Source of the DNA: Cytospora piceicola | Taxonomy: Eukaryota; Ascomycota; Sordariomycetes; Diaporthales; Cytosporaceae | Reading direction: 5' to 3' | Length of the DNA: 64,000 nt | NCBI GenBank assembly: GCA_023375675.1 | Contig: JALQBC010000015.1 | Location: 1-64,000 of the forward strand | In this document: positions 1 through 64,000 of the stretch, piece by piece | Position numbering within the stretch: position 1 is the stretch's first letter | How the letters are laid out: each line of letters starts with the position of its first letter | Program-made: the position numbers and the translations under genes | Notes under the pieces: model-generated | What the model was told of the DNA's origin: nothing | What the model saw: the letters and a program-made list of their open reading frames with translations, nothing else | Databases searched by the model: none

Positions 1-222
1 ATTGTGGAGCTCGCTACTGATATGGTCTATATAAGGGAGCTTCCCACGCCCATTGTAAATAGTGTACAATGGCAGTCAAGTTGCTCTATTCGATGTGCCC
101 TGCTCTGGATCGTCTTACCTTGCCATTACTCCGCTACAACGTCACGCTTGTGACAAGAAATAGATACCTCCCCCATCGTCACTGAAACTAATGCCTTTCG
201 TGAACACCCCGAAACACAAATA
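1..222. other. Intergenic edge sequence
   Basis: Unique-looking DNA downstream of the hydrolase gene that ends at 223. I see no coding potential, repeat or RNA gene in it. It probably holds the hydrolase 3' untranslated region. Confidence 0.4.
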
Positions 223-1911
223 TTACTCCAACGATACAGGCAACACAAGCTTCGAGTCAGAACCGGGCCCGAGATGCACGGTATGCGCCGCCGGCCTCAG
301 CACCGTCCCAGTCCCCGGATTCTCCCCAGAGCCCAGATTATACGCATAGTGGGGAAAGTTCGCACCGGCAACCACCAGCCGGATCGCCGTCCCTTTCTTG
401 AACCGGTGTGCGCAGTCCCGCAGGTCTAGCTCGATCTTGACCGGCTGGCGGGCCGGAGCACGGCCGGGGTCGAGTCGTTTGTACACCTCCGTGATGTTGT
501 GCGAGACACCCTTGGCGTTGACCTCGCTGACGCGGACGAACAGATCGACGTGGGGGTTGTCGCTGCTGTGGGTGAGCTCAATGCGCGGCTTGCCCAGGAC
601 TTCGACGTCGTGGTCAAGAGGAGTGGTGGTGAAGCTGATCACATCGGGGCGTTTAGAAAGCGCGGTGTCGTTGACCGTGCCTCCTCCGAATAGAAGACCG
701 CCGCCTAGGGTTGGTGTCGGGTCGTGAGGGTCGAATGTGAACGAGGACTGGTCGGTCTTCTCGGACCGGTGTCGACCAAGCTGACCTTGCGAATCGAGAT
801 GCAGCTCCAAGGGCTTTGTGGCAGGTGGCCAGCTGGGTAGCCAGCGCCACTCGTTGGCCCCGGTGATGTTGATCTTCACTGTGGCTGGCCGGATCTGTCC
901 CGTCTTCCGTTTGGCAAGGTACTTGTCCATCCATTCCACTGCCTCCTTCAACACATCCCCACCACCCACAGTCTGCATATGATTCCATGGACCGATCGTC
1001 ATGGCCACGGTAGAGCCCCTCTCACTGAGGCGCTGGAACTGTTCCACCGTGTCGAGAGTGAACATATCCTGCCAACCAGTAGCCAGAAGTATCGCTGCTT
1101 TCGTGTTATCCAGGCCCTCGTTCTGCTTCATGGGCTTGTAGAAGGCATCATTCTCCCGGTCAGGCCGCGTAATCCACTCATACAGCCACGGCGTCTTGTC
1201 TCCCAGCCGGGCTTTGGCACCATCAACCAGAGGCACAGACTTTTTGATGTCAATATTAGTCGATGCATTGGAAGTAGCCATTGTGTAGATGACTCTGAAT
1301 GCAGAGGATGACTCCTGGATGGCCGTATTGTAAGCCCAGTCCACAAAGGGGAGCCACAGCGCCCCGGTTCCCCAGACCAACTCGCTGAAGTCATGCGGAG
1401 CGGCAGTGGGGGCCGCCGCGACCATGTCGTCGAGCGGCTCGTCGGATCCCATCAGAGCCCACTGTGTGAATCCCAGGAAACTGGCGCCCACGGTCGCGAA
1501 CGTCCCAGTGTACCATGGCTGCTGGCGCATCCACTTGACCACGCGGAGCCCATCATCCGCGTCGGTCCTCGCTGGATCGAGCTTGCCCCCGGAACCAAAG
1601 GTTCCGCGGGTGCTGACGAGAAGCACGTTGTATCCGCGCGGAGGGAAGACTCGTGCTGTCATGGATATGGGGAGTTGACGGCCGTAAATGCTTTGCATCA
1701 GAATGGTGCCGGCTGCGGGCTCGTTGTCCTTGGTGACGGGCTGGTAGAGATCTGCTAGCAGTTGGACGTCGTCCTTGTCCATGTCTTTGAGGGGGATCTT
1801 GACAGACGTTATGGTGTAGCTGCATGTTTCGGATGGTAGGCCGTTCATCCACCCCGCGATACGATCGAAAAGGGCGGCGCGGTAGCTCCGCGGTACCGGG
1901 TTGTCAGTCAT
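223..1911 (-). CDS. CocE/NonD family alpha/beta-hydrolase (peptidase S15-like)
   Basis: A single uninterrupted frame of 562 residues. It reads as an alpha/beta-hydrolase of the CocE / X-Pro dipeptidyl-peptidase S15 type: an N-terminal sheet with the GYNVLLVSTRGTFGSGG segment (about 93-109), a nucleophile elbow GASFLG with Ser144, a GWQDMF segment (Asp282) and a GPWNHM segment (His311), which together give the expected Ser-Asp-His triad. Residues from about 345 on match the C-terminal jelly-roll domain of the family, with the typical F...HDPTPTLGG and LRPAAHTVHLGPGSDSKLVLPV endings. The length is normal for the family. No signal peptide is visible, so it is probably cytosolic. The substrate cannot be read from sequence; members cleave esters, amides or acylated peptides. 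The ATG at 1909-1911 is the first in frame and the stop is at 223-225. The next gene (enoyl-CoA hydratase) lies 1 kb upstream on the same strand. Confidence 0.88.
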   Translation of the reverse strand: MTDNPVPRSYRAALFDRIAGWMNGLPSETCSYTITSVKIPLKDMDKDDVQLLADLYQPVTKDNEPAAGTILMQSIYGRQLPISMTARVFPPRGYNVLLVSTRGTFGSGGKLDPARTDADDGLRVVKWMRQQPWYTGTFATVGASFLGFTQWALMGSDEPLDDMVAAAPTAAPHDFSELVWGTGALWLPFVDWAYNTAIQESSSAFRVIYTMATSNASTNIDIKKSVPLVDGAKARLGDKTPWLYEWITRPDRENDAFYKPMKQNEGLDNTKAAILLATGWQDMFTLDTVEQFQRLSERGSTVAMTIGPWNHMQTVGGGDVLKEAVEWMDKYLAKRKTGQIRPATVKINITGANEWRWLPSWPPATKPLELHLDSQGQLGRHRSEKTDQSSFTFDPHDPTPTLGGGLLFGGGTVNDTALSKRPDVISFTTTPLDHDVEVLGKPRIELTHSSDNPHVDLFVRVSEVNAKGVSHNITEVYKRLDPGRAPARQPVKIELDLRDCAHRFKKGTAIRLVVAGANFPHYAYNLGSGENPGTGTVLRPAAHTVHLGPGSDSKLVLPVSLE

Positions 1912-2922
1912 GATGAGTGTAAGACTGGTGGTGATGAGATCGTATTGCGAGTAGCCTTTCGAAGAATGAAGCAGGACGCATGAAGCTGATGCAATTCAAA
2001 GTAATTTTGCATCAGCGTAAGTGTGCTCGGCTGGATCTTTATAGTAAATTTTGATACCAGAAGGACGCCCACGTGAGACGCGGACATGTCACACAGCATG
2101 AGGTGGGAGAATAAGCTCAAAAGCTCATGTCGTAGATCCTTCCGTGAATCCGACGAATGCGATGTAATTACCGTTGTACGGCGCAATGATCATGCCGTAG
2201 ATTTCGCGGCTGGCGTCCAGACAACGCCTTCTCGCATTTTCCTTTTTAACCAGTAAGCGACGGATTCTCAATCACTCCGATTCCTCGCATTCGGCTGAAT
2301 CAAAATACCGGGTGGTTGAGCTAGAGTCAAACATAATATATGATGAGTGGTATATACATTTATTGATGATGTATGTGCCGAGCAGGGGGGGGGGGGGACA
2401 AAGAAAAGGGTGCCTCTAACCCCTTGAGGAAACCAGGCAAGCTACGAAGCATATACCACCCTTGGAACACCACCAGAGTAAAAATAGTACGAATTTTCCA
2501 TGTGCAGTTGAATTTATACGCCGGTTAGTGTTGCCGTTAAGTTCTGTTGGTTGGAGGATTTCTCAAAAGCAAATTATATTTAAGATGATCAATTCAAGGG
2601 GCAATAAAGACAGGAGTTGGGGGTAACAAGCCCCAAGAAGTCAGTATTTTCCGGTGACATGACGTAGAGGGGCCCAGGTACACGGTAATAGACGGGATAT
2701 CTCAATACATCAGTGAAAAATGATGGTATTTTCAAAGAAATTCAGCCCAGTCTCGCATGACCTAATTGAAAGGTCATCGAATAACTAACCCTATACCGTT
2801 GTAGGTCGATATATTACGTTGCTAACTCATGTGGCCTTTGTAGTTGTTTTTCACTAAACATTACACTGATTGTATTAATGAGTTCAGTCTCTATTGTTAC
2901 ATAGCCTGTTATCAAACTGGCC
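1912..2922. other. Intergenic region with a 13-G homopolymer
   Basis: About 1 kb between two minus-strand genes. It must hold the promoter of the hydrolase and the 3' end of the hydratase gene. A run of 13 G lies at 2385-2397. I see no convincing gene; the short frames present lack codon bias and start context. Confidence 0.5.
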
Positions 2923-4026
2923 TCATCTGCCCCTGAATATTGGGTTCCTCTTCTCGTTAAATGCCGACAACGCCTCATACCAATCTTCACTCCCCACTAC
3001 CCGGTCACACATGAGACTCTCGGACTTCTCCCCCGGGTCCTTTAAAGCTTGCAGCGCCGCCCTCACCGCCACCGGTGCACCCTCGCATATCTCCTCCGTT
3101 AGCCGGATCGCGTCGATCAGTACCTTCCGACGCGCGATCGGCGTCACACCCACCTCGTCCGTCTCGGACATGTCCGGGTCGACCTCGACTAGCCTGTTCG
3201 CGATGCCCAGGGCGTGTGCCTCTGTGCCCATCACCCGTCGACCTGTGAGAATGATCTCCCGGGCTCGAGATAGGCCTATGAGAGTAGAGAGCCGGTGAGT
3301 GCCGCCTGCGGCCGGGATAATCCCTAACCCTGTCTCAGGGAGCGCGACGTACGCGTTTGAGGACATAACCCGGAAGTGGGTGGCGAGGGCTAGCTCGAAC
3401 CCGCTGCCCAGGGCGCATGAGCTGATTGCGGATATGGTGGGTATGGGGAGGTTTGAGAGGGCCTTGAATGTGTCCCTCATGGCCAAAAGGAAGTGAGAAG
3501 TCCTGGGTCCGTGTCAGCCCAACTTTCCTCAAGCAACACCCTAGCTGTCTCGGATCGATACTCACTGCTGTGGAGTAGAGTCTCTCAGCTCCTTCAGGTC
3601 CGCCCCGGCAGAGAAGCACGAGTCGACGGCCGAGGCAATGATCAGCGCCCTGGTCGGCCCCTTGATATCCTCCTCCGTCCACGGCATCTCGGCGCCGGTA
3701 AACTGGCTGTACTGGGACTGGATGGCCTGGATCTCCTTCCGGAGGGCCGCCAGGAGCGTGTAGCTGATGGCGTTGCATGCCGACGGCCGGTTGATCTGCA
3801 GGACCCTGATATGGCCGCTGTGCGGCGCGGGCAGGTCCACTATTTCTATCAGGGCGCCCGAGGGCGCAATCTGCCCTCCGTGTAGCAGGTGCTGCAGCAG
3901 CTGAGCCTGTGAGAAGGTCTCGACGGATGCGGACTTGGGCGGCTCGGGCGGTAGTTGCTTGTCAACGTGCCTAGATGGGCTCTGCGAGGGGGAGGGGAAG
4001 GTGGTCAGATGCTGGGATCGTGACAT
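2923..4026 (-). CDS. Enoyl-CoA hydratase/isomerase (crotonase) family, AUH-like, one intron
   Basis: Two exons, 4026-3566 and 3502-2923, separated by a 63-nt intron (3565-3503) with GTGAGT donor, GCTGAC branch point and CAG acceptor. Splicing joins ...STPQQ to TSHFLLAMRDTF in frame and gives 346 residues. Crotonase-fold features: HIRVLQINRP (72-81), the oxyanion-hole segment FSAGADLKE (138-146), GSGFELA with Glu190 and PETGLGIIPAAGG with Glu210. The 20-residue spacing of the two glutamates matches the catalytic pair of mitochondrial enoyl-CoA hydratase, so the protein is likely an active hydratase. The overall pattern is closest to my memory of the AUH / methylglutaconyl-CoA hydratase branch (leucine degradation), but this assignment is inference. 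The first 60 residues are Ser/Pro-rich and could hold a mitochondrial targeting signal. Confidence 0.88.
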
Positions 4027-5330
4027 TGTGAGCGAGGGGTGATGCTAATGAGTGTTGGTGGTGTTATTTGCATAAGATGGTAATAAATAATGAGTGAACT
4101 TGGAGAGTGAAACTGAGTAGGACAAGAAACTGAATTGTGCTCTCGAGTGAGATTCGAGACTTCATAATTAGATGAGTAGTGTAGGTGGTTGCCACGACCC
4201 CCCCGACCTTACGTCAACCTTTTTCCGGTGCAGAGAGACAATGCGCCGCAAATCACCCGCTGTTGGATTGTTGGATTTCAAAAATCTCCACTGTCGACGG
4301 CACGAGCGCGTCAGATCTTGAGCCCCTGAATCTTAATCTTTTATAGTTAGTACATGTTAGCGACAGGGCATGGGTCCGTTGCCGGGCTTCCAGCTTCCAG
4401 GCTGAGGACCACTGGACCCTGAAGGGGATCGCTCGGGCGGCTGTGAGGCTCAGACCATCGTGAAACGAAACAGAGAGTTGCAGCAAGGAGACGTCTGAGA
4501 AGCAAGCTTGACAGCTTGAATGCTACACTACATACTTAAGTAGTCTACATAACCGAGGAGCGGAGCTGGGGTACGGCACCTGTCAGGGTTAGGGTCAGAA
4601 GACATAACAGACCACCACACCTACTGTGTACTTACTTAAGTAGGTAAGTACCTACCTAGGTAGTGAAGGTGTACCAAAGTACTTAACTGCCTACTTAGTA
4701 CTTTAAAGCCTGGGTAAAAAAGCATCAGAAATATCAAGATATACCCGAGTGAACTCAGCGTAGTAAAAGTATAAGTCTCCCGTCAGTAACAGTACCTAGG
4801 TAGCCAAAACAGGAGTAGTAGCCAGCATCGGATAATAAAGAAGGTTACGGAAGGTGTCCAGGCGTTAAGGGGAGGTGTGGAGCAACTTATCAAAGAACAC
4901 TGGGTATTGCCATCAAATTGTCCTCAATAAATTTCCGACTCAGACATCATCGCTCGATGGCTTCAAACACGAGCTCGACGTATTCTCCCTGAAAATCAAT
5001 TGTTACGAATACCACATGCAGTGTAAGGGCCAAGCCCCATTAAAGACAGCAATAGAAACATGTCGCTTTGCACCGTGCTTAGATAGGGACGCAGGTGTAA
5101 TTGAAGAATGGGAGCGTCTAAATACCCACATCACTAAGCTCAGGGGTTGACAAGTTTCGCGTCCGGGCGTCAGAAGCGCCGACGCGTCTTAACACGCCTC
5201 ATTTCGCTCAATCCGCCCTCCATCTGGTAATATCAACTGCAGCCTCAGCCACTTCCATTAACTACCAGATATAACACTGCTCGCAATCGCTGTCACCGAC
5301 CACTCGTCCCCGTTCCGGTTTTGCTTCACA
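4027..5330. other. Intergenic region between divergent genes, microsatellite-rich
   Basis: A 1.3-kb divergent intergenic region between the hydratase gene (minus) and the unknown gene starting at 5331 (plus). It should hold both promoters. Its middle is rich in TACCTACCTAGGTA-like short repeats. A frame of 91 codons at 4875-5150 has no recognisable features and I do not call it a gene. Confidence 0.5.
4500..4815. repeat. Imperfect (TAGG/CCTA)n-type microsatellite
   Basis: Scattered and clustered units of CTTAAGTAGG, TAAGTACCTACC and CTAGGTAG occur here, most densely at 4625-4670. Such stretches are common in ascomycete intergenic DNA. No coding function is apparent. Confidence 0.6.
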
Positions 5331-6023
5331 ATGCCGGGGACACCACCGTTCAACAAGTCTCCGCACCAGGTCCTTCAAGGACGGGGCTCTGACAGATTCT
5401 GCATTTGGGTGGATGAACTCAAAGAGGCAGCAAAAGCGACCGGCTGTCTTGATCATTTCTTTCCGAAACTGACCCCAGAAGGAGACATTGAGGAGTGGTT
5501 CGCGCGCCATAGTGAGGGTACATGGCAGAACCTTGCTTGGAAACTGCAAAAGGAGACGACGGTCCGCATTCTAGCTGCCTTTGTTTCTGGCCCTATGTGG
5601 GCTTACCTTCTTATAAGGTCTCCGGACGACGACCCACCTCTCCTGAGCAGGCCTCACGAGGTAGTCAAGATGGCCGAGGTGGCTTCCGTCAGGTTTCCGC
5701 TGGCACCAAGAACCGAAAGGGAGAGGAACAGAATGCTGTACGAGCTGGAGAATGGCGACCCAGATGTGTATCCTTCCGATGAGCACTTCCAGCACGCCAA
5801 GGATTGGCTTGAGACCGCTGTTCTTCTCTCTACGAGCAAAGAGGCTATCGCGGAGCGGAGAAGAGCCCGCGACGCGCCCTCTCCTGTCCCAGTGAAGCTT
5901 GAAGTGGCGCAGGGGCCATCACTGGCGGAAATCCCCAACAGTTCGGCGCGGCGGAGGCGGAGACGTGAAACGGAAGGCACCCCCGATGGCTCGGAGCGAA
6001 GGCGCATAAAGGTCGAGCCATGA
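5331..6023 (+). CDS. Hypothetical fungal protein with basic C-terminal tail
   Basis: A single frame of 230 residues with a good start context (CACAATGCC). I do not recognise a domain. The body (about 20-180) is rich in charged and aromatic residues: it contains DRFCIWVDELKEAA, an EEWFARHSEGTWQNLAWKLQKE stretch typical of a helical fold, and a conserved-looking FPLAPRTERERNRMLYELE segment. The last 27 residues hold an arginine run (ARRRRRRE) and ERRRIKVEP, which together look like a bipartite nuclear localisation signal. No signal peptide or membrane segment is visible. GC-rich third positions fit an expressed gene in this genome. A nuclear protein is a reasonable inference; nothing more specific can be claimed. 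Confidence 0.6.
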   Translation: MPGTPPFNKSPHQVLQGRGSDRFCIWVDELKEAAKATGCLDHFFPKLTPEGDIEEWFARHSEGTWQNLAWKLQKETTVRILAAFVSGPMWAYLLIRSPDDDPPLLSRPHEVVKMAEVASVRFPLAPRTERERNRMLYELENGDPDVYPSDEHFQHAKDWLETAVLLSTSKEAIAERRRARDAPSPVPVKLEVAQGPSLAEIPNSSARRRRRRETEGTPDGSERRRIKVEP

Positions 6024-6701
6024 GTTTCAAGCATAGGCAGGGATGCTGGTGAGGAGGCCTGTGCACTCAGACGGAGCAGCCGCTACGGATTCGAAGCAAA
6101 AGGACTAAACTTTTGAACAACGCTGAGTGCCTGTTTGGCCCATACGGCCAGCTCATGGGGTTCTGCCTGATATGAGTGATATGAATTGCTTGCCATCATG
6201 TGGTGCAGTCAATGAGTTGCCATAATGTGAACACAACCATGGTCTCCGGTGCCATATATGTGACATGGCATCGAGGTTATGTTCTACAACGCGAACCACA
6301 ATTTTCCGCGCCTATTGTGTGGGACTTTTCTCCTCCAATTGATTCATCAACTTATGCCTGCAGTCACAGCAGCTCCTTCCCTCGCCGTGGCCCGACTACC
6401 GTCTGTCACATTCCCTTAGAGCTTGCGTTGCCTACATGTAAAGGGCGCCCTGTCTTGCGGTCGGCCACTAGAACGTGGTCGAGAACCCATGCAGATGAGA
6501 AATAGCGACCTTTGTGGCTTTGTGGGGCTGACCAGTAGCTCAAGATTGGCCAGAGTTCGATATTAAGGAATTGGCAAGTGGCTGGAGAGAGGATTGTTGC
6601 AGGGGGCTGGGATGAATATGGCGCTCGAGATCCCTCTGAGCGACAGTGGATTGATAATGCAGGTTGCAAGCTTGTTGAGTGCACTCCTTCTCTAACGAAT
6701 T
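6024..6701. other. Intergenic region (convergent 3' ends)
   Basis: Lies between the convergent 3' ends of the 5331-6023 and 6702-8435 genes. I see no repeat or RNA gene. The short frames at 6200-6505 and 6406-6735 look like chance. Confidence 0.45.
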
Positions 6702-8435
6702 TTACCAAGTTGGTGATATCCAATAATTCTTCCACCCGAGCCCGTCTGCTTCACGGAATTTGTCAATGCTCCCATCCACTCCATCCTTACCAACAGGCCA
6801 AATACCACCCTCAACAAGCTCCCTCCATTTGTCAAACAACCTCTCCAGTCTTTGCGGTCTACCAGAATTATTGCCGCCAAACGGCTTCTGCCCATGCTGG
6901 AATAGTCCCGTAGGATCACCCTTCTGGACCAACGAACCGTCACTCCATCTGGCCCCCGCGTTCCCTCCAACTTTGGTCAGGAGGTAATCTATGTCATTGG
7001 CAAAGGGTCGTAGTGGAAACGGGAGAAGCAGGCGGAAGCCCTCCTCGGCCTGGTCTACAGACGCTCTATCGACAGACTCGCTATAGAGGCCAGCAGGCGT
7101 GGAGTGATCGCCCCGCTTCACGGCGGAGTGGTATGGTGAACAGAACGGATTGAAAGTGACAAAACTGTCAGGGTTTTCCCACTGAGCTGCGTAGGAGCTC
7201 GGAGACTGGTCCAGGTTGGTTGTCTGGCCAAACTCCGCTGGGAAGACGAGTACTGGCGGGATCACGAGAACTCTCGAGTCTGTTTCTTCCTCATTGACAG
7301 TTCCGTCCACCATGGCGGTACTGCCCACCTCGGTGAATCTCTGGCTCGAAATGAAAGCCACAGGGTCATGAGGGACAACCAAGCCTGGTGCAATCTTTCT
7401 GAAGCGGGGCTTTCGAATGCGGGTCAAGAACGACCTGATGAAACACTCCATGGGCACTGATGCTGCATCCAAGTCGCCATCCGTGAGCAATGGCCCTTGC
7501 TCAACGGAGAGCAAGGCGTCGGTGGGCAATCTTGCCTCGATGGCGTCCACCAGCCGATGAAACGCACCGACAGCGGTATCGACCTGTTTCGCCCCGTAGG
7601 AGTGCATAGCCCACACGCCGTTCTTCTCGTTAGGGGCCTCGCCCTGCGAGGCGGTGATCTTGCCGACACGGGTCATCTCGATCCAGTTGCTCAGCACAGT
7701 TTCCAGAGGGTGCCACAAATCCTGATGTTCCTCGATCGGGGAAGCCCAGTCATACTCCCAGATGCTGATGGCATAGTACGCCTGGTGCCGCTCCTGATCG
7801 TACATGAGGCCAGCGCTATGCCCGGCCATGCCATTGGCCGCGTATAGAGTCAAGACACGATCGGGTTCCCCTTCCATGTTCTCGGGGAAGCTGGACGGGG
7901 ACTCGAACATTTCTTTAGGTCCGAACAGACTGTGAACCCAGAAGTGGAACGAGATATCCTGATTGGTGAGGGCCAACTTGAAAAACTCCTGCAGGGAAGG
8001 GTCGAGACGACTTCTGTCCGCTTCAAATTCCTCGTGGTTGGCCTCCCAGTATGTTGTTCTTGGAAGATCATCGAGTGAGCGGTCATCTGCTATCCAACCG
8101 CACTGAACAATATAGTTATGCAAGGCTGCGCACCGCGCGAAGTCCATAGTTCCATCGCCTCGGGCGGGATTGGTCTCGGTCACCAACAGTGAGTCCACAT
8201 CCTTTTCCGATATCTTGTGAGCCTGTGCAATGGCTAGCATCCTTGGATCTACTTGCTGCCCAGGGCCTGAATATTCCATGCTGTTCCTTACACCTGCCGC
8301 AGAGTCTAACACTTGGTTGATGTCGGCAAAATTGAGCGGGTAAGAATAGATGGACAACAAGAGGCCTGCGAGACCAAGGTAAAGGAATACCGCAGCTGGA
8401 TGATTGCAACGATGAGGTTGCTCCAGCTCAGGCAT
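6702..8435 (-). CDS. Conserved-looking fungal protein, single N-terminal membrane anchor, function unknown
   Basis: One uninterrupted frame of 577 residues. Residues about 14-33 (AAVFLYLGLAGLLLSIYSYP) form a hydrophobic segment after a short charged start, so the protein is either anchored in the secretory membrane with its bulk in the lumen or secreted. The remainder is soluble, acidic and rich in Trp, Phe and His: segments such as FKLALTNQDISFHFWVHSLFG, AYYAISIWEYDWASPIEE and FVTFNPFCSPYHSA look like a folded domain. I do not recognise a known catalytic motif. Base composition and codon use match neighbouring genes, and no intron is needed. It is a well-supported coding gene of unknown function. 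Confidence 0.72.
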   Translation of the reverse strand: MPELEQPHRCNHPAAVFLYLGLAGLLLSIYSYPLNFADINQVLDSAAGVRNSMEYSGPGQQVDPRMLAIAQAHKISEKDVDSLLVTETNPARGDGTMDFARCAALHNYIVQCGWIADDRSLDDLPRTTYWEANHEEFEADRSRLDPSLQEFFKLALTNQDISFHFWVHSLFGPKEMFESPSSFPENMEGEPDRVLTLYAANGMAGHSAGLMYDQERHQAYYAISIWEYDWASPIEEHQDLWHPLETVLSNWIEMTRVGKITASQGEAPNEKNGVWAMHSYGAKQVDTAVGAFHRLVDAIEARLPTDALLSVEQGPLLTDGDLDAASVPMECFIRSFLTRIRKPRFRKIAPGLVVPHDPVAFISSQRFTEVGSTAMVDGTVNEEETDSRVLVIPPVLVFPAEFGQTTNLDQSPSSYAAQWENPDSFVTFNPFCSPYHSAVKRGDHSTPAGLYSESVDRASVDQAEEGFRLLLPFPLRPFANDIDYLLTKVGGNAGARWSDGSLVQKGDPTGLFQHGQKPFGGNNSGRPQRLERLFDKWRELVEGGIWPVGKDGVDGSIDKFREADGLGWKNYWISPTW

Positions 8436-8959
8436 GATCTGGTCTTCGTTCTCGTCGACTAGATAACCCAGGTAGAGATGTTCGGAAATTTACCCACCAT
8501 ATTTCGAGCGTACCTCCCTGGAACCCTCCAAACCCTCCAAACCCTTGGTTTCGCGGGGTTAGGGTATGACCGGCAGCTGTCACTGTCAGCGTTCCAAGCC
8601 CGGAGGTCATCCTTGAAGATTCTTTCCTGATGGTCACCAAGACAAGATGTGTTGAGTTGACCTTGTCGATGGTAAATATCTCTGGCTGAAGTAACTCTGG
8701 ATCCTCGGACACCGACGTTGGTCATAGATCCTCCGCAAGTTCCCTCGCCGTTGGCCTTGTTCCGGGTATTGGAGCATCCGGCTTATGAATCGGATCGATT
8801 ATTTCTTCTTGTCACCCACAAGATTTGCCTCTTTTGTATCTAACGAGGTTTGCACTGCTTTCTGGGCCTTTTGAAATGTCTTATTATGTCATGTGTCGGT
8901 TAGCATTTCTGTGGAATTCTCTCCAAGCAGTTTCTGCTGGCAATGAAAATAACATACCA
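8436..8959. other. Intergenic region upstream of the 577-residue gene
   Basis: Holds the probable promoter and 5' untranslated region of the minus-strand gene starting at 8435. It has a short run of CCAAACCCTCC repeats near 8523-8550. Two small overlapping minus-strand frames here lack features and are not called. Confidence 0.45.
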
Positions 8960-9480
8960 TTCAATGTTGTTCAATGTTGTCGAGGAACTCCTTAGCCGCT
9001 ATTGTGCCATCCAGCAGGTGTTGTGAGGGCGTTCCCGAGGAGGCTGATCATTCGAGCCATATGTGGCAGGGCAAATTCCACCGGTCATCAGCATTGTCGT
9101 TCGAAAGTATTCTTTCCTTCGACCAGAACCCCAGATCTATCAGTTGATAGCATTCAAAAAGCACAGCAACCCCGTTCCCAACCATACATGTGTCAATTGT
9201 TGTGCAAATAGGGCAAGCACGAACCATGAATCCCATAGCCCAGATGTCGATCTTGTTCGTCCATGAACGACCGAGCCATATCTCAAATGCCCGGTACAAG
9301 TCCGGCATTGCGTGGCCCTCGTATTTGACTTAACCAAGCTTGCCTCTCCAATGTCACAAAAAACCAGGTAATCGATGTCGGCGAACATTTGGCGTGTGTT
9401 GAAGATGACATGAACGTCAACTGGTCCTTGTTAACCCTCCTCGAAGACAGGTCACTCAGTTCTTCTTCCTCGAGTCCATG
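8960..9480 (-). pseudogene. Decayed protein kinase fragment (C-lobe)
   Basis: On the minus strand several frames together resemble the middle and end of a fungal CMGC/SRPK-like kinase domain. Around 9388-9340 the text FADIDYLVFCDIGEASLV resembles the activation-segment start (a DFGEA-like motif now DIGEA). Around 9308-9215, in another frame, PDLYRAFEIWLG and SWTNKIDIWAMGFMV match the YRAPE and DIWxLG motifs, with the invariant Pro of APE replaced. Around 9090-9020, in a third frame, HMARMISLLGN resembles the end of the C-lobe, and FLDNIEQH follows in yet another frame near 8985-8960. The N-lobe (glycine loop, lysine, HRD) is not visible. Frameshifts and lost motif residues mark it as a relic. 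It lacks the RIP composition of the later elements, so the decay is of a different kind. Confidence 0.6.
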
Positions 9481-10238
9481 ACGTTGCCTTTAACTTTACC
9501 CGCATGGACAGCAATTGCCTAGCTGTGGAGGAAGTCTAAGGTTGCCAGTAGATAGAATACGACTCCCTTCATCACACATTAATTACTTATACTTTCTGTC
9601 AGCTTCAAGTTTTGCACCCTATGTCCTGCCACCCGAGGTCCCTACAGCTCACCTGTTCCGGTCGCCATGACGATTCCATCCTCATCAGCTTTGACTTTCT
9701 GACAGTACATGACCCGGTTTCTAAGCCTGGGACTTCACATTGATCTTGCAATATGGTACCGGTGTAAATTTCAACCAGATTGTAAGTGGCCTTGCGGCCA
9801 CACTGGTCTTGTACTGGCTCCAGATGTCTGTGTCCGATGTTGAATGAGGTCAATTTGATAGAGTGCATGTAGGGCAGGCATCGTTTTATTCTTACTCTTG
9901 TCACCAGATACAGATGCTCAGACAAATGCCCGATGTATCCAGATGTCCTGTCCGGTCTCAACTTGTCACTCGGGACGCCCCCCCCCCCACGTCCAAAAAC
10001 CCTATATAAATTGTATACATGAGGGTTAGGGCTCGCTGCTCGGCCAACGTGCGTCATTGTGTTTTGGCCCCGCTAAGCACTGCGGTATGAGCTGTCCCTG
10101 GGGGCTGTAATCTGTACTGTATGGGCCCCACGACGACGCTGTGTTCAACGAAACCGGTACATATACTGACGGCAGATCCAAGCCGCTGAAGAACTACACA
10201 GGAAACCCCTGGGCTCTCAGAAGCATTTCACAATCAAG
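9481..10238. other. Intergenic region upstream of twinfilin
   Basis: Non-coding as far as I can see. A homopolymer run of 11 C sits at 9978-9988, followed by a TATATAAA-like box near 10003-10010. The promoter of the plus-strand twinfilin gene should be in the right part. A 150-codon minus-strand frame here has no recognisable features. Confidence 0.45.
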
Positions 10239-11426
10239 ATGCAGTCCGGAATATCAGGTACGTCAACAGCCACCGGCCCCTGGTACCCAGCAGCGCGCCA
10301 TGCCTTCTGCCCCTGAGACCACCTCCGCGTAGCTTCTGCCTGCTGACCTTCCCTGTCCCTCCCCAGCTTCTCAGGAGCTGAACTCCAAGTTCAACGACCT
10401 CCTCCAGTCCGACTCGCACTTCGGGCTTCTCGCCACCATCGAGAATGAAGCCCTCGTGCCCGTCAGCCTGCTGACCCCCTCCTCCCCCGCCTCCTCCTTC
10501 GCCGACAACGTCAACCAGCTCGTCCTCCCGTCCCTGACCGACGCCGACCCCATGTACATCCTCCTGAAGCGGCACGACAGCCACCCCCGGCTCACGGCGG
10601 TGTCGTACGTCCCGGACGTCGCCAAGGTCCGCCAGAAGATGCTCTTCGCGTCCACGCGGCTCACCCTCGTGCGCGAGCTCGGCCGCGAGCACTTCCGCGA
10701 GACCATCTTCGCCACCGCCAAGGACGAGCTCACGCCCGAGGGCTTCGAGAGGCACGACAGGCACGAGCAGCTCGAGGCCCCGCTCACCGAGGAGGAGAGG
10801 AGCCTGGAGGGCGTCAAGAGGGCCGAGGCGGAGGAGGGCAGCCGGGGCACCGGCACGAGGGAGATCCACCTGAGCCAGCAAATGGCCGTGCCGGTGCACG
10901 AGGACGCGCTGGTGGCGTTGAAGGAGCTGGGAACCGAGGGGGAGAAGACTGTGGTCATGCTGGTGAGTGAGACCTGGGTCTTGAGGAGAGGAGCTACAGG
11001 GCTGTTGCTAATGATGCTGTTGTGTGCTAGAAAATCAACTCCGCGACCGAAAAGGTCGAGCTCGTCCCCGATTCGCTGTCGCCGTCCTCCTTATCCGAAC
11101 TCGTGTCGGCTATCTCTATCACTGAGCCGCGGTTCACATTCTACCGTTACAAGCACGAGTACGGCGGCAATCAGAGCTCGCCGCTGCTGTTCATCTATAC
11201 TTGCCCAACGACCGAGGGCAGACGGGCTATCAAGGACCGTATGATGTACCCATTGATGAAGCGGGCGGTGCTAGAAGTTGCCAAGAGCGAGTGCGGCCTG
11301 GAGGTTGAGAAGAAGTTCGAGGTTGAGGAGCCCAGCGAGATTACAGAGGACAGCGTGCTATTGGAATTACATCCAAAGGTTGAGGTGCGGAAGGGTTTCA
11401 GCAGGCCCAAGAGACCCGGCCGGTAG
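10239..11426 (+). CDS. twf1: Twinfilin (two ADF-H domains), two introns
   Basis: Three exons: 10239-10257, 10367-10962 and 11031-11426. Intron 1 (10258-10366, 109 nt) has GTACGT, CTGAC and CAG; intron 2 (10963-11030, 68 nt) has GTGAGT, GCTAAT and TAG. The product is 336 residues, the usual twinfilin size. Two actin-depolymerising-factor homology domains are visible: about 4-140 (SGISASQELNSKFNDLL ... PMYILLKRHD ... RLTAVSYVPDVAKVRQKMLFAST) and about 175-310 (QQMAVPVHEDALVAL ... FTFYRYKHE ... SPLLFIYTCPT ... RAIKDRMMYPLMKRAVL). Family members bind ADP-actin monomers and capping protein and act in cortical actin turnover. The tail ends in the basic FSRPKRPGR, matching the polybasic tail typical of twinfilin. 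The first exon codes only six residues, so the start depends on splicing; the joined MQSGISASQELN start matches the family well. It converges with the carrier gene, 230 bp apart. Confidence 0.92.
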
Positions 11427-11656
11427 AGGATCTCGCATTGTCAGGAACAGACAGGAGTCGAACGTGCACGCATAGCTGCTGAAAATTACATCTTTGGAGT
11501 TAACTAGCATTTGGTAAATGGGTCAGATCCCCAGTTCGAGCGTTACATCAAGCTCTGTTGAATGCAGAAGTCGGGCCATTGTGATGTGATATGCCCTAAA
11601 AACACTACTAGTTGTACATTCCCTACTGCTCACAGGCAACCAACAGTGAAGCAACC

Positions 11657-12769
11657 CTACTCCTGATACTTGTCACCGGAAGATGTCCAGGGGCTCTTCT
11701 CTATCTTGTCCTTGACATACTCGTACACTGTGAAAGTGACGGCCTGACCAGGTGCCACCCTCATTATCCGTGGTGTTATGCCCTTGTAGAATGCATGCAC
11801 GCCTTCTTGTCTGTCATGCCACATGTTAGCACCCACTGAAAACTCGCCGGCCAACCCGAAGCCTGGCAACAGAATGTTGGACTTACTTGAACATGTCCCC
11901 CGCAATGACTGTAATCCTCTTCAGAGCACTCACGCCCTCCTCGGCCGGCGTCCTCTGCAGTCTCGTCTTGATCGTATCTATCGGTGCGTTACTCAACGGA
12001 CCCATGGCGCCGCTGATGAGTCCTATAAACGTAGTCTGCCACCCCGGCAGTGTACCACCCTCGTATTGCGGTTGGTACCTCATCAGTGCCTCCTTGAAGT
12101 ACGTGTACGCCGTAAAGTTAACAGCCTGGTTGGACCCCTGCCGCAGTGCTGTTAGAGAGACACCCCGGTACAGGGCACCAACGCCTTCCTCCTTGACGAC
12201 GGTGTACAGGGCATGTGCAGCGTTCCGGTACTTGGGGACGTCGAGCGGGTCCGCGAGGGAGTGGTGTTGCGCCTGGAGGCGGATCTTGATGACCTCCATG
12301 GGCGTCACGACGGCGACGGCCTCGGTGACGCCTGCCGCGAGCCCGGCCAGGAAGGTGCCGCTCCCGGACACGGACCCCGTGGACCCGTCCGCCAGGGCCT
12401 GCTTGTAGTACTCGAAGGAGGTGAAGCGGATGGCCATCTTGGGGATGATTCCTGTCAGGACGGCGCCGAGGCCCTTGTACAGGCCGAGGGGCGTCTCCCG
12501 CTTGACGATATGGGCGCCTGTGCCGATAAAGCCGCGCTTGGGGGTGCCGGGCACGCGGCCGCGGCGAGAGAGCTGCATGCGGACCTTGATCGTGTCTGTA
12601 ACCGGGTTCCTGGTTAGGCCAAAATAGTTGAGCTAGCTTGCCGAAAGGTACACGTACCCAGAGGATGACACGCCAGTGCCTCCATCATGCCTGCTCCTCC
12701 GCCTGCTATCAGGTTGACAGCCGCACCGGGTGGTGACTTCCCGTTCTTGCCTTGCACCTTGGTCGCCAT
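11657..12769 (-). CDS. acr1/sfc1: Mitochondrial succinate/fumarate carrier, two introns
   Basis: Three exons on the minus strand: 12769-12658, 12595-11887 and 11810-11657. Intron 1 (12657-12596, 62 nt) has GTACGT, CTAAC and CAG; intron 2 (11886-11811, 76 nt) has GTAAGT, GCTAAC and CAG. The product is 324 residues with the three-fold mitochondrial carrier architecture. Each third has its PX(D/E)XX(K/R) signature: HPLDTIKVRMQ, TPMEVIKIRLQ and APIDTIKTRLQ. The segments KRETPLGLYKGLGAVLTGIIPKMAIRF and LRQGSNQAVNFTAYTYFKE fit the Acr1/Sfc1 succinate-fumarate subfamily, which exchanges cytosolic succinate for mitochondrial fumarate and is needed for growth on C2 compounds. It sits in the inner mitochondrial membrane. 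The substrate assignment rests on family resemblance; a related tricarboxylate carrier is the main alternative. Confidence 0.9.
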
Positions 12770-13931
12770 ATTGCCTCGTTCCCTGTAGAAAAGACTGCGG
12801 TGGTCTGTTCAACTTGCAACTTTGCTGGTGTCTGTTTACCCGGCGATGCTGCGCAATATCACACGATGTTGGGTATAACCTTGGAAACTCTAGCCAAGTC
12901 AAGGAGTGAAGATGCTACGATCGTAACAACCAGATTCGAGATGTCAACTGACCGAAGAGGAAGACAGACAAAAAGGGAAGGGGGTATCAAGAACCAATAA
13001 CAAGCATGTGACAGCAGCTGTCAACGCCGAAGGAAAGAGAAGGGGGGCCATCTTGAGTATTAAAAAAGACCACAGCGCCAAGAGCCGAAGCCGAAAATAT
13101 TGGGAAGTGAGTCAAGTGACAACCGGCTGAAGAAGGGGGTTGCCCTTTGGTCCGCGGCTTGTCCAGGTACACTTGTGGACTGGAGGCCATAATAAGACTG
13201 ACATCTTTACTCAGGTCGGACACAGGGAGCTTGCCAGGAAAGGAGAGGTCGGGGAGAGATGGCTTCGGAGGAGCGGAGGAAACAAACCTAAACACGGTTT
13301 CAATGCGACGACGAACTTGGTGACATCCGGTCATTGCGTTGGTCATGGCTTCTGTTCGCTTTCTCAGAGGCCAATCAAATTGAGGGGGTGGCCGTCATTG
13401 CTTGTGCAGAATTCTGACCCTGTGATCAATTCTGTTCCAAGCGATACTGCTTTCTCAAAACTCGACTTCGACTTGTGTTCTCCATGTTCCATGTTCCAAG
13501 GTTGTGATGCTCAAATCAATTCCCATGTGATTGTTTGCTTCCGTTGAGCCCCCCTGAGCCCCGAAATTCTGCTGCGAAACGGAGTGACGTCGACGTTTTG
13601 GACTTAGCCGACCGCAAAGCCGAGCTTGTGGTGTCCGTTTCACCCAGCAATATGCGGGGAAAAACCCAACGGCTTGGAATCTGGGGAAAAGACGGTGGGC
13701 TGCGCGTGGCAGGGATCAGGGTCCAGGGGCCGAGCGGATGATACCGGGGACTAGAACCCACATACGCATTATCTCCGAGAGATACCGAGGTCTAACGTCA
13801 CCGCACCTGTATCGTGAGACCCAACCTCACACACACACTCACACACACACACCCCCGTGGACACCACAGCCCATCCCACCCTAGAGTCTAGACCACTCAC
13901 TGACTTTCTCGTTTGACGGACACAACTTACA
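12770..13931. other. Divergent intergenic region with a CA/TG repeat
   Basis: A 1.16-kb region between the carrier gene (minus) and the gene at 13932 (plus); it should hold both promoters. A (CA)n-type repeat lies at 13827-13852, close to the plus-strand start. Frames at 13140-13547 and 13516-13761 have no recognisable features and are not called. Confidence 0.5.
13827..13852. repeat. (CA)n microsatellite
   Basis: A dinucleotide repeat interrupted by a single T, about 80 bp upstream of the start codon of the 13932 gene. Confidence 0.85.
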
Positions 13932-14714
13932 ATGCCCTTCTTTCGCCGCCTCTTAGTAACCAGTGCAGTCGTGGGTGCCCCCACTTACTACGTCTATAGT
14001 ACAGTCACCCGGCTCGAGGCAAAGTATTCCCGCCTCCAGCCCGAAGCAGCTTCCACCTCCGCCTTCAGAGCCCCATCGACGGGCCTGTACGAACACCCCG
14101 GGAAATACTACACCCCGCACATAGATGTATACGGCGGCAAGGTTCCCGCAAAGGCCCTCCTGGACTATCGTGACCCCTTGACTGGCCGCAAGTTGAACCC
14201 GGAAGAGGCCTGGGCTCGGTTCTTCCTCGAGTCCCCAGTGCTTCGGCTTGAGGGCAAGCTGTTGGGCGGGTTCTCAAAGGGACCCGGTGACTGTGGCGAG
14301 CAGGGCTTTAACACCGGTCAGGTGCTCCTTAATGGCGGAAGTGAGGTCCTGAGGCCGCCTTCTCATCCTTCGTCCATCTGGAGCCTTGGTCTGGGCAAGC
14401 CTGAGCCGCTGCTGGTCCAGTGGGTGTTGCCACCACCTCTTGTGTGGTTTTGCCGTAAGGCTGCCACCGATTGGGGTTATCCGTTCCGGTTCATGAGTGG
14501 AGGGCGGCACGAATGGAGTGTTGGTGAGGTCGCTCATGACGGCACCGTCGAGGTGAGGTTTGGGAGTGCACATGACTATGAATGGATCGACAGCGAGGGG
14601 AAGAGCCAGAAGACTATCCCGGAATGGACCTTGAGGTTGCATAGAGTTTATGCTATGTGGTTGCTTGAAGAAAGGATTGAGACACTGAAGAAGGCTGCAG
14701 CGACCGATGCGTAA
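13932..14714 (+). CDS. Hypothetical fungal protein, N-terminal membrane segment, possibly mitochondrial
   Basis: A single frame of 260 residues with a good start context (TTACAATGCC). The N-terminus (MPFFRRLLVTSAVVGAPTYYVYSTV) has two arginines followed by a short hydrophobic segment at about 7-24, a layout seen in inner-mitochondrial-membrane anchored proteins. Then come segments LYEHPGKYYTPHIDVYGGKVP, AWARFFLESPVLRLEGKLLGGFSKGPGDCG and FRFMSGGRHEWSVGEVAHDGTVEVRFGSAHDYEW. This looks like a compact single domain of the kind found as a conserved unknown in ascomycetes. I do not recognise a characterised family. The C-terminus is a basic helix (EERIETLKKAAATDA). Localisation is inference from the N-terminus only. 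Confidence 0.68.
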   Translation: MPFFRRLLVTSAVVGAPTYYVYSTVTRLEAKYSRLQPEAASTSAFRAPSTGLYEHPGKYYTPHIDVYGGKVPAKALLDYRDPLTGRKLNPEEAWARFFLESPVLRLEGKLLGGFSKGPGDCGEQGFNTGQVLLNGGSEVLRPPSHPSSIWSLGLGKPEPLLVQWVLPPPLVWFCRKAATDWGYPFRFMSGGRHEWSVGEVAHDGTVEVRFGSAHDYEWIDSEGKSQKTIPEWTLRLHRVYAMWLLEERIETLKKAAATDA

Positions 14715-15289
14715 TATTTTATGTCCCATAGAGCGACATGATTGTAGAGTTGTGATGTGTGGGTGTCAAACACCTTGGAGATCATGTGATTAGTTCCATG
14801 CATGAATATTAGAAGTGATGAACTGTATGGAGGACGATTTGAAGTTGATTGTAGTGCCCAAGCGAGTGTGTGAGCGCTTTAGCGAATTAGATTGCTTAAT
14901 GGCCAGCCATATCTTTGGGATCCGTAAGGTGTATGCTGTATGTATATTTTCCAGTTGTGGGTTATGTTTGTATTTTGTTCCAAGGTTCTAAGTAGGAAAA
15001 CAATTTGAGCAACAATGAAAGCCATAGTTGATTTAGTCTTGTGACCACTCCGTAGCCATATAACTGGGACTAATTTCAATTGCGTCCCTCTGAACGGTTT
15101 ATCTTAGTGTCTCATACTCAAACCCACATTCATCACTGTCTTCTACCTGGAAGGCAGTACTAATTTCATCACAGGTCCCCCTATCCTATCTTCCAATTAT
15201 CTCTGACCGACAGTGAGAATCCACATTACCATTTGTAAACCATTTCTGCTACAGAAAGCCTACATGACTTATGTTCTTACCATCTCCAA
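14715..15289. other. Intergenic region
   Basis: AT-richer than the flanking genes but with normal CA/TG content, so it is not RIP-mutated. It should hold the 3' end of the 13932 gene and the promoter of the 15290 gene. Nothing else is seen. Confidence 0.45.
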
Positions 15290-16270
15290 ATGGATTCCAT
15301 TAACGTCAATACCGCCGCCTTCTCAGGCTACGATCTATCCTCCGAATCTGGAACCACCCTGCACCACCGCAGCGACCACACCAACTTACACGAGGCACCA
15401 AATACTACAGGCTTTCCTCCACACTACACTTGCTGTGGTTTCGACCACGATTCGTGGTCCTATCCCTCTCGCGACACCTTCCCTAACAACACGGCCGCCA
15501 TGGCCCCTCCCTTCGAAGTCCCCAAGCTCTGGCGCGAAGCCATGCAGTGCGTCAGCATCAACGCCAACCTGTACCCGCAGCAGATCCTTCACAAGTACTA
15601 CGACCTCTTCCCGACGCAGGCAGCCTTGCACCCAGGCTACATCGAGCTCGACGTCTGGCGGTCCAAGAGGGCCACGGAGCGCGGCGTCAAGCTCGTGCAG
15701 ATTCGCTACCTCGACAACGACCCCAGCAAGATCTACCTCATGATCATCTTCGTCGACGCGTTTGACCCAAACACTCAGCAGTCCGTCATCCGTCTCGTCA
15801 CCAACACCTCCATACATCACGTCCTGGAGGAGCCCTGTGCCAACTGCCCTCTCTGGCTTAAGGTCCACACTGACATCAAACCGCAAGCCGACTCGCCTTA
15901 CCAGATTGTCCCGTGCTGCGACGAGTGGGTGGACAGTGTGGACTTTGATGGTCCGATCTCGAATGAGGAGAAGCAGGTGCCTGCTGTAGTGGCAAGGCTA
16001 ATCGAGGAGGTCAAGAGGAAGAACATGTTGCTTCATGTGAAGGAGCAAGAGATAGAAGCAAAGGAGCGAGAAATGGAGGAAAAGGACGCACGGCTTCGAC
16101 ATATGAGCGGGATTATGGGAAAGGACCCGGAGACCAAAGATGTGACGGCACCTGATACGGGGCACGTCCATCCGCACGACCTATCCAGCATTGATATGCA
16201 GATGCTGGAGCAGTACTGGTGGGTTGCCGCCATTCTGGCGATCTTCTTGACAGTGTGGATTCTCAAGTAA
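15290..16270 (+). CDS. Hypothetical tail-anchored coiled-coil protein
   Basis: A single frame of 326 residues. Residues 1-70 are low-complexity and probably disordered. About 75-220 look like a folded domain: VPKLWREAMQCVSINANLYPQQILHKYYDLFPTQ, then YIELDVWRSKR, VKLVQIRYLDNDPSKIYLMIIFVDAFD and a Cys-bearing segment CANCPLW...CCDEW. About 232-272 is a strongly charged heptad-like helix (KRKNMLLHVKEQEIEAKERE), a likely coiled coil. The last 17 residues (WWVAAILAIFLTVWILK) are a single hydrophobic helix at the extreme C-terminus, which makes this a tail-anchored protein facing the cytosol. A second possible start at Met71 has the better Kozak context (GCCGCCATGG); it would remove the disordered part. 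I do not recognise the family. Confidence 0.68.
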   Translation: MDSINVNTAAFSGYDLSSESGTTLHHRSDHTNLHEAPNTTGFPPHYTCCGFDHDSWSYPSRDTFPNNTAAMAPPFEVPKLWREAMQCVSINANLYPQQILHKYYDLFPTQAALHPGYIELDVWRSKRATERGVKLVQIRYLDNDPSKIYLMIIFVDAFDPNTQQSVIRLVTNTSIHHVLEEPCANCPLWLKVHTDIKPQADSPYQIVPCCDEWVDSVDFDGPISNEEKQVPAVVARLIEEVKRKNMLLHVKEQEIEAKEREMEEKDARLRHMSGIMGKDPETKDVTAPDTGHVHPHDLSSIDMQMLEQYWWVAAILAIFLTVWILK

Positions 16271-16562
16271 GAACCGGCGATATACCAACTGTATCTTAAA
16301 CTGAAGCGATCGAAGCTTCAGATAGAGGATGGAAGAAGAGAAGGGCAACATTGGAAGGGGCAACCGAAGCCAGTGCGGACGCCACTACCGAGAGAGCACT
16401 CGCTACGAATCTGCAAAGAATTGAGGAGGCTCATCTGTGGATTGCTGGGGATCTTCTCACTGTGATATAGCAGTGTCAGGATATTTGGGATATGGGACAA
16501 TCAACGATACCGTTTTCTCTGCGAGCTAATAACTCAAAAGCCACTTCAATATGCCCAAAGCC

Positions 16563-17843
16563 TCATGCAATATGACCATCACCAGAGCTACCCCCTCCTT
16601 CTGTATCAATCCTGTATATAAGCTTCTCACCACTGATAGGCCCCATATGGTCCTCCATCCTATCTTGATCACGGTTCGTGACATCCGTCCCAAGAATAGC
16701 GAAGCCATCTGCCACAATCCTCTCCAAACCTCCCGGCATCAGCCGCACTGGGTTGGGCTGGAGGAGTCCACCATCAGATAACCACTTGTAGAACCCCAAA
16801 GAAAACGACCTCTTTGCCGCTGAAGATTTCACCACCATGTTTTGATACTCGACGTCTTCGCCCAGACCCTCCCAAACCGCACCATAGATCGGCTCGCCCC
16901 TGACGCCTTCAGCCTTCCATGCACCAGCTTCCCGCGACCGCACGACCGCCATTTTACCGCCCTCCCTGAGTGTGGTGCTGACGTCCCGGACCGTCCAGTC
17001 CTCCGATATAGCATCGTAGGCGAAATGCACCCCATCACCCGAGGCCTGGCGCACCTGCCCCGGCCACGCCGTGTCTCGGTAATCCACGAGATGATCGTAG
17101 AGATATGGCTCCGCCTTCAGCATGTCCCAGTTCTTCGGGCTCGCAGCTCCAATCAGCCTCACCCTCCTACCACTCATCTCGGCGCTGCGCCGGACCAGTT
17201 GCGCGACGTACATGCCGACAGAAGTCGACGCACCGAACACGAAGAATGAAAACCCTTCGTCTGATCCCTGCCCCCCATTACTTTCACTTTCCACCCTCCG
17301 CAGCACCGCCTCATCCGACTCATCATCCCACTGAAACGGTGCATCCAAGCCCAACCTATAGAACAACCCCTGAGCCGCCGTCAGCCCGCACAGACCCACA
17401 CCCGCAGCCTCCTCGAACGACACGGTCCCGGGGACCCGCCACACCAGATCCGCCGGACAGACAATGTACTCCGCGAAAGCGCCCGGGCGGTTGTCCACGC
17501 TGCACGCGCCCTGGATGAACCCCGCCACGCGGTCACCGCGGTTGATGGAGGTCGAGAACGTGGTGCTGGATCGTCGGAGGCGACTCCCGCCGTTGCCGAG
17601 GGCGCCGTTCTGAGGGGAGCCGGAGGAAGGGGCCGGTGGGCCGCGTGCGACGACCAGGCCTGCGAAGTCGCTGCCTACTATGCGACCGGATGAGCCGAGG
17701 GGATTGGAAGTGTAGAGGGCATCAACGGGGTTGAGGGCGACGGCCTTGACGGCGACGAGGAGCTCGTTCGGGCCGGGCGAGGGGAGAGGGAGGTCCCGGA
17801 CACTCGCGGTCTTGTTCTCAGCGTCGAGGACAAGAGCTTTCAT
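16563..17843 (-). CDS. Medium-chain reductase, quinone oxidoreductase / trans-enoyl reductase type
   Basis: The frame is open upstream to 18116, but the family N-terminus MKALVLDAENKTASVRDLPLPSPGPNELLVAVKAVALNPVDALY begins at the ATG at 17843, so I take that start; this gives 426 residues. Features: a GroES-like N-terminal domain (1-140) with GRIVGSDFAGLVV; a Rossmann domain with nucleotide-binding segment VFGASTSVG (about 202-210); and a C-terminal end MPGGLERIVADGF ... GPISGEKLIYRID typical of the fungal ToxD/LovC-like zinc-free branch. No structural-zinc cysteine set is seen, so it is an NADPH-dependent reductase rather than a classical alcohol dehydrogenase. A low-complexity Ser/Gly insert lies at about 69-98. 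No polyketide synthase gene is in the window, so a secondary-metabolite role is not supported here. It converges with the 15290 gene. Confidence 0.85.
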   Translation of the reverse strand: MKALVLDAENKTASVRDLPLPSPGPNELLVAVKAVALNPVDALYTSNPLGSSGRIVGSDFAGLVVARGPPAPSSGSPQNGALGNGGSRLRRSSTTFSTSINRGDRVAGFIQGACSVDNRPGAFAEYIVCPADLVWRVPGTVSFEEAAGVGLCGLTAAQGLFYRLGLDAPFQWDDESDEAVLRRVESESNGGQGSDEGFSFFVFGASTSVGMYVAQLVRRSAEMSGRRVRLIGAASPKNWDMLKAEPYLYDHLVDYRDTAWPGQVRQASGDGVHFAYDAISEDWTVRDVSTTLREGGKMAVVRSREAGAWKAEGVRGEPIYGAVWEGLGEDVEYQNMVVKSSAAKRSFSLGFYKWLSDGGLLQPNPVRLMPGGLERIVADGFAILGTDVTNRDQDRMEDHMGPISGEKLIYRIDTEGGGSSGDGHIA

Positions 17844-18469
17844 CTTGACAGCTCGAGGTGCTTGGTTGGACTTGGAATATGTATGCAACGCCGAGTTGTA
17901 ACGAAAGGGTTCGGATTGGTACGTCGATGTTGTGGTGAGAAAGAAGTGACGTTGGGATACAGTAACGATTGTTACGTAATCCACCTTGTGGTCGTACAGA
18001 AGAAGTTGAACTTGCTCGCTCTGAATTATTGAATTTTTTAATATAGAGAAGAATATCAGAAGCAAGACGATGAGTAAGTGGTCTGTTTTTCTCCTGTCCG
18101 TCCTGCTCGTCAACATTGGCTATGCTAGCTCCATATGTCTCGAAAGGGAAAGCCTCTCGGGAGTTTTATATCCGTGTGGTCGATCTCGTCCCGCACCTGC
18201 GCAGAAGATTCCAGACCACAGGGAGATGTCTGCTCCTTGTCACAAGAACTTTCGATGCTTTTCGAAACAATGCTTCCGAATATTCGAGACATTCCCAGAG
18301 ATTGTGCCAGAGGTACCGAGAAGTCTCCATTGGCAACTTGAAACCAGCTGCCGGAGTTGGACCAAGTCTCACCCTGGGCAAATTGCATGTGGATCTTTTG
18401 TCTAGATGCCCAATTCCCTCTATCTCCCCGTTGACTTGCAAGTTTCTCTTGAGATTTGTAGCGATGTTC
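17844..18469. other. Intergenic region, 5' of the reductase gene
   Basis: Contains the reductase promoter and leader (an in-frame upstream extension exists but looks untranslated: AT-rich, no domain) and the 3' flank of the HET gene. The small frames on either strand at 18070-18511 have no features. Confidence 0.5.
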
Positions 18470-20020
18470 TTATTGGATTTTAAAGTCATGGGCCTGCCTT
18501 CCCAGACCTAGAGCCTCACCATCCATATATTCATCCAAGTAGCATTCGCCAATGAATTCATAAACAGGCTCACTAGCATCCCGCTGTTCGCGTTTCCGCA
18601 AAACGACCGGAACGCTGTGGCCAAAAAGCACACACACCAGGTCGCCTTTCCCTGCCGTCTTTGGAGCCACTCCAACATGGCCATCGTTAGTGACTATGAT
18701 CCGGCGAAACATTTCCTTCATGACAGCTCGCATCCTCAGGAAGAAGCTTCTCTGGGCTCTGGGTATGGGATTTCTGGCAGAAGCCACGCTGCGGTCCTGT
18801 TCCTCCGTGTAGAAAATATCCCGAAGCGTATATCCTCGAATCCGGAGTCCGCTGTTCACCGACCACCAGCTTTCGAACCACCGGGGCGCTGATTCGCCTA
18901 CTTTGACCTTGTCTTCACATGCTACAGCGAGTTGTTGCAGCTCTCTGCTATACCGCCGGACGGGTGCCGAATATTCCAGGTACTGATCTCGCCGGTTGAG
19001 CGTCAATGATCGAGCCACGCTGTCCCTCAGCTTTTCTCGCCCTTGGGGATTCACATCCATAGTGTTGATCGGAGACGTTGACCTGATGACCTGAGCTTCT
19101 TCACCGACATGTCTGTCACCGAGGCCATCGATATAATCAACTAGAATTCCTCGACAAGTTAAATAGGCCGGAGTATCCCAAACTTGCGCTATTGGAGGTT
19201 GATCCCTGGCAGCTTTGAAAAGAATCTTCTTTCTAACTACGCTGTCTCCGTGTCTGTGGTGAGCGTGGAAAGGCCGGAAATTCTCGAGTGTCTCGTTGGC
19301 GCTCTGGCTGACCATGAGTGGTACCACAAGCGGTCGACACTCGACGCGCCAGTCGGGAACCCAGGATGGCCAGTCTGGATCGCTGCTTCGAAACATTTGA
19401 GCATAACTGATGATATCCAAACTCTTATATTTCTCGATAGAGGCCTTGACGAGGTTGGTGTACAGAGTCTTGACATCATTTCCATATGTCGGGTAACCGA
19501 TCATCTGCCTATCTTGTTCGCAAACAAGTCCGTAGACTGCCCAGACCCTGTCTCTAGGATCCGTTGCTTGGTAGTCTCCGCAGAATGCAAGGAGGGTTAC
19601 AAGGCTCATGTTCTCTTTTCTCTGGTCGTGCTCATACCACTGGATAAGACGCCGACGATTCCATGCCGTATGCCAAACCCGAGACTCGATGTGCGATTCG
19701 AAGGGCCTGCAGAGCTCAACCGAGTTCATACCCTTGCGAAAGTCCGAGCAGGAAATGGACTTGGTGCCGCAGTAGAATTTCAAGTCACGGGCAAGTATAA
19801 ATTCCTGAAGCGTCCAGACCCGTCTCCACCACGGGAGGCTCAAGAGGCGCTCGAGGAACTTCCATCCGGAATGATCAAACAGGTCTGGCGGTAGACGTTT
19901 CCCGTGATGCTTCACCCCGCGACGAAGGTCATTCCGCCGCTCGGCGAGCTCGGAGAGGAAGTCAAGGGCTCGATATGAATCCTCGGTTCCTTCGGCGAGC
20001 CCCTTGTTAACCGAGAGCGA
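18470..20020 (-). pseudogene. HET-domain protein, C-terminal part, severed by a 40-kb insertion
   Basis: This minus-strand segment is an open frame of 517 codons ending at the TAA at 18470-18472 and running without a stop up to the insertion junction at 20020. It holds the end of the HET domain (LPWWRRVWTLQEF, then FYCGTKSISCSDF), the conserved DPRDRVWAVYGLV segment and the usual C-terminal signature of HET proteins (GVAPKTAGKGDLVCVLFGHSVPVVLR ... YEFIGECYLDEYMDGEA). HET-domain proteins act in non-self recognition and programmed cell death on hyphal fusion. The missing N-terminal half lies at 59998-60444, on the same strand and in compatible phase. The frame has no RIP damage even next to the junction. 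As arranged it cannot make a full protein. Confidence 0.9.
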
Positions 20021-20390
20021 TTTTTTCCTATTTTCGGCAGGTCTTAACTCCTAAGACACTGTTTTTAGAGTATATTTTCGAGTTTAAAACCTGTTTTTAA
20101 AGTATATCTCGAGTCTAAGGCCTATTTTTAAAGTGTATTTTCGAGTGTAATATATATATCGTAAGTTAAAACTTATCTTTAGAGTTTACCTTCGAGCCTT
20201 CGAGACTATAACTTAAGGCTAGCCTTCGAGTCTTAATCGTAGTTATCTCTGTCTCTATATCGCCCTCGCCCTTAACCTTCGAGTTTTAATCGTTTAGCTT
20301 CTATTACGTTTAATAGTCTTCTGTCCTTTGTTTATCTAACTGTAGCCGTATCGGTAATATATTTCTAATGTATCTTACGGTTAGTCTGTT
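20021..20390 (+). repeat. Left terminal inverted repeat of the giant element (RIP-mutated copy)
   Basis: Starts near TTTTTTCCTATTTTCGGCAG and continues GTCTTAACTC, TAAGACACTG, CGAGTTTAAAACCTG, GTATATCTCGAGT. The reverse complement of 59620-59997 reads TTTCCGATTTTGGCAGGTC, then CAACTTATAAGACAGTG, CGAGTTTGAGACCTG, GTGTATCTCGAGT in the same order. Most differences are C-to-T or G-to-A in this left copy. The match continues through GCCCTCG, TAATCGT and TTTAGCTT to the CTTACGG motif at 20374-20380. Confidence 0.85.
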
Positions 20391-20960
20391 ACAGAATACG
20401 TAATATATAGTCGGTTTGCCCCGGAAGATCTACGTACGATGCCTCTTATAATCGGTCTGCTATAGTCGGCTTAAGCTATACCGAGTAGGAAAGGCTATAC
20501 GGAAAGAGTATATCGTATACTCGGTCCGCCGCAGGATACGTAATTACTTAAGTAGTAACTGCCTAAGTAATAGCTACAATACTTTTATAGTCGGTCCGCT
20601 ATAGAACACGTAACGTATAGCTATAATACCTTTTATAGTCGGTTTACTATAAAAGATCTATAATAGCTACGATACCTTTACGGTCGGTCTACTACGGTCG
20701 GCTTAAGCTATACCGAGTAGGAAAGGCGATATAAAAGGCTACGATGCCTTTTATAGTCGGTTCGTTATAAAAGACGAAACACGGAATACGTAACGTATAG
20801 CTACGATACTTTTATAGTCGGTCTGCCCCGGAAGATCTATATATAATACTTTTTATAGCTAGTCTGCCTTAAAAGATTTACGATAGTTACGATACCTTTT
20901 ATAGTCGGTCTGCTACAGAACACGTAACTAGTTAAGCTACTTATAGCACTTTTCCTTAAG
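20391..20960. repeat. Left subterminal repeat array
   Basis: Several degenerate copies of a unit containing TATAGTCGGTCTGC, GGCTTAAGCTATACCGAGTA, GGAAAGGC, CTACGATGCC and ATACGTAACGTATAGC, seen for example at 20436-20500 and 20675-20770. The same unit occurs in opposite orientation inside the right end. Subterminal repeats of this kind are usually binding sites for the element's transposase. Confidence 0.7.
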
Positions 20961-21020
20961 ACTAATTTAGCTATAATAGCTATAATAGCTATAATAGCTG
21001 TAATAGCTATAATAGCTATA
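20960..21020. repeat. (AGCTATAAT)n short tandem repeat
   Basis: About six copies of a 9-bp unit AGCTATAAT at the inner edge of the left subterminal region. RIP-type composition. Confidence 0.75.
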
Positions 21021-21056
21021 ATTATAAATACGGTAGTAATTATACAGATATAGCCG

Positions 21057-21315
21057 GTTAGTAAGCTCGCCTTTTAATTTCAGCGACCGGTTTACTAACC
21101 GGTTATATCGATTCGAATATTCGACCGTAACCTTAACCTTAACCTTAACCTTAACCTTAACCTTAACCTTAACCTTAACCTTAACCTCTTAAGTACTTAC
21201 TAACCTAAACGTTAGTAAGCTCGCCTTTTAATTTCAGCGACCGGTTTACTAGCCGGTTATATTAAATTAAATATTATCGACTATAACTATAACCTTAACC
21301 TTAACCTTAACTTTA
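21057..21315. repeat. Duplicated about 154-bp unit ending in a CCTTAA hexamer array
   Basis: The stretch GTTAGTAAGCTCGCC ... CAGCGACCGGTTTACTA(A/G)CCGG occurs at 21057-21107 and again at 21211-21260. Each copy is followed by an array of the hexamer CCTTAA: about nine perfect units at 21131-21187 and a shorter, broken array around 21290-21312. The unit contains an inverted-repeat motif ACCGGTTTACTAACCGGTT. The hexamer is one base away from the ascomycete telomere repeat CCCTAA. Confidence 0.8.
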
Positions 21316-22244
21316 ACCTTAACTACGTTATAATATATACCGATATTAATAAGGTCTATAAACTTATATACAGTTAGATTAAAATAAAGTTAAGGTTAAT
21401 ACTATTAATTAATATATCCTTATTATCGTTTATAAGTATTTATTATATATACGTTTATAAAGTATATTAGGCCGGTCTTTCTTTTAAGATTATATAAAAC
21501 ATTAAAGACTAACTAACTATATAAAGTATATCGTTTCCTTTCTTTAACTTAACGGTAAAAGCCTATTACTCTTTATTAGTAGTTTAGCAGCTTTTATTAT
21601 TAATAGTCTAGCGGTTTTTATCGTTAGTAGTTTAACAGTCCTTATCCTCTTTATCCTCTTCGACAGTAAGCCTTTTACGTTTAAATAATATCGCCTTAAA
21701 AAAACCGCTTTAAAAGATATTAAAAGAAGACCGATTATAAACCTTATAGCTATTAGCTAGCCTAATAGCCGTAAAGCGGGTATAACTATATACTATAGTA
21801 TAATCGATACCGTCGGTAACTTAATAGTTAAATAAGTAGTACTTTTTTTTAACCTCTATTATCTTAGCTTAAACACGTTATTTACGTTTAAGGTATAGCT
21901 TTAACTTATTTTACGTAGCGATTTAGTATATTTTAAAAACGAAGATATAAACGTAGCCTTAATTATCCTTTAAAACTAGGCTAAAGGCGTTAATACCCGG
22001 TATATAAAGCTCTTTAGATATTTTATAAACGTTGTTTATAATAGGGAAGGCTTTATAAAGGACTTTATAAAGGCCGGAGCCGACTAAATGTTATAAGTAT
22101 TTATATATATAAAGGGAATTAGATAATACTTACAGAAAGTTTTAGCTTTACTTAAGTCTCGGGTTTCGGATATTTTATTAATAAAGTGAGTAAGTAATAA
22201 CGTTAGATAAGTTTTATAGTTTTTTAGCTAGGTAGTAATTAGTT

Positions 22245-22475
22245 TAAAAGTAAAAGTATATAAAGTTTAAAAGTAAAAGTATATAAAGTTTAAGAGTAAA
22301 AGTATATAAAGTTTAAGAGTTTTAGGCTGACTAAGAGCACCGATAGTAGATAATTATAATAAGTAACTAACAGATCTTCTCTTTAAAAGTTAAGTATATA
22401 AAGTTTAAGAGTTTTAGCTAACTAAAAGTACCGGGACAATAGATAAATATAATAAGCAACTAACAGATATTTTTT
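22245..22475. repeat. Tandem repeats with AAAGTATATAAAGTTTAAGAG core
   Basis: A short unit of about 26 bp is repeated three or more times at 22245-22320. The last copy starts a longer unit of about 115 bp (TTTAGGCTGACTAAGAG ... AACTAACAGAT) repeated at 22300-22370 and 22405-22470. Both are RIP-mutated. Confidence 0.65.
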
Positions 22476-24689
22476 CGTATAGAATTAGTCTATATTTAAA
22501 ATAACGATATTTTATAGAGAACTATAAAGGTTTAAATTAAAGTTCTTTATTACTTAGAAACACTATATACACTTTACCTTACTGCCGCTAGCTATATAGA
22601 AATAGCAACCCCTATCTATTAAGTAAGTCTTACCTTATAGACAAGTCTTACTTTATAATAATGTCTGATTTACTATCGATAAGTAAAAAGAGAGAGAAAG
22701 ATATTATATAATATATAAAACTTATAGAGTATATAATAGCTAATAGCGCTTTATTTACTTAGCTATTTTTATAGTTTTAGCTACTAAAAACGTTTATTAT
22801 ATATAGGTTTCGGAATTATAAGGTTTCGAAATTATAGATAGCTAGTAATATTTAAAATATATAGTATAAGTAAGAGTTTTAAAAAGGGATTTTCTAACTT
22901 AAGTATCTTCTTATAAATAAGATACTAGCTAAATAAAAAGACAAAAAAAGAGCTAACTAATTAAAGCGATAAAAGCGATATACTAATCGAAATTACTAAA
23001 CGGTATTATACGATTAACAGCCGAAATAAAAGACGTTATATTATACGTTTATTTATTTAACTAAAAGAATTAATTACTTATAATAAGATTTCCTTATAAA
23101 TATATTAAAAACTATATTTAATATATTAAAATAATATTCTATTAAGTATAGAATATACTTAAGAAAATATATACTTTAGTATAAAGTATTTACTTAAGTA
23201 AGTAAAAAAAAAAAAAAGGTAGATAGTTAACCGAGGCGCTTATAAACTAAAGTAACTATTAGCCTAAAGATAATTATAGCTACCTTTACGTATCGTATCT
23301 CTCTTTTAACCTATTAGCTATAAAGGCGATTTAACCTATTAGCTACGAGTTTTATAAGGTTACCTCTTACTATAGAAGTATTAGGTTTTTATTTAATTTA
23401 ATACCTTTAGAATAGTATTAATCTTTAATCTTTTTCTCGGTTCTATATAGCTTATTAGAGTTAGAGATTAATATAGGTTTAAGTTTAGGTTTAGTTTAGT
23501 CCGGTAATGTTTATTAGCGACGGAAATAGCGGTTTATCTCGATATACCTATAAAACGTATACTTTATATACTAAAAGCTATACTTAAATAAGAGGTAACT
23601 TTAACCGGTTATCTAACTTAAGTATAGACGAAAAGGAGGTATATATAGTAGCCGGGGTAGGTACTTAAAACGGTCTATAGTATAAGAACGAAACGGTAGA
23701 ATAGTATAAGGGTATAAACGCGGCTAATATAGCGTAGGTATATAAGTTTAAATAAAAACGGTATAAGACTTTTTAAACGCTTACGTTAATTAAAAGGTAA
23801 CGTTTTAAAGTGCTTATATAATTACTACTTTATTAACTTTAGCTTTAACTATAATAACTACTTATTTAAATACTTAGCTTAGTTAAACGTAAAAGAAGTT
23901 AAACACGAAGGAAGCTAAATACAGAAGAAGCTAAACGTAAAAGATAGATTCCTTACCTCGAGTTAGTTATAAAAGGTAACCTCTTTCGCTACCTTATTAA
24001 AGGTATTAGGTTAAGCTACCCTTACGCTTCCGATTCTAACTAAGACTTCTATATAGAAATAAACAGACTAAAACGATAAAAAAGCTAATATAATTCTACT
24101 TAGCTTTATATATTATATAACTTACCGAAAGTCTACGTATACGGCTATAGCTATAGCTATAGCTACCCGGCTTAAGGTTTATTTTCTATTATAGTATAGC
24201 TTAAAAAAGGTATAAATAGCCGAGGCGATAATAAAGCGATAATAAAAAGCGGTTTAAGTTAAAGGATTTCTTTACGATAAGTCGAAGTAGCTATATTAAA
24301 GAAAGCTTTAGCTAAAACGTTATAAATAAATTATTAGCTAACAATAAGTTTACGATCGTTTAAAAATAGCCTTTCCGCTTAAGCCTTAATTATTAAGCCC
24401 GAAATAGGAAAGCCTTATAAGATACTATCGTATCTTTTATAACTACTTACTAAATATCTCGATAGAGATATAATATAAAAGATAGTATATAAATAAAAAT
24501 ATTACTACTATCTTTAAGATATTATAATATAAACTCCCGGTATTCGGTTTAAAAACTTATAAGTAGCTTAGCTTATTTATATTATTAAAACCCCTCGGCT
24601 TTTAAATATTTAATAAAAAGGCGATAACCTTTTAGTTTATTAAACTAAACGCTATCGGCTTAAATATATTAATTTCTTACCTTAAAGTA

Positions 24690-25085
24690 AAGATAATATA
24701 GCTTTAGCTTAGCCTTTTATACCTTCTCTGTTAAAAGAGCTTACCTTTTATACCTTCTCTACTAAAAGAGCCTTAGCTTAACCTTTTATACCTTCTTTAG
24801 TAAAGGTAAAAGAGCTTACCTCTTATACTTCTACTAAAAGAGCCTTAACTTAGCCTCCTACCTTTTCTTTAATAAAGGTAAAAGAGCTTACCTCCTATAC
24901 TTTTATTAAAAAAGCCTTAGCTTAGCCTTTTACCTTTTCTTTAATAAAGGCAGAAAAGCTTACTTTTTACACCTCTGCTAAAAAAGCCTTAGCTTAACCT
25001 TCTACCTTTTCTTTAATAAAAGTAGAAAAGCTCGCCTTTTATACCTTTACTAATAAAGCCTTAGCTTAGCCTTTTATACCTTTTC
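24690..25085. repeat. Tandem repeat array, about 65-75 bp unit
   Basis: About six degenerate copies of a unit reading GCCTTAGCTTAGCCTTTTA, CCTTTTCTTTAATAAAGGTA, AAAGAGCTTACCTC. Copies differ mainly by transitions. On either strand the array may have been a repetitive coding region before RIP, but no frame survives. Confidence 0.75.
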
Positions 25086-25247
25086 TGTTAAAAGAACTTT
25101 ATAAAGAAATCGTAAAAATATCTATCTTTAATAGATTCCTCGACTTAAGATTAAAGTATAGTTTTACCTTACCGGCACTTATATAGATAGATTATTTTTT
25201 ACGAAAACTTTATATCGAAATAGTTAAATATAACTTATTTACAATAA

Positions 25248-25372
25248 AATTAATATTTATAAACTCGGCTAAAAACGATAAAATATCGGCGTTTATAAAC
25301 TCGGCTAAAGATAATAAAATATCGGCGTTTATAAACTCGGCTAAAGATAATAAGATATCGGCGTTTACAGAA
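25248..25372. repeat. Tandem repeat, about 40 bp, three to four copies
   Basis: Copies of GTTTATAAACTCGGCTAAA followed by GATAATAAAATATCGGC lie head to tail. They differ by single transitions. Confidence 0.8.
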
Positions 25373-28300
25373 TAAACGTTATATAGTATATAAATACCGA
25401 GCGAGATAAATTCGTTAAATTAACTTTATTTTAGTAGTAAATATAAACCCGCTTTAAATAACTAAAAACGATATTATCTTAGTCGATATATAGTCTTCCT
25501 TCGAAGGGCTAGTGTTCGAGAATACCGAATAGATCGAGTAAGTTATTTTACTTTATACCTTAATAAAAACTAACTAGTCTGTTACCTTAAATAGTCTATT
25601 AAACTTAAAAATAATAATTTTAACCTTTTCGATATTCTTTAAATAAAAGTATAACTACTGCCGGATAATAAACGATAACCTATTATCTTTTATAGACGGT
25701 ATATTCTATATAAAGTAAAAGAAGGTTTTTAAAAGCTAGCTAAGCTATTATTATCTCGGTATTATTATACTTAACGGTAATCCTTTCTATCCGGGCCGCT
25801 ATTATAAAAGCCTCGAATACGTTATAATAGACCTTTATACGTAGCTTAATAACCCTAATAACTACTTTAAAAAGACCGAGAAGCTAATAGTTCGGGTTTA
25901 TAATCTTTAACTATATAATCTTTTAGCTTAAATTAAACGGCGTTATAACAATATCTTCCCCTACTAAAGCAATAGCGAATATAACTAAAGTACGTTTCTC
26001 TTTATATTAACGTAATAAACTATTTATAAAGCAGAACTAACTTTAACGTATAAGCTAATAGGTCGGAACGTTTATTAGAAGTTAAAGGATTAACTATAGT
26101 AAAATTTATTAAGACTAACTTATATTTAAGATATATATATAAGTTTAAACGCTTTATATAAAATAATTACTTTTACCTTAGATATTCTTAAAGGTTATTA
26201 ATAAGATAAAGCTTAATAGATAATAATATAAATTATATACTCTATACTTATATATATTCTTTTTATATATATATAAACGGACTAAATTCCGGATCGGTTC
26301 TCTTTTTACTTTATTAATTTAATATAATATATAGTTATATTTAAAAGATATAATATATATATTATTACCTATACTTACCTTCGGCTAGTTTCTATAAAAA
26401 CCTAACTTCTTTCGGCTCGTTATAAATTATAATAGCTTTAAAGACTTAAGGTATTTATAGGCCGAGAAGAAAAAAGGTATAGCTTACTATACTAAAGTTT
26501 ATTATAAGGTTTATTATCGATTTATACTAGCTTTTAATTATCTCTCTCTTATATAATTTATAGTTTTAAATCTAATACTATACGAGAAGCTAACGCTATA
26601 GTAATAACTAGCTAATAAACTCCTTTTTTTATATTTAAAACGGCTTTACCTTATTTATAGGTTTTAAAAAAATATAAATAAAAGCTATATATAAATATTA
26701 ACTTTAAAGCGTTACTACTATAGTTACTTCTTTAAATCCTATTCCTTTATATAATACTACTTAAACCCTATACTTAATACCTATTCTACCTTTTTAGCTA
26801 TTAAATTACTCGGTAATAGCTTAAACGATATCTTTAAGTACTACTTTTACCTTATCGTCGAAGCTTAAACTTCGATAAGCCGGGTTATTTTTAAAGTATC
26901 GTTATAATAAAAGAAAAGGTAACCTTAATAGGTAAAGACCCTTATAAAAGACTTAATAATAGTATAGAAAGGATAGAAAAACTATAGCCGGTCGACTCTC
27001 TTTTAAATCCCCGATAAGTAATAAAGCTAGCTAAGATCTATAGCGATAATAACGCCGAATAAGACCGGTAGCTTATACTTAAACGAAAGAAATATATACT
27101 ACTATAGTCGTAGCGTTTTTAAGCCTTCCGGTATACTTTTAAACTCTTTTAATACTTAAATTTAAAGTAAGACGCGTTTAAAGGTTATTAAGGCCGTATA
27201 CTATCTTATATTAGCCGTTCACTTATATACCGAAAGGGCCGACGTACTTAAAGGAAATAAAGCGGTTTATACTTTAAATATATTAATAAGATAGGTAGTT
27301 TACTTCGGTATAGTAAAAAGACGTAGTTATAGTATTTCGTTTTACTTTAGTTAATATAATACAGCTTTTAAATAAGATAGTTAAGATTAATATAGAACGA
27401 GTTATAGTATAAATAGCTACCGTTATACTTAATAAACGGCTTATACTTAACTAAGTTATCGAGTTAGATCTTGCTTTATAGCTAGTATTCTGTTAAGAAT
27501 TAAGCTAACGCTTTAAATAATATAGTAATATAGTTCCTTTCTTTATAAAACTTTATATTATTAGTATTATATCGGCTTTAAGGTAAATAACTTATTATAT
27601 AAGGTACGACTAGCTTTAAGTACGTTACCGGCTTAAAATTCTACGTTAAGGTTTCCGATAATACCGCTTCTTACTTAAAGGTTAAAAAAACGTATATACT
27701 AGAATACTTACGTATAACGCCTTATAAGTTTATTAGCTTAACTATATATTAGTCTAGCCTTTACTTCGTTTTATATATAAGCTAAAAGACCTCTTTTTAC
27801 TACGTAAAGACTTTATTCGACTATTTAATATTATAGATAGGTATAACTTTAAAGTAATTCTTATAGTAGTCTTAGCGCTTCTTTAAAACGTAAGTCTTAA
27901 AGTTTATACTAAAACCGACTAAATAGTCGTTTAAATACTTTAAAAGGCTACCGATAGGAATATAACGGAATACTTTATTACTACTATAGTTATAAGCTAG
28001 CGGCTAAATTTATTTTTTATAAGGCTATATTACTAAAAGGTCGACGGTAATAAAAGTATAGCTTATAGCTTTACTGTAAACCTTTTATTAATATTGTATA
28101 TATATATAACGCTATAGATTCTATAGCTATAAGAAAGGCTTTTTATAAAAGGTATTATCGAGCCGCCTCTTGTAGTACTAATATATTAAGCCTTATTTAT
28201 CGTTTATAATAACGTTATAATACCGGGTAAGAGGCTTTTTATACTTCCCGGCGTTATAGTTAAATACCTTTAACCTTTAACGTTATTAAAGTATCCGATA

Positions 28301-31049
28301 GTTACTTATAACTATTTTTAAAGTTAAAATACCTCGAGTGTTGTTTTAATTTATTATTATAGTAATCGGAACGTTTAACCTTACTACTTATAATAGTAAT
28401 AGTTTTATATAGCTTTTAAAAAACTATAGTTTAGTTAAAAATACTTTTATTTATTAAGGTATATATACGTTTATTATAACTCTTTTATATAATTTAATAT
28501 AAGTAATTTATTAAGTTCGAGTTTTTTTATAATAAAGAGCGTAATTATCTTTTATACCGGAAATATACTTTAAAAGACTAATAATATAGTATATAAGTAT
28601 AACTATAAATAAGCGGTAAGGTATAAAAACACCGATATATAATAATATTAAATAAGATTCTTTTATTTCTTACTTATTTAAAACTTCTTACTTAATTTAA
28701 AGGTTATTCTATAGGCGGTGTTAATAATTAACGAAATATAATAAATATAATAACTTACCTTTACTTACTACTTTATCCGGTGTTTTTTAAAATAGCTATA
28801 ATTTTAAATAGGCCGAGCGGCTATCTTTAATTTATAATATATAAAAAACTATAAACGATATAGTAGTAGTTTTCGGCTTATACTTTAAGTATATAAAGAA
28901 AGATAAAGTTATTAATAAAGCCGACTTATATACTAGTTATACCGGTTAGCTTTTTTATAGTCGTAGTTTTTAAAGTATCGGCGATATATATATAATAGAA
29001 CTTCCGGATATCGTTTTCGTCCTTTTTTAACTTACGCCAGAAAAGGTTTATAAAGTAATCGAGACTTAGCTAGTCGAAGGCTTTATCTGTAACCTACTTC
29101 TTCTCTATATTCGAAAAGATAAAGGTATCCTTTTCGGACTTATTCTACTCGGAATATAAAATAGTATAAAATACCTTAGTATTAAGGTATAAAGGCTTAA
29201 TCTAAAACCGTATAATATTATCGACGTCTTTATTACGGATAAAACTATCGTTTAATATAGTTAACGGCTTTATACTCGAAAAGATAGATCTAAAATATAT
29301 TAGTATTAGTTTATAAGATAATAAGAGTTAAGACTTATATAAAAGATATAAGACTTTAAAGACGAGATTTTAAATAGTAAGAGATATAAAGGCGACGACG
29401 ATATATAAGTTTAAAACGATAAGATACGAGATAAAAGGCAATACTAAAGATATATTAGAAAGGAGGTAATATAAAAGACGTTAAAGTATACTGTTATATA
29501 GTTTTTATTTATATAGCTATAAGTGTTCTCTATTCTTTATTTATCTGTTAAAGACTAACGTTAAAGTACTTTAAGCGGCTAACCTCGAAATACTTTAATA
29601 TTAACCTTTTTAATAGTAACTATATTAACTTTACGATTTACGTCTCTTCCGGTATTTTAGTTACTTAATAGTAAGGTATTATAAGTAGTTAACTTTATAA
29701 TACCTTATTACTAAGTAAACGTAATATTAAAAAAAGACTAAATACTGTTGTTATATCTATTTTAAACCCGCTTAAAGTATATACCTGTTTTTATTATAAG
29801 TCCGACTAACTACGTTATAGTTTAATAATTCTAGATTATATTAAATATTATAACTAAGCGGCTAACTTTAAAAACTATACCTAATACGTTTTTTAATCGT
29901 ATTATCCGAGACTATCTCTTTTAATCTTTTTAATTTAAATAGCGGATATAATATTACGTTATCTTAACGTATCTATATATACGTACTTAAGATACTATAC
30001 TAGCGGAAGCTAAACCTTAATAGCCCGGATAGTTTGTTTATTTAGTACCTTCTCGCCGGTAGATTTAATCTTACTAGGTAGTTTATTTTATATCTAGGTG
30101 TAATCTCGCCGAGTAGTTCTTATATCTAGCTATAATCTTATCGAGTAAATATAATCTCGTTAAGTGCTTTTTAGTCTCTTTATCTATAAATTCGTAAGTA
30201 TAAAGAATAAAGGTATTTAGTTATAAAAGCTTCCGGTAATAATCTCGCCGGAAGTTTACTTATTTATCTATACCGTAGTATCGTTAAGTATAAACGATAA
30301 GGCGTACGTTCTCCGGCTATATATTTATATTTTATTTAATAATAATAATTACTTCCGACGGTAATTTTATTAAGTATAAGGAAGAAGGTTTACCTGGCTA
30401 TAAGGTATTATAAGAAAGAAGGTGTCTAATAATAATAACTGCTTTCGGCGGTAATCTCGTTAAGTATAAGGAAGTATAATAATAAGCTATAAGTAAAAAA
30501 AGGTGTTTAATAATAATAAATACTTTAACTTATTGTTATATAGCTTAGAATTAGCTATATATATTATTACCGATAGCGAGATTTATATTAACAGACCTTT
30601 AGTTCCGCTTTTTACTTAGTTATAAAAACCGGTTTTTATATACGATATTCTGCTTTAATAAAATGTTTAAACTTATAGACTATACGCTTTTACCTATATT
30701 TTTTTACGCGATAGTTATTACTTTCTTATATTATAAGTTTAAATATTTAACTTTATAAGCTAAAGTTATTACCGGCGTATTTATATATATAGACTATTAT
30801 TTTCTTAATAAGTTTAAATCGGCTTTCGTTATTTTCGTATATAATAAACTAATATTTTATTATAAAATAGTGTTTATATACCGGCTATTATAAGGAAAAG
30901 TGTTTAATAGGTTTTTACTACCTATATCTTATTATAAAAGCGGCTACGAACAGTAAGCTTAGCCTTTTAAAACGACGGTATATAATATATAGATATAAAT
31001 CTACTATCGTATATCTCGCTTTACTTATTAAATACTTTTTAAACCTTAT

Positions 31050-31215
31050 TAGCTATCTATATCTTTCTGTCTATATCTTTTTATCTATATCTTTCTGTCT
31101 ATATCTTTCTGTTTATATCTTTCTGTTTATATCTTTCTATTTATATTTTTCTGTTTATATCTTTCTGTTTATATCTTTCTGTCTATATCTTTCTATTTAT
31201 ATCTTCCCTATTTAT
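31050..31215. repeat. 15-bp minisatellite TATATCTTTCTGTCT
   Basis: About eleven copies of a 15-bp unit (TATATCTTTCTGTTT / TATATCTTTCTATTT variants). The variation is at one or two positions only, so the array expanded late or was little altered after RIP. Confidence 0.85.
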
Positions 31216-31639
31216 ATCCTCGTTATCTATATAAGCCTTCCCGTTCTTACCCTTTTAAAACGCTATCGTAACTATTAGGCCGACTTCCTTCGCGACCTAA
31301 AGCAAAGGAATAAAAATCGTAGCCTTTTACTTACCTTTAACGGCCTTACCTATAACTATAATAATTATATTACCTTCTAGGCTATCTACAACTTAAACGT
31401 CTTATAGTCTTTTTATATAATAGTATTCCCTTTTATCCGTCTTACCGTCTCCTTTAAGAAGGATAGTATAGTCGAAAATACTTAAAAACGCTTTAAAGTA
31501 AGATATAGTAATATAGAAAAGAAGAACGTTCTCTTTACTATTATATATACTATTATAAACGTAGCTAGGTTACGCTACTTAGATAAGTTTAAAATATATA
31601 GCTTAATCGATATCGTTAATAAAGCTATAAACGATAACT

Positions 31640-31990
31640 CGACTAACTCTTTCCGGAGAACTATAAACGGTAACTTAACTAATACCTTCGGAGTTATAAA
31701 CAGAAACTTAACTAACGCCTTAAAAACTATAGATAAAAAGCCGACTAGTGCCTCCGGAATAGCTATAAACGGCCTAATTAACTTCGGAATAGCTATAAAC
31801 AGCCTAACTAACTTCGGAATAGCTATAGACGGCTTAACTAATACCTTTAAAAAGATTATAAATAAAAACTTAACTAACGCCTTTAAAACGATTATAAATA
31901 ACGCCTTCGGAACAACTATAGATAATACTCTTAGGAAAACTATAAATAAAAGGCCGACTTATACGCTTAACGGAACGTATACCTTTAAAA
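31640..31990. repeat. Tandem array, about 33-48 bp unit with AACTATAAACGG...ACTAACGCCT
   Basis: Repeated units such as TTCGGAATAGCTATAAACGG and CTTAACTAACGCCTTT. Read forward they give a Thr/Asn/Ser-rich repetitive peptide broken by stops, as expected for a repetitive protein domain after RIP. Confidence 0.65.
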
Positions 31991-34900
31991 AGCCTATACG
32001 TCCCGGCTTTAACGTCGATACTAAAAATACTTTAGCCCTAGCTATTAATTTCCTAGCCGAACTACTTATTAAGTCTTACTAAGTAAGTCTCCTTTATATA
32101 AGGTTAATAGCTTAGCTAATATAAATAATAACCGGAAAACCTTTTTATCGTATTTAATAATAAGGTAAAGGGCTTTAGTATAAAGACTGTCCGGAAGGGT
32201 AAAATACTAAAGGGCTAAGCTATTACTTATATCGAAGCTAGTAAAGCTATTAAGAAGATAGCAGTTAAAACCGACCTCGATACTTTTAGCTAAAAGCGTA
32301 TAGTCGATATAGTTAAGTCTATTAGTAAGTCTTTACATATTCTTATAAAAACGGCTACCGTTATAATACTAGTATATCGCCTTTATTTAGCTTAAAAGGC
32401 CGAAGCTAATATCGTATAAAACGATAGTAATAACAGGTAAAGTAAAAGAAATAAAGCTTAATAGTATATTTAGTTTTTAATACTAGCCGATAAGTCGTAC
32501 CTTTTAAACGGCTTAAATCTTATATATATATATAGATACAGAATTATAAGTAGTACTTTTTTTTACTTTAGTTTTATTTTAAAGTAACGGTTTTAATACT
32601 TATTTTAGTTTAATATATTATAAACTGTTTTTAACCTAGAAATTTTATCTTAAATCTATAAAAAGGTTACAGCTTATTAATTAACCGGCCGAATAATTAA
32701 TAGTTTTAATTATAAGAAGTATATTCTTAACCTAACGTAATAACTATAACTACTCTATTATATTTAATACTCTTAATATTATAATTAAAGGTCGTAGGAA
32801 ATAGCCGTTCGGTATCGAATATAGTTATATAACCGCTTACTAGAATTTAGGTAAGGAGTTTATAAATTCGATAACCTACTATAAAGTTTAAAACTAAATA
32901 ACTAAATAATTAATCTATTTACTATAAAGGGGCTTGTTTATAACATTTAAGCTAATTATAATATCGCTATTACTATAAAGCTTCTTTAGCTTTTTAGTAT
33001 AGTTATTTTTTTCCCGGTTATAAGTAGTTATATTAATATATATACCCGAGTAGTAGGCTAAACCGGTTTTTTTCTCTTTTAATCGTTAAAACTACTATAA
33101 TCTTAAGATAGCGCTCTTATATACTAAGGCCGTAAATAATTTAAACGATAAAATACCCTTTTACGCTTAAGCGTAAAGTACTATAGGCGCTATAAAAATC
33201 GAGGCTATAGCCGTTAAACCTATAGCTAAAGCCCTTTTAGATTTATAGGTTTATCGCTTATAAGCTTAAAACGAAGGTTCCGGAAGGAGTTATAAGTATA
33301 TTTAAACTCTTATCTCCGCTCTTCTCGAGTAGCGTTAGCTATTTCGATACCGAACTTACAACTAAAGCGCCTTAAAGTATTATTATCGGCTTCCGCTTAC
33401 TACTTAGCCTTAAGTTTAAAGGCCTTTTTTAATACTATATCTGCTAGTATAAAACCTTTATTATTATCGACTTCGCTACTTAAAAAAGTAACTTCGTTAT
33501 TTTTATTAAAAAGACTATCGTTTATTATAATATCTCCGTCTTTACCTTTTTTATTTACTATAAAGATAATAAAAAGAAAAAACATAAAAGGTTTATACTA
33601 GTTATCTCTGTTTTTACTTTCTTCGCCTTCCTTTACTATAATAAAAAGAAAAGCTACTACTATAAAAGCGATAAAAAAAATAGACGTAAAAGGTTTTTAT
33701 TATATAACTTAACTAGGCTATAATATACTAAAGAAAAGAGTAAGCTATCGATAGTAACGAGCCTTTCTATAGTATATATAGTTAACGTAGGTATTACTAG
33801 TATAAAACTTAATCTTTAAACCGTCTGCCTTGTTTAAGTTAATATAACATTTAATAAAAAGACTATTACCTTTTATATACTATCGGTAAAAACCGAGTAT
33901 ATAAATACCTGTAATTTATATAAATAAGGTAACGAAGTTTTTAACTTAATATATACCTCGGCTATTACTTATACTCTATAAACGAAAACAGGTGTTTTAT
34001 CGTAGGTTATAAATAACCGCGTTTATAGCCGGTAAGTCGAGCTATAATACTATTAATAAAAAAGGAAAGGAGAAAAAGGATAATACTTACTAATTACTTA
34101 ACCTTATAATTTATTAAGTAATAGTTACCCGGAAATCTTATAACTAAATCTAAATACTTTGCTTTAATAACCTTTTAAGCAGATCTTAATATAACTAAGG
34201 CCTTTAAGTAATAATATTAATTAAAATATAACCGTTTAGTAAACCGGTCGATAAAGTTTAGTAATAAATTTACTAAAACCTTACTTTAAAGAACTTATAA
34301 TTTAAAAAAGTACTAAAAGAGGTAGTAGAGTTAAAGGTTACAGAAGGGGCGATAAAAAACATTATTAAATAAGTAATTAATTTAAACAGTATTAAAATAT
34401 ATATATTAAGAAAGTATATTATACTTACTAAAAGATTAAAAAAAAGGTTAACTATAATATTTATTATTAAAAAACGTTAAACGTTAATATTTTACTATAG
34501 TTTAATATAACGTTTATATAGTTAAAGTAACCGGTTTAGTAACCGGTCGCGTTATTATAGTAATACGTTACTATATAGGTAACTATAGTAATATACGTCT
34601 TAAATCTAAGTACTAACTATATTTATAATACAGCTAGTAGTATAGCTTTTATATAGCTAATATAACCGGTTCGGCTACCGGTTACGTTATTATAATAACG
34701 TATTTTTATATAAGTTATAACTATTATATTAAATAGTTAGGTTATAAACATCGTAGTAGTATTATATATATAATTTTAATTTAAGCTATTAAAACCTATT
34801 ATATTATATACCTTACTTAAATTTAAATTAAGTATAAAATATAGATCTGTAGAAACTAGCTCTTTAGCGTTTACTTAAAGGTTTTTAAAAACCTTTAGGC

Positions 34901-37900
34901 CTTTTACCTTTATATACCTTACTATTTTTATATACGTTACTTTATCGACTTACCTTCTCGCTTTATACCCTTTACTAAACCTGTTTTCTAAATAACTATA
35001 ATTATTAAAGCTAATTTAAATAGTTACTTTATACTTAATAGCTAGATCTATCCCGTACCTTACTTATTTTTATTAATAACACTACCTTACTTATACCTAT
35101 TTAAGTACTTAGATATAGTATTATAATAAGCGTATAAACGTAACGCGCCTTAATTAAGTCGCTATTTAATCGTATAATCGGAATAATATAAGTAAGTTAA
35201 AGTATTTATCTTATAGCGCGCTTATAATCTAGCTCGACACGATAGCTTACTTTTTCCGTATTATAGTAAAGTTACTTCTCGGTCTTTTACTTTAAGATAT
35301 TTACTAATTTAAAGGTAAATTCTTTTAAAAATCGGTAATATAACTATTAATATTAAGACCGATAGATTAAAAAATAACTAGCCCGATATCTACTTTAATA
35401 TATACCTTTTAACCGTAAGTAATTAAAAGCTTAAACTATATATCGATAACCTGTTTACTATAAACCTTAATAAAGAAATAATACTTACGATCTTCGTTTA
35501 GCTGGGCGCCCGGTTTATAGCCTGCTTTACTATTAACGATAAGTTTAATAGTAAGTTACTCGATACCTTTATATAAGAGAAAAGTACGGTAAAAGCTATA
35601 TTAGTATAGTTACGTAAACGTAAATAAGTATAGTATAGCGTTTTTACTAATAACGGCTATATTAAAAATAGCCCTTATAAGGTATATTAAAGTATAAAGT
35701 ATAGCCTCGGGTATAAAATACCTTTTATATATTACTACCGGCTTAAAGGTATTTATAACGAAGGTATTTTCAGTAGAAAGTATAGTAACTTCTTATAAGA
35801 AGAGAATATAATAGTAGTAAAAAATTTAGACGATATAAACAAAACAGAGGACCGGGATAATATAAACAATACTAAAAACTTAAACGATATAAGCGATATA
35901 AAAGACTCGGACGATATATATAACGTTAAAGACTTAAACAACGTTAAAGATATAGATAATATAAACGATACAGAGGACTTAAACAGCGTAAACGAAGTAA
36001 AAGATTCGGACAGTACAATTAAAGTAAAGGACTAAGATAATATAGATAGTTTCCGAGAAATAAAGGTTAAAAGTATAAGAAGTACTTATAAGGAATAAAT
36101 ATAAAGAAAACAAAGGTTAAACTATATCGATAACTTTTTAAAAATAAAGGTCTATAGTATAAATACTTAAAAAAAGGATATATTTCTTTTAGTTTATAAT
36201 TAGACTAATATAGTCTATAACTAAATAAGGAAACAGATCTTATCTTAAAGTTAATTTAAAATATCTTAATACTTTATAACATTATATCCTCTAATATTAT
36301 ATTATTAATATACCTCCGGTATTATACCCTTTAATAATATATCGTTAATATACCTCCGGTATTATATCTTTTAATAATATACCTTTAATATACCTTTAAT
36401 ATTATATCCTTTAATATTATATCCCCCGATATCTATTATCCTTTAAACTTAAAGATCCCCTTAATACTAAGTATCCCCCGGGATTAAGTATTATTAAGTA
36501 GTAGATATTATTAGGTAATAGATATTATAGGCTGTTTCCTAAAACCTTTCTTAAAGACTAACTATTATATAATTAACCTTTTTATTATAATATATCTAAA
36601 CTCGAAAACTATAATATAAACCGCTAAAACACATCCTCTCTTAATAAACAACCTTTACCTTTTTTAAAGCGACTTATCTTAAATATCTTTACTACTATCT
36701 ATATTAAGGTTAGCTACTTTTAAATACAGCTCTTTAATAAGAAAAGAGTTAGGTAATATATAAAGAAGCTCGAAAGCTAGTATATCTATTAATAAATCTA
36801 TTCTACTAGTAATCCCTTTATAGTTTTAAATAAGGAAACAGGTAAGGTCTATTAAAAAAGCCTTAACCGCTCGTCTTTAAATAACGTATTTAACGTTACT
36901 TAAGATAAGATAAGGTATTTCGTATCTATAAGTAATGCCTTAAAAGAATATATAGGTATACTTATTTATTAGATTAAAAGGACGGTCCTTAGTAAAGATT
37001 AAACCCTTAAGACTAAAGCCGGCTTACGTATTATAACACGCTATAACCTCGGTTAATAAACTAAGTTCTTATAATAAAATTATTAGATTAATTATAAAGA
37101 AAGATAAGAAAAGTATACTTACGTTAGTAATCTTAATAATTAAGTTACCGAGTATATTAAAGTTACCTATCTCTTTTATAAACTTAAAGTTAAGGTTACT
37201 AGTTGCTAAGGTTACTACTAGCTTAATAAAAGGCTTCTAAATGTCTTTTAGCTTATATACTAGCTTAAAAAGTAAAGCGAGGTATAATAATAACATTAAG
37301 TCTTTAATAAAAGCCTTTATTATATAGATATTTATTATAAAGCCTTCTGTTAACAGCTAGCTCTAAATAATATAATATATTAAGTATATATAATAAGAAT
37401 TAAAGGGAAATATATCTTATTATAATACACTTATACCTAAATAAGCAGAAGTACTATAAACATTTTAAGCTGCCTATAAAGTTAGACTTATAGCTATATA
37501 AGGATATAATTAAGTAATTAAAACGTATATTAGTATTCTTATAGTTTAAATTATTAATAAAGATAGTTAAGTAAACGTAGTAAGAAACTTCGGTAAACTC
37601 GCTAATAAGACGGTATACTAACTTATATAAACTATACTTACTAATAGTAAAAAGTTAAGTATTATCTTTACTACCGTAAATAGTAATATCGATTAAAGGA
37701 GTATAAGAAAGTTCTCTACCTTAACTATTAAAACCTTTATTAAATAAATTAAGGTTAAACTATATAATAGTCTTAAAAAACTGTTACTCTATATTAAAGC
37801 CTATTATAATATTATTATCGTACTCGCCTTTACTAAAAGTAAAAGGCTTTTAAGTATTTATATTTAAACTAGTTTTTTATATAGCTAGTCTTTTACTTAA

Positions 37901-40900
37901 ACTCTTCTGTAATTATTATACTGTATAAGCAAGGCTTCGTACCTTTATATTAGAACTAATTAACTAAAAAGTATTATTACCTATACTAGATATAATAGTA
38001 AAAGGTAAGCTAAAACTAAAGGCAGAAGTAGAAAAGAAGGTATTATTATATACTAGTTTTTATTTAATTACTTAGCCTACTTTATTTAAAACAGAACTAT
38101 TAATTATAGCTTAAAGCTATTAAAGAGTAACGTCTTACGTAAAGCTGCTAATAAAAAAAGAGATATTTAAGTTAGTGCTATTAGTATTATAACGGATAAA
38201 TATATTATAGGTAGGTTATTAAATAAGGGGTTTTATAAGAGTACTTTATATATTAAAAGAAGAAAACTAACGACTAATAATAAGAGTTATAATAGTCCGA
38301 ACTTTATTATTTAATAAAAAAAAAAGTAATAAGCTTATACTTACCTATATCGTACTTAATGTTTTCTTCCTTACTAATATCGAGGATATTAACGATATTT
38401 TAAGATTAATAACTCGGTAATATAATTTATAAGGTATAAGCCGCGCCTTTAATAAGCTTAGTAAGCTTAAGCTGTTTAAATCTGCCGCTTATCTTAAAGT
38501 CTATAATAAATTTAATAATAGTAGATTAAAAAAGAATTAAATAAAAAGAAAAGAATTACTAATTAAAGTATACGATTTTAAGTTTTAAGTAAGTTATAAA
38601 AATAAAAAAGATATAAAACGTAGAATAGTTAAAAGTAAAAGGTTTAGTTTTTAATAGGCTTAAAAAGCATTATAAGTAAAGCAGGCTAAGAAAAAGTAAA
38701 GCCGGTAATTATCGATTAAATAAACGCGGAAACTAATATTATTAGTTAAGAAAACGTAAGGTAACGAAAGCTAATATTATTAATTAATACGATTTTAGCA
38801 GGTATATATAAGTAAACACCTTACCTACTAGTTATATAGTAACTACGTTTCTTCGTACCTGCTTAATAACTTAACGCTTCTGCTTTTATCTATAAAAAAA
38901 AGGAATTAACTTTTACCTTAATCGAAAGTATAAAGTCGATTACGACTTTTTTTTAATTTAAACTTTATATTTTAAATTAGTTAAGCTATTAAGCCGTTAC
39001 GATAACGCTTAAACAGAAGAATAAAACTACAGCTATTAAGCTTAACCTGTTAGCTAAGCTTAACGTTAAGAATATAGCTTATACTATCGGTTTCGGTATT
39101 TAATTTAATACCGTTATCTAAACTACCTTTTTTACTTAAGGTAAGCTTACTCTTAGCTTATAATATACCTGCTAGTATACTTTAAATAACTTTATAAAGT
39201 TATCTTACTAAAGTAATAGTTATTAAACTATTAAAGTTAGTACCTTTATGCTTTTACGCTATAAGCAGTAAGTATAGACTTTTAAACCCTTTACTTTAAA
39301 AGGTAATACTTTATTACCTAACTTTAATAAGTCTACTCCTTTTACCTTTAAAACTTATAAATCCCTTTTAGTAATTACTAATAATTATAACGATAAAGGC
39401 GTTAAGGTTATAATCTTAATTTTTAACGTTAACTTAAGCAATATCGTCTTATAAAGGCTATTAAAGATTCTTAAAACCGTCGGTCGTAAAAAGGCTATAA
39501 GAATAAAGTATAAAAACTCTTTTTCTGCTAACCTTAATACTAGTCTTACCGTTTATAATAGTAATATAACGGCTATTAATCTAAATAATAAGAATATTTA
39601 AGTAGTATTAACAGAATAGAATATAATTACTAAAAGTAAGTAACCCGAGAAACCTTTTAAAGGTATTTTCGGTTAAGTTTTCTAAAATATAAAATATAGT
39701 AAACCTTCTTTTAACGGTATTAACACTATATTCTGTAAAAGCCTTTATATCTTAACACCTTTTAGCTATAAAGATAACGATAAGGATTATATAAGCGATA
39801 AGATATTAGTCGATCTCGGAGATAACTTAAATAAAAAGCTTAGTAAGCTGTTTAAGAATAATATAGTTAATATTAGTATTCTAGTTTCTTAAAAATATAA
39901 AAAACGAAGTATCTCTTTATAGGCCGATTATAGTCTGTAGTATTAACTTATAAACTTAGTTTTTAAGGAAATTAGTTTAATCGAAGTCTGCTATTTTTAA
40001 TATCTCGATATATTTATAACGAAGATTATATCGTTATTTTAAAAGAAATACTTTTTAATTACTTAATTATATAATTATTCTTCTAGTTTAAAAAGTAGTA
40101 TTCGATACTTATATTATAAGTTAGCTAACCTTTATAACTATATTATAGTATATACTATCTTTTAACCTTATTAAACTTTCTTATATTAATAATATACTTT
40201 TTATAAAGTAAACCTATTACCGAAGGTCCGGTTATAAACACTTATATAGCTAAGATATATATTATTAATATAGTAAAGGATATTCGTCTTATATTGCTAA
40301 AAACTTTAATAGCTAAGTTAAGCCGGATTTAAGGCTGTTTTATAAAAGTAGCTATTATCTTAGCTACCGGTAGCTTAAATAACTTATATAAGACCGATAT
40401 ATATAAAATTAATAACCTAAGTTATAACTTAAAAAAGGTAAATATAAGTACTGTTAATTATAATCGTCGTATATTCTTTACTAACTAAATTCGTTTTATT
40501 TATAGGTAAAAGCTCTTTAGTCTTTTATAGACTGCCGCCGAGGTTTATTTAAGCAGGCTTTTATAGTATCGCTTAAAATTATCGCTAATAACAGACCTAA
40601 CTTAAGTACCGACTTTACTACTATCTCTTTTAATAACTATTTATTAGTATTCGACCTACCCTGCCTACTGTTTAATAATAAAGGCTTTATAGTTTAAAGT
40701 AATAAAATAAAAAAGTTTTTAATAAAGTTAAGACTTTTTTATAGCAGGATATATAGTTTTATACCCCCCTGTTAAAACAGGCTAAACGAGTTAATATACT
40801 ATCGTATACCTTACACGTTACTCGACTAAAGAGATCTTTAATAGTACGGTTATATAGTTAACGGTATAACTAAGGCGGAGAATATTAAGGATTCCCTTTT

Positions 40901-43019
40901 AAAAAGGCAGAAGGTTTTAGGTATAAGTAAGGCGGAAGGTATTAAAAAACCTTCTTTAAAGATCTTTAAGAGGCACGATATCTCTAAAGAACTTATAGTA
41001 TATATTTTAAGTTAGTAAAAAGGATATATATAAGTTACGATTAATAAAATATATTAAGATAAGGTAAAGATAGATTAAATAGAAACCGAGTAAAACCGAG
41101 ATTAATACTACGTTAAATTAAATCCGAGAAACAGGTATTATAACGGATTAGTATAATTATAATTTAAAGCTAATTAGAATTAAAAACAGGTAGTACAGAT
41201 CTTAAAGCATAGCTTTCTATATACTTACCCGCCTTTTATAACAAAAGGTATATAAAAGTTATAAATCTAAGTTATTTAAACTCGTACCTTTATACTATAT
41301 AACGTTTAAGTATCTGCTTATACTAGCTTACTTATTTATTCTTACTTTATAGGCCGTCTTTAAAGCCTACTTTAGCTACAATACGTACCTCCGCCCCGTT
41401 TATACCTAAACTATATAGCCGTTTAACGTATCGCGCTATCTAACGATAATATTTAATATATAAAGCGTATATTTTATAGGTATATCGAGATAAATCGCTA
41501 TCTCTGTCGCTAACGAATACCTTTAAACTAAACTTAAACTTAGACTAGAAAACTATTAACTACTAACTTAACTATACTAAATTAATATTAATATAAAAAA
41601 AACCTGCTAATTATATATAAATACGAAAAGAATTAAAAACCGAGAATTAAGAATTAAGAATTAAGAATTAAGAAATTAAATTAAATTAATAAACGACGGT
41701 TTATAACTACCGGCTAGTAGTCGATTATATACTTAACGCTAGCACGCCGTTAACTAAATAATACTATAACTAAGCTTTCGGGCTTAAGGATTTAAAGCTC
41801 CTTTAAGACAGTACGGTACTTACTCCTATACTTAAAGTTACGTTTCTCTTCTTATTATTTTTATCTATTTTAATAATATACTTTATTATTTTATAAGGTA
41901 TATATAATTTTATATATATACTATACTTAATATAATATAGTTTAAAACCGGTCGGCTATTAATATAGTCTTTTTTTTTATTAGTATAAATAAATATATTA
42001 TAATACCTTCGATATATAACGCCTTTTAAACGGATATCGCTTTTATCGCGCTTTTAATTAGCCGTTATACTAGACCTTAAAGTAGCCTTACTTAGTCGCC
42101 TTAATTATAATTACTAAAGTCTATACTATTACCTTCGACCTTAACCTTAATTAATCGCTACCTATACGCTACTAGTTATTATAAGAATAATCCCCTATTA
42201 TCTCTATCCTTTCTCTTTTACTTTTTTCTACCCTTTAAATAATACTTCGTAACCCGATATTTTAAGTAGGTTTTAGCTTCCGGCCTACTTAATAACCCTT
42301 TACTACGTTAGTATTCTTATAATATTACTAGCGTTTACTTTACAGATTTAAAGTATAGCTAAACTATTTAGTTCCCGTTTTTTAGAATAATTAAATTTAA
42401 CTACTACTATAAAAATCTCTTTTATACTAGCAGCTTTATCTACTTAAACGCTATAGTTACGTAAATATACGCTTTACCCTTCCTTTTACCCTTTTTCCTC
42501 TTTCTTTTATACTAAGTTAAGAAATTCTATAAATATTAATAAAAAAATAATACTATAGGTTTTTATAGTATTAAGTTAATAATACTAAACAAATAGCTAT
42601 AAAAAAGGAAAGAATAATAAAGATAATAATAAAATACAAAATAAAATACGAAAGCCTTATAATATACTTAACCGAAAATCGAATATTTATATTAACTCGA
42701 AAGCGATAATATATTAGAAGTTATTAATATCTTTAAAACGTAATTTACCGGTTCGATATCTTTTTTAAAACCTTAATATCGTTATTTTAGTAAAACCGAT
42801 AGCCGTTATATTACCGCTATACCTTTAGCGATTTACGTTTTCGATCTTTAAACTAACGATAACCCTTTTCTTTTTAACCTGTCTTTAGTAGCTACTTTTT
42901 ATATAGTAGTTATAGTTTTAGTTATAGCTATTATAAAGTCGAGGTAAAGCCGTATAGCCGAGCGTTTTTATTAAGTATAGTATACTTTTTTAATACCTTT
43001 ACTTAACTACCGACTTACC

Positions 43020-43350
43020 TATAATAAACTACTATAAAATACCTTTTACGTAAAACGTAACTCGTTTAAAAGATCTTATAAAAAAGATTTACTTTCGTAT
43101 AAGCTATATTAAATTAAGGTATTTTTATCTTTCCTATATTTATTAATAAATTATAATATACCTTTTATATAAAACGTAACCTGTTTAAAAGATTTTATAA
43201 AAGAGATCTACTTTTATATAGGCTATAATAGGTCGAAGTATTTTTATTTTTCTTATATTTATTAATAAACTATAATATACCTTTTATATAAAACGTAACC
43301 TACTTAAAGGATTTTATAAAGGAGATTTACTTCCGTATAAGCTATATTAC
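43020..43350. repeat. Three tandem copies of an about 121-bp unit
   Basis: Each copy contains TATAATATACCTTTTATATA, AAACGTAACCTG, TTTAAAAGATTTTATAAAAG, and TAGGCTATAATA, then a T-rich spacer ending TATATTTATTAATAAA. Copies start near 43025, 43146 and 43267. Confidence 0.8.
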
Positions 43351-43384
43351 GCCGAGGCGTTCTTATAAAGCGCTAACGAGTAAC

Positions 43385-43805
43385 ATAGTAAGAAAAAAGG
43401 AAAGAAATAATAAGCCGGGAGAAAAGGAAAGCACGTTAGCGTAATAAAAGGTAAGAGATAATAGGCCGTAAAAAGAGGTATAATAGTATAGTAAAACGTA
43501 GTAAAGTAAATAAAAAGAATAATAGGCCGGAAAAAGGGAAGGTAAGATAACGTAGTAAGAGCGAGAGATAATAGGCTAAAAGAGATAACAGGCCGCGGAA
43601 AGAGGTACGATAGTATAGTAAAACGTAACAGGGAAAATAAAAGAAAATAACAGGCCGGAGAGGTAGAAGGTAGGATAACGTAGCAGGAGTAAGAGATAAC
43701 AGGCCGAGAGAGATAATAAGCCGTAAAAAAAGGTACGATAGTATAGTAAGACGTAGTAAAGAAAATAAAGGAAAATAATAAGCCGAAAAGGTAAAAGGCA
43801 CAATA
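43385..43805. repeat. Purine-rich tandem repeat array with AATAGGCCG units
   Basis: An interleaved array of GATAACAGGCCG, AAAGAGGTACGATAGTATAGTA and AAACGTAGTAAAG motifs with a higher-order period of about 120-180 bp. Its reverse strand happens to be open for 121 codons, giving a Leu/Tyr/Phe repetitive peptide; I regard that frame as a by-product of the repeat, not a gene. Confidence 0.75.
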
Positions 43806-44679
43806 GAGTATATTCTGTTTTAGTATAAAGTAGAAATATCTTAAGCTAAATAAATTAAAGCTTTCCTAATCGGTATAGACTACGCCGATTAAAAGAAGGT
43901 TTTATTTAATATTTAACTACTAGCTATCGTACTTACTTTTACTATTTTTAGTTATTATTGCTTTTAAAGCTCTTACTTTTTATTAATAAGATTAACGGCG
44001 TTTAATTAGCCTGCTTAACAATATTTATTCCGTTATATTATAATAAAAAAGACTTCCTTTTATTTTAATTTCTAATACCTTTAGTTTCCACTCTCTTTAA
44101 TTACCTACCTTCGTTCTTTAAACTATTTTCTATAGCGAGTATAGTAAATTAATTTTTTATAATAAAAGCGCGCTTAAAGACAGGCTACTCGTTATAATAC
44201 TCGAAAAAATATCGAGGTAATCGTCTTTTATCGCTCTCTTATATAGTATATTATAACAGGAACTTAAAACGATAAACTTTATCGAAAAAGAAATATAAAA
44301 CCGAATAAATATATTTTATTCTATTATTCCCTTCCTTAGTTTAATAATACTTTCGAAGCTACGCTTAATAAGTATAAACTAATACTATATATAAAGATAA
44401 CTTTATCGATAACGTTTTAATTCTTTAAATTAAAACTAACGTTTAAGTAGTAACGACGTCGATAAAAAAGATTTTTTCGACTTTAGCCTTATTATTATTC
44501 CTAAGAGCTTTAAGCTAAAGCTAAAGATCCCGATTCCGTAAACTATATAAATAACGAGTCCGATAAAAAAGACTAACTATAATAACCTTTATAAAGTTAT
44601 ATTATAAACTAGATTATATAAAAAAATAACCGAAGAAATACTATCGGCTAAGGTCTTTATAAATAAAAACGGCGCGCCT

Positions 44680-44850
44680 ACGTTATAAAGCTTAGCCGCT
44701 ATAAAGCGTAGCCGTTATAAAGCGTAGCCGCCTTTCGCTTTACGTTACGTACGTCGACCTTTACTAAAACCCCTATATCGCTTATAAGCTATATCGTTTA
44801 TAAGCTATATCGCCTATAAGCTATAGAGCGTAGCCGCCTTTCGCTTTTTA
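44680..44850. repeat. Short tandem repeats TATAAAGCGTAGCCG / TATAAGCTATATCGCT
   Basis: Three copies of GCGTAGCCG-(C)TTATAAAG are followed by three copies of CTTATAAGCTATATCG and another GCGTAGCCGCCTTTCGCTTT segment seen at 44724-44744 and 44824-44846. Confidence 0.7.
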
Positions 44851-44959
44851 TATTATATATATCGACTTTAAAGACTTTTAAGAGATTTTCTTATAAATAG
44901 TTATTTAAGCTATAAAGACTAGAACTAAGATAATAAAAGGAATTTACGGCAGATTCGGC

Positions 44960-45390
44960 CGAATCGCTAATAAGTTCGGTTTTATTTTTATTATAGACGC
45001 CGATAACAGCTACCTTATTAAGGTTACTATAAGTAAGAGGAAGGCTAAGACCGACGAAGCTATAGATACCGACGTAGCTATAGACACCGATAACGGCTAC
45101 CCTGTAGAGGCTACTATAAGTAAGTAGAAGGCTAAGAATAACGAGGCTATAGACACCGACGTAGCTATAGACACCGACGACGGCTACCCTATTAAAGAGC
45201 CCGCCTACGAAGCTACTATAATAAGTAAACGGAAGGCTAAGACCGACGATAGTATAGACACCGATAAAGACGGTAAAAAGATATATAAAAAGGGAAAAGA
45301 GCTAAAGCCTTTTATAAAAGATAACGACTTTATAAAGCCTCTTTTTAAAAGGGAGGACGATAAATACAGTATTTTTCCCTTTTAAATATA
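44960..45390 (+). pseudogene. Decayed coding relic with Asp/Thr repeats
   Basis: In the forward direction, 45030-45380 stays open except for one TAG. It gives a repetitive acidic peptide: EAIDTDVAIDTD occurs twice, each followed by NGYP or DGYP and EATISK-like text, then a Lys-rich end (DKDGKKIYKKGKELKP) and a TAA. The repeat at DNA level is GCTATAGACACCGACGTAGC. It looks like the C-terminal part of a protein with a charged, low-complexity tail. I do not recognise it. Its openness is unusual within the 40-kb block. Confidence 0.5.
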
Positions 45391-45674
45391 TAGTACTTAT
45401 TATAATATATTATTTCCTTCGTCGGTATAAAGTAATACCTTCGGCTTAAGTCCCGATAAAGGAATATCGGATTTTTAAAGGCTTAGCCGATTTCGACCCT
45501 TACGTAGACTTAAGCCTAATAGTAGTAATCGCGAGCCTAACGGCTTTAAAAACAGCCTTACTACTACTAAAAGCTTTTAAACTATATATAAAAAGCTTTA
45601 AACAGTTAAGACCGGTAACGAAAATAACGATATAGCCGCTAATAAAGGCTTTTAAACGACTTTACAGCTACTTT

Positions 45675-45795
45675 ACTAGTATATTTTATAACTACCTAAC
45701 TACCTACCTACTAAACTACCTACCTACTAAACTACCTACTTACTAGACTGCTTATATACTAAACTACCTACCTACTTAACTACTTATAGGTACGG
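45675..45795. repeat. (CTAC/CTAA)n tetranucleotide array
   Basis: A run of ACTACCTACCTACTAA-like units. The motif is similar to the CCTA-type microsatellite outside the element at 4625-4670. Confidence 0.75.
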
Positions 45796-45929
45796 TAGCG
45801 AGCGGAAGGCCGTAGGCTTTACCGAGAAGCCTTTTATTAAACGCTTTAGCCGTGTTATTAAACCGGTCCGATAGAGATTATAAGATAGATATCTTAAATA
45901 ATAGCGTTAAGGTGTTACTTTTCTAACGA

Positions 45930-46440
45930 GATATAAGGCGAGTAATAAAGAGAAGAAGGCCGTTTTTAAAGCGGTAAAGAAGAAGGCTGCTCTTAAAGCG
46001 GTAGAGAAGGAGGCCGCTTTTAAGGCGGTAAAGAAAAAGGCCGCTTTTAAAACTACCGCGCTTATAAAGAAGTTACTTTATTAATATTCTCTGTTTAAGC
46101 CGATCCGATATTATCTATACTATAATAAGCAGTACGGCTTACAGAAAAGCCGGCTTAATATATAAGTGCTATAAGAGAACTACTTAAAGGCTTACTTTAA
46201 CCCGCTATACTATATAAGGCGCTACCGGAAGATCGTATAGGCTAGTTAAGCTAAGATTAAGCTAAAGCGATTATAAACGCTTAAAATAACGACGGATTTA
46301 CTTTTATATAAGGTCTACTAAGATTATATAAATCTTACTCTTTTTTATATCCCGATATCGAATATACCTTTTAAAAAGGCCGGAATCGAGCCTGTTACAG
46401 GTAGTAACGGCGCTATATTTACTATTACCGTCCTCGTAAG
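45930..46440 (+). pseudogene. Decayed coding relic with Lys/Ala repeats
   Basis: Forward frame from about 45945: a Lys/Ala/Phe repeat (KKAAFKAVKKKAALKAVEKE-like, four units at DNA level of about 36 bp) followed by text that still reads like protein (LFKPIRYYLYYNKQYGLQKS and IEPVTGSNGAIFTITV), interrupted mostly by TAA and TAG, which RIP makes from CAA, CAG and TGG. The Lys/Ala heptad-like repeat suggests a helical, charged tail region. I cannot name the family. Confidence 0.45.
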
Positions 46441-49400
46441 TCCCTTTTTCTTTATCGTTTAAGCTACTTTATTAGCTGCGATAAGGTTTAATTAAACGTA
46501 GTAAATAGTATTGCCTAATTATAAGTTATAATAACCTTAAGGCCGACGACTTTAAGGCCGATAACTTTAAGCTCGCTCCTATCCTTAGAATCACGTAGGC
46601 TAAAAATGTGTAGTTTACCTTTTCGTTTTAAAACATCGTCTTTTATTTTACCTTAGTCTTAAGGCTAAACCCTTTCCGTTTCTTAATTATAGCTATAAGG
46701 CGATTAATAATATAATAAAGAACTACTTTTTAATCCCGGTTAAGCTAAAGCTATTAAACGTTAAAGACAATATTATCGTATTATTTTAGTTATATTAGTA
46801 ATCTGCTACTACTATTAATCGAAAGGCTTAAGGGTATATTTAGACTAGCCGCCGGCTATTTTACAAAAAGTATAAAGACTATTAAGGTTATTAAATAGTA
46901 AGATTAATTAAGTCTTTAAAAACTATCTGTTAATATAACTAGTTATTTTATATTCTATAGAAAGTTACAGTATAGTTATATTTTAACGTGCTCGAGATAT
47001 TATTATAGTTAACCTATCGGAAATATAAAACATACTATTAGGTTTCGCACTTTACCTTTAACTCTTATTTTATATTCCTGCTAGTTAAGTACGTTACTAA
47101 TATTTAAAATTAAACCTTACTATTATAAAACTTTCTAACCTATATTCTAATAGTTTATTTATATCTACGTATATTTTAGCTATCTTTTTAGTCGGGGATT
47201 AAACGTATACTTAAAGACGAACTTAACGTATAAGGTTAAAAGCTTAGTTATTATTATAGTTATTTAACTATCTATTTATCTCGTTACTTATACTCTCCTT
47301 AATAACTACCTTTTAAGATATTCTCTTAATAAAGCTATATCGAACCCTTTACTAAGATCTATATTAATTACTAGAATACTACCGACTTAGTAACGTATTA
47401 TAAAAGCCGTTTACTTTTAAAGCCTAATACCGACCTATAGAAATAAACTAAAAAAAAGCTATTACTATACGCCGTTATATATAATATAAGTATACCGTAA
47501 AAGCTTTTTTAAACTATATATAAAAAGGTAAGAAAAGCGTTAGACTTAAACCTTAACTTTATACGTATACTTATAAAAGACTAATATAAACTACAGGTTA
47601 AAAAAAAGGTTATAAAAGTATAGATTCTTAAAGATATTATTTATAAGATTACTAAGCGACTATAGCCGGCAGCTATACTTATAGGTCTATCTATAGGTTT
47701 ACTTATAGCGATATTAGCTTAGCCTGTTAAAAAAGATCCTGTCTGCTTTATTTTCTACCTTTAATAATAAGGATTTAATAATATTTTCGACGTTATTAAC
47801 TTTTATCTTAATACCGAAGCTACCTTACCTGCCTATTATATTATATTCGATATACTTCTGACTTTAAAAACCTCCGACCTCTTTATAAGCTTTTTACCGG
47901 CCGGCGTTTTTAATAGCTTATCGACTCTTTTTTAAAGCCGGCGGACACGTTAAGTTTATATAAATATAAATATATTCTAACGTATATTTAACGTAGTAAA
48001 TATACCTTTCGTTAACTTTACCCCGGATATTACTTATAGCCGCTTCGTTTTTAATATATTAGAAAAGATAGTTATACATAGCTTTATACGGCCTCCGAAG
48101 CCTTATAAGCGTAAAAAAAACTAAAGCTTAATATCTTTTATTTAAAAGAACCCGTCGTAGGCTTATAACCTGTTAGTAAACTTTATAAAGGTTATCGATA
48201 CTAAGTACCCGGACGTTACTACTATTTTAATAGATAATAAAAACGGCTAAAATACTAAGAAAGCTATACAGGTTTTTTTTTAAAGTATAAGCGATATTAA
48301 TAAACAAGCCTTTATAATAAAGATATATACTATAGGTATTTAGTAAACCGCCTTAAACTAGCTCGAAGTTTTTTTTAAAATTATTAAAGATATAAACCGG
48401 GTAAGTAAAACGATAGATAAGGTAGTTAATAAAATAAGGCGTTTTAATATAACGATTCTTAATAATAACGGTAAGGCTTCCGATAGCGCTAAGTATAATA
48501 GCGGGTATAAGGGTAGGCGGGATAATAGGCGGGATAGTAGCGGCCGGGCTTACTTTAAGGATACGATAAAGACTTAATCTATTACTCCGGGAATAGCTAT
48601 ATATAAGCTATAAAAACGGTTAGAACTAAGTATAAATACTTATATAAACTTATTACTATAATAGTCTTATCGAAGTTATAACGTTACTTTTAGTCGGTAT
48701 TAATAGCCTTATACGTATAGTACCGATAATATAACCTTAACCTTCGCTATAGTTAATAATCTTTACTACGGTTTATCTTTAGCTATAATAATACTAACGG
48801 CTAAGCGAGCTATAAGTAAATCTAAGTCGACTTTTAAAGTAAAAGGCTATATACTCGCTTAGTTTATATATTAGTAGCTAGATATCGGCTACCTTTACCC
48901 GGCTAGTTTTTCCTTCCTTTTCTTTATTAAAGGCGCTATAAGTTAGTAAATTATAAGCCTTATATATAATTAATATTATAACTCTTCTTACTTAAAAAAC
49001 GTTTACGTAGTATTATATACTATTAATATAAAAGGTATAGTATAGTAGCTATCGTTTTAATTAGTTAATATAAGAGGGAAAACAGGCGTTAAAACGAATA
49101 GTATAAATAAGTATCGATATTATATATATATTTTATTTAAAGAATCGATCTCGATAGAGATTATCGAAAAAGATAAAGATAAGAAACTTATAGTAGTAAT
49201 CTCTTTTATACTCGGTATATATATAAATTATAGATATATATTTATTTTAATATATACTTTTAATATTATTTATAATCTTAACAGGTAAGGTATAAAGTAA
49301 ATAACTGTTTTATTTATTTATAAAAATATAACTATTTCTCGGATTAATATTTTAGTCTTTTTTCTTTTATAATCTTAACTTAGTCTACTTATTATTTACT

Positions 49401-50764
49401 ATTAACGAACTATATTTACCGCTTAATATAATCTTAGGTAGTTTAAGCTTTAAAAACCTGTTATTCTTTTAAGTTTTAAGTAAGCTTCGAACTCGTCGGT
49501 AACTACTTATAAACCTTCGGCTTTTATCGGGCTTAAAGCTAAAGATATCTTTCGTATACTCTGTTTTTTAACTTATAATACCGGAAGCTATAGCTAGTAA
49601 CTTAGCTATATATAGTAATAATAACTATATCGAAACTACCGAAAGAAATATATCGTTTAACACGGTAAATAACCGAAATATACTACTAACGCTTTTAATA
49701 GATATATTAAATTATAAACGGCTTAAGTTAAAAACTAAAATTAAAGCCGATTTCGTCGATAGTTTACTTAATAAGTTTTAAAACGCCTTCGATAAAGATA
49801 TCGGCGAAAATATTATCGGTAACGTATAGCTATAAGTAAGATAGGCTAAGTTTATTTATAATAGTATTTTTAATAAAAAGTTAAAATATATTCTTAATAT
49901 AACCGATACGATAGCTAAAAGTATTATTATAATATTTTAAAAGATAGCTATAATATCCGAAAATATCGTAATAATAATAAAAAGGCTTATTAGTATAGAA
50001 GCTATAGTCGATAGTATAAATAAGGTCTTTTATACGAATTACGATAGTCTGTTAAAAATACTTAATAAGTTAAAAATACTTCTTATATTATAAATACTTT
50101 CCGGCTATTCTTTTAATTTTATAACCTTTTAGCTTAATACCTTTATTAATAGCAGTTATAGCTAAGACTAAGTATTACCTACGGCTAATAGCAGTTTTAT
50201 CGAATTATTATCTGTTAATAAAAATAGCGATTAAGATATACTGCTTAAGGCCGATAGTAGTTCTGTCCGGTAAACGTTACTATTTAGTTTAATAAACGAA
50301 GATACTAATAATAAATAGATAAAAGGTAGTATAAAAAATAAAGGTAGTATAAAGAATAGGGGAGATTATAAGTATAATAGTAGATATTAAGCGTTAGTTA
50401 TAAAGTAGAAGGGGCGATTTAAAAGCTAGATAGTTCTCGTTCTTTATAACACTTATTAAAACTTTTACTATAATAGCTAATAGTAGTAGCGATATTAACA
50501 GTAATAAGATTAATTTCTCGTATATATAACCTGTCGGTAAACCGGTCGTTTAAATTTAGTAATACGCTTACCCGATTTAAATACAGATAAGTAAAAGGGC
50601 GAAAAGAGGTTATTACTTACTAGTTTCTTATAGTATAATATTCGTTAAGTAAGCTACCTATTTTTTATCGACTTATAGTAAATTTTAAGGTCTTCGAGTA
50701 AATCGGTAGGCTTTATACTATAACCTTTACTATTAATAGTAATTCCTATACCTTATACCTTTAA

Positions 50765-50910
50765 ATCCTTTTACGCTCGGTAAGGGCTATACCGGGTAAG
50801 AGAGGGTTTATTTCGTGCGGTATTATTATTTAAAGCTTATTTCGCGCGGTGTTATTATTTAAAGCCTTTTACGCTCGGTAAAGGCTATACCGGGCAGGAC
50901 AGGTACTGTA
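50765..50910. repeat. Duplicated unit TTTACGCTCGGTAAGGGCTATACCGGG
   Basis: Two copies of a segment with CTTTTACGCTCGGTAA and GGCTATACCGGG enclose two copies of TTATTTCGYGCGGT-TATTATTTAAAGC. All are short direct repeats. Confidence 0.7.
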
Positions 50911-52054
50911 AGCCTTACCTATTATCGCGTATAGTACAGGCTCTATCTGTTATACTATATGTTTATTTAGATCGTTACCTTTACGTTATTTTTAAATATA
51001 GTTATAATATTAAGTCTTAGGTATATACTAACGTTAAAACCGCCCTCCCTTTATAAGAATATAAGTTATCTGTTATTAATCCTTTTAGCCTTTATAGACC
51101 TTCTATTAACAGTTAGTCTACTAATAGCGAGAAGATTTATATTAAAAAATATCTTTAAATATAAGCAGATCCGACTAGCTTAAATATTAATAATAGCTAA
51201 TAAAGCTTAAAATCTTTATAACTACTTATATAACTACTTAAATAATACTTTTAATATCTTTATTAAATTTATCCGGATTATTTAAAACGGCTACTTAGAG
51301 TTTTCCGGCTTTATAAAGTATATTACTACGTCTGATCTCGATAATAAGACGCGATGCTTCGATAATCTCGAGTATAATATCGCAGAGAAAGAACGTTATA
51401 TCTTTAAGAGAAAGCTTTAAATTTCCGAAAGGGAGCGTTAAGTTAAAGCTAGAGATAAGTAGCTTAATAAAAGGTCTTTTATCCTTAAGCGGTATAAGTA
51501 ATATATCGAGGCCTATAATATATAAATAAAAGAACAGGAAAGCTACTTAATAAAGGTTATCAGTTCGATTTTAAAGGCTTTAATAGATATCGAGTTATAA
51601 AGCGTTTAAGTAAAGCGAGATATAAAGGTTATTAATAAAGCTTTCTTAAAAGTAAAGGCTAGGTTATAAAAGGTTTAAAAAGCTATAAGGAACGTAGTTA
51701 GTATATTAAAATATACTAGTTCGGGGTTAAATAACAATATTTAAATAAAGTCTTTAATAAATTAAGGCTATTTTATAGCGGTCGGATTAAACTAGTCTTT
51801 ATATATTAATAAGCTATTTTAAGGTATATACTTTAAATACTCGTCTTTATAATATTAAAAACCTATAAGCTATAGCTTATTAAAATAATACCGGTAACTT
51901 TTAGTTTCCTTTAATTTAATTAATCGGTTTACTTATTATACCGTAAAGAAACTTAAACTTATTACGTTACGATTTAATAAACTCTTTATCGACCTCGGAT
52001 ATAACTATAACGATAACTATCTTCTCTTTAATTATAATACTTTCTTTTCTACCG

Positions 52055-52270
52055 ACTATAATACCTTCCGACCGCTAGTTATAATACCTTCCGACCGTTA
52101 GCTATAATACCTTTCGACCGCGGCTACGATACCTTTTACCGCGTTACTTTTCTTTTACTAACTACGATTCTTTTTACTCTTTTAGTTATAATACCCTCTT
52201 ATAATAACCTTCTACGATAACCTTTTACGATAACTTCTTATAACGACCTACCGTAATAACCTTTACTGTA
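52055..52270. repeat. Short tandem array TATAATACCTTCCGACCG
   Basis: About six copies of TATAATACCTT(C/T)CGACCG in the left part, passing into looser ACGATAACCTTTTA copies in the right part. Confidence 0.75.
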
Positions 52271-54944
52271 ATTACTTTTATTAATTATAATTATATTTAA
52301 AACAGTTTAATAAAAGGTAGAATATTACTTTATACTTAACCTAACGTTTAAAGATAACGGTATATATAAGACGGTTTATTAGCCGTATACTAAATAGTTA
52401 CTTTTAGCTTAACTATACCTATTTTTTAAACGTTAGCTTTAATCTTTTAAAACTAAGTTAAATCGATTTTATTAAATAGCTTAAAAAATCTTATTTTTAA
52501 CTTAGTATAGCTTTAAAGAAGAAGCCGTGTTTTTTCCGTTCTCTTTCCCTTTTAATTTTTTTTTAGTCCGACTAAGCCGGAATACTACCGGAAACTATTA
52601 TATATATACTATTATAGCTTTATCTTCGAGTTAAGTAAACATTTTATTACCGGTATTTATTTTCTTTAAATAAAATAGTTAACGCCTTCTCTTCCGTTTT
52701 TTTTAATACGTCGAATATAAGTTAAAAACCTTTATAAAGACTTATTTCTTACGTTTTACTTACCCCGACTCTTTTATCTTTTAAATAATCTTTTAAATAG
52801 TACGTTTTATAAAAGGCTTTCTATTATTATATAGAAGATTACTATATAAAACCCGGTACTTTTACTATATTTACGCTACTATATCCGGATACCTCCGTTT
52901 AAAGTTACTTTTTAAAATAGGTAAGACCTTTTTATATATCGCTATATTAAGGGAGACGCTTTCGTTATTTAATAAGAGCTGCGAAACTAGCTTAGCTTTT
53001 TCTTTACTTTTCTTTCCGTCGACTAAATATAGAATATCTTTATTATCGAGCTTTTCTTAAAGCTAAGTCGGCGTTTAAAAGAAAACACCTTTTTTTAGCT
53101 TTACTTTTACCGTCGGCTACGCCGGCTCGATACCGGTTTTTTAGTATATAGGAAGCGTACGCCTTTTTATATAAAGGAGATCTATTAAAGTATCGACTAA
53201 TAAGTTTTAGTCTAAGTAGATAGTTATACCTATACTTTATAGCTAGTTATCTAACCTTTATCGCGGCTATATAATGTCTTTTACTTAAAGACACGTCTGT
53301 TTAAGCGTAATAGCCGTAAGGATATTACTTCGTCTTTATTATTAGTTATCGCTTAGGTTAAAGATAATATATATACCTTTCGAAAAGCCCTTATTATAAG
53401 CGAGCTTCCGCGTTAATAGGATAATTATAAAGATATCGTTTTATAGCTAGTTTTTAACCGAGGTAACGATATTATACTTAGCTACCTTTAAATAGTTCTT
53501 ATATTATAAAAGCTTACGTTTTAACAGAATAGCTATCGAAACGTTTATTAGTAGCCGATTAAGACTAGTATACGAGGAAACTGTTTAGCTTATTAGTCTA
53601 TAAGCCTAAACAGGTTTACCTATACTTTTTAAAAGATTTAAATACTTTAGCCTTATATCTTATACGATTAGCTTAACGAGTTTCTTTTAAGATATTTCGC
53701 CCGAAGCCGACTGTATATTTCTACGTTTAAAATATATATATATACTTTAATAGTTTATTATAATTATATCGAGGATATTAAGTAGTAGTATTTAGTATAT
53801 ATTTATATTAGATTATAAGTTTTTATTAGCTAAAGCGTCGGTAATTAATAAATAAGTAACAAGTAGTTTATATTATTACGACTTTTAGTTTCTTTTATTT
53901 AGTAAAATACGTCGGTCGATAACCTATTAGTATAGCTCTAGGATTATTATTTCGAATAATGTTTTCGACTTACTAAGTATAGGCTATACTCGTTATATTA
54001 CATCCGGTCGGTTTTATTCTTAAAGTTAAGACTAGTAATATATAAATATTAGTTTTAAATAAAGTAATAGAGAGTAGGTATAAACCTTAATATAACTCGA
54101 GACGATACTTTTCTTTATTTAATACTTTAACTTAAGAGTTCGGTCTTTAATCTTTTTAATTAATAAGTTTATAAAAAGTAATAGTTTTTCTCCGAACAGG
54201 TTATTTTATAGTAACTCGAACTCTTATAGCGCGAAAAGGACTATTAAATAGCTAAGGTCGGACTTTTCTATAATCTTTTACTAGTTAGTAAAGCGGTAAA
54301 AGTAGTTTTCGGTCTATTAGTTTATATACTTAAGTATTTCTTATATAAGGATAAACCTTATTAGTATCGGCTTTTCTCGGTTTTTTAAGACTATAGTATT
54401 TTCGAAAGTTAGTAAATAGTTTAAGTATAGTTAGGTATATATTAGTATAAGACTTATAGTTTTATTTTCTAAATAGCTAAATTCAGACTTTAATATAAAA
54501 GTTTTCTAAATAACTAAATAAGTTTACTAAGTATCTTTATTAGGCACTTTTATTTTCTGTTTTTTAAAGGTAGATTAAAAAAGGTATATTTAAGCTAGTA
54601 ATATTAAAAGGTTAATACTGCTTTTTAAACGCTATCTTAAATACTTAGTTTTATCGGTATTTACTATTAAGTAGAAATAATAATAGGTATAAAAAGAAAA
54701 ATCTTTTTAAAACTTTAAAGATTTAAGCTTTTATTAAATACTTAACCTAATACGATATAAACCTACCGATCGATATAACCTTTAAGTATATTTTAACCTT
54801 AAAAGTAAATATTAAAAGAAGTCGAACGTTATATATAAAAAGTTAGCCTTAAAGATTAAATCCGAACCTTTACGCTTTATTATTAAATAAATACTACGCT
54901 AAAGTTTTAATATAGTTTTATTATTAAGCCGTTTACTTACTATC

Positions 54945-55165
54945 GCCTATCTAATAAAAATACTATTATTTAAATATCTCGATTATTCTGCTTTCTGTTA
55001 AAGCGATAAGCTAGTCGATAAAAACGCTATTATTTAAATACCTTATATACCTGCCTTATACTACTCTCTGTTAAAACGATAAGCTAGTCGCTTATCGCCT
55101 ATCTAATAAAGATACCGTTATTTAAGCATTTCGTATACCTTATACTACTTTCTGTTATTAATATT
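54945..55165. repeat. Tandem repeat with CTATTATTTAAATA...TTCTGTTAAAGCGATAAGCTAGTCG
   Basis: Three degenerate copies of a unit of about 70-100 bp, each with an AAAGAYACYRTTATTTAA-like part and a CTTTCTGTTAAARCGATAAGC part. Confidence 0.7.
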
Positions 55166-58100
55166 TAGCTTTTTATCGAGTAACTATTATATAGTAAGCT
55201 AATACTACTTTTTAAGGCTATTATAGTTACTTAACCGACCTAACAGATATCTAAATCTAACTTATATAAACTAAACAGATATAATAATATTTAAACTATT
55301 AAGACTATAAACAGACTTACTTTAAATTTTACTTTAGTTCTACCTGCTTCTTACTTTTAATATTATACTTAATATTTTATGTAAGCTTAGTTTAGCTTAA
55401 CACTTATACTACCTACTATTATAAATAAATTTACTAAACTAGCTTTTAATACTAAGAAGTTATCTTTTAAGCCGACGCCTGTGCAGATGTAAATTACTAA
55501 TCTAGCCTTTAGCTTTATAGTAAGTCGAAACTCTTTATATCTACTTCCTTACTCGATATTAATTCCCTCTGCTTCGTAACTAACCCCTCGAGAAGACTAC
55601 CTAATAGCCGACTAACCTTATATAATACCTAGCTAGTTATCGACTAAGCTATCGATAGTAAGTTAAAAAGTATTTTATTCTTTATCTCGACGGATTAATA
55701 TTAATAATCTTAGCTAAAGCTAACCCTTAAAAGAAAAAACTAACTAGCCGACTAGTTTTATATAATACCCGAGGGTTTATTCTAGCCTTACGTTAAAGAT
55801 AAATACGTAATTATCGTTAAAGTAGTTTTTAACTAAAAGGCTAGCAATAAAGTGTTCCTAGTCGGTTTTAAAGATATTATTACGTTGAGACTAAAAGACT
55901 ATATATTTCTGTCTTATTTTCGAAAAAACGAAGTATTTATACCCGGCCTTTCTTAAATATAGTATAACGAACGTATTAAAGACGTTATAAACAGCTTTTA
56001 GCGAAACTTTTATAAAATCCCTTCGGCTAATATTACTTTATTAAAAGCTAACGAAACCGATTTTTTAAAGCTATAAGCCTTTAACTCTTTAACCGGCTAA
56101 AACGTTCTCTTCTTTACTTTACTATTTAACGTATTTTTAAAAGCTTTTATATTATTCGCTTTTCGTTAAAAAGCCTTATACTACTATATAAAGGCTAATC
56201 TTATAGTTATTATAAGCTTCTTTAACTAAGTAAAAGGCCCGGATATGTTTATTTTAGATTTTATAGTCGCCGTCTGTTAGTAAAAGGTTTTATAAAATAT
56301 CGAAACGCTTTAAGATTAACGCCTTCTCGTTCTTTAATAGTTTACCGTCGTTATAAAAAACCTTATAACTACTCGACTTTTACTAAAGCTTAATAACTAA
56401 AGACGTTAAGCTCGGCTAAAGTAATAAGCCGAGATAACTAAAGATTTAAAGATAGTTCTTAAGACTATCTTTATTAAAAGAAAGACGCGGCTTTTAAGAA
56501 AGAAGCTTATAAAGGCTAAATATCCGCTTTTTACGTTTTATTATAATACGAACCGATCTCTTAATAACGTATTGGTTTAAAAGGCGTCCCGGATCTAATA
56601 AAGCTGCTTAGCTATTTTTAAAAGCTATAGCTTCGGTAAATCGGAGTTTAAAACTTATATATTTCTCGATAAGACGTATATCTGTCCCTTTTATATCTTT
56701 TACTATAGCTAGCTACGCTTTTTTAGCTATACGATCGGCACTTTATATACTATATTAGTTTCGTTAGATTTCTATATAAAATATAATAAAGCTATAGCAC
56801 GCTTCGACTTTTATAAGCCTAAACTAGGTATTTATTAAAAGCGGTTCTTTTTTTAGATTATTTATAATATTTTATAATAAGTTATTTAAGCTATTTAAAA
56901 GGTTAGTAACCGGAAGATAGACGACTGTTATTCGTTAGACTTTATATTTAAAGTTTAATAGTCGATTATAGACTGTTAAAGCTTTTTAATCGTCTTATTT
57001 GAGAATAGCCTTTTCCGGTACGTTACTACTATATAAAAACCTCTGAACTTAGTAATATTTTTAAAGTATTAGAGTTTTTTATTACTAATAGTTAAACCTA
57101 TTAAGTATTTAGACTTATTTAATCCGGTAAAAAGCTTTTAAGATAAGTTTTATAACGTTATCTAAGATAGTAATATTATTAATAAGGTTATAGGTACTTT
57201 AGATCCCTTATTTTAGTTAGCTTAGTTTACTTACCTATCGTAAATCTTAATAAGTAGACCGTTTTAAAAGCTCGAACCTAAACTTAGTAAAAAGCGATAA
57301 GCTTTAAAAGAACGTTTTAAGATAAAAGCCCTTAACTTTTTATTTCCCGATCTTAATATACTAGACCTTTTATACGTCTAACTTATAGATAGTTAAGACT
57401 AGCCGCTTTATTTCCGATACTTATACCTATATTACCTTTTTTCTAACCTTAACGCCGGTTAATACTAGTATTACCTTAACCGCTTTTATAGTAAGTAAAG
57501 GTATAAGTATAACGATTATTAAAGGTTATTTTTTAACTAAAAAGCTTTAAAAGCTTATCGAAATATTAACTCTTATTTTAATATAAAGGGTATTCTCGAC
57601 TAAGCCTATAACTTCTTTTAGAAATACTTCTATTATAACTATATCGACTATATTAAAAAGTAAGAGAAATTCGGTATAAAATATTATTTAGATTAACACC
57701 GTTAAAGTTATATACCTTTAAAAAAGCAATCGCCTCCGATAATAGTTTACGAATACGGCTTTTATTAAGCAGATAAAATAAATTTATTTAGCTAGTATTA
57801 ATCCTCTTGATTTTATTAACAGTATATAAACGACCGTAATAAGTTTAACTAAAGGCTATCGAAAACGTTTTAATACTCGATCTGTTATTTTAAGATTAAC
57901 GATTAGTATAATTAAAAAAGATATAAAAGTTCGGAATCTTATAAAAAGGTTATCTTTTATTTTAACCTCTATTTTAAAGGTAAGATAGATATTATCGATA
58001 AGGCTATCGTTTAAACGTAAAAGGCCGTTTAAAAGCCTTTTTTATCGTAGGCATTTTAAGATTCTTAAAATAACCGTAAAGCTATATAAGATCGCGGTCT

Positions 58101-58269
58101 ATAAAAGAGAAGCTAAAGCGACGAGTAGAAGGAAAAACCTGTTATATATTAAGCTTATAAACTAAGCTTTTAAAATATAAGTTATCGTAATATATATCTT
58201 AAATCTATAGAATATAAATTCCGAGATTCTACCTTTATTCTGTTACTATAGAAGTATCGTTATTAGCTT

Positions 58270-58614
58270 TACGACTTCGAGACGAATATCTTTTACCGGT
58301 TGAAAAAATATATAGTAAAGCGTTATTTAGTATTTAAAAATATGCCGTTAAACCTTGTAAAAAAGGTTAAGAACCTTTTTAAAAGGCTTCGAGATATCTT
58401 TTTAAACGACGACGGTATCCCGACCGACTTAAAGGAACTCGTATATCTTATATATCTTTATAGTTCTTTTCGTTAGCTAGTAAAACTTATAGAACACTAC
58501 TTAACAGGCAGATACTATATAAACTACGATATACTTAAGTCGATCGATAACGATATTTCGATCGCTTATATAAAAGCGTACGTATATCTTAAACGAGAAG
58601 GTTAGGTATCTGCT
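58270..58614 (+). pseudogene. Decayed coding relic near the right end of the giant element
   Basis: The longest readable protein-like stretch in the element: a forward frame of about 115 codons broken by only two TAG codons (both explicable as CAG to TAG). It reads as a normal-composition protein, for example RLKKYIVKRYLVFKNMPLNL, LNDDGIPTDLKELVYLIYLY and YIKAYVYLKREG. Protein-like text with RIP-type stops can be followed upstream to about 57540 in neighbouring frames. The stretch still has some CA and TG, so it is less mutated than the centre. By its position next to the right end it could be part of the transposase or another element protein. I recognise no domain. Confidence 0.5.
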
Positions 58615-58639
58615 AGACGTGTTACTGTTAGTAAAGGTA

Positions 58640-59035
58640 TTATTAGATAATAGCCGGTTTTAAAACGTCGGAATTCTAACGATAATTACTTCTTAGAGAG
58701 ATTTTTAAAGTGTTAGTATTCGAAGCCGACCTTAAAACGTCAGAATTCTAACGATAATTACTCTTCGAAGAGATCTTTAAAGCGTTAATGCCTGATATAT
58801 CGACGATTATTACGGCTAGCCGCTTTTTAGCCGTCGAGTAGCAGTATATCGATATTAATATAAGTAGTAACGTTAGACGATATTATAAACGAAGGTAAGG
58901 ATAGCGTCGGTAGCAATAGTAGCGATAGTTTTAAGGCTAATTATACCGACGATAGTTCTAAGGCTAAAGAGGGTTCTAAGGTTAATTATACCGACGATAG
59001 TAATAATAGTTTTAAAGGTAAATAATAGCTTTAAT
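58640..59035. repeat. Two tandem repeats downstream of the coding relic
   Basis: A unit of about 85 bp with TTAAAACGTCGGAATTCTAAC and GATAATTACT occurs twice (58650-58725 and 58730-58795). Further right, TTATACCGACGATAG-(T)TCTAAGGCTAA units occur at 58938-59000, reading as a Ser/Asp/Lys/Asn-rich forward peptide (NYTDDSSKAKEGSKVNYTDD) that ends in TAA near 59024. This fits the disordered C-terminal tail of the protein encoded upstream. Confidence 0.6.
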
Positions 59036-59279
59036 AGTAATAAAGTAATAACGATAATAACTTTATAATAAATAAGGGTAAGGATATTTAAATTAAGATA
59101 TATGAATTTTAAGCGTTAGGATATTATATAAACGATTATAATAATTTATTACTTTTATCGCCTTTAGTATTTAATCGAATAGCCTTCCTTTTTATCCCTT
59201 TTACGCCAGAGGCCCTTTATAACTAACCTTTAAACGAAATTTTTACGTCGTTTATATCGTAATTTAGTAGCTATCTTTA

Positions 59280-59620
59280 TAGTATACGTTACGTTTTTTA
59301 TAGTAGACCGATTATAAAAGGTATCGTAGCCTCTTATATCGCCTTTCTTACTTGATGTAGCCCGGACCGACCGTAAAAGGCATCGTAGCTATTTATAGAT
59401 TATCCGGCTAGACTGTTTAAGGCATTATAGCCTCCCGTATCGCCTTTCCTACTCGGTGTAGCCTAAGCTAACCGTAGCGGACCGGCCGTAAGAGGCATCG
59501 TAGCTATACGTTACGTGTTCCGTGTTCCGTCTTCCGTAGCGGACCGACCGTGAGAGGCATTATAGCCTGGTATCGCCTTTCTCACTCGGTGTAGCCTAAG
59601 CCGACCGTAGCGGACCGACC
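59280..59620. repeat. Right subterminal repeat array
   Basis: Three to four copies, in the orientation opposite to the left array, of a unit with TATCGCCTTTCYYACTCGGT, GTAGCCTAAGC, CGACCGTAGCGGACCGACCG and TAAGAGGCATCGTAGCTAT. Copies lie at about 59330-59400, 59420-59510 and 59555-59635. RIP damage falls off toward the right, so this copy shows the unit in better condition than the left one. Confidence 0.75.
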
Positions 59621-59997
59621 GTAAGACGCACTAGAAATACTACCTACACGGCCACGGTTAAATAATCAGTGGTCTATTCCACTTAGGCGTAATAAAAGCT
59701 AAACGATCAGGACTCGAAGGCCGAGGGTCGAAGGTTAAAAGCGATATAGAGACAGACGGCTACGATTAGACTCGAAAGTCGAAGGTCGAGGGTCGAGGGC
59801 GACATAGAGACAGTGTTAATAGTTACGATCAGGACTTAAAGACTAATTCGAAGGTCGAGGATATGCTTTAAAGACACAGTTTTAACTCACGATACATGTA
59901 TCACACTCGAGATACACTCTAGAAACAGGTCTCAAACTCGAGAATTTGCTCCAGAAACACTGTCTTATAAGTTGAGACCTGCCAAAATCGGAAATTA
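59620..59997 (-). repeat. Right terminal inverted repeat of the giant element (little RIP)
   Basis: Reverse complement of the left terminal repeat, ending outward in GACCTGCCAAAATCGGAAAT. It keeps many CA/TG dinucleotides (for example GATACATGTATCACACTCGAG) and so is close to the original terminus. It also has an extra duplication of a GACCCTCGACCTTCG-like segment relative to the left copy. Confidence 0.85.
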
Positions 59998-60444
59998 TCG
60001 CCTCTCGATGTCGAGGCAGACAACAGTCGCTTTAGCCTGGGTGTAGATATGTCCCATATGCTTGACCTGTGTTGCCCGCTCCTCCGAGTCTCTCTGGTTG
60101 ATACATATCGAGTCTATCCAAAACCAGTCGTTCTCGAGGTCAAATTCTCCTGATTGGTTGGAACATAGCATGCGGAGAAGAGGCAAGACGCTCTGTAGCA
60201 CGCGTATCTCGTGACTTCCAAGCTTGATAGGCTCATCACTGTAATTGTTGACGTCTCCCCAGGTGTAAGAAACAGTTGTGAACGGTGGACAACATGGCTC
60301 GCTAAGACAAAATGACTTCAGTTCTCCCTTTACCTCGATGATTTCAGGGTCGCGACTCGAGCTCGGGCTCAGCTTAAGAAGGCGAATGGAACCTGGTGCA
60401 TGCAATGGCTGGTACAAAGATGGATTCTGCAGTGGGTCCTCCAT
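59998..60444 (-). pseudogene. HET-domain protein, N-terminal part, severed by the 40-kb insertion
   Basis: Minus-strand frame of 149 codons from the ATG at 60444-60442 to the junction, where it runs into the element and meets a TAA at 59997-59995. It has the classic HET start: SLYQPLHAPGSIRLLKL, PPFTTVSYTWGD, NDWFWIDSICINQRDSEERATQVKHMGHIYTQAKATVVCLDIE. I chose the ATG at 60444 because HET proteins usually begin just before the YxPL motif; the frame extends further upstream to 60582 but without family resemblance. The insertion is inside the HET domain, between the VVCLDIE strand and the WTLQE motif that now lies about 40 kb away at 18470-20020. The N-terminal half alone would lack the rest of the domain. 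Confidence 0.9.
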
Positions 60445-60787
60445 TCCCAGGGTTGGCAGCTTATGCGCAACGGTTGAAAGGTGACGCAACTCATAAACGT
60501 TTTTTGTTGTGTAATCCAACCGATGCCACAGCGAGAGGTATTTACAGTCGCTAGTATTCGAATGTCGCAGGTCTCGGCGCAACCCTGGCGAGACAGGATG
60601 GTGTTTGAGTTCTTTTTGGTATTTCGGAGGAAAATCGCCTTAGAGCCAAGGCCATTGTGGTATGTCGATAAGTACGTAAGTAAGCAGGCAAGTGAGGAGA
60701 TGATGGGTGTCGACTCACATCCCGGGTCGAGATCTTCACGCGCTGGTGGGGCGGCCATCTTGTCATTCTACATATAGTACTTCTCCG
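60445..60787. other. HET gene upstream region
   Basis: Leader and proximal promoter of the HET gene, about 340 bp, unmutated by RIP. It is cut off from further upstream DNA by the second element at 60788. Confidence 0.55.
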
Positions 60788-60823
60788 TACGGAGGTTGGT
60801 TTTAAAAGTCTTAACGCATCAAT
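60788..60823 (+). repeat. Left terminal inverted repeat of the 2.3-kb element
   Basis: 36 bp including the TA. It matches 63029-63064 reversed, with one transition difference (T here, C there). Little RIP beyond that. Confidence 0.92.
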
Positions 60824-63028
60824 GTTTAGGGGTAGTCCGTGCGCCACAGTACGTTCGAAAAAACTATATTAAATCTAGCTAAGAATTAAACCTCCTGATT
60901 TCTTATTAAAAATAAGCGAATCTAAATAAAACAATTAAATATTATAATTCTTTATATCTTAAGTATTAAAATAATATTAAAAACGTAATTTTTAGCTTAA
61001 TAGGTATTAAGAAACTTTAATTAAAAGTATTTAACGTTATAAAATTAAAAGAATTAAAACTTTAAAATTACTTTAACCTTATACTATTAAGTACCCCCGA
61101 CCCCCTTTATAACTACCCCCCCTTTAACTATTATATTAAAACTCAACTACTAACTTAACTACTAACTTAACTACTAACCTAACTATTAACCTAATCGTTA
61201 TCGTTTTCGTTAATTAACTTATATACCCTTTTAATTAAATCGTTATAATTATCGCTCTCGAGGATATCGTTTATTAAAATACCTTCGCCTTTACCTTCCT
61301 CGCCTTCCTCGTCTTTCTTACTTTCCTTACTATCTTCGCTGTTTTAGCCGTCTTCGCTTTTAGCCGGCGCGTTTAAGCATACTTTCTCGGCGAGTATTTA
61401 CTTTTAAATAATATTACTTAACTCTTTTTCTTCCGTTAGTAATAACGGAAGTATAAAACCTTCTTTATATTTATTTCCCTTTATAAAACGAATTACCTAC
61501 TAAATATTATTAAGAATTCTTTTTATCTATTACTATAACTTAACTTACTCGAAATCTTTTTATATTTACTTTTATTTTATAGTTAAAATATACTTAGTTT
61601 TCTAGTATACGTTTTTAACGATTTATACTTTAAAGAAAAACTATAGCGGCTCGATAGCTAATAAATTAAGGTTATCACTTAACTAAACTAATCTTTTAAA
61701 GCTAGTTCTTACTTAATATTACTAATTCTACTTACTAATATAAAAAGCTATATTATCTTTTTAAGCTATTAAGCTAAAATAACTTTTAAGAAAAGGTATT
61801 ATTCGTAAACGTAGAATTTCGTATTAATACCTTATTTAGTTAATACTACCCGACTACGCTTTCTTCGTTATCTTTCTTCGCTTTTCGATATACGTTTATT
61901 TTAGCTTTTTTCTAAGTACGTTATAATTAATATAAAGATAATTAAAACTATTCTTAAGCTTTTAAGCTTAATAGTCCTTATCCTCGTACTATTAGTTATA
62001 ACGTATAATTTTAATATTATATTTCCTTTTTAATTTAATACTCTTTTTAGGCTAGTAGTAATAAAAGCTTTTAAAATCGTACGAGAAATAGCCTTAAAAT
62101 ATAAAGGACTTAAAGCCCTTTTACTACTATTAAATATAATAACGATAGAATTTCTTATAGGTTCTCTTTTAGACCTGCCTTTTACTACGTATTTAACCGA
62201 AAACTATAGAAGTCTCGTTACTTTAAACTATCTGTTTTTAGTTTTTTAAAGTTTAAAAACATACCTATAATATAAACTTTAGTTTTTTAAGCTTTTATTT
62301 ATTATTTAAGCCGGGCTTTATTATCTATTTAACGTTTTTATATCGAAGCTTTTTAAGCTATTTCTATACAGTTATTATACTCGGCGTTACTTTTATCGTA
62401 CGTTTTCTATATTATCGTCGTTTAAGGTTACGGATTTTTAAAGAAAGCTTTATTATAAAGACTATAGTAGATAAAGATCTATAAACGGTATTCTAATTAA
62501 TAATATCTTTAAACAGTTTTAAGTTCTTATCGTTTATCGCTTATAGCTTACTTATACGTAGTAAGTTAGCGATATACTTATAGTGTACTTTTATACCGGG
62601 CTACTAGCCTTTTTTTATAGCGGTTTTTTAGTATCGTTATATAGCTTTCGATTTTAGCTTAACGGTAGCTTTTATATTTTTATATAACCTTTTATCGACT
62701 TATATTTAAAAGGCTTATACTTACTATTTAACCGTATACTCTTTATAAAGCCTTTACCGTTAGCTTAAAAGCCGTACTTATAGCCTTTATAATATATAAT
62801 ATAAGTCGGTATAAAAGTTATCGAAATAATATACCCGTAGTATTATATAAGTAGTATTTACGAAGTATTATTTATATAGGTTAACTATATAAATCGTATT
62901 TTAGTTAGACCGAGATAGTAAGGTTACCTTTAGATTAAAGCGGGATAAAGAGAAGAGGGGGTGCGGTTAATTTATACGGTATAGTTCTATTTCCCACTTA
63001 AATACTATAGCACCGAGAGCACGCTAAT

Positions 63029-63064
63029 ATTGATGCGTTAAGACTTTTGAAACCAACCTCCGTA
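63029..63064 (-). repeat. Right terminal inverted repeat of the 2.3-kb element
   Basis: Reverse complement of 60788-60823 with one mismatch; the outer edge reads CCTCCGTA followed by unique sequence AGCGCTTAAC. Confidence 0.92.
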
Positions 63065-63588
63065 AGCGCTTAACTGTCAAGTACCCCTGATACCCACTAA
63101 ACATACTTGCTTATCGCTACATTTGTTATTTCCCGACCGGGATTCATGATATACAGGACTGAATCGACAGATAAAAGGTAGGACGTAAAGCTTTCGACGC
63201 GATTAGCTTGTCACCTGGGTAGGCTTGGGAAATACCGCGAGGCATAGCCCATATAATTGAGTTACCTGTGACTTCATGTTATTACTTGACACATCATTTT
63301 CCGTGTGGCTACAAATTGTCCAACGACCCGTCGGTGTTGGTTTAGTGTGTCCAAGGGTTTCCAAAAGTTCGGTGCTATGAACATATACGTTCATAGAGGC
63401 ATATTTCATGAGGTTTTGTCAACTGGTGCTAAGGATCCCTTCATAAGTCGCATTTGTGCGGTACTATATCAGTAGGTAATACCTCATGTCCTCAACCTTA
63501 CAACAGTCCGCATATATACATAGTCACCGAGCTCAGCGATGGGGTAGAGAGCCAAAGAATTATTATTATACATTAACATCAAACTTGA
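63065..63588. other. Unique flanking DNA
   Basis: Normal dinucleotide content again. A 68-codon minus-strand frame at 63203-63409 has no features. Nothing else is seen. Confidence 0.4.
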
Positions 63589-63816
63589 TTATAGACTTCC
63601 GTCATGATGACCTAGTTTGGGATTGAAACAAGCAGTATAGCCTGGGTTGTAATCCCACTTCGCCATTGTACAGTACCCAGATGGACTACTTGGGTGATCA
63701 TAGAGCCAGTGCATAATAGAATCTCGATTCTTGTATCCCGATGGAGGCATACGATAACTATCGGTGTTCCGATTGTGATTTCTCGATCTTCCGCAGAATA
63801 GGCATTGGAAAGACAT
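63589..63816 (-). CDS. Doubtful small protein or last exon, four cysteines
   Basis: A minus-strand frame giving 75 residues from the first ATG (63816) to the stop at 63589. The frame stays open upstream to about 63920, so it could equally be the last exon of a spliced gene. The residues SFQCLFCGRSRNHN ... GYCTMAKWDYNPGYTACFNPK hold four cysteines and many Tyr, Asn and Trp, a composition seen in small secreted fungal proteins, but no signal peptide is encoded in this part. A second frame (63612-63971) overlaps it and is no better supported. I cannot name a family. Confidence 0.25.
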   Translation of the reverse strand: MSFQCLFCGRSRNHNRNTDSYRMPPSGYKNRDSIMHWLYDHPSSPSGYCTMAKWDYNPGYTACFNPKLGHHDGSL

Positions 63817-64000
63817 ATTGAGATGTGCTGTTTTTTTGTGTTGATTGTGGTCGGCTGAACTATTTCCGTCAATACTTCGATAGGTTTTTTTGATGGAAGC
63901 ACGTGCAGGGACAGAGCTTCTCCGGGATTATATGGCAGCGCCGCTATACAACAATCAGTAGATATGAACAAGTCATAGGAGCATGAATACGGGATGGCTT

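Follow-up and report, generated by a model that had tools for sequence, protein, structure and literature searches.

The AT-rich block at positions 20001-60016 of the window (the whole 64,000-nucleotide stretch of Cytospora piceicola DNA analysed here) is a complete giant element of class A, 40,016 bp long and without assigned strand, and it belongs to a giant transposon family of apparently undescribed type, for which we infer the enzyme and the chemistry. Our reading, to which we give a probability of roughly 0.68, is that these are giant DNA elements with inverted ends, copied or moved whole (mostly 33-49 kb), likely by a recombinase that the element itself encodes in gene 1. The wider proposal is a new eukaryotic giant-transposon superfamily of 33-49 kb, independent of Starships, with ends that are paired and almost invariant, gene 1 as a novel recombinase, one-point joining after a pyrimidine-purine dinucleotide and a cassette traded between classes; we give it an even chance of being right. 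Starships are the best-known cargo-carrying giant transposons of fungi, and a second family of Starship-like size with neither a recognised transposase nor target duplication would mean that eukaryotic DNA segments of 40 kb can be moved precisely in another way. Search tools that rely on captains are likely to miss the family; since its ends are conserved and a gene-1 profile exists, it is directly searchable in other fungi. No description of it was recognised among the openly accessible papers that were searched.

Limits and inverted ends

The limits of the element were taken from the comparison of ends across many copies, and inverted repeats of about 0.75 kb lie at both flanks of the block. 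The left terminal inverted repeat (end 1, plus strand), with its subterminal repeats, lies at 20001-20804, starting with CCCTTGTTAACCGAGAGCGATTTTTTCC, and the right one (end 2, minus strand) at 59267-60016, where the inward reading is CCTCGACATCGAGAGGCGATAATTTCC. In self-alignment of the window, the inverted match of 20012-20804 with 60007-59267 (62.5% over 830 columns, E 1e-42, 171 bits) bears out the first-pass annotation, which had described inverted copies at the block ends; the ordered motifs that it listed are present in the same order in both ends, and of its repeat of 360-380 bp the inversion stands while the length has to be corrected to about 0.75-0.8 kb, subterminal repeats counted in. 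Two additional inverted pieces reach 126 and 90 bits. The end-versus-end match ranks second among the inverted pairs of the window, after an internal duplication (23007-23865 with 42036-41147, 206 bits); a self-complementary AT-rich alignment at 36875-40699 reaches 139 bits, and no other inverted pair exceeds 74 bits. Chance as the origin of the end motifs is excluded, because genome-wide scans found the end-1 motif 22 times and the end-2 motif, with up to two mismatches, 36 times, against no occurrence of either reversed control pattern. By eye, a palindrome (CCTCG-ACAA-CGAG) was noticed in end 2 and no obvious hairpin in end 1.

A family of paired ends

The search covered the single host genome (43.6 Mb), and ends were paired regardless of gene 1. 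The 84 element ends, one of which (C64) was placed by hand, gave 35 adjacent opposed pairs less than 70 kb apart and left 14 ends unpaired. Exactly one gene-1 copy is present in 34 of these pairs (33-62 kb), and the remaining pair, of 18.8 kb, has none. Among the 34, 19 join end 2 with end 1 (34.5-53.9 kb), one, of 60.2 kb, has gene 1 close to end 1 rather than end 2, seven belong to class C (33.2-36.1 kb) and seven, C64 among them, to class D (44.8-61.6 kb). Together they amount to 1.38 Mb, or 3% of the genome. Copies of 50-62 kb, and a copy of 102 kb on C51, may contain later insertions. The first-pass annotation had suspected an undescribed giant element family and had pointed to paired ends elsewhere in the genome as its mark; the family reading holds, such paired ends are found, and the copies are colinear at different loci. 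The opposite outcome that it had named, terminal repeats that are solitary or surround small elements only, was not seen beyond the one 18.8-kb pair and the 14 unpaired ends.

Seven copies, one of them at its ends only, were compared by sequence. Within a class they are colinear, C1a having swapped interior segments: C12:574145-613980 is an 84% copy of the window element, colinear over about 39 kb, and C24, C28 and C39 are colinear over about 34 kb. Between the window and C12 there are 4971 transitions and 573 transversions in 39,395 aligned bases, with at most five transversions in 26 of 40 1-kb intervals, and between C28 and C39 there are 4799 and 279 in 34,291 aligned bases, with at most five transversions in 26 of 35. 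Divergent patches with 10-117 transversions per kb lie at 24-26, 31, 41-45 and 50 kb in the comparison of the window with C12, and the comparison with C1a shows more of them (643 transversions over 29,312 bases). Over most of the interior the differences between copies are nearly all RIP transitions, so the copies spread as whole units and their decay came afterwards; when copied, the compared elements were near-identical in most of their interior. The window block itself reads as one degenerate, RIP-decayed copy of the family. An un-RIPped copy, which the first-pass annotation had proposed to look for, was sought in the genome and not found: each of the 47 long gene-1 matches carries 71-95 stops.

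Interrupted gene and insertion sites

The element interrupts a HET gene on the minus strand, the N-terminal part of which lies at 60017-60582 (PF06985, 3e-18, the domain falling in an ORF at 59998-60582) and the C-terminal part at 18473-20000. When joined directly the two pieces share one frame, in agreement with the earlier view that the block splits a single gene, and in the seven copies first compared frames of 198-359 codons stay open when the flanks are directly joined. The early generalisation that insertions always fall in exons (7/7) was dropped, because several of 11 further sites look non-coding.

In a test of the junction offset at 18 sites, where the junction codon was examined for offset 0 only, offset 0 was best for the window insertion (194 versus 44 codons), for C39 (155/92), C28 (131/102) and C1a (104/69), and, at just 23 codons, for C21. 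Five sites tied (C24, C1b, C5b, C15 and C47), another offset was nominally longer at eight (C12, C5a, C7, C14, C16, C23, C36 and C58), and at least six of the 18 look non-coding. A frame test in short windows around the junction (19 sites, 2x75 bp), open at offset 0 in 12 of 19 and at offsets 1 and 2 in 15 of 19, did not separate the offsets and was set aside. The junction in C12 aligns without gaps to a solved aldo-keto reductase. At the 21 paired sites at most one base is common to both flanks, and direct repeats are otherwise absent. The elements join their target without target-site duplication; given these outcomes, this zero rests on a few coding sites together with flanks that have no bases in common. 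All 27 usable flanks of end 2 are pyrimidine-purine (19 TG, 5 TA, 2 CA and 1 CG; background 0.238), a count that leaves out C22_L (12 mismatches; 42 loci scanned) and C43_R (no end in the fetched stretch), and the target consensus over 21 sites is CTG^GCT.

Gene 1, other core genes and cargo

Gene 1 encodes about 940 residues and adjoins one end; in the window its core of about 932 codons lies at 55555-58352 on the plus strand, points towards end 2 and contains 86 stops. In seven copies of the core the indels are nearly all multiples of three and transversions are in excess at third positions, and the GC minimum falls at the second codon position in all seven. An assignment to the minus strand, where the longest cross-copy protein match lies, was given up when codon phase, indels and GC content all pointed to the plus strand. 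Indels in gene 1, M3, M8, M10 and SNF2 were counted in MAFFT alignments, since BLAST gap placement was too noisy. The distance between the terminus of gene 1 and end 2 is 1.15-3.9 kb in all but one of the 27 copies with that proximal end, the exception being C90 (11.6 kb); C64 has 1.55 kb to its end. For the class C end the distance is 4.5-6.6 kb in 16 copies out of 17, and C57 has 15.7 kb. No match was found in Pfam, PDB or the protein database, and no catalytic motif was recognised. The database contains fungal proteins, as a flanking gene retrieved 166 relatives; the queries P0002 and A3, whose RIP-altered sequence reduces sensitivity, retrieved nothing. The predicted fold of the window copy (pLDDT 34.6) is unusable.

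The second core gene, M10 (52832-54448, minus strand), is broken and common to classes A and B, with frame-keeping indels and a phase in GC and transversions; its A-B protein alignment is weak (26-28% identity). M8, also broken, lies at 47420-48493 on the plus strand, with an aligned segment of 1074 bases in six of six copies, and M3, the fourth, probably has two exons at 26712-28222 on the minus strand (aligned exon 27251-28204). These further core genes likewise showed no recognisable catalytic motif and no homolog. Two interior segments are variable cargo: 22820-26628 also occurs in C12 and is replaced in C1a by a segment carrying an SNF2-like helicase gene, and 34710-41178 also occurs in C12 and has no match in C1a. 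Six-frame Pfam scans of C1a, C39 and two window-specific segments detected no retrotransposon or known transposase domain, the sole matches being Helicase_C and an ammonium transporter, the latter in DNA that flanks a copy.

Gene 1 is the likely candidate for the mobilising protein, and with end 2 it forms a cassette that was probably exchanged between classes by recombination, in agreement with the comparisons of copies. The putative enzyme would bind the ends of about 40 bp and the subterminal repeats. Its predicted reaction is excision of the element at the conserved ends, after which both strands of a double-stranded intermediate would be joined to the target at a single point, so that no target bases would be duplicated. 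RIP afterwards turned the copies AT-rich and disrupted their genes.

Alternative explanations

The missing duplication and the palindrome in end 2 could be explained by a giant rolling-circle element of Helitron2 type, in which a Rep nuclease moves a single strand; the fixed dinucleotide context also suits it, and PMC5148889 describes Fusarium Helitron2-like elements with asymmetric inverted repeats, terminal hairpins in some and, in one group, a TGCCT start. We consider this unlikely. Helitron_like_N (PF14214) occurs at two places in the genome only (C14:1048290 and C57:602280), both outside the 34 elements, and RIP alone need not hide it because one recognised match has 17 stops; moreover, the C1a helicase is SNF2-like and lacks a counterpart at the corresponding place in the window copy, and both element ends are long, alike repeats. 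A variant of Starship in which the inverted repeats are long and the tyrosine-recombinase captain has decayed past recognition would agree with the overlapping size ranges and the fungal host. Terminal inverted repeats are present in 18 of 20 Starships in PMC12153272, so the earlier argument from repeat length does not by itself exclude Starships, which often carry such repeats. The captain search and the missing direct repeats nevertheless make the variant improbable: DUF3435 (PF11917) has a single locus in the genome (C51:181911-182709, in two pieces with a total of 11 stops), six-frame Pfam scans of C1a and C39, in which RIP could mask weak matches, found no recombinase, and 19 of the 20 Starships in that source have direct repeats, 2-12 bp long, against at most one common base at the 21 paired sites here.

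An endogenous DNA virus or a Polinton-like element with inverted ends could also account for a 33-49 kb unit that carries several genes and has long inverted repeats. Polintons make a six-bp target duplication, which is absent here; no viral domain appeared in the six-frame Pfam scans of C1a, C39 and the two window segments, no gene-1 relative was confirmed in viral contigs (searched with two short peptide patterns only), and no family-B polymerase was matched, weakly telling as no control genome gave a signal either. Such an origin is very improbable. Least credible is the nest that the first-pass annotation had kept in view, an ordinary transposon enlarged by known transposons inserted between its ends: the block is AT-rich and RIP-hit, sizes vary, and the largest copies may hold the later insertions mentioned above, but tight size classes, colinear copies at different loci and the lack of any known transposon domain in the scanned parts contradict it.

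Comparison with known systems

Polintons/Mavericks are large elements that carry several genes and have long inverted repeats; the present family differs in showing no duplication and no polymerase in a weak search with a silent control. The Spy group of PHIS has inverted ends, and like the present elements it makes no target-site duplication. Spy, however, inserts within AAATTT according to PMC4482050, whereas the elements described here use CTG^GCT-like sites and are far larger, and a general Pfam scan, run without a dedicated control, found no Harbinger-type DDE domain in the core genes or the six-frame translations. KDZ/Zisupton elements, which also occur in fungi, are likewise DNA transposons with inverted ends; PMC12730594 gives 8-bp duplications for Zisupton, the present family shows none, and the KDZ transposase domain had no match in a search whose control gave no signal. 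Helitron2 and FoHeli elements share the missing duplication, a terminus that by eye looks palindromic, inverted repeats and, in one FoHeli group, the TGCCT start, but FoHeli elements are about 5-11 kb long with a Rep-helicase protein (PMC5148889), and no Rep was found inside the present elements, where RIP may mask it. Each of Starship, Helitron, Spy and KDZ/Zisupton thus fails at least one tested feature. The likeness to Starships lies in giant size, fungal hosts, movement as whole units, variable cargo and, often, inverted repeats; what distinguishes the window family is that no captain and no direct repeats were found, that its inverted repeats measure about 0.75 kb, and that a conserved gene of unrecognised family stands beside one end.

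Limits and composition of the window element

The inverted ends that the first-pass annotation had claimed for the AT-rich block were recovered when the window was compared with itself (20012-20804 against 60007-59267, E 1e-42), the ordered motifs it named are present in the window, and comparison with other copies places the element's limits at 20001 and 60016. GC is 0.275 inside the block versus 0.540 in 1-20000, and the RIP indices are 1.71 inside versus 0.68 outside (TA/AT) and 0.12 versus 1.19 ((CA+TG)/(AC+GT)). An internal inverted duplication (23007-23865 and 41147-42036) is present, the second part of which matches the module adjoining end 1, the left terminus in the window, in class B elements. 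A second, small AT-rich element at 60788-63064, near the HET gene, has a 39-bp inverted repeat (94.9% in the self-comparison), is bounded by TACGGAGG... and ...CCTCCGTA, and is possibly Tc1/mariner-like. The flanking protein at 6705-8435 has its best named match in a Cytospora schulzeri protein (75% identity), which makes Diaporthales the probable order of the host.

Family members in the host genome

The suggested search with the right end (378 bp) yielded at least 60 genome matches, with many minus/plus pairs 34-60 kb apart, and the left end yielded at least 188. Pattern scans of the genome found 22 matches to end 1, 36 to end 2, the right terminus (at most two mismatches; seven belong to the class C variant), and 25 to a third end type; reversed control patterns gave 0. 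Pairing of 84 ends, one of which (C64) was placed by hand, was done blind to gene 1, the candidate mobilising protein gene, and gave 35 pairs of adjacent, opposed ends less than 70 kb apart, with 14 ends left without a partner. Of the 35 pairs, 34 each enclose exactly one gene-1 copy, which bears out the proposal of a giant element family. The pair lacking a gene-1 match (C79:1020508-1039285) has end 2 and end 1 18.8 kb apart, and is possibly an internally deleted, non-autonomous copy.

Genome-wide, with 47 of 50 candidates scored, gene 1 matches at length (858 or more of 970 residues) in 47 places and as two short pieces; each of the 47 carries 71-95 stops, and no intact copy of the element was seen. 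The remaining 13 gene-1 copies have a second end that is unmatched or distant, as on contig C51, where the interval is 102 kb. Elements measure about 39.8-41.8 kb in class A, about 34.5-35.8 kb in class B, 33.2-36.1 kb in class C and about 44.8-48.9 kb in class D, with outliers of 37.5, 49.9, 53.9, 60.2 and 61.6 kb. Near C26:348086 two elements appear to meet at their end-2 termini, separated by TA alone, as if both had used one palindromic target step.

Spread, decay and mosaic divergence

Sequence comparison covered seven copies, six in full and C1b by its two end stretches. Colinearity extends over about 39 kb between the window copy and C12, and over about 34 kb among C24, C28 and C39. C1a matches the window copy in its two ends and along long stretches of the middle, and carries different segments elsewhere in the interior. 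Because RIP makes transitions, transversions gauge the divergence that preceded it. At most five transversions were counted in 26 of 40 1-kb windows between the window copy and C12, and in 26 of 35 between C28 and C39, with transitions in both comparisons mostly numbering around 100 per kb or more. Judged from these counts, the copies were nearly identical over the low-transversion parts when they spread, and decayed later.

Certain patches depart from this and are more diverged. The most consistent is on the end-2 side and spans about 4-5 kb, gene 1 together with the repeat next to it; transversions there number 18-131 per kb in four comparisons made within a class and 7-34 per kb when the window copy is set against C1a. 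Further patches separate the window copy from C12 at 20-21, 24-26, 31, 41-45 and 50 kb, and from C1a at more places. Gene-1 transversion distances among the seven copies do not mirror class: the copy closest to C12 (class A) is C24, of class B, at 27.4 per kb, and for the window copy C1b (class B) and C1a (class A) are about equally close, at 24.1 and 23.3. Away from the gene-1 side, elements of different classes are rearranged relative to one another and have diverged further. The simplest reading of this mosaic is recombination between classes.

Insertion sites and mechanism

Both termini are kept almost base for base among copies. At all 27 usable ends, the host sequence just outside end 2 closes with a pyrimidine-purine step (19 TG, 5 TA, 2 CA, 1 CG), against a background of 0.238 (P about 1e-17). 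The target consensus from 21 paired sites is CTG^GCT. No target duplication is visible at paired sites beyond at most one G, and none at the two paired TA sites. The interrupted host gene was rightly noted at first pass: with its halves directly joined, the window HET gene reads TVV^WLAEGTED. The C39 site, in a gene that we take from its sequence to be HET-like, reads LCRP^WAPDGT; the C12 site reads WVI^QKGAIPLGG and aligns without gaps across the junction to solved aldo-keto reductases; and the joined C1a site matches the ammonium transporters AmtB and Mep2, the alignment being loose near the junction. In an offset test of 18 sites (about 450-600 bp of flank each), direct joining was best with long frames in the window, C39, C28 and C1a, and with a short frame in C21; five sites tied, another offset was nominally longer in eight, and at least six look non-coding. 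Two of the 18 insertions are apparently in HET-type genes (window and C39, the latter by eye), too few for a claim of preference.

Gene 1 (55555-58352, plus strand) retains coding signatures: core indels are almost only multiples of three, transversions are in excess at the third codon position, and GC is lowest at position two in all seven copies. It had no Pfam match in any of the seven copies, no PDB match, no relative among 7994 scored candidates in the protein database and, in a search with two short peptide patterns, none confirmed in viral contigs. By eye, its C-terminus (last 40 columns of alignment A3) resembles a decayed C2H2 zinc finger. Its presence, position and conservation suggest that gene 1 is the element's recombinase. 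The conserved inverted ends, the exact joins free of any duplication and the single gene adjacent to one terminus argue for an element-encoded recombinase that would join both strands at one shared point. The main rival is rolling-circle transfer, which would likewise leave no duplication. Recombinases requiring a shared core are disfavoured, since no more than one base is common to element and target where they join.

Other genes and known systems

Classes A and B have three further core genes in common, M3, M8 and M10, with no family match except two marginal ones, each in a single M8 member (E 0.06 and 0.11). An SNF2-like helicase occurs in C1a (Helicase_C 2.2e-5; best PDB relative FUN30, 6e-4) and, by cross-matching, in the class B copies C24 and C39. 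The window copy lacks it at the equivalent position, and it is therefore cargo or accessory. RIP-hit genes can be visible to HMMs in this genome: a Helitron Rep with 17 stops still scored 1e-17, and a captain relic was detected despite 11 stops over two pieces. Among the elements, Helicase_C matched in C1a alone, the least decayed copy compared, and absence in RIP-hit copies is therefore no proof. Only one DUF3435 (Starship captain) relic turned up genome-wide (C51:181911-182709); it carries stops and lies within the 102 kb that separate two ends on C51. Two Helitron Rep relics lie outside the giant elements (C14:1048290-1048820 and C57:602280-602882).

Searches for Polinton polymerase and KDZ domains gave no match, and are weak tests, as no control genome matched either. 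The literature searched held no description recognisable as this giant inverted-repeat family, whose type is apparently undescribed. The family differs in at least one tested feature from Starships, from Helitrons, from Spy and from KDZ/Zisupton elements, and we put the chance that it represents a new superfamily at about even (0.5).
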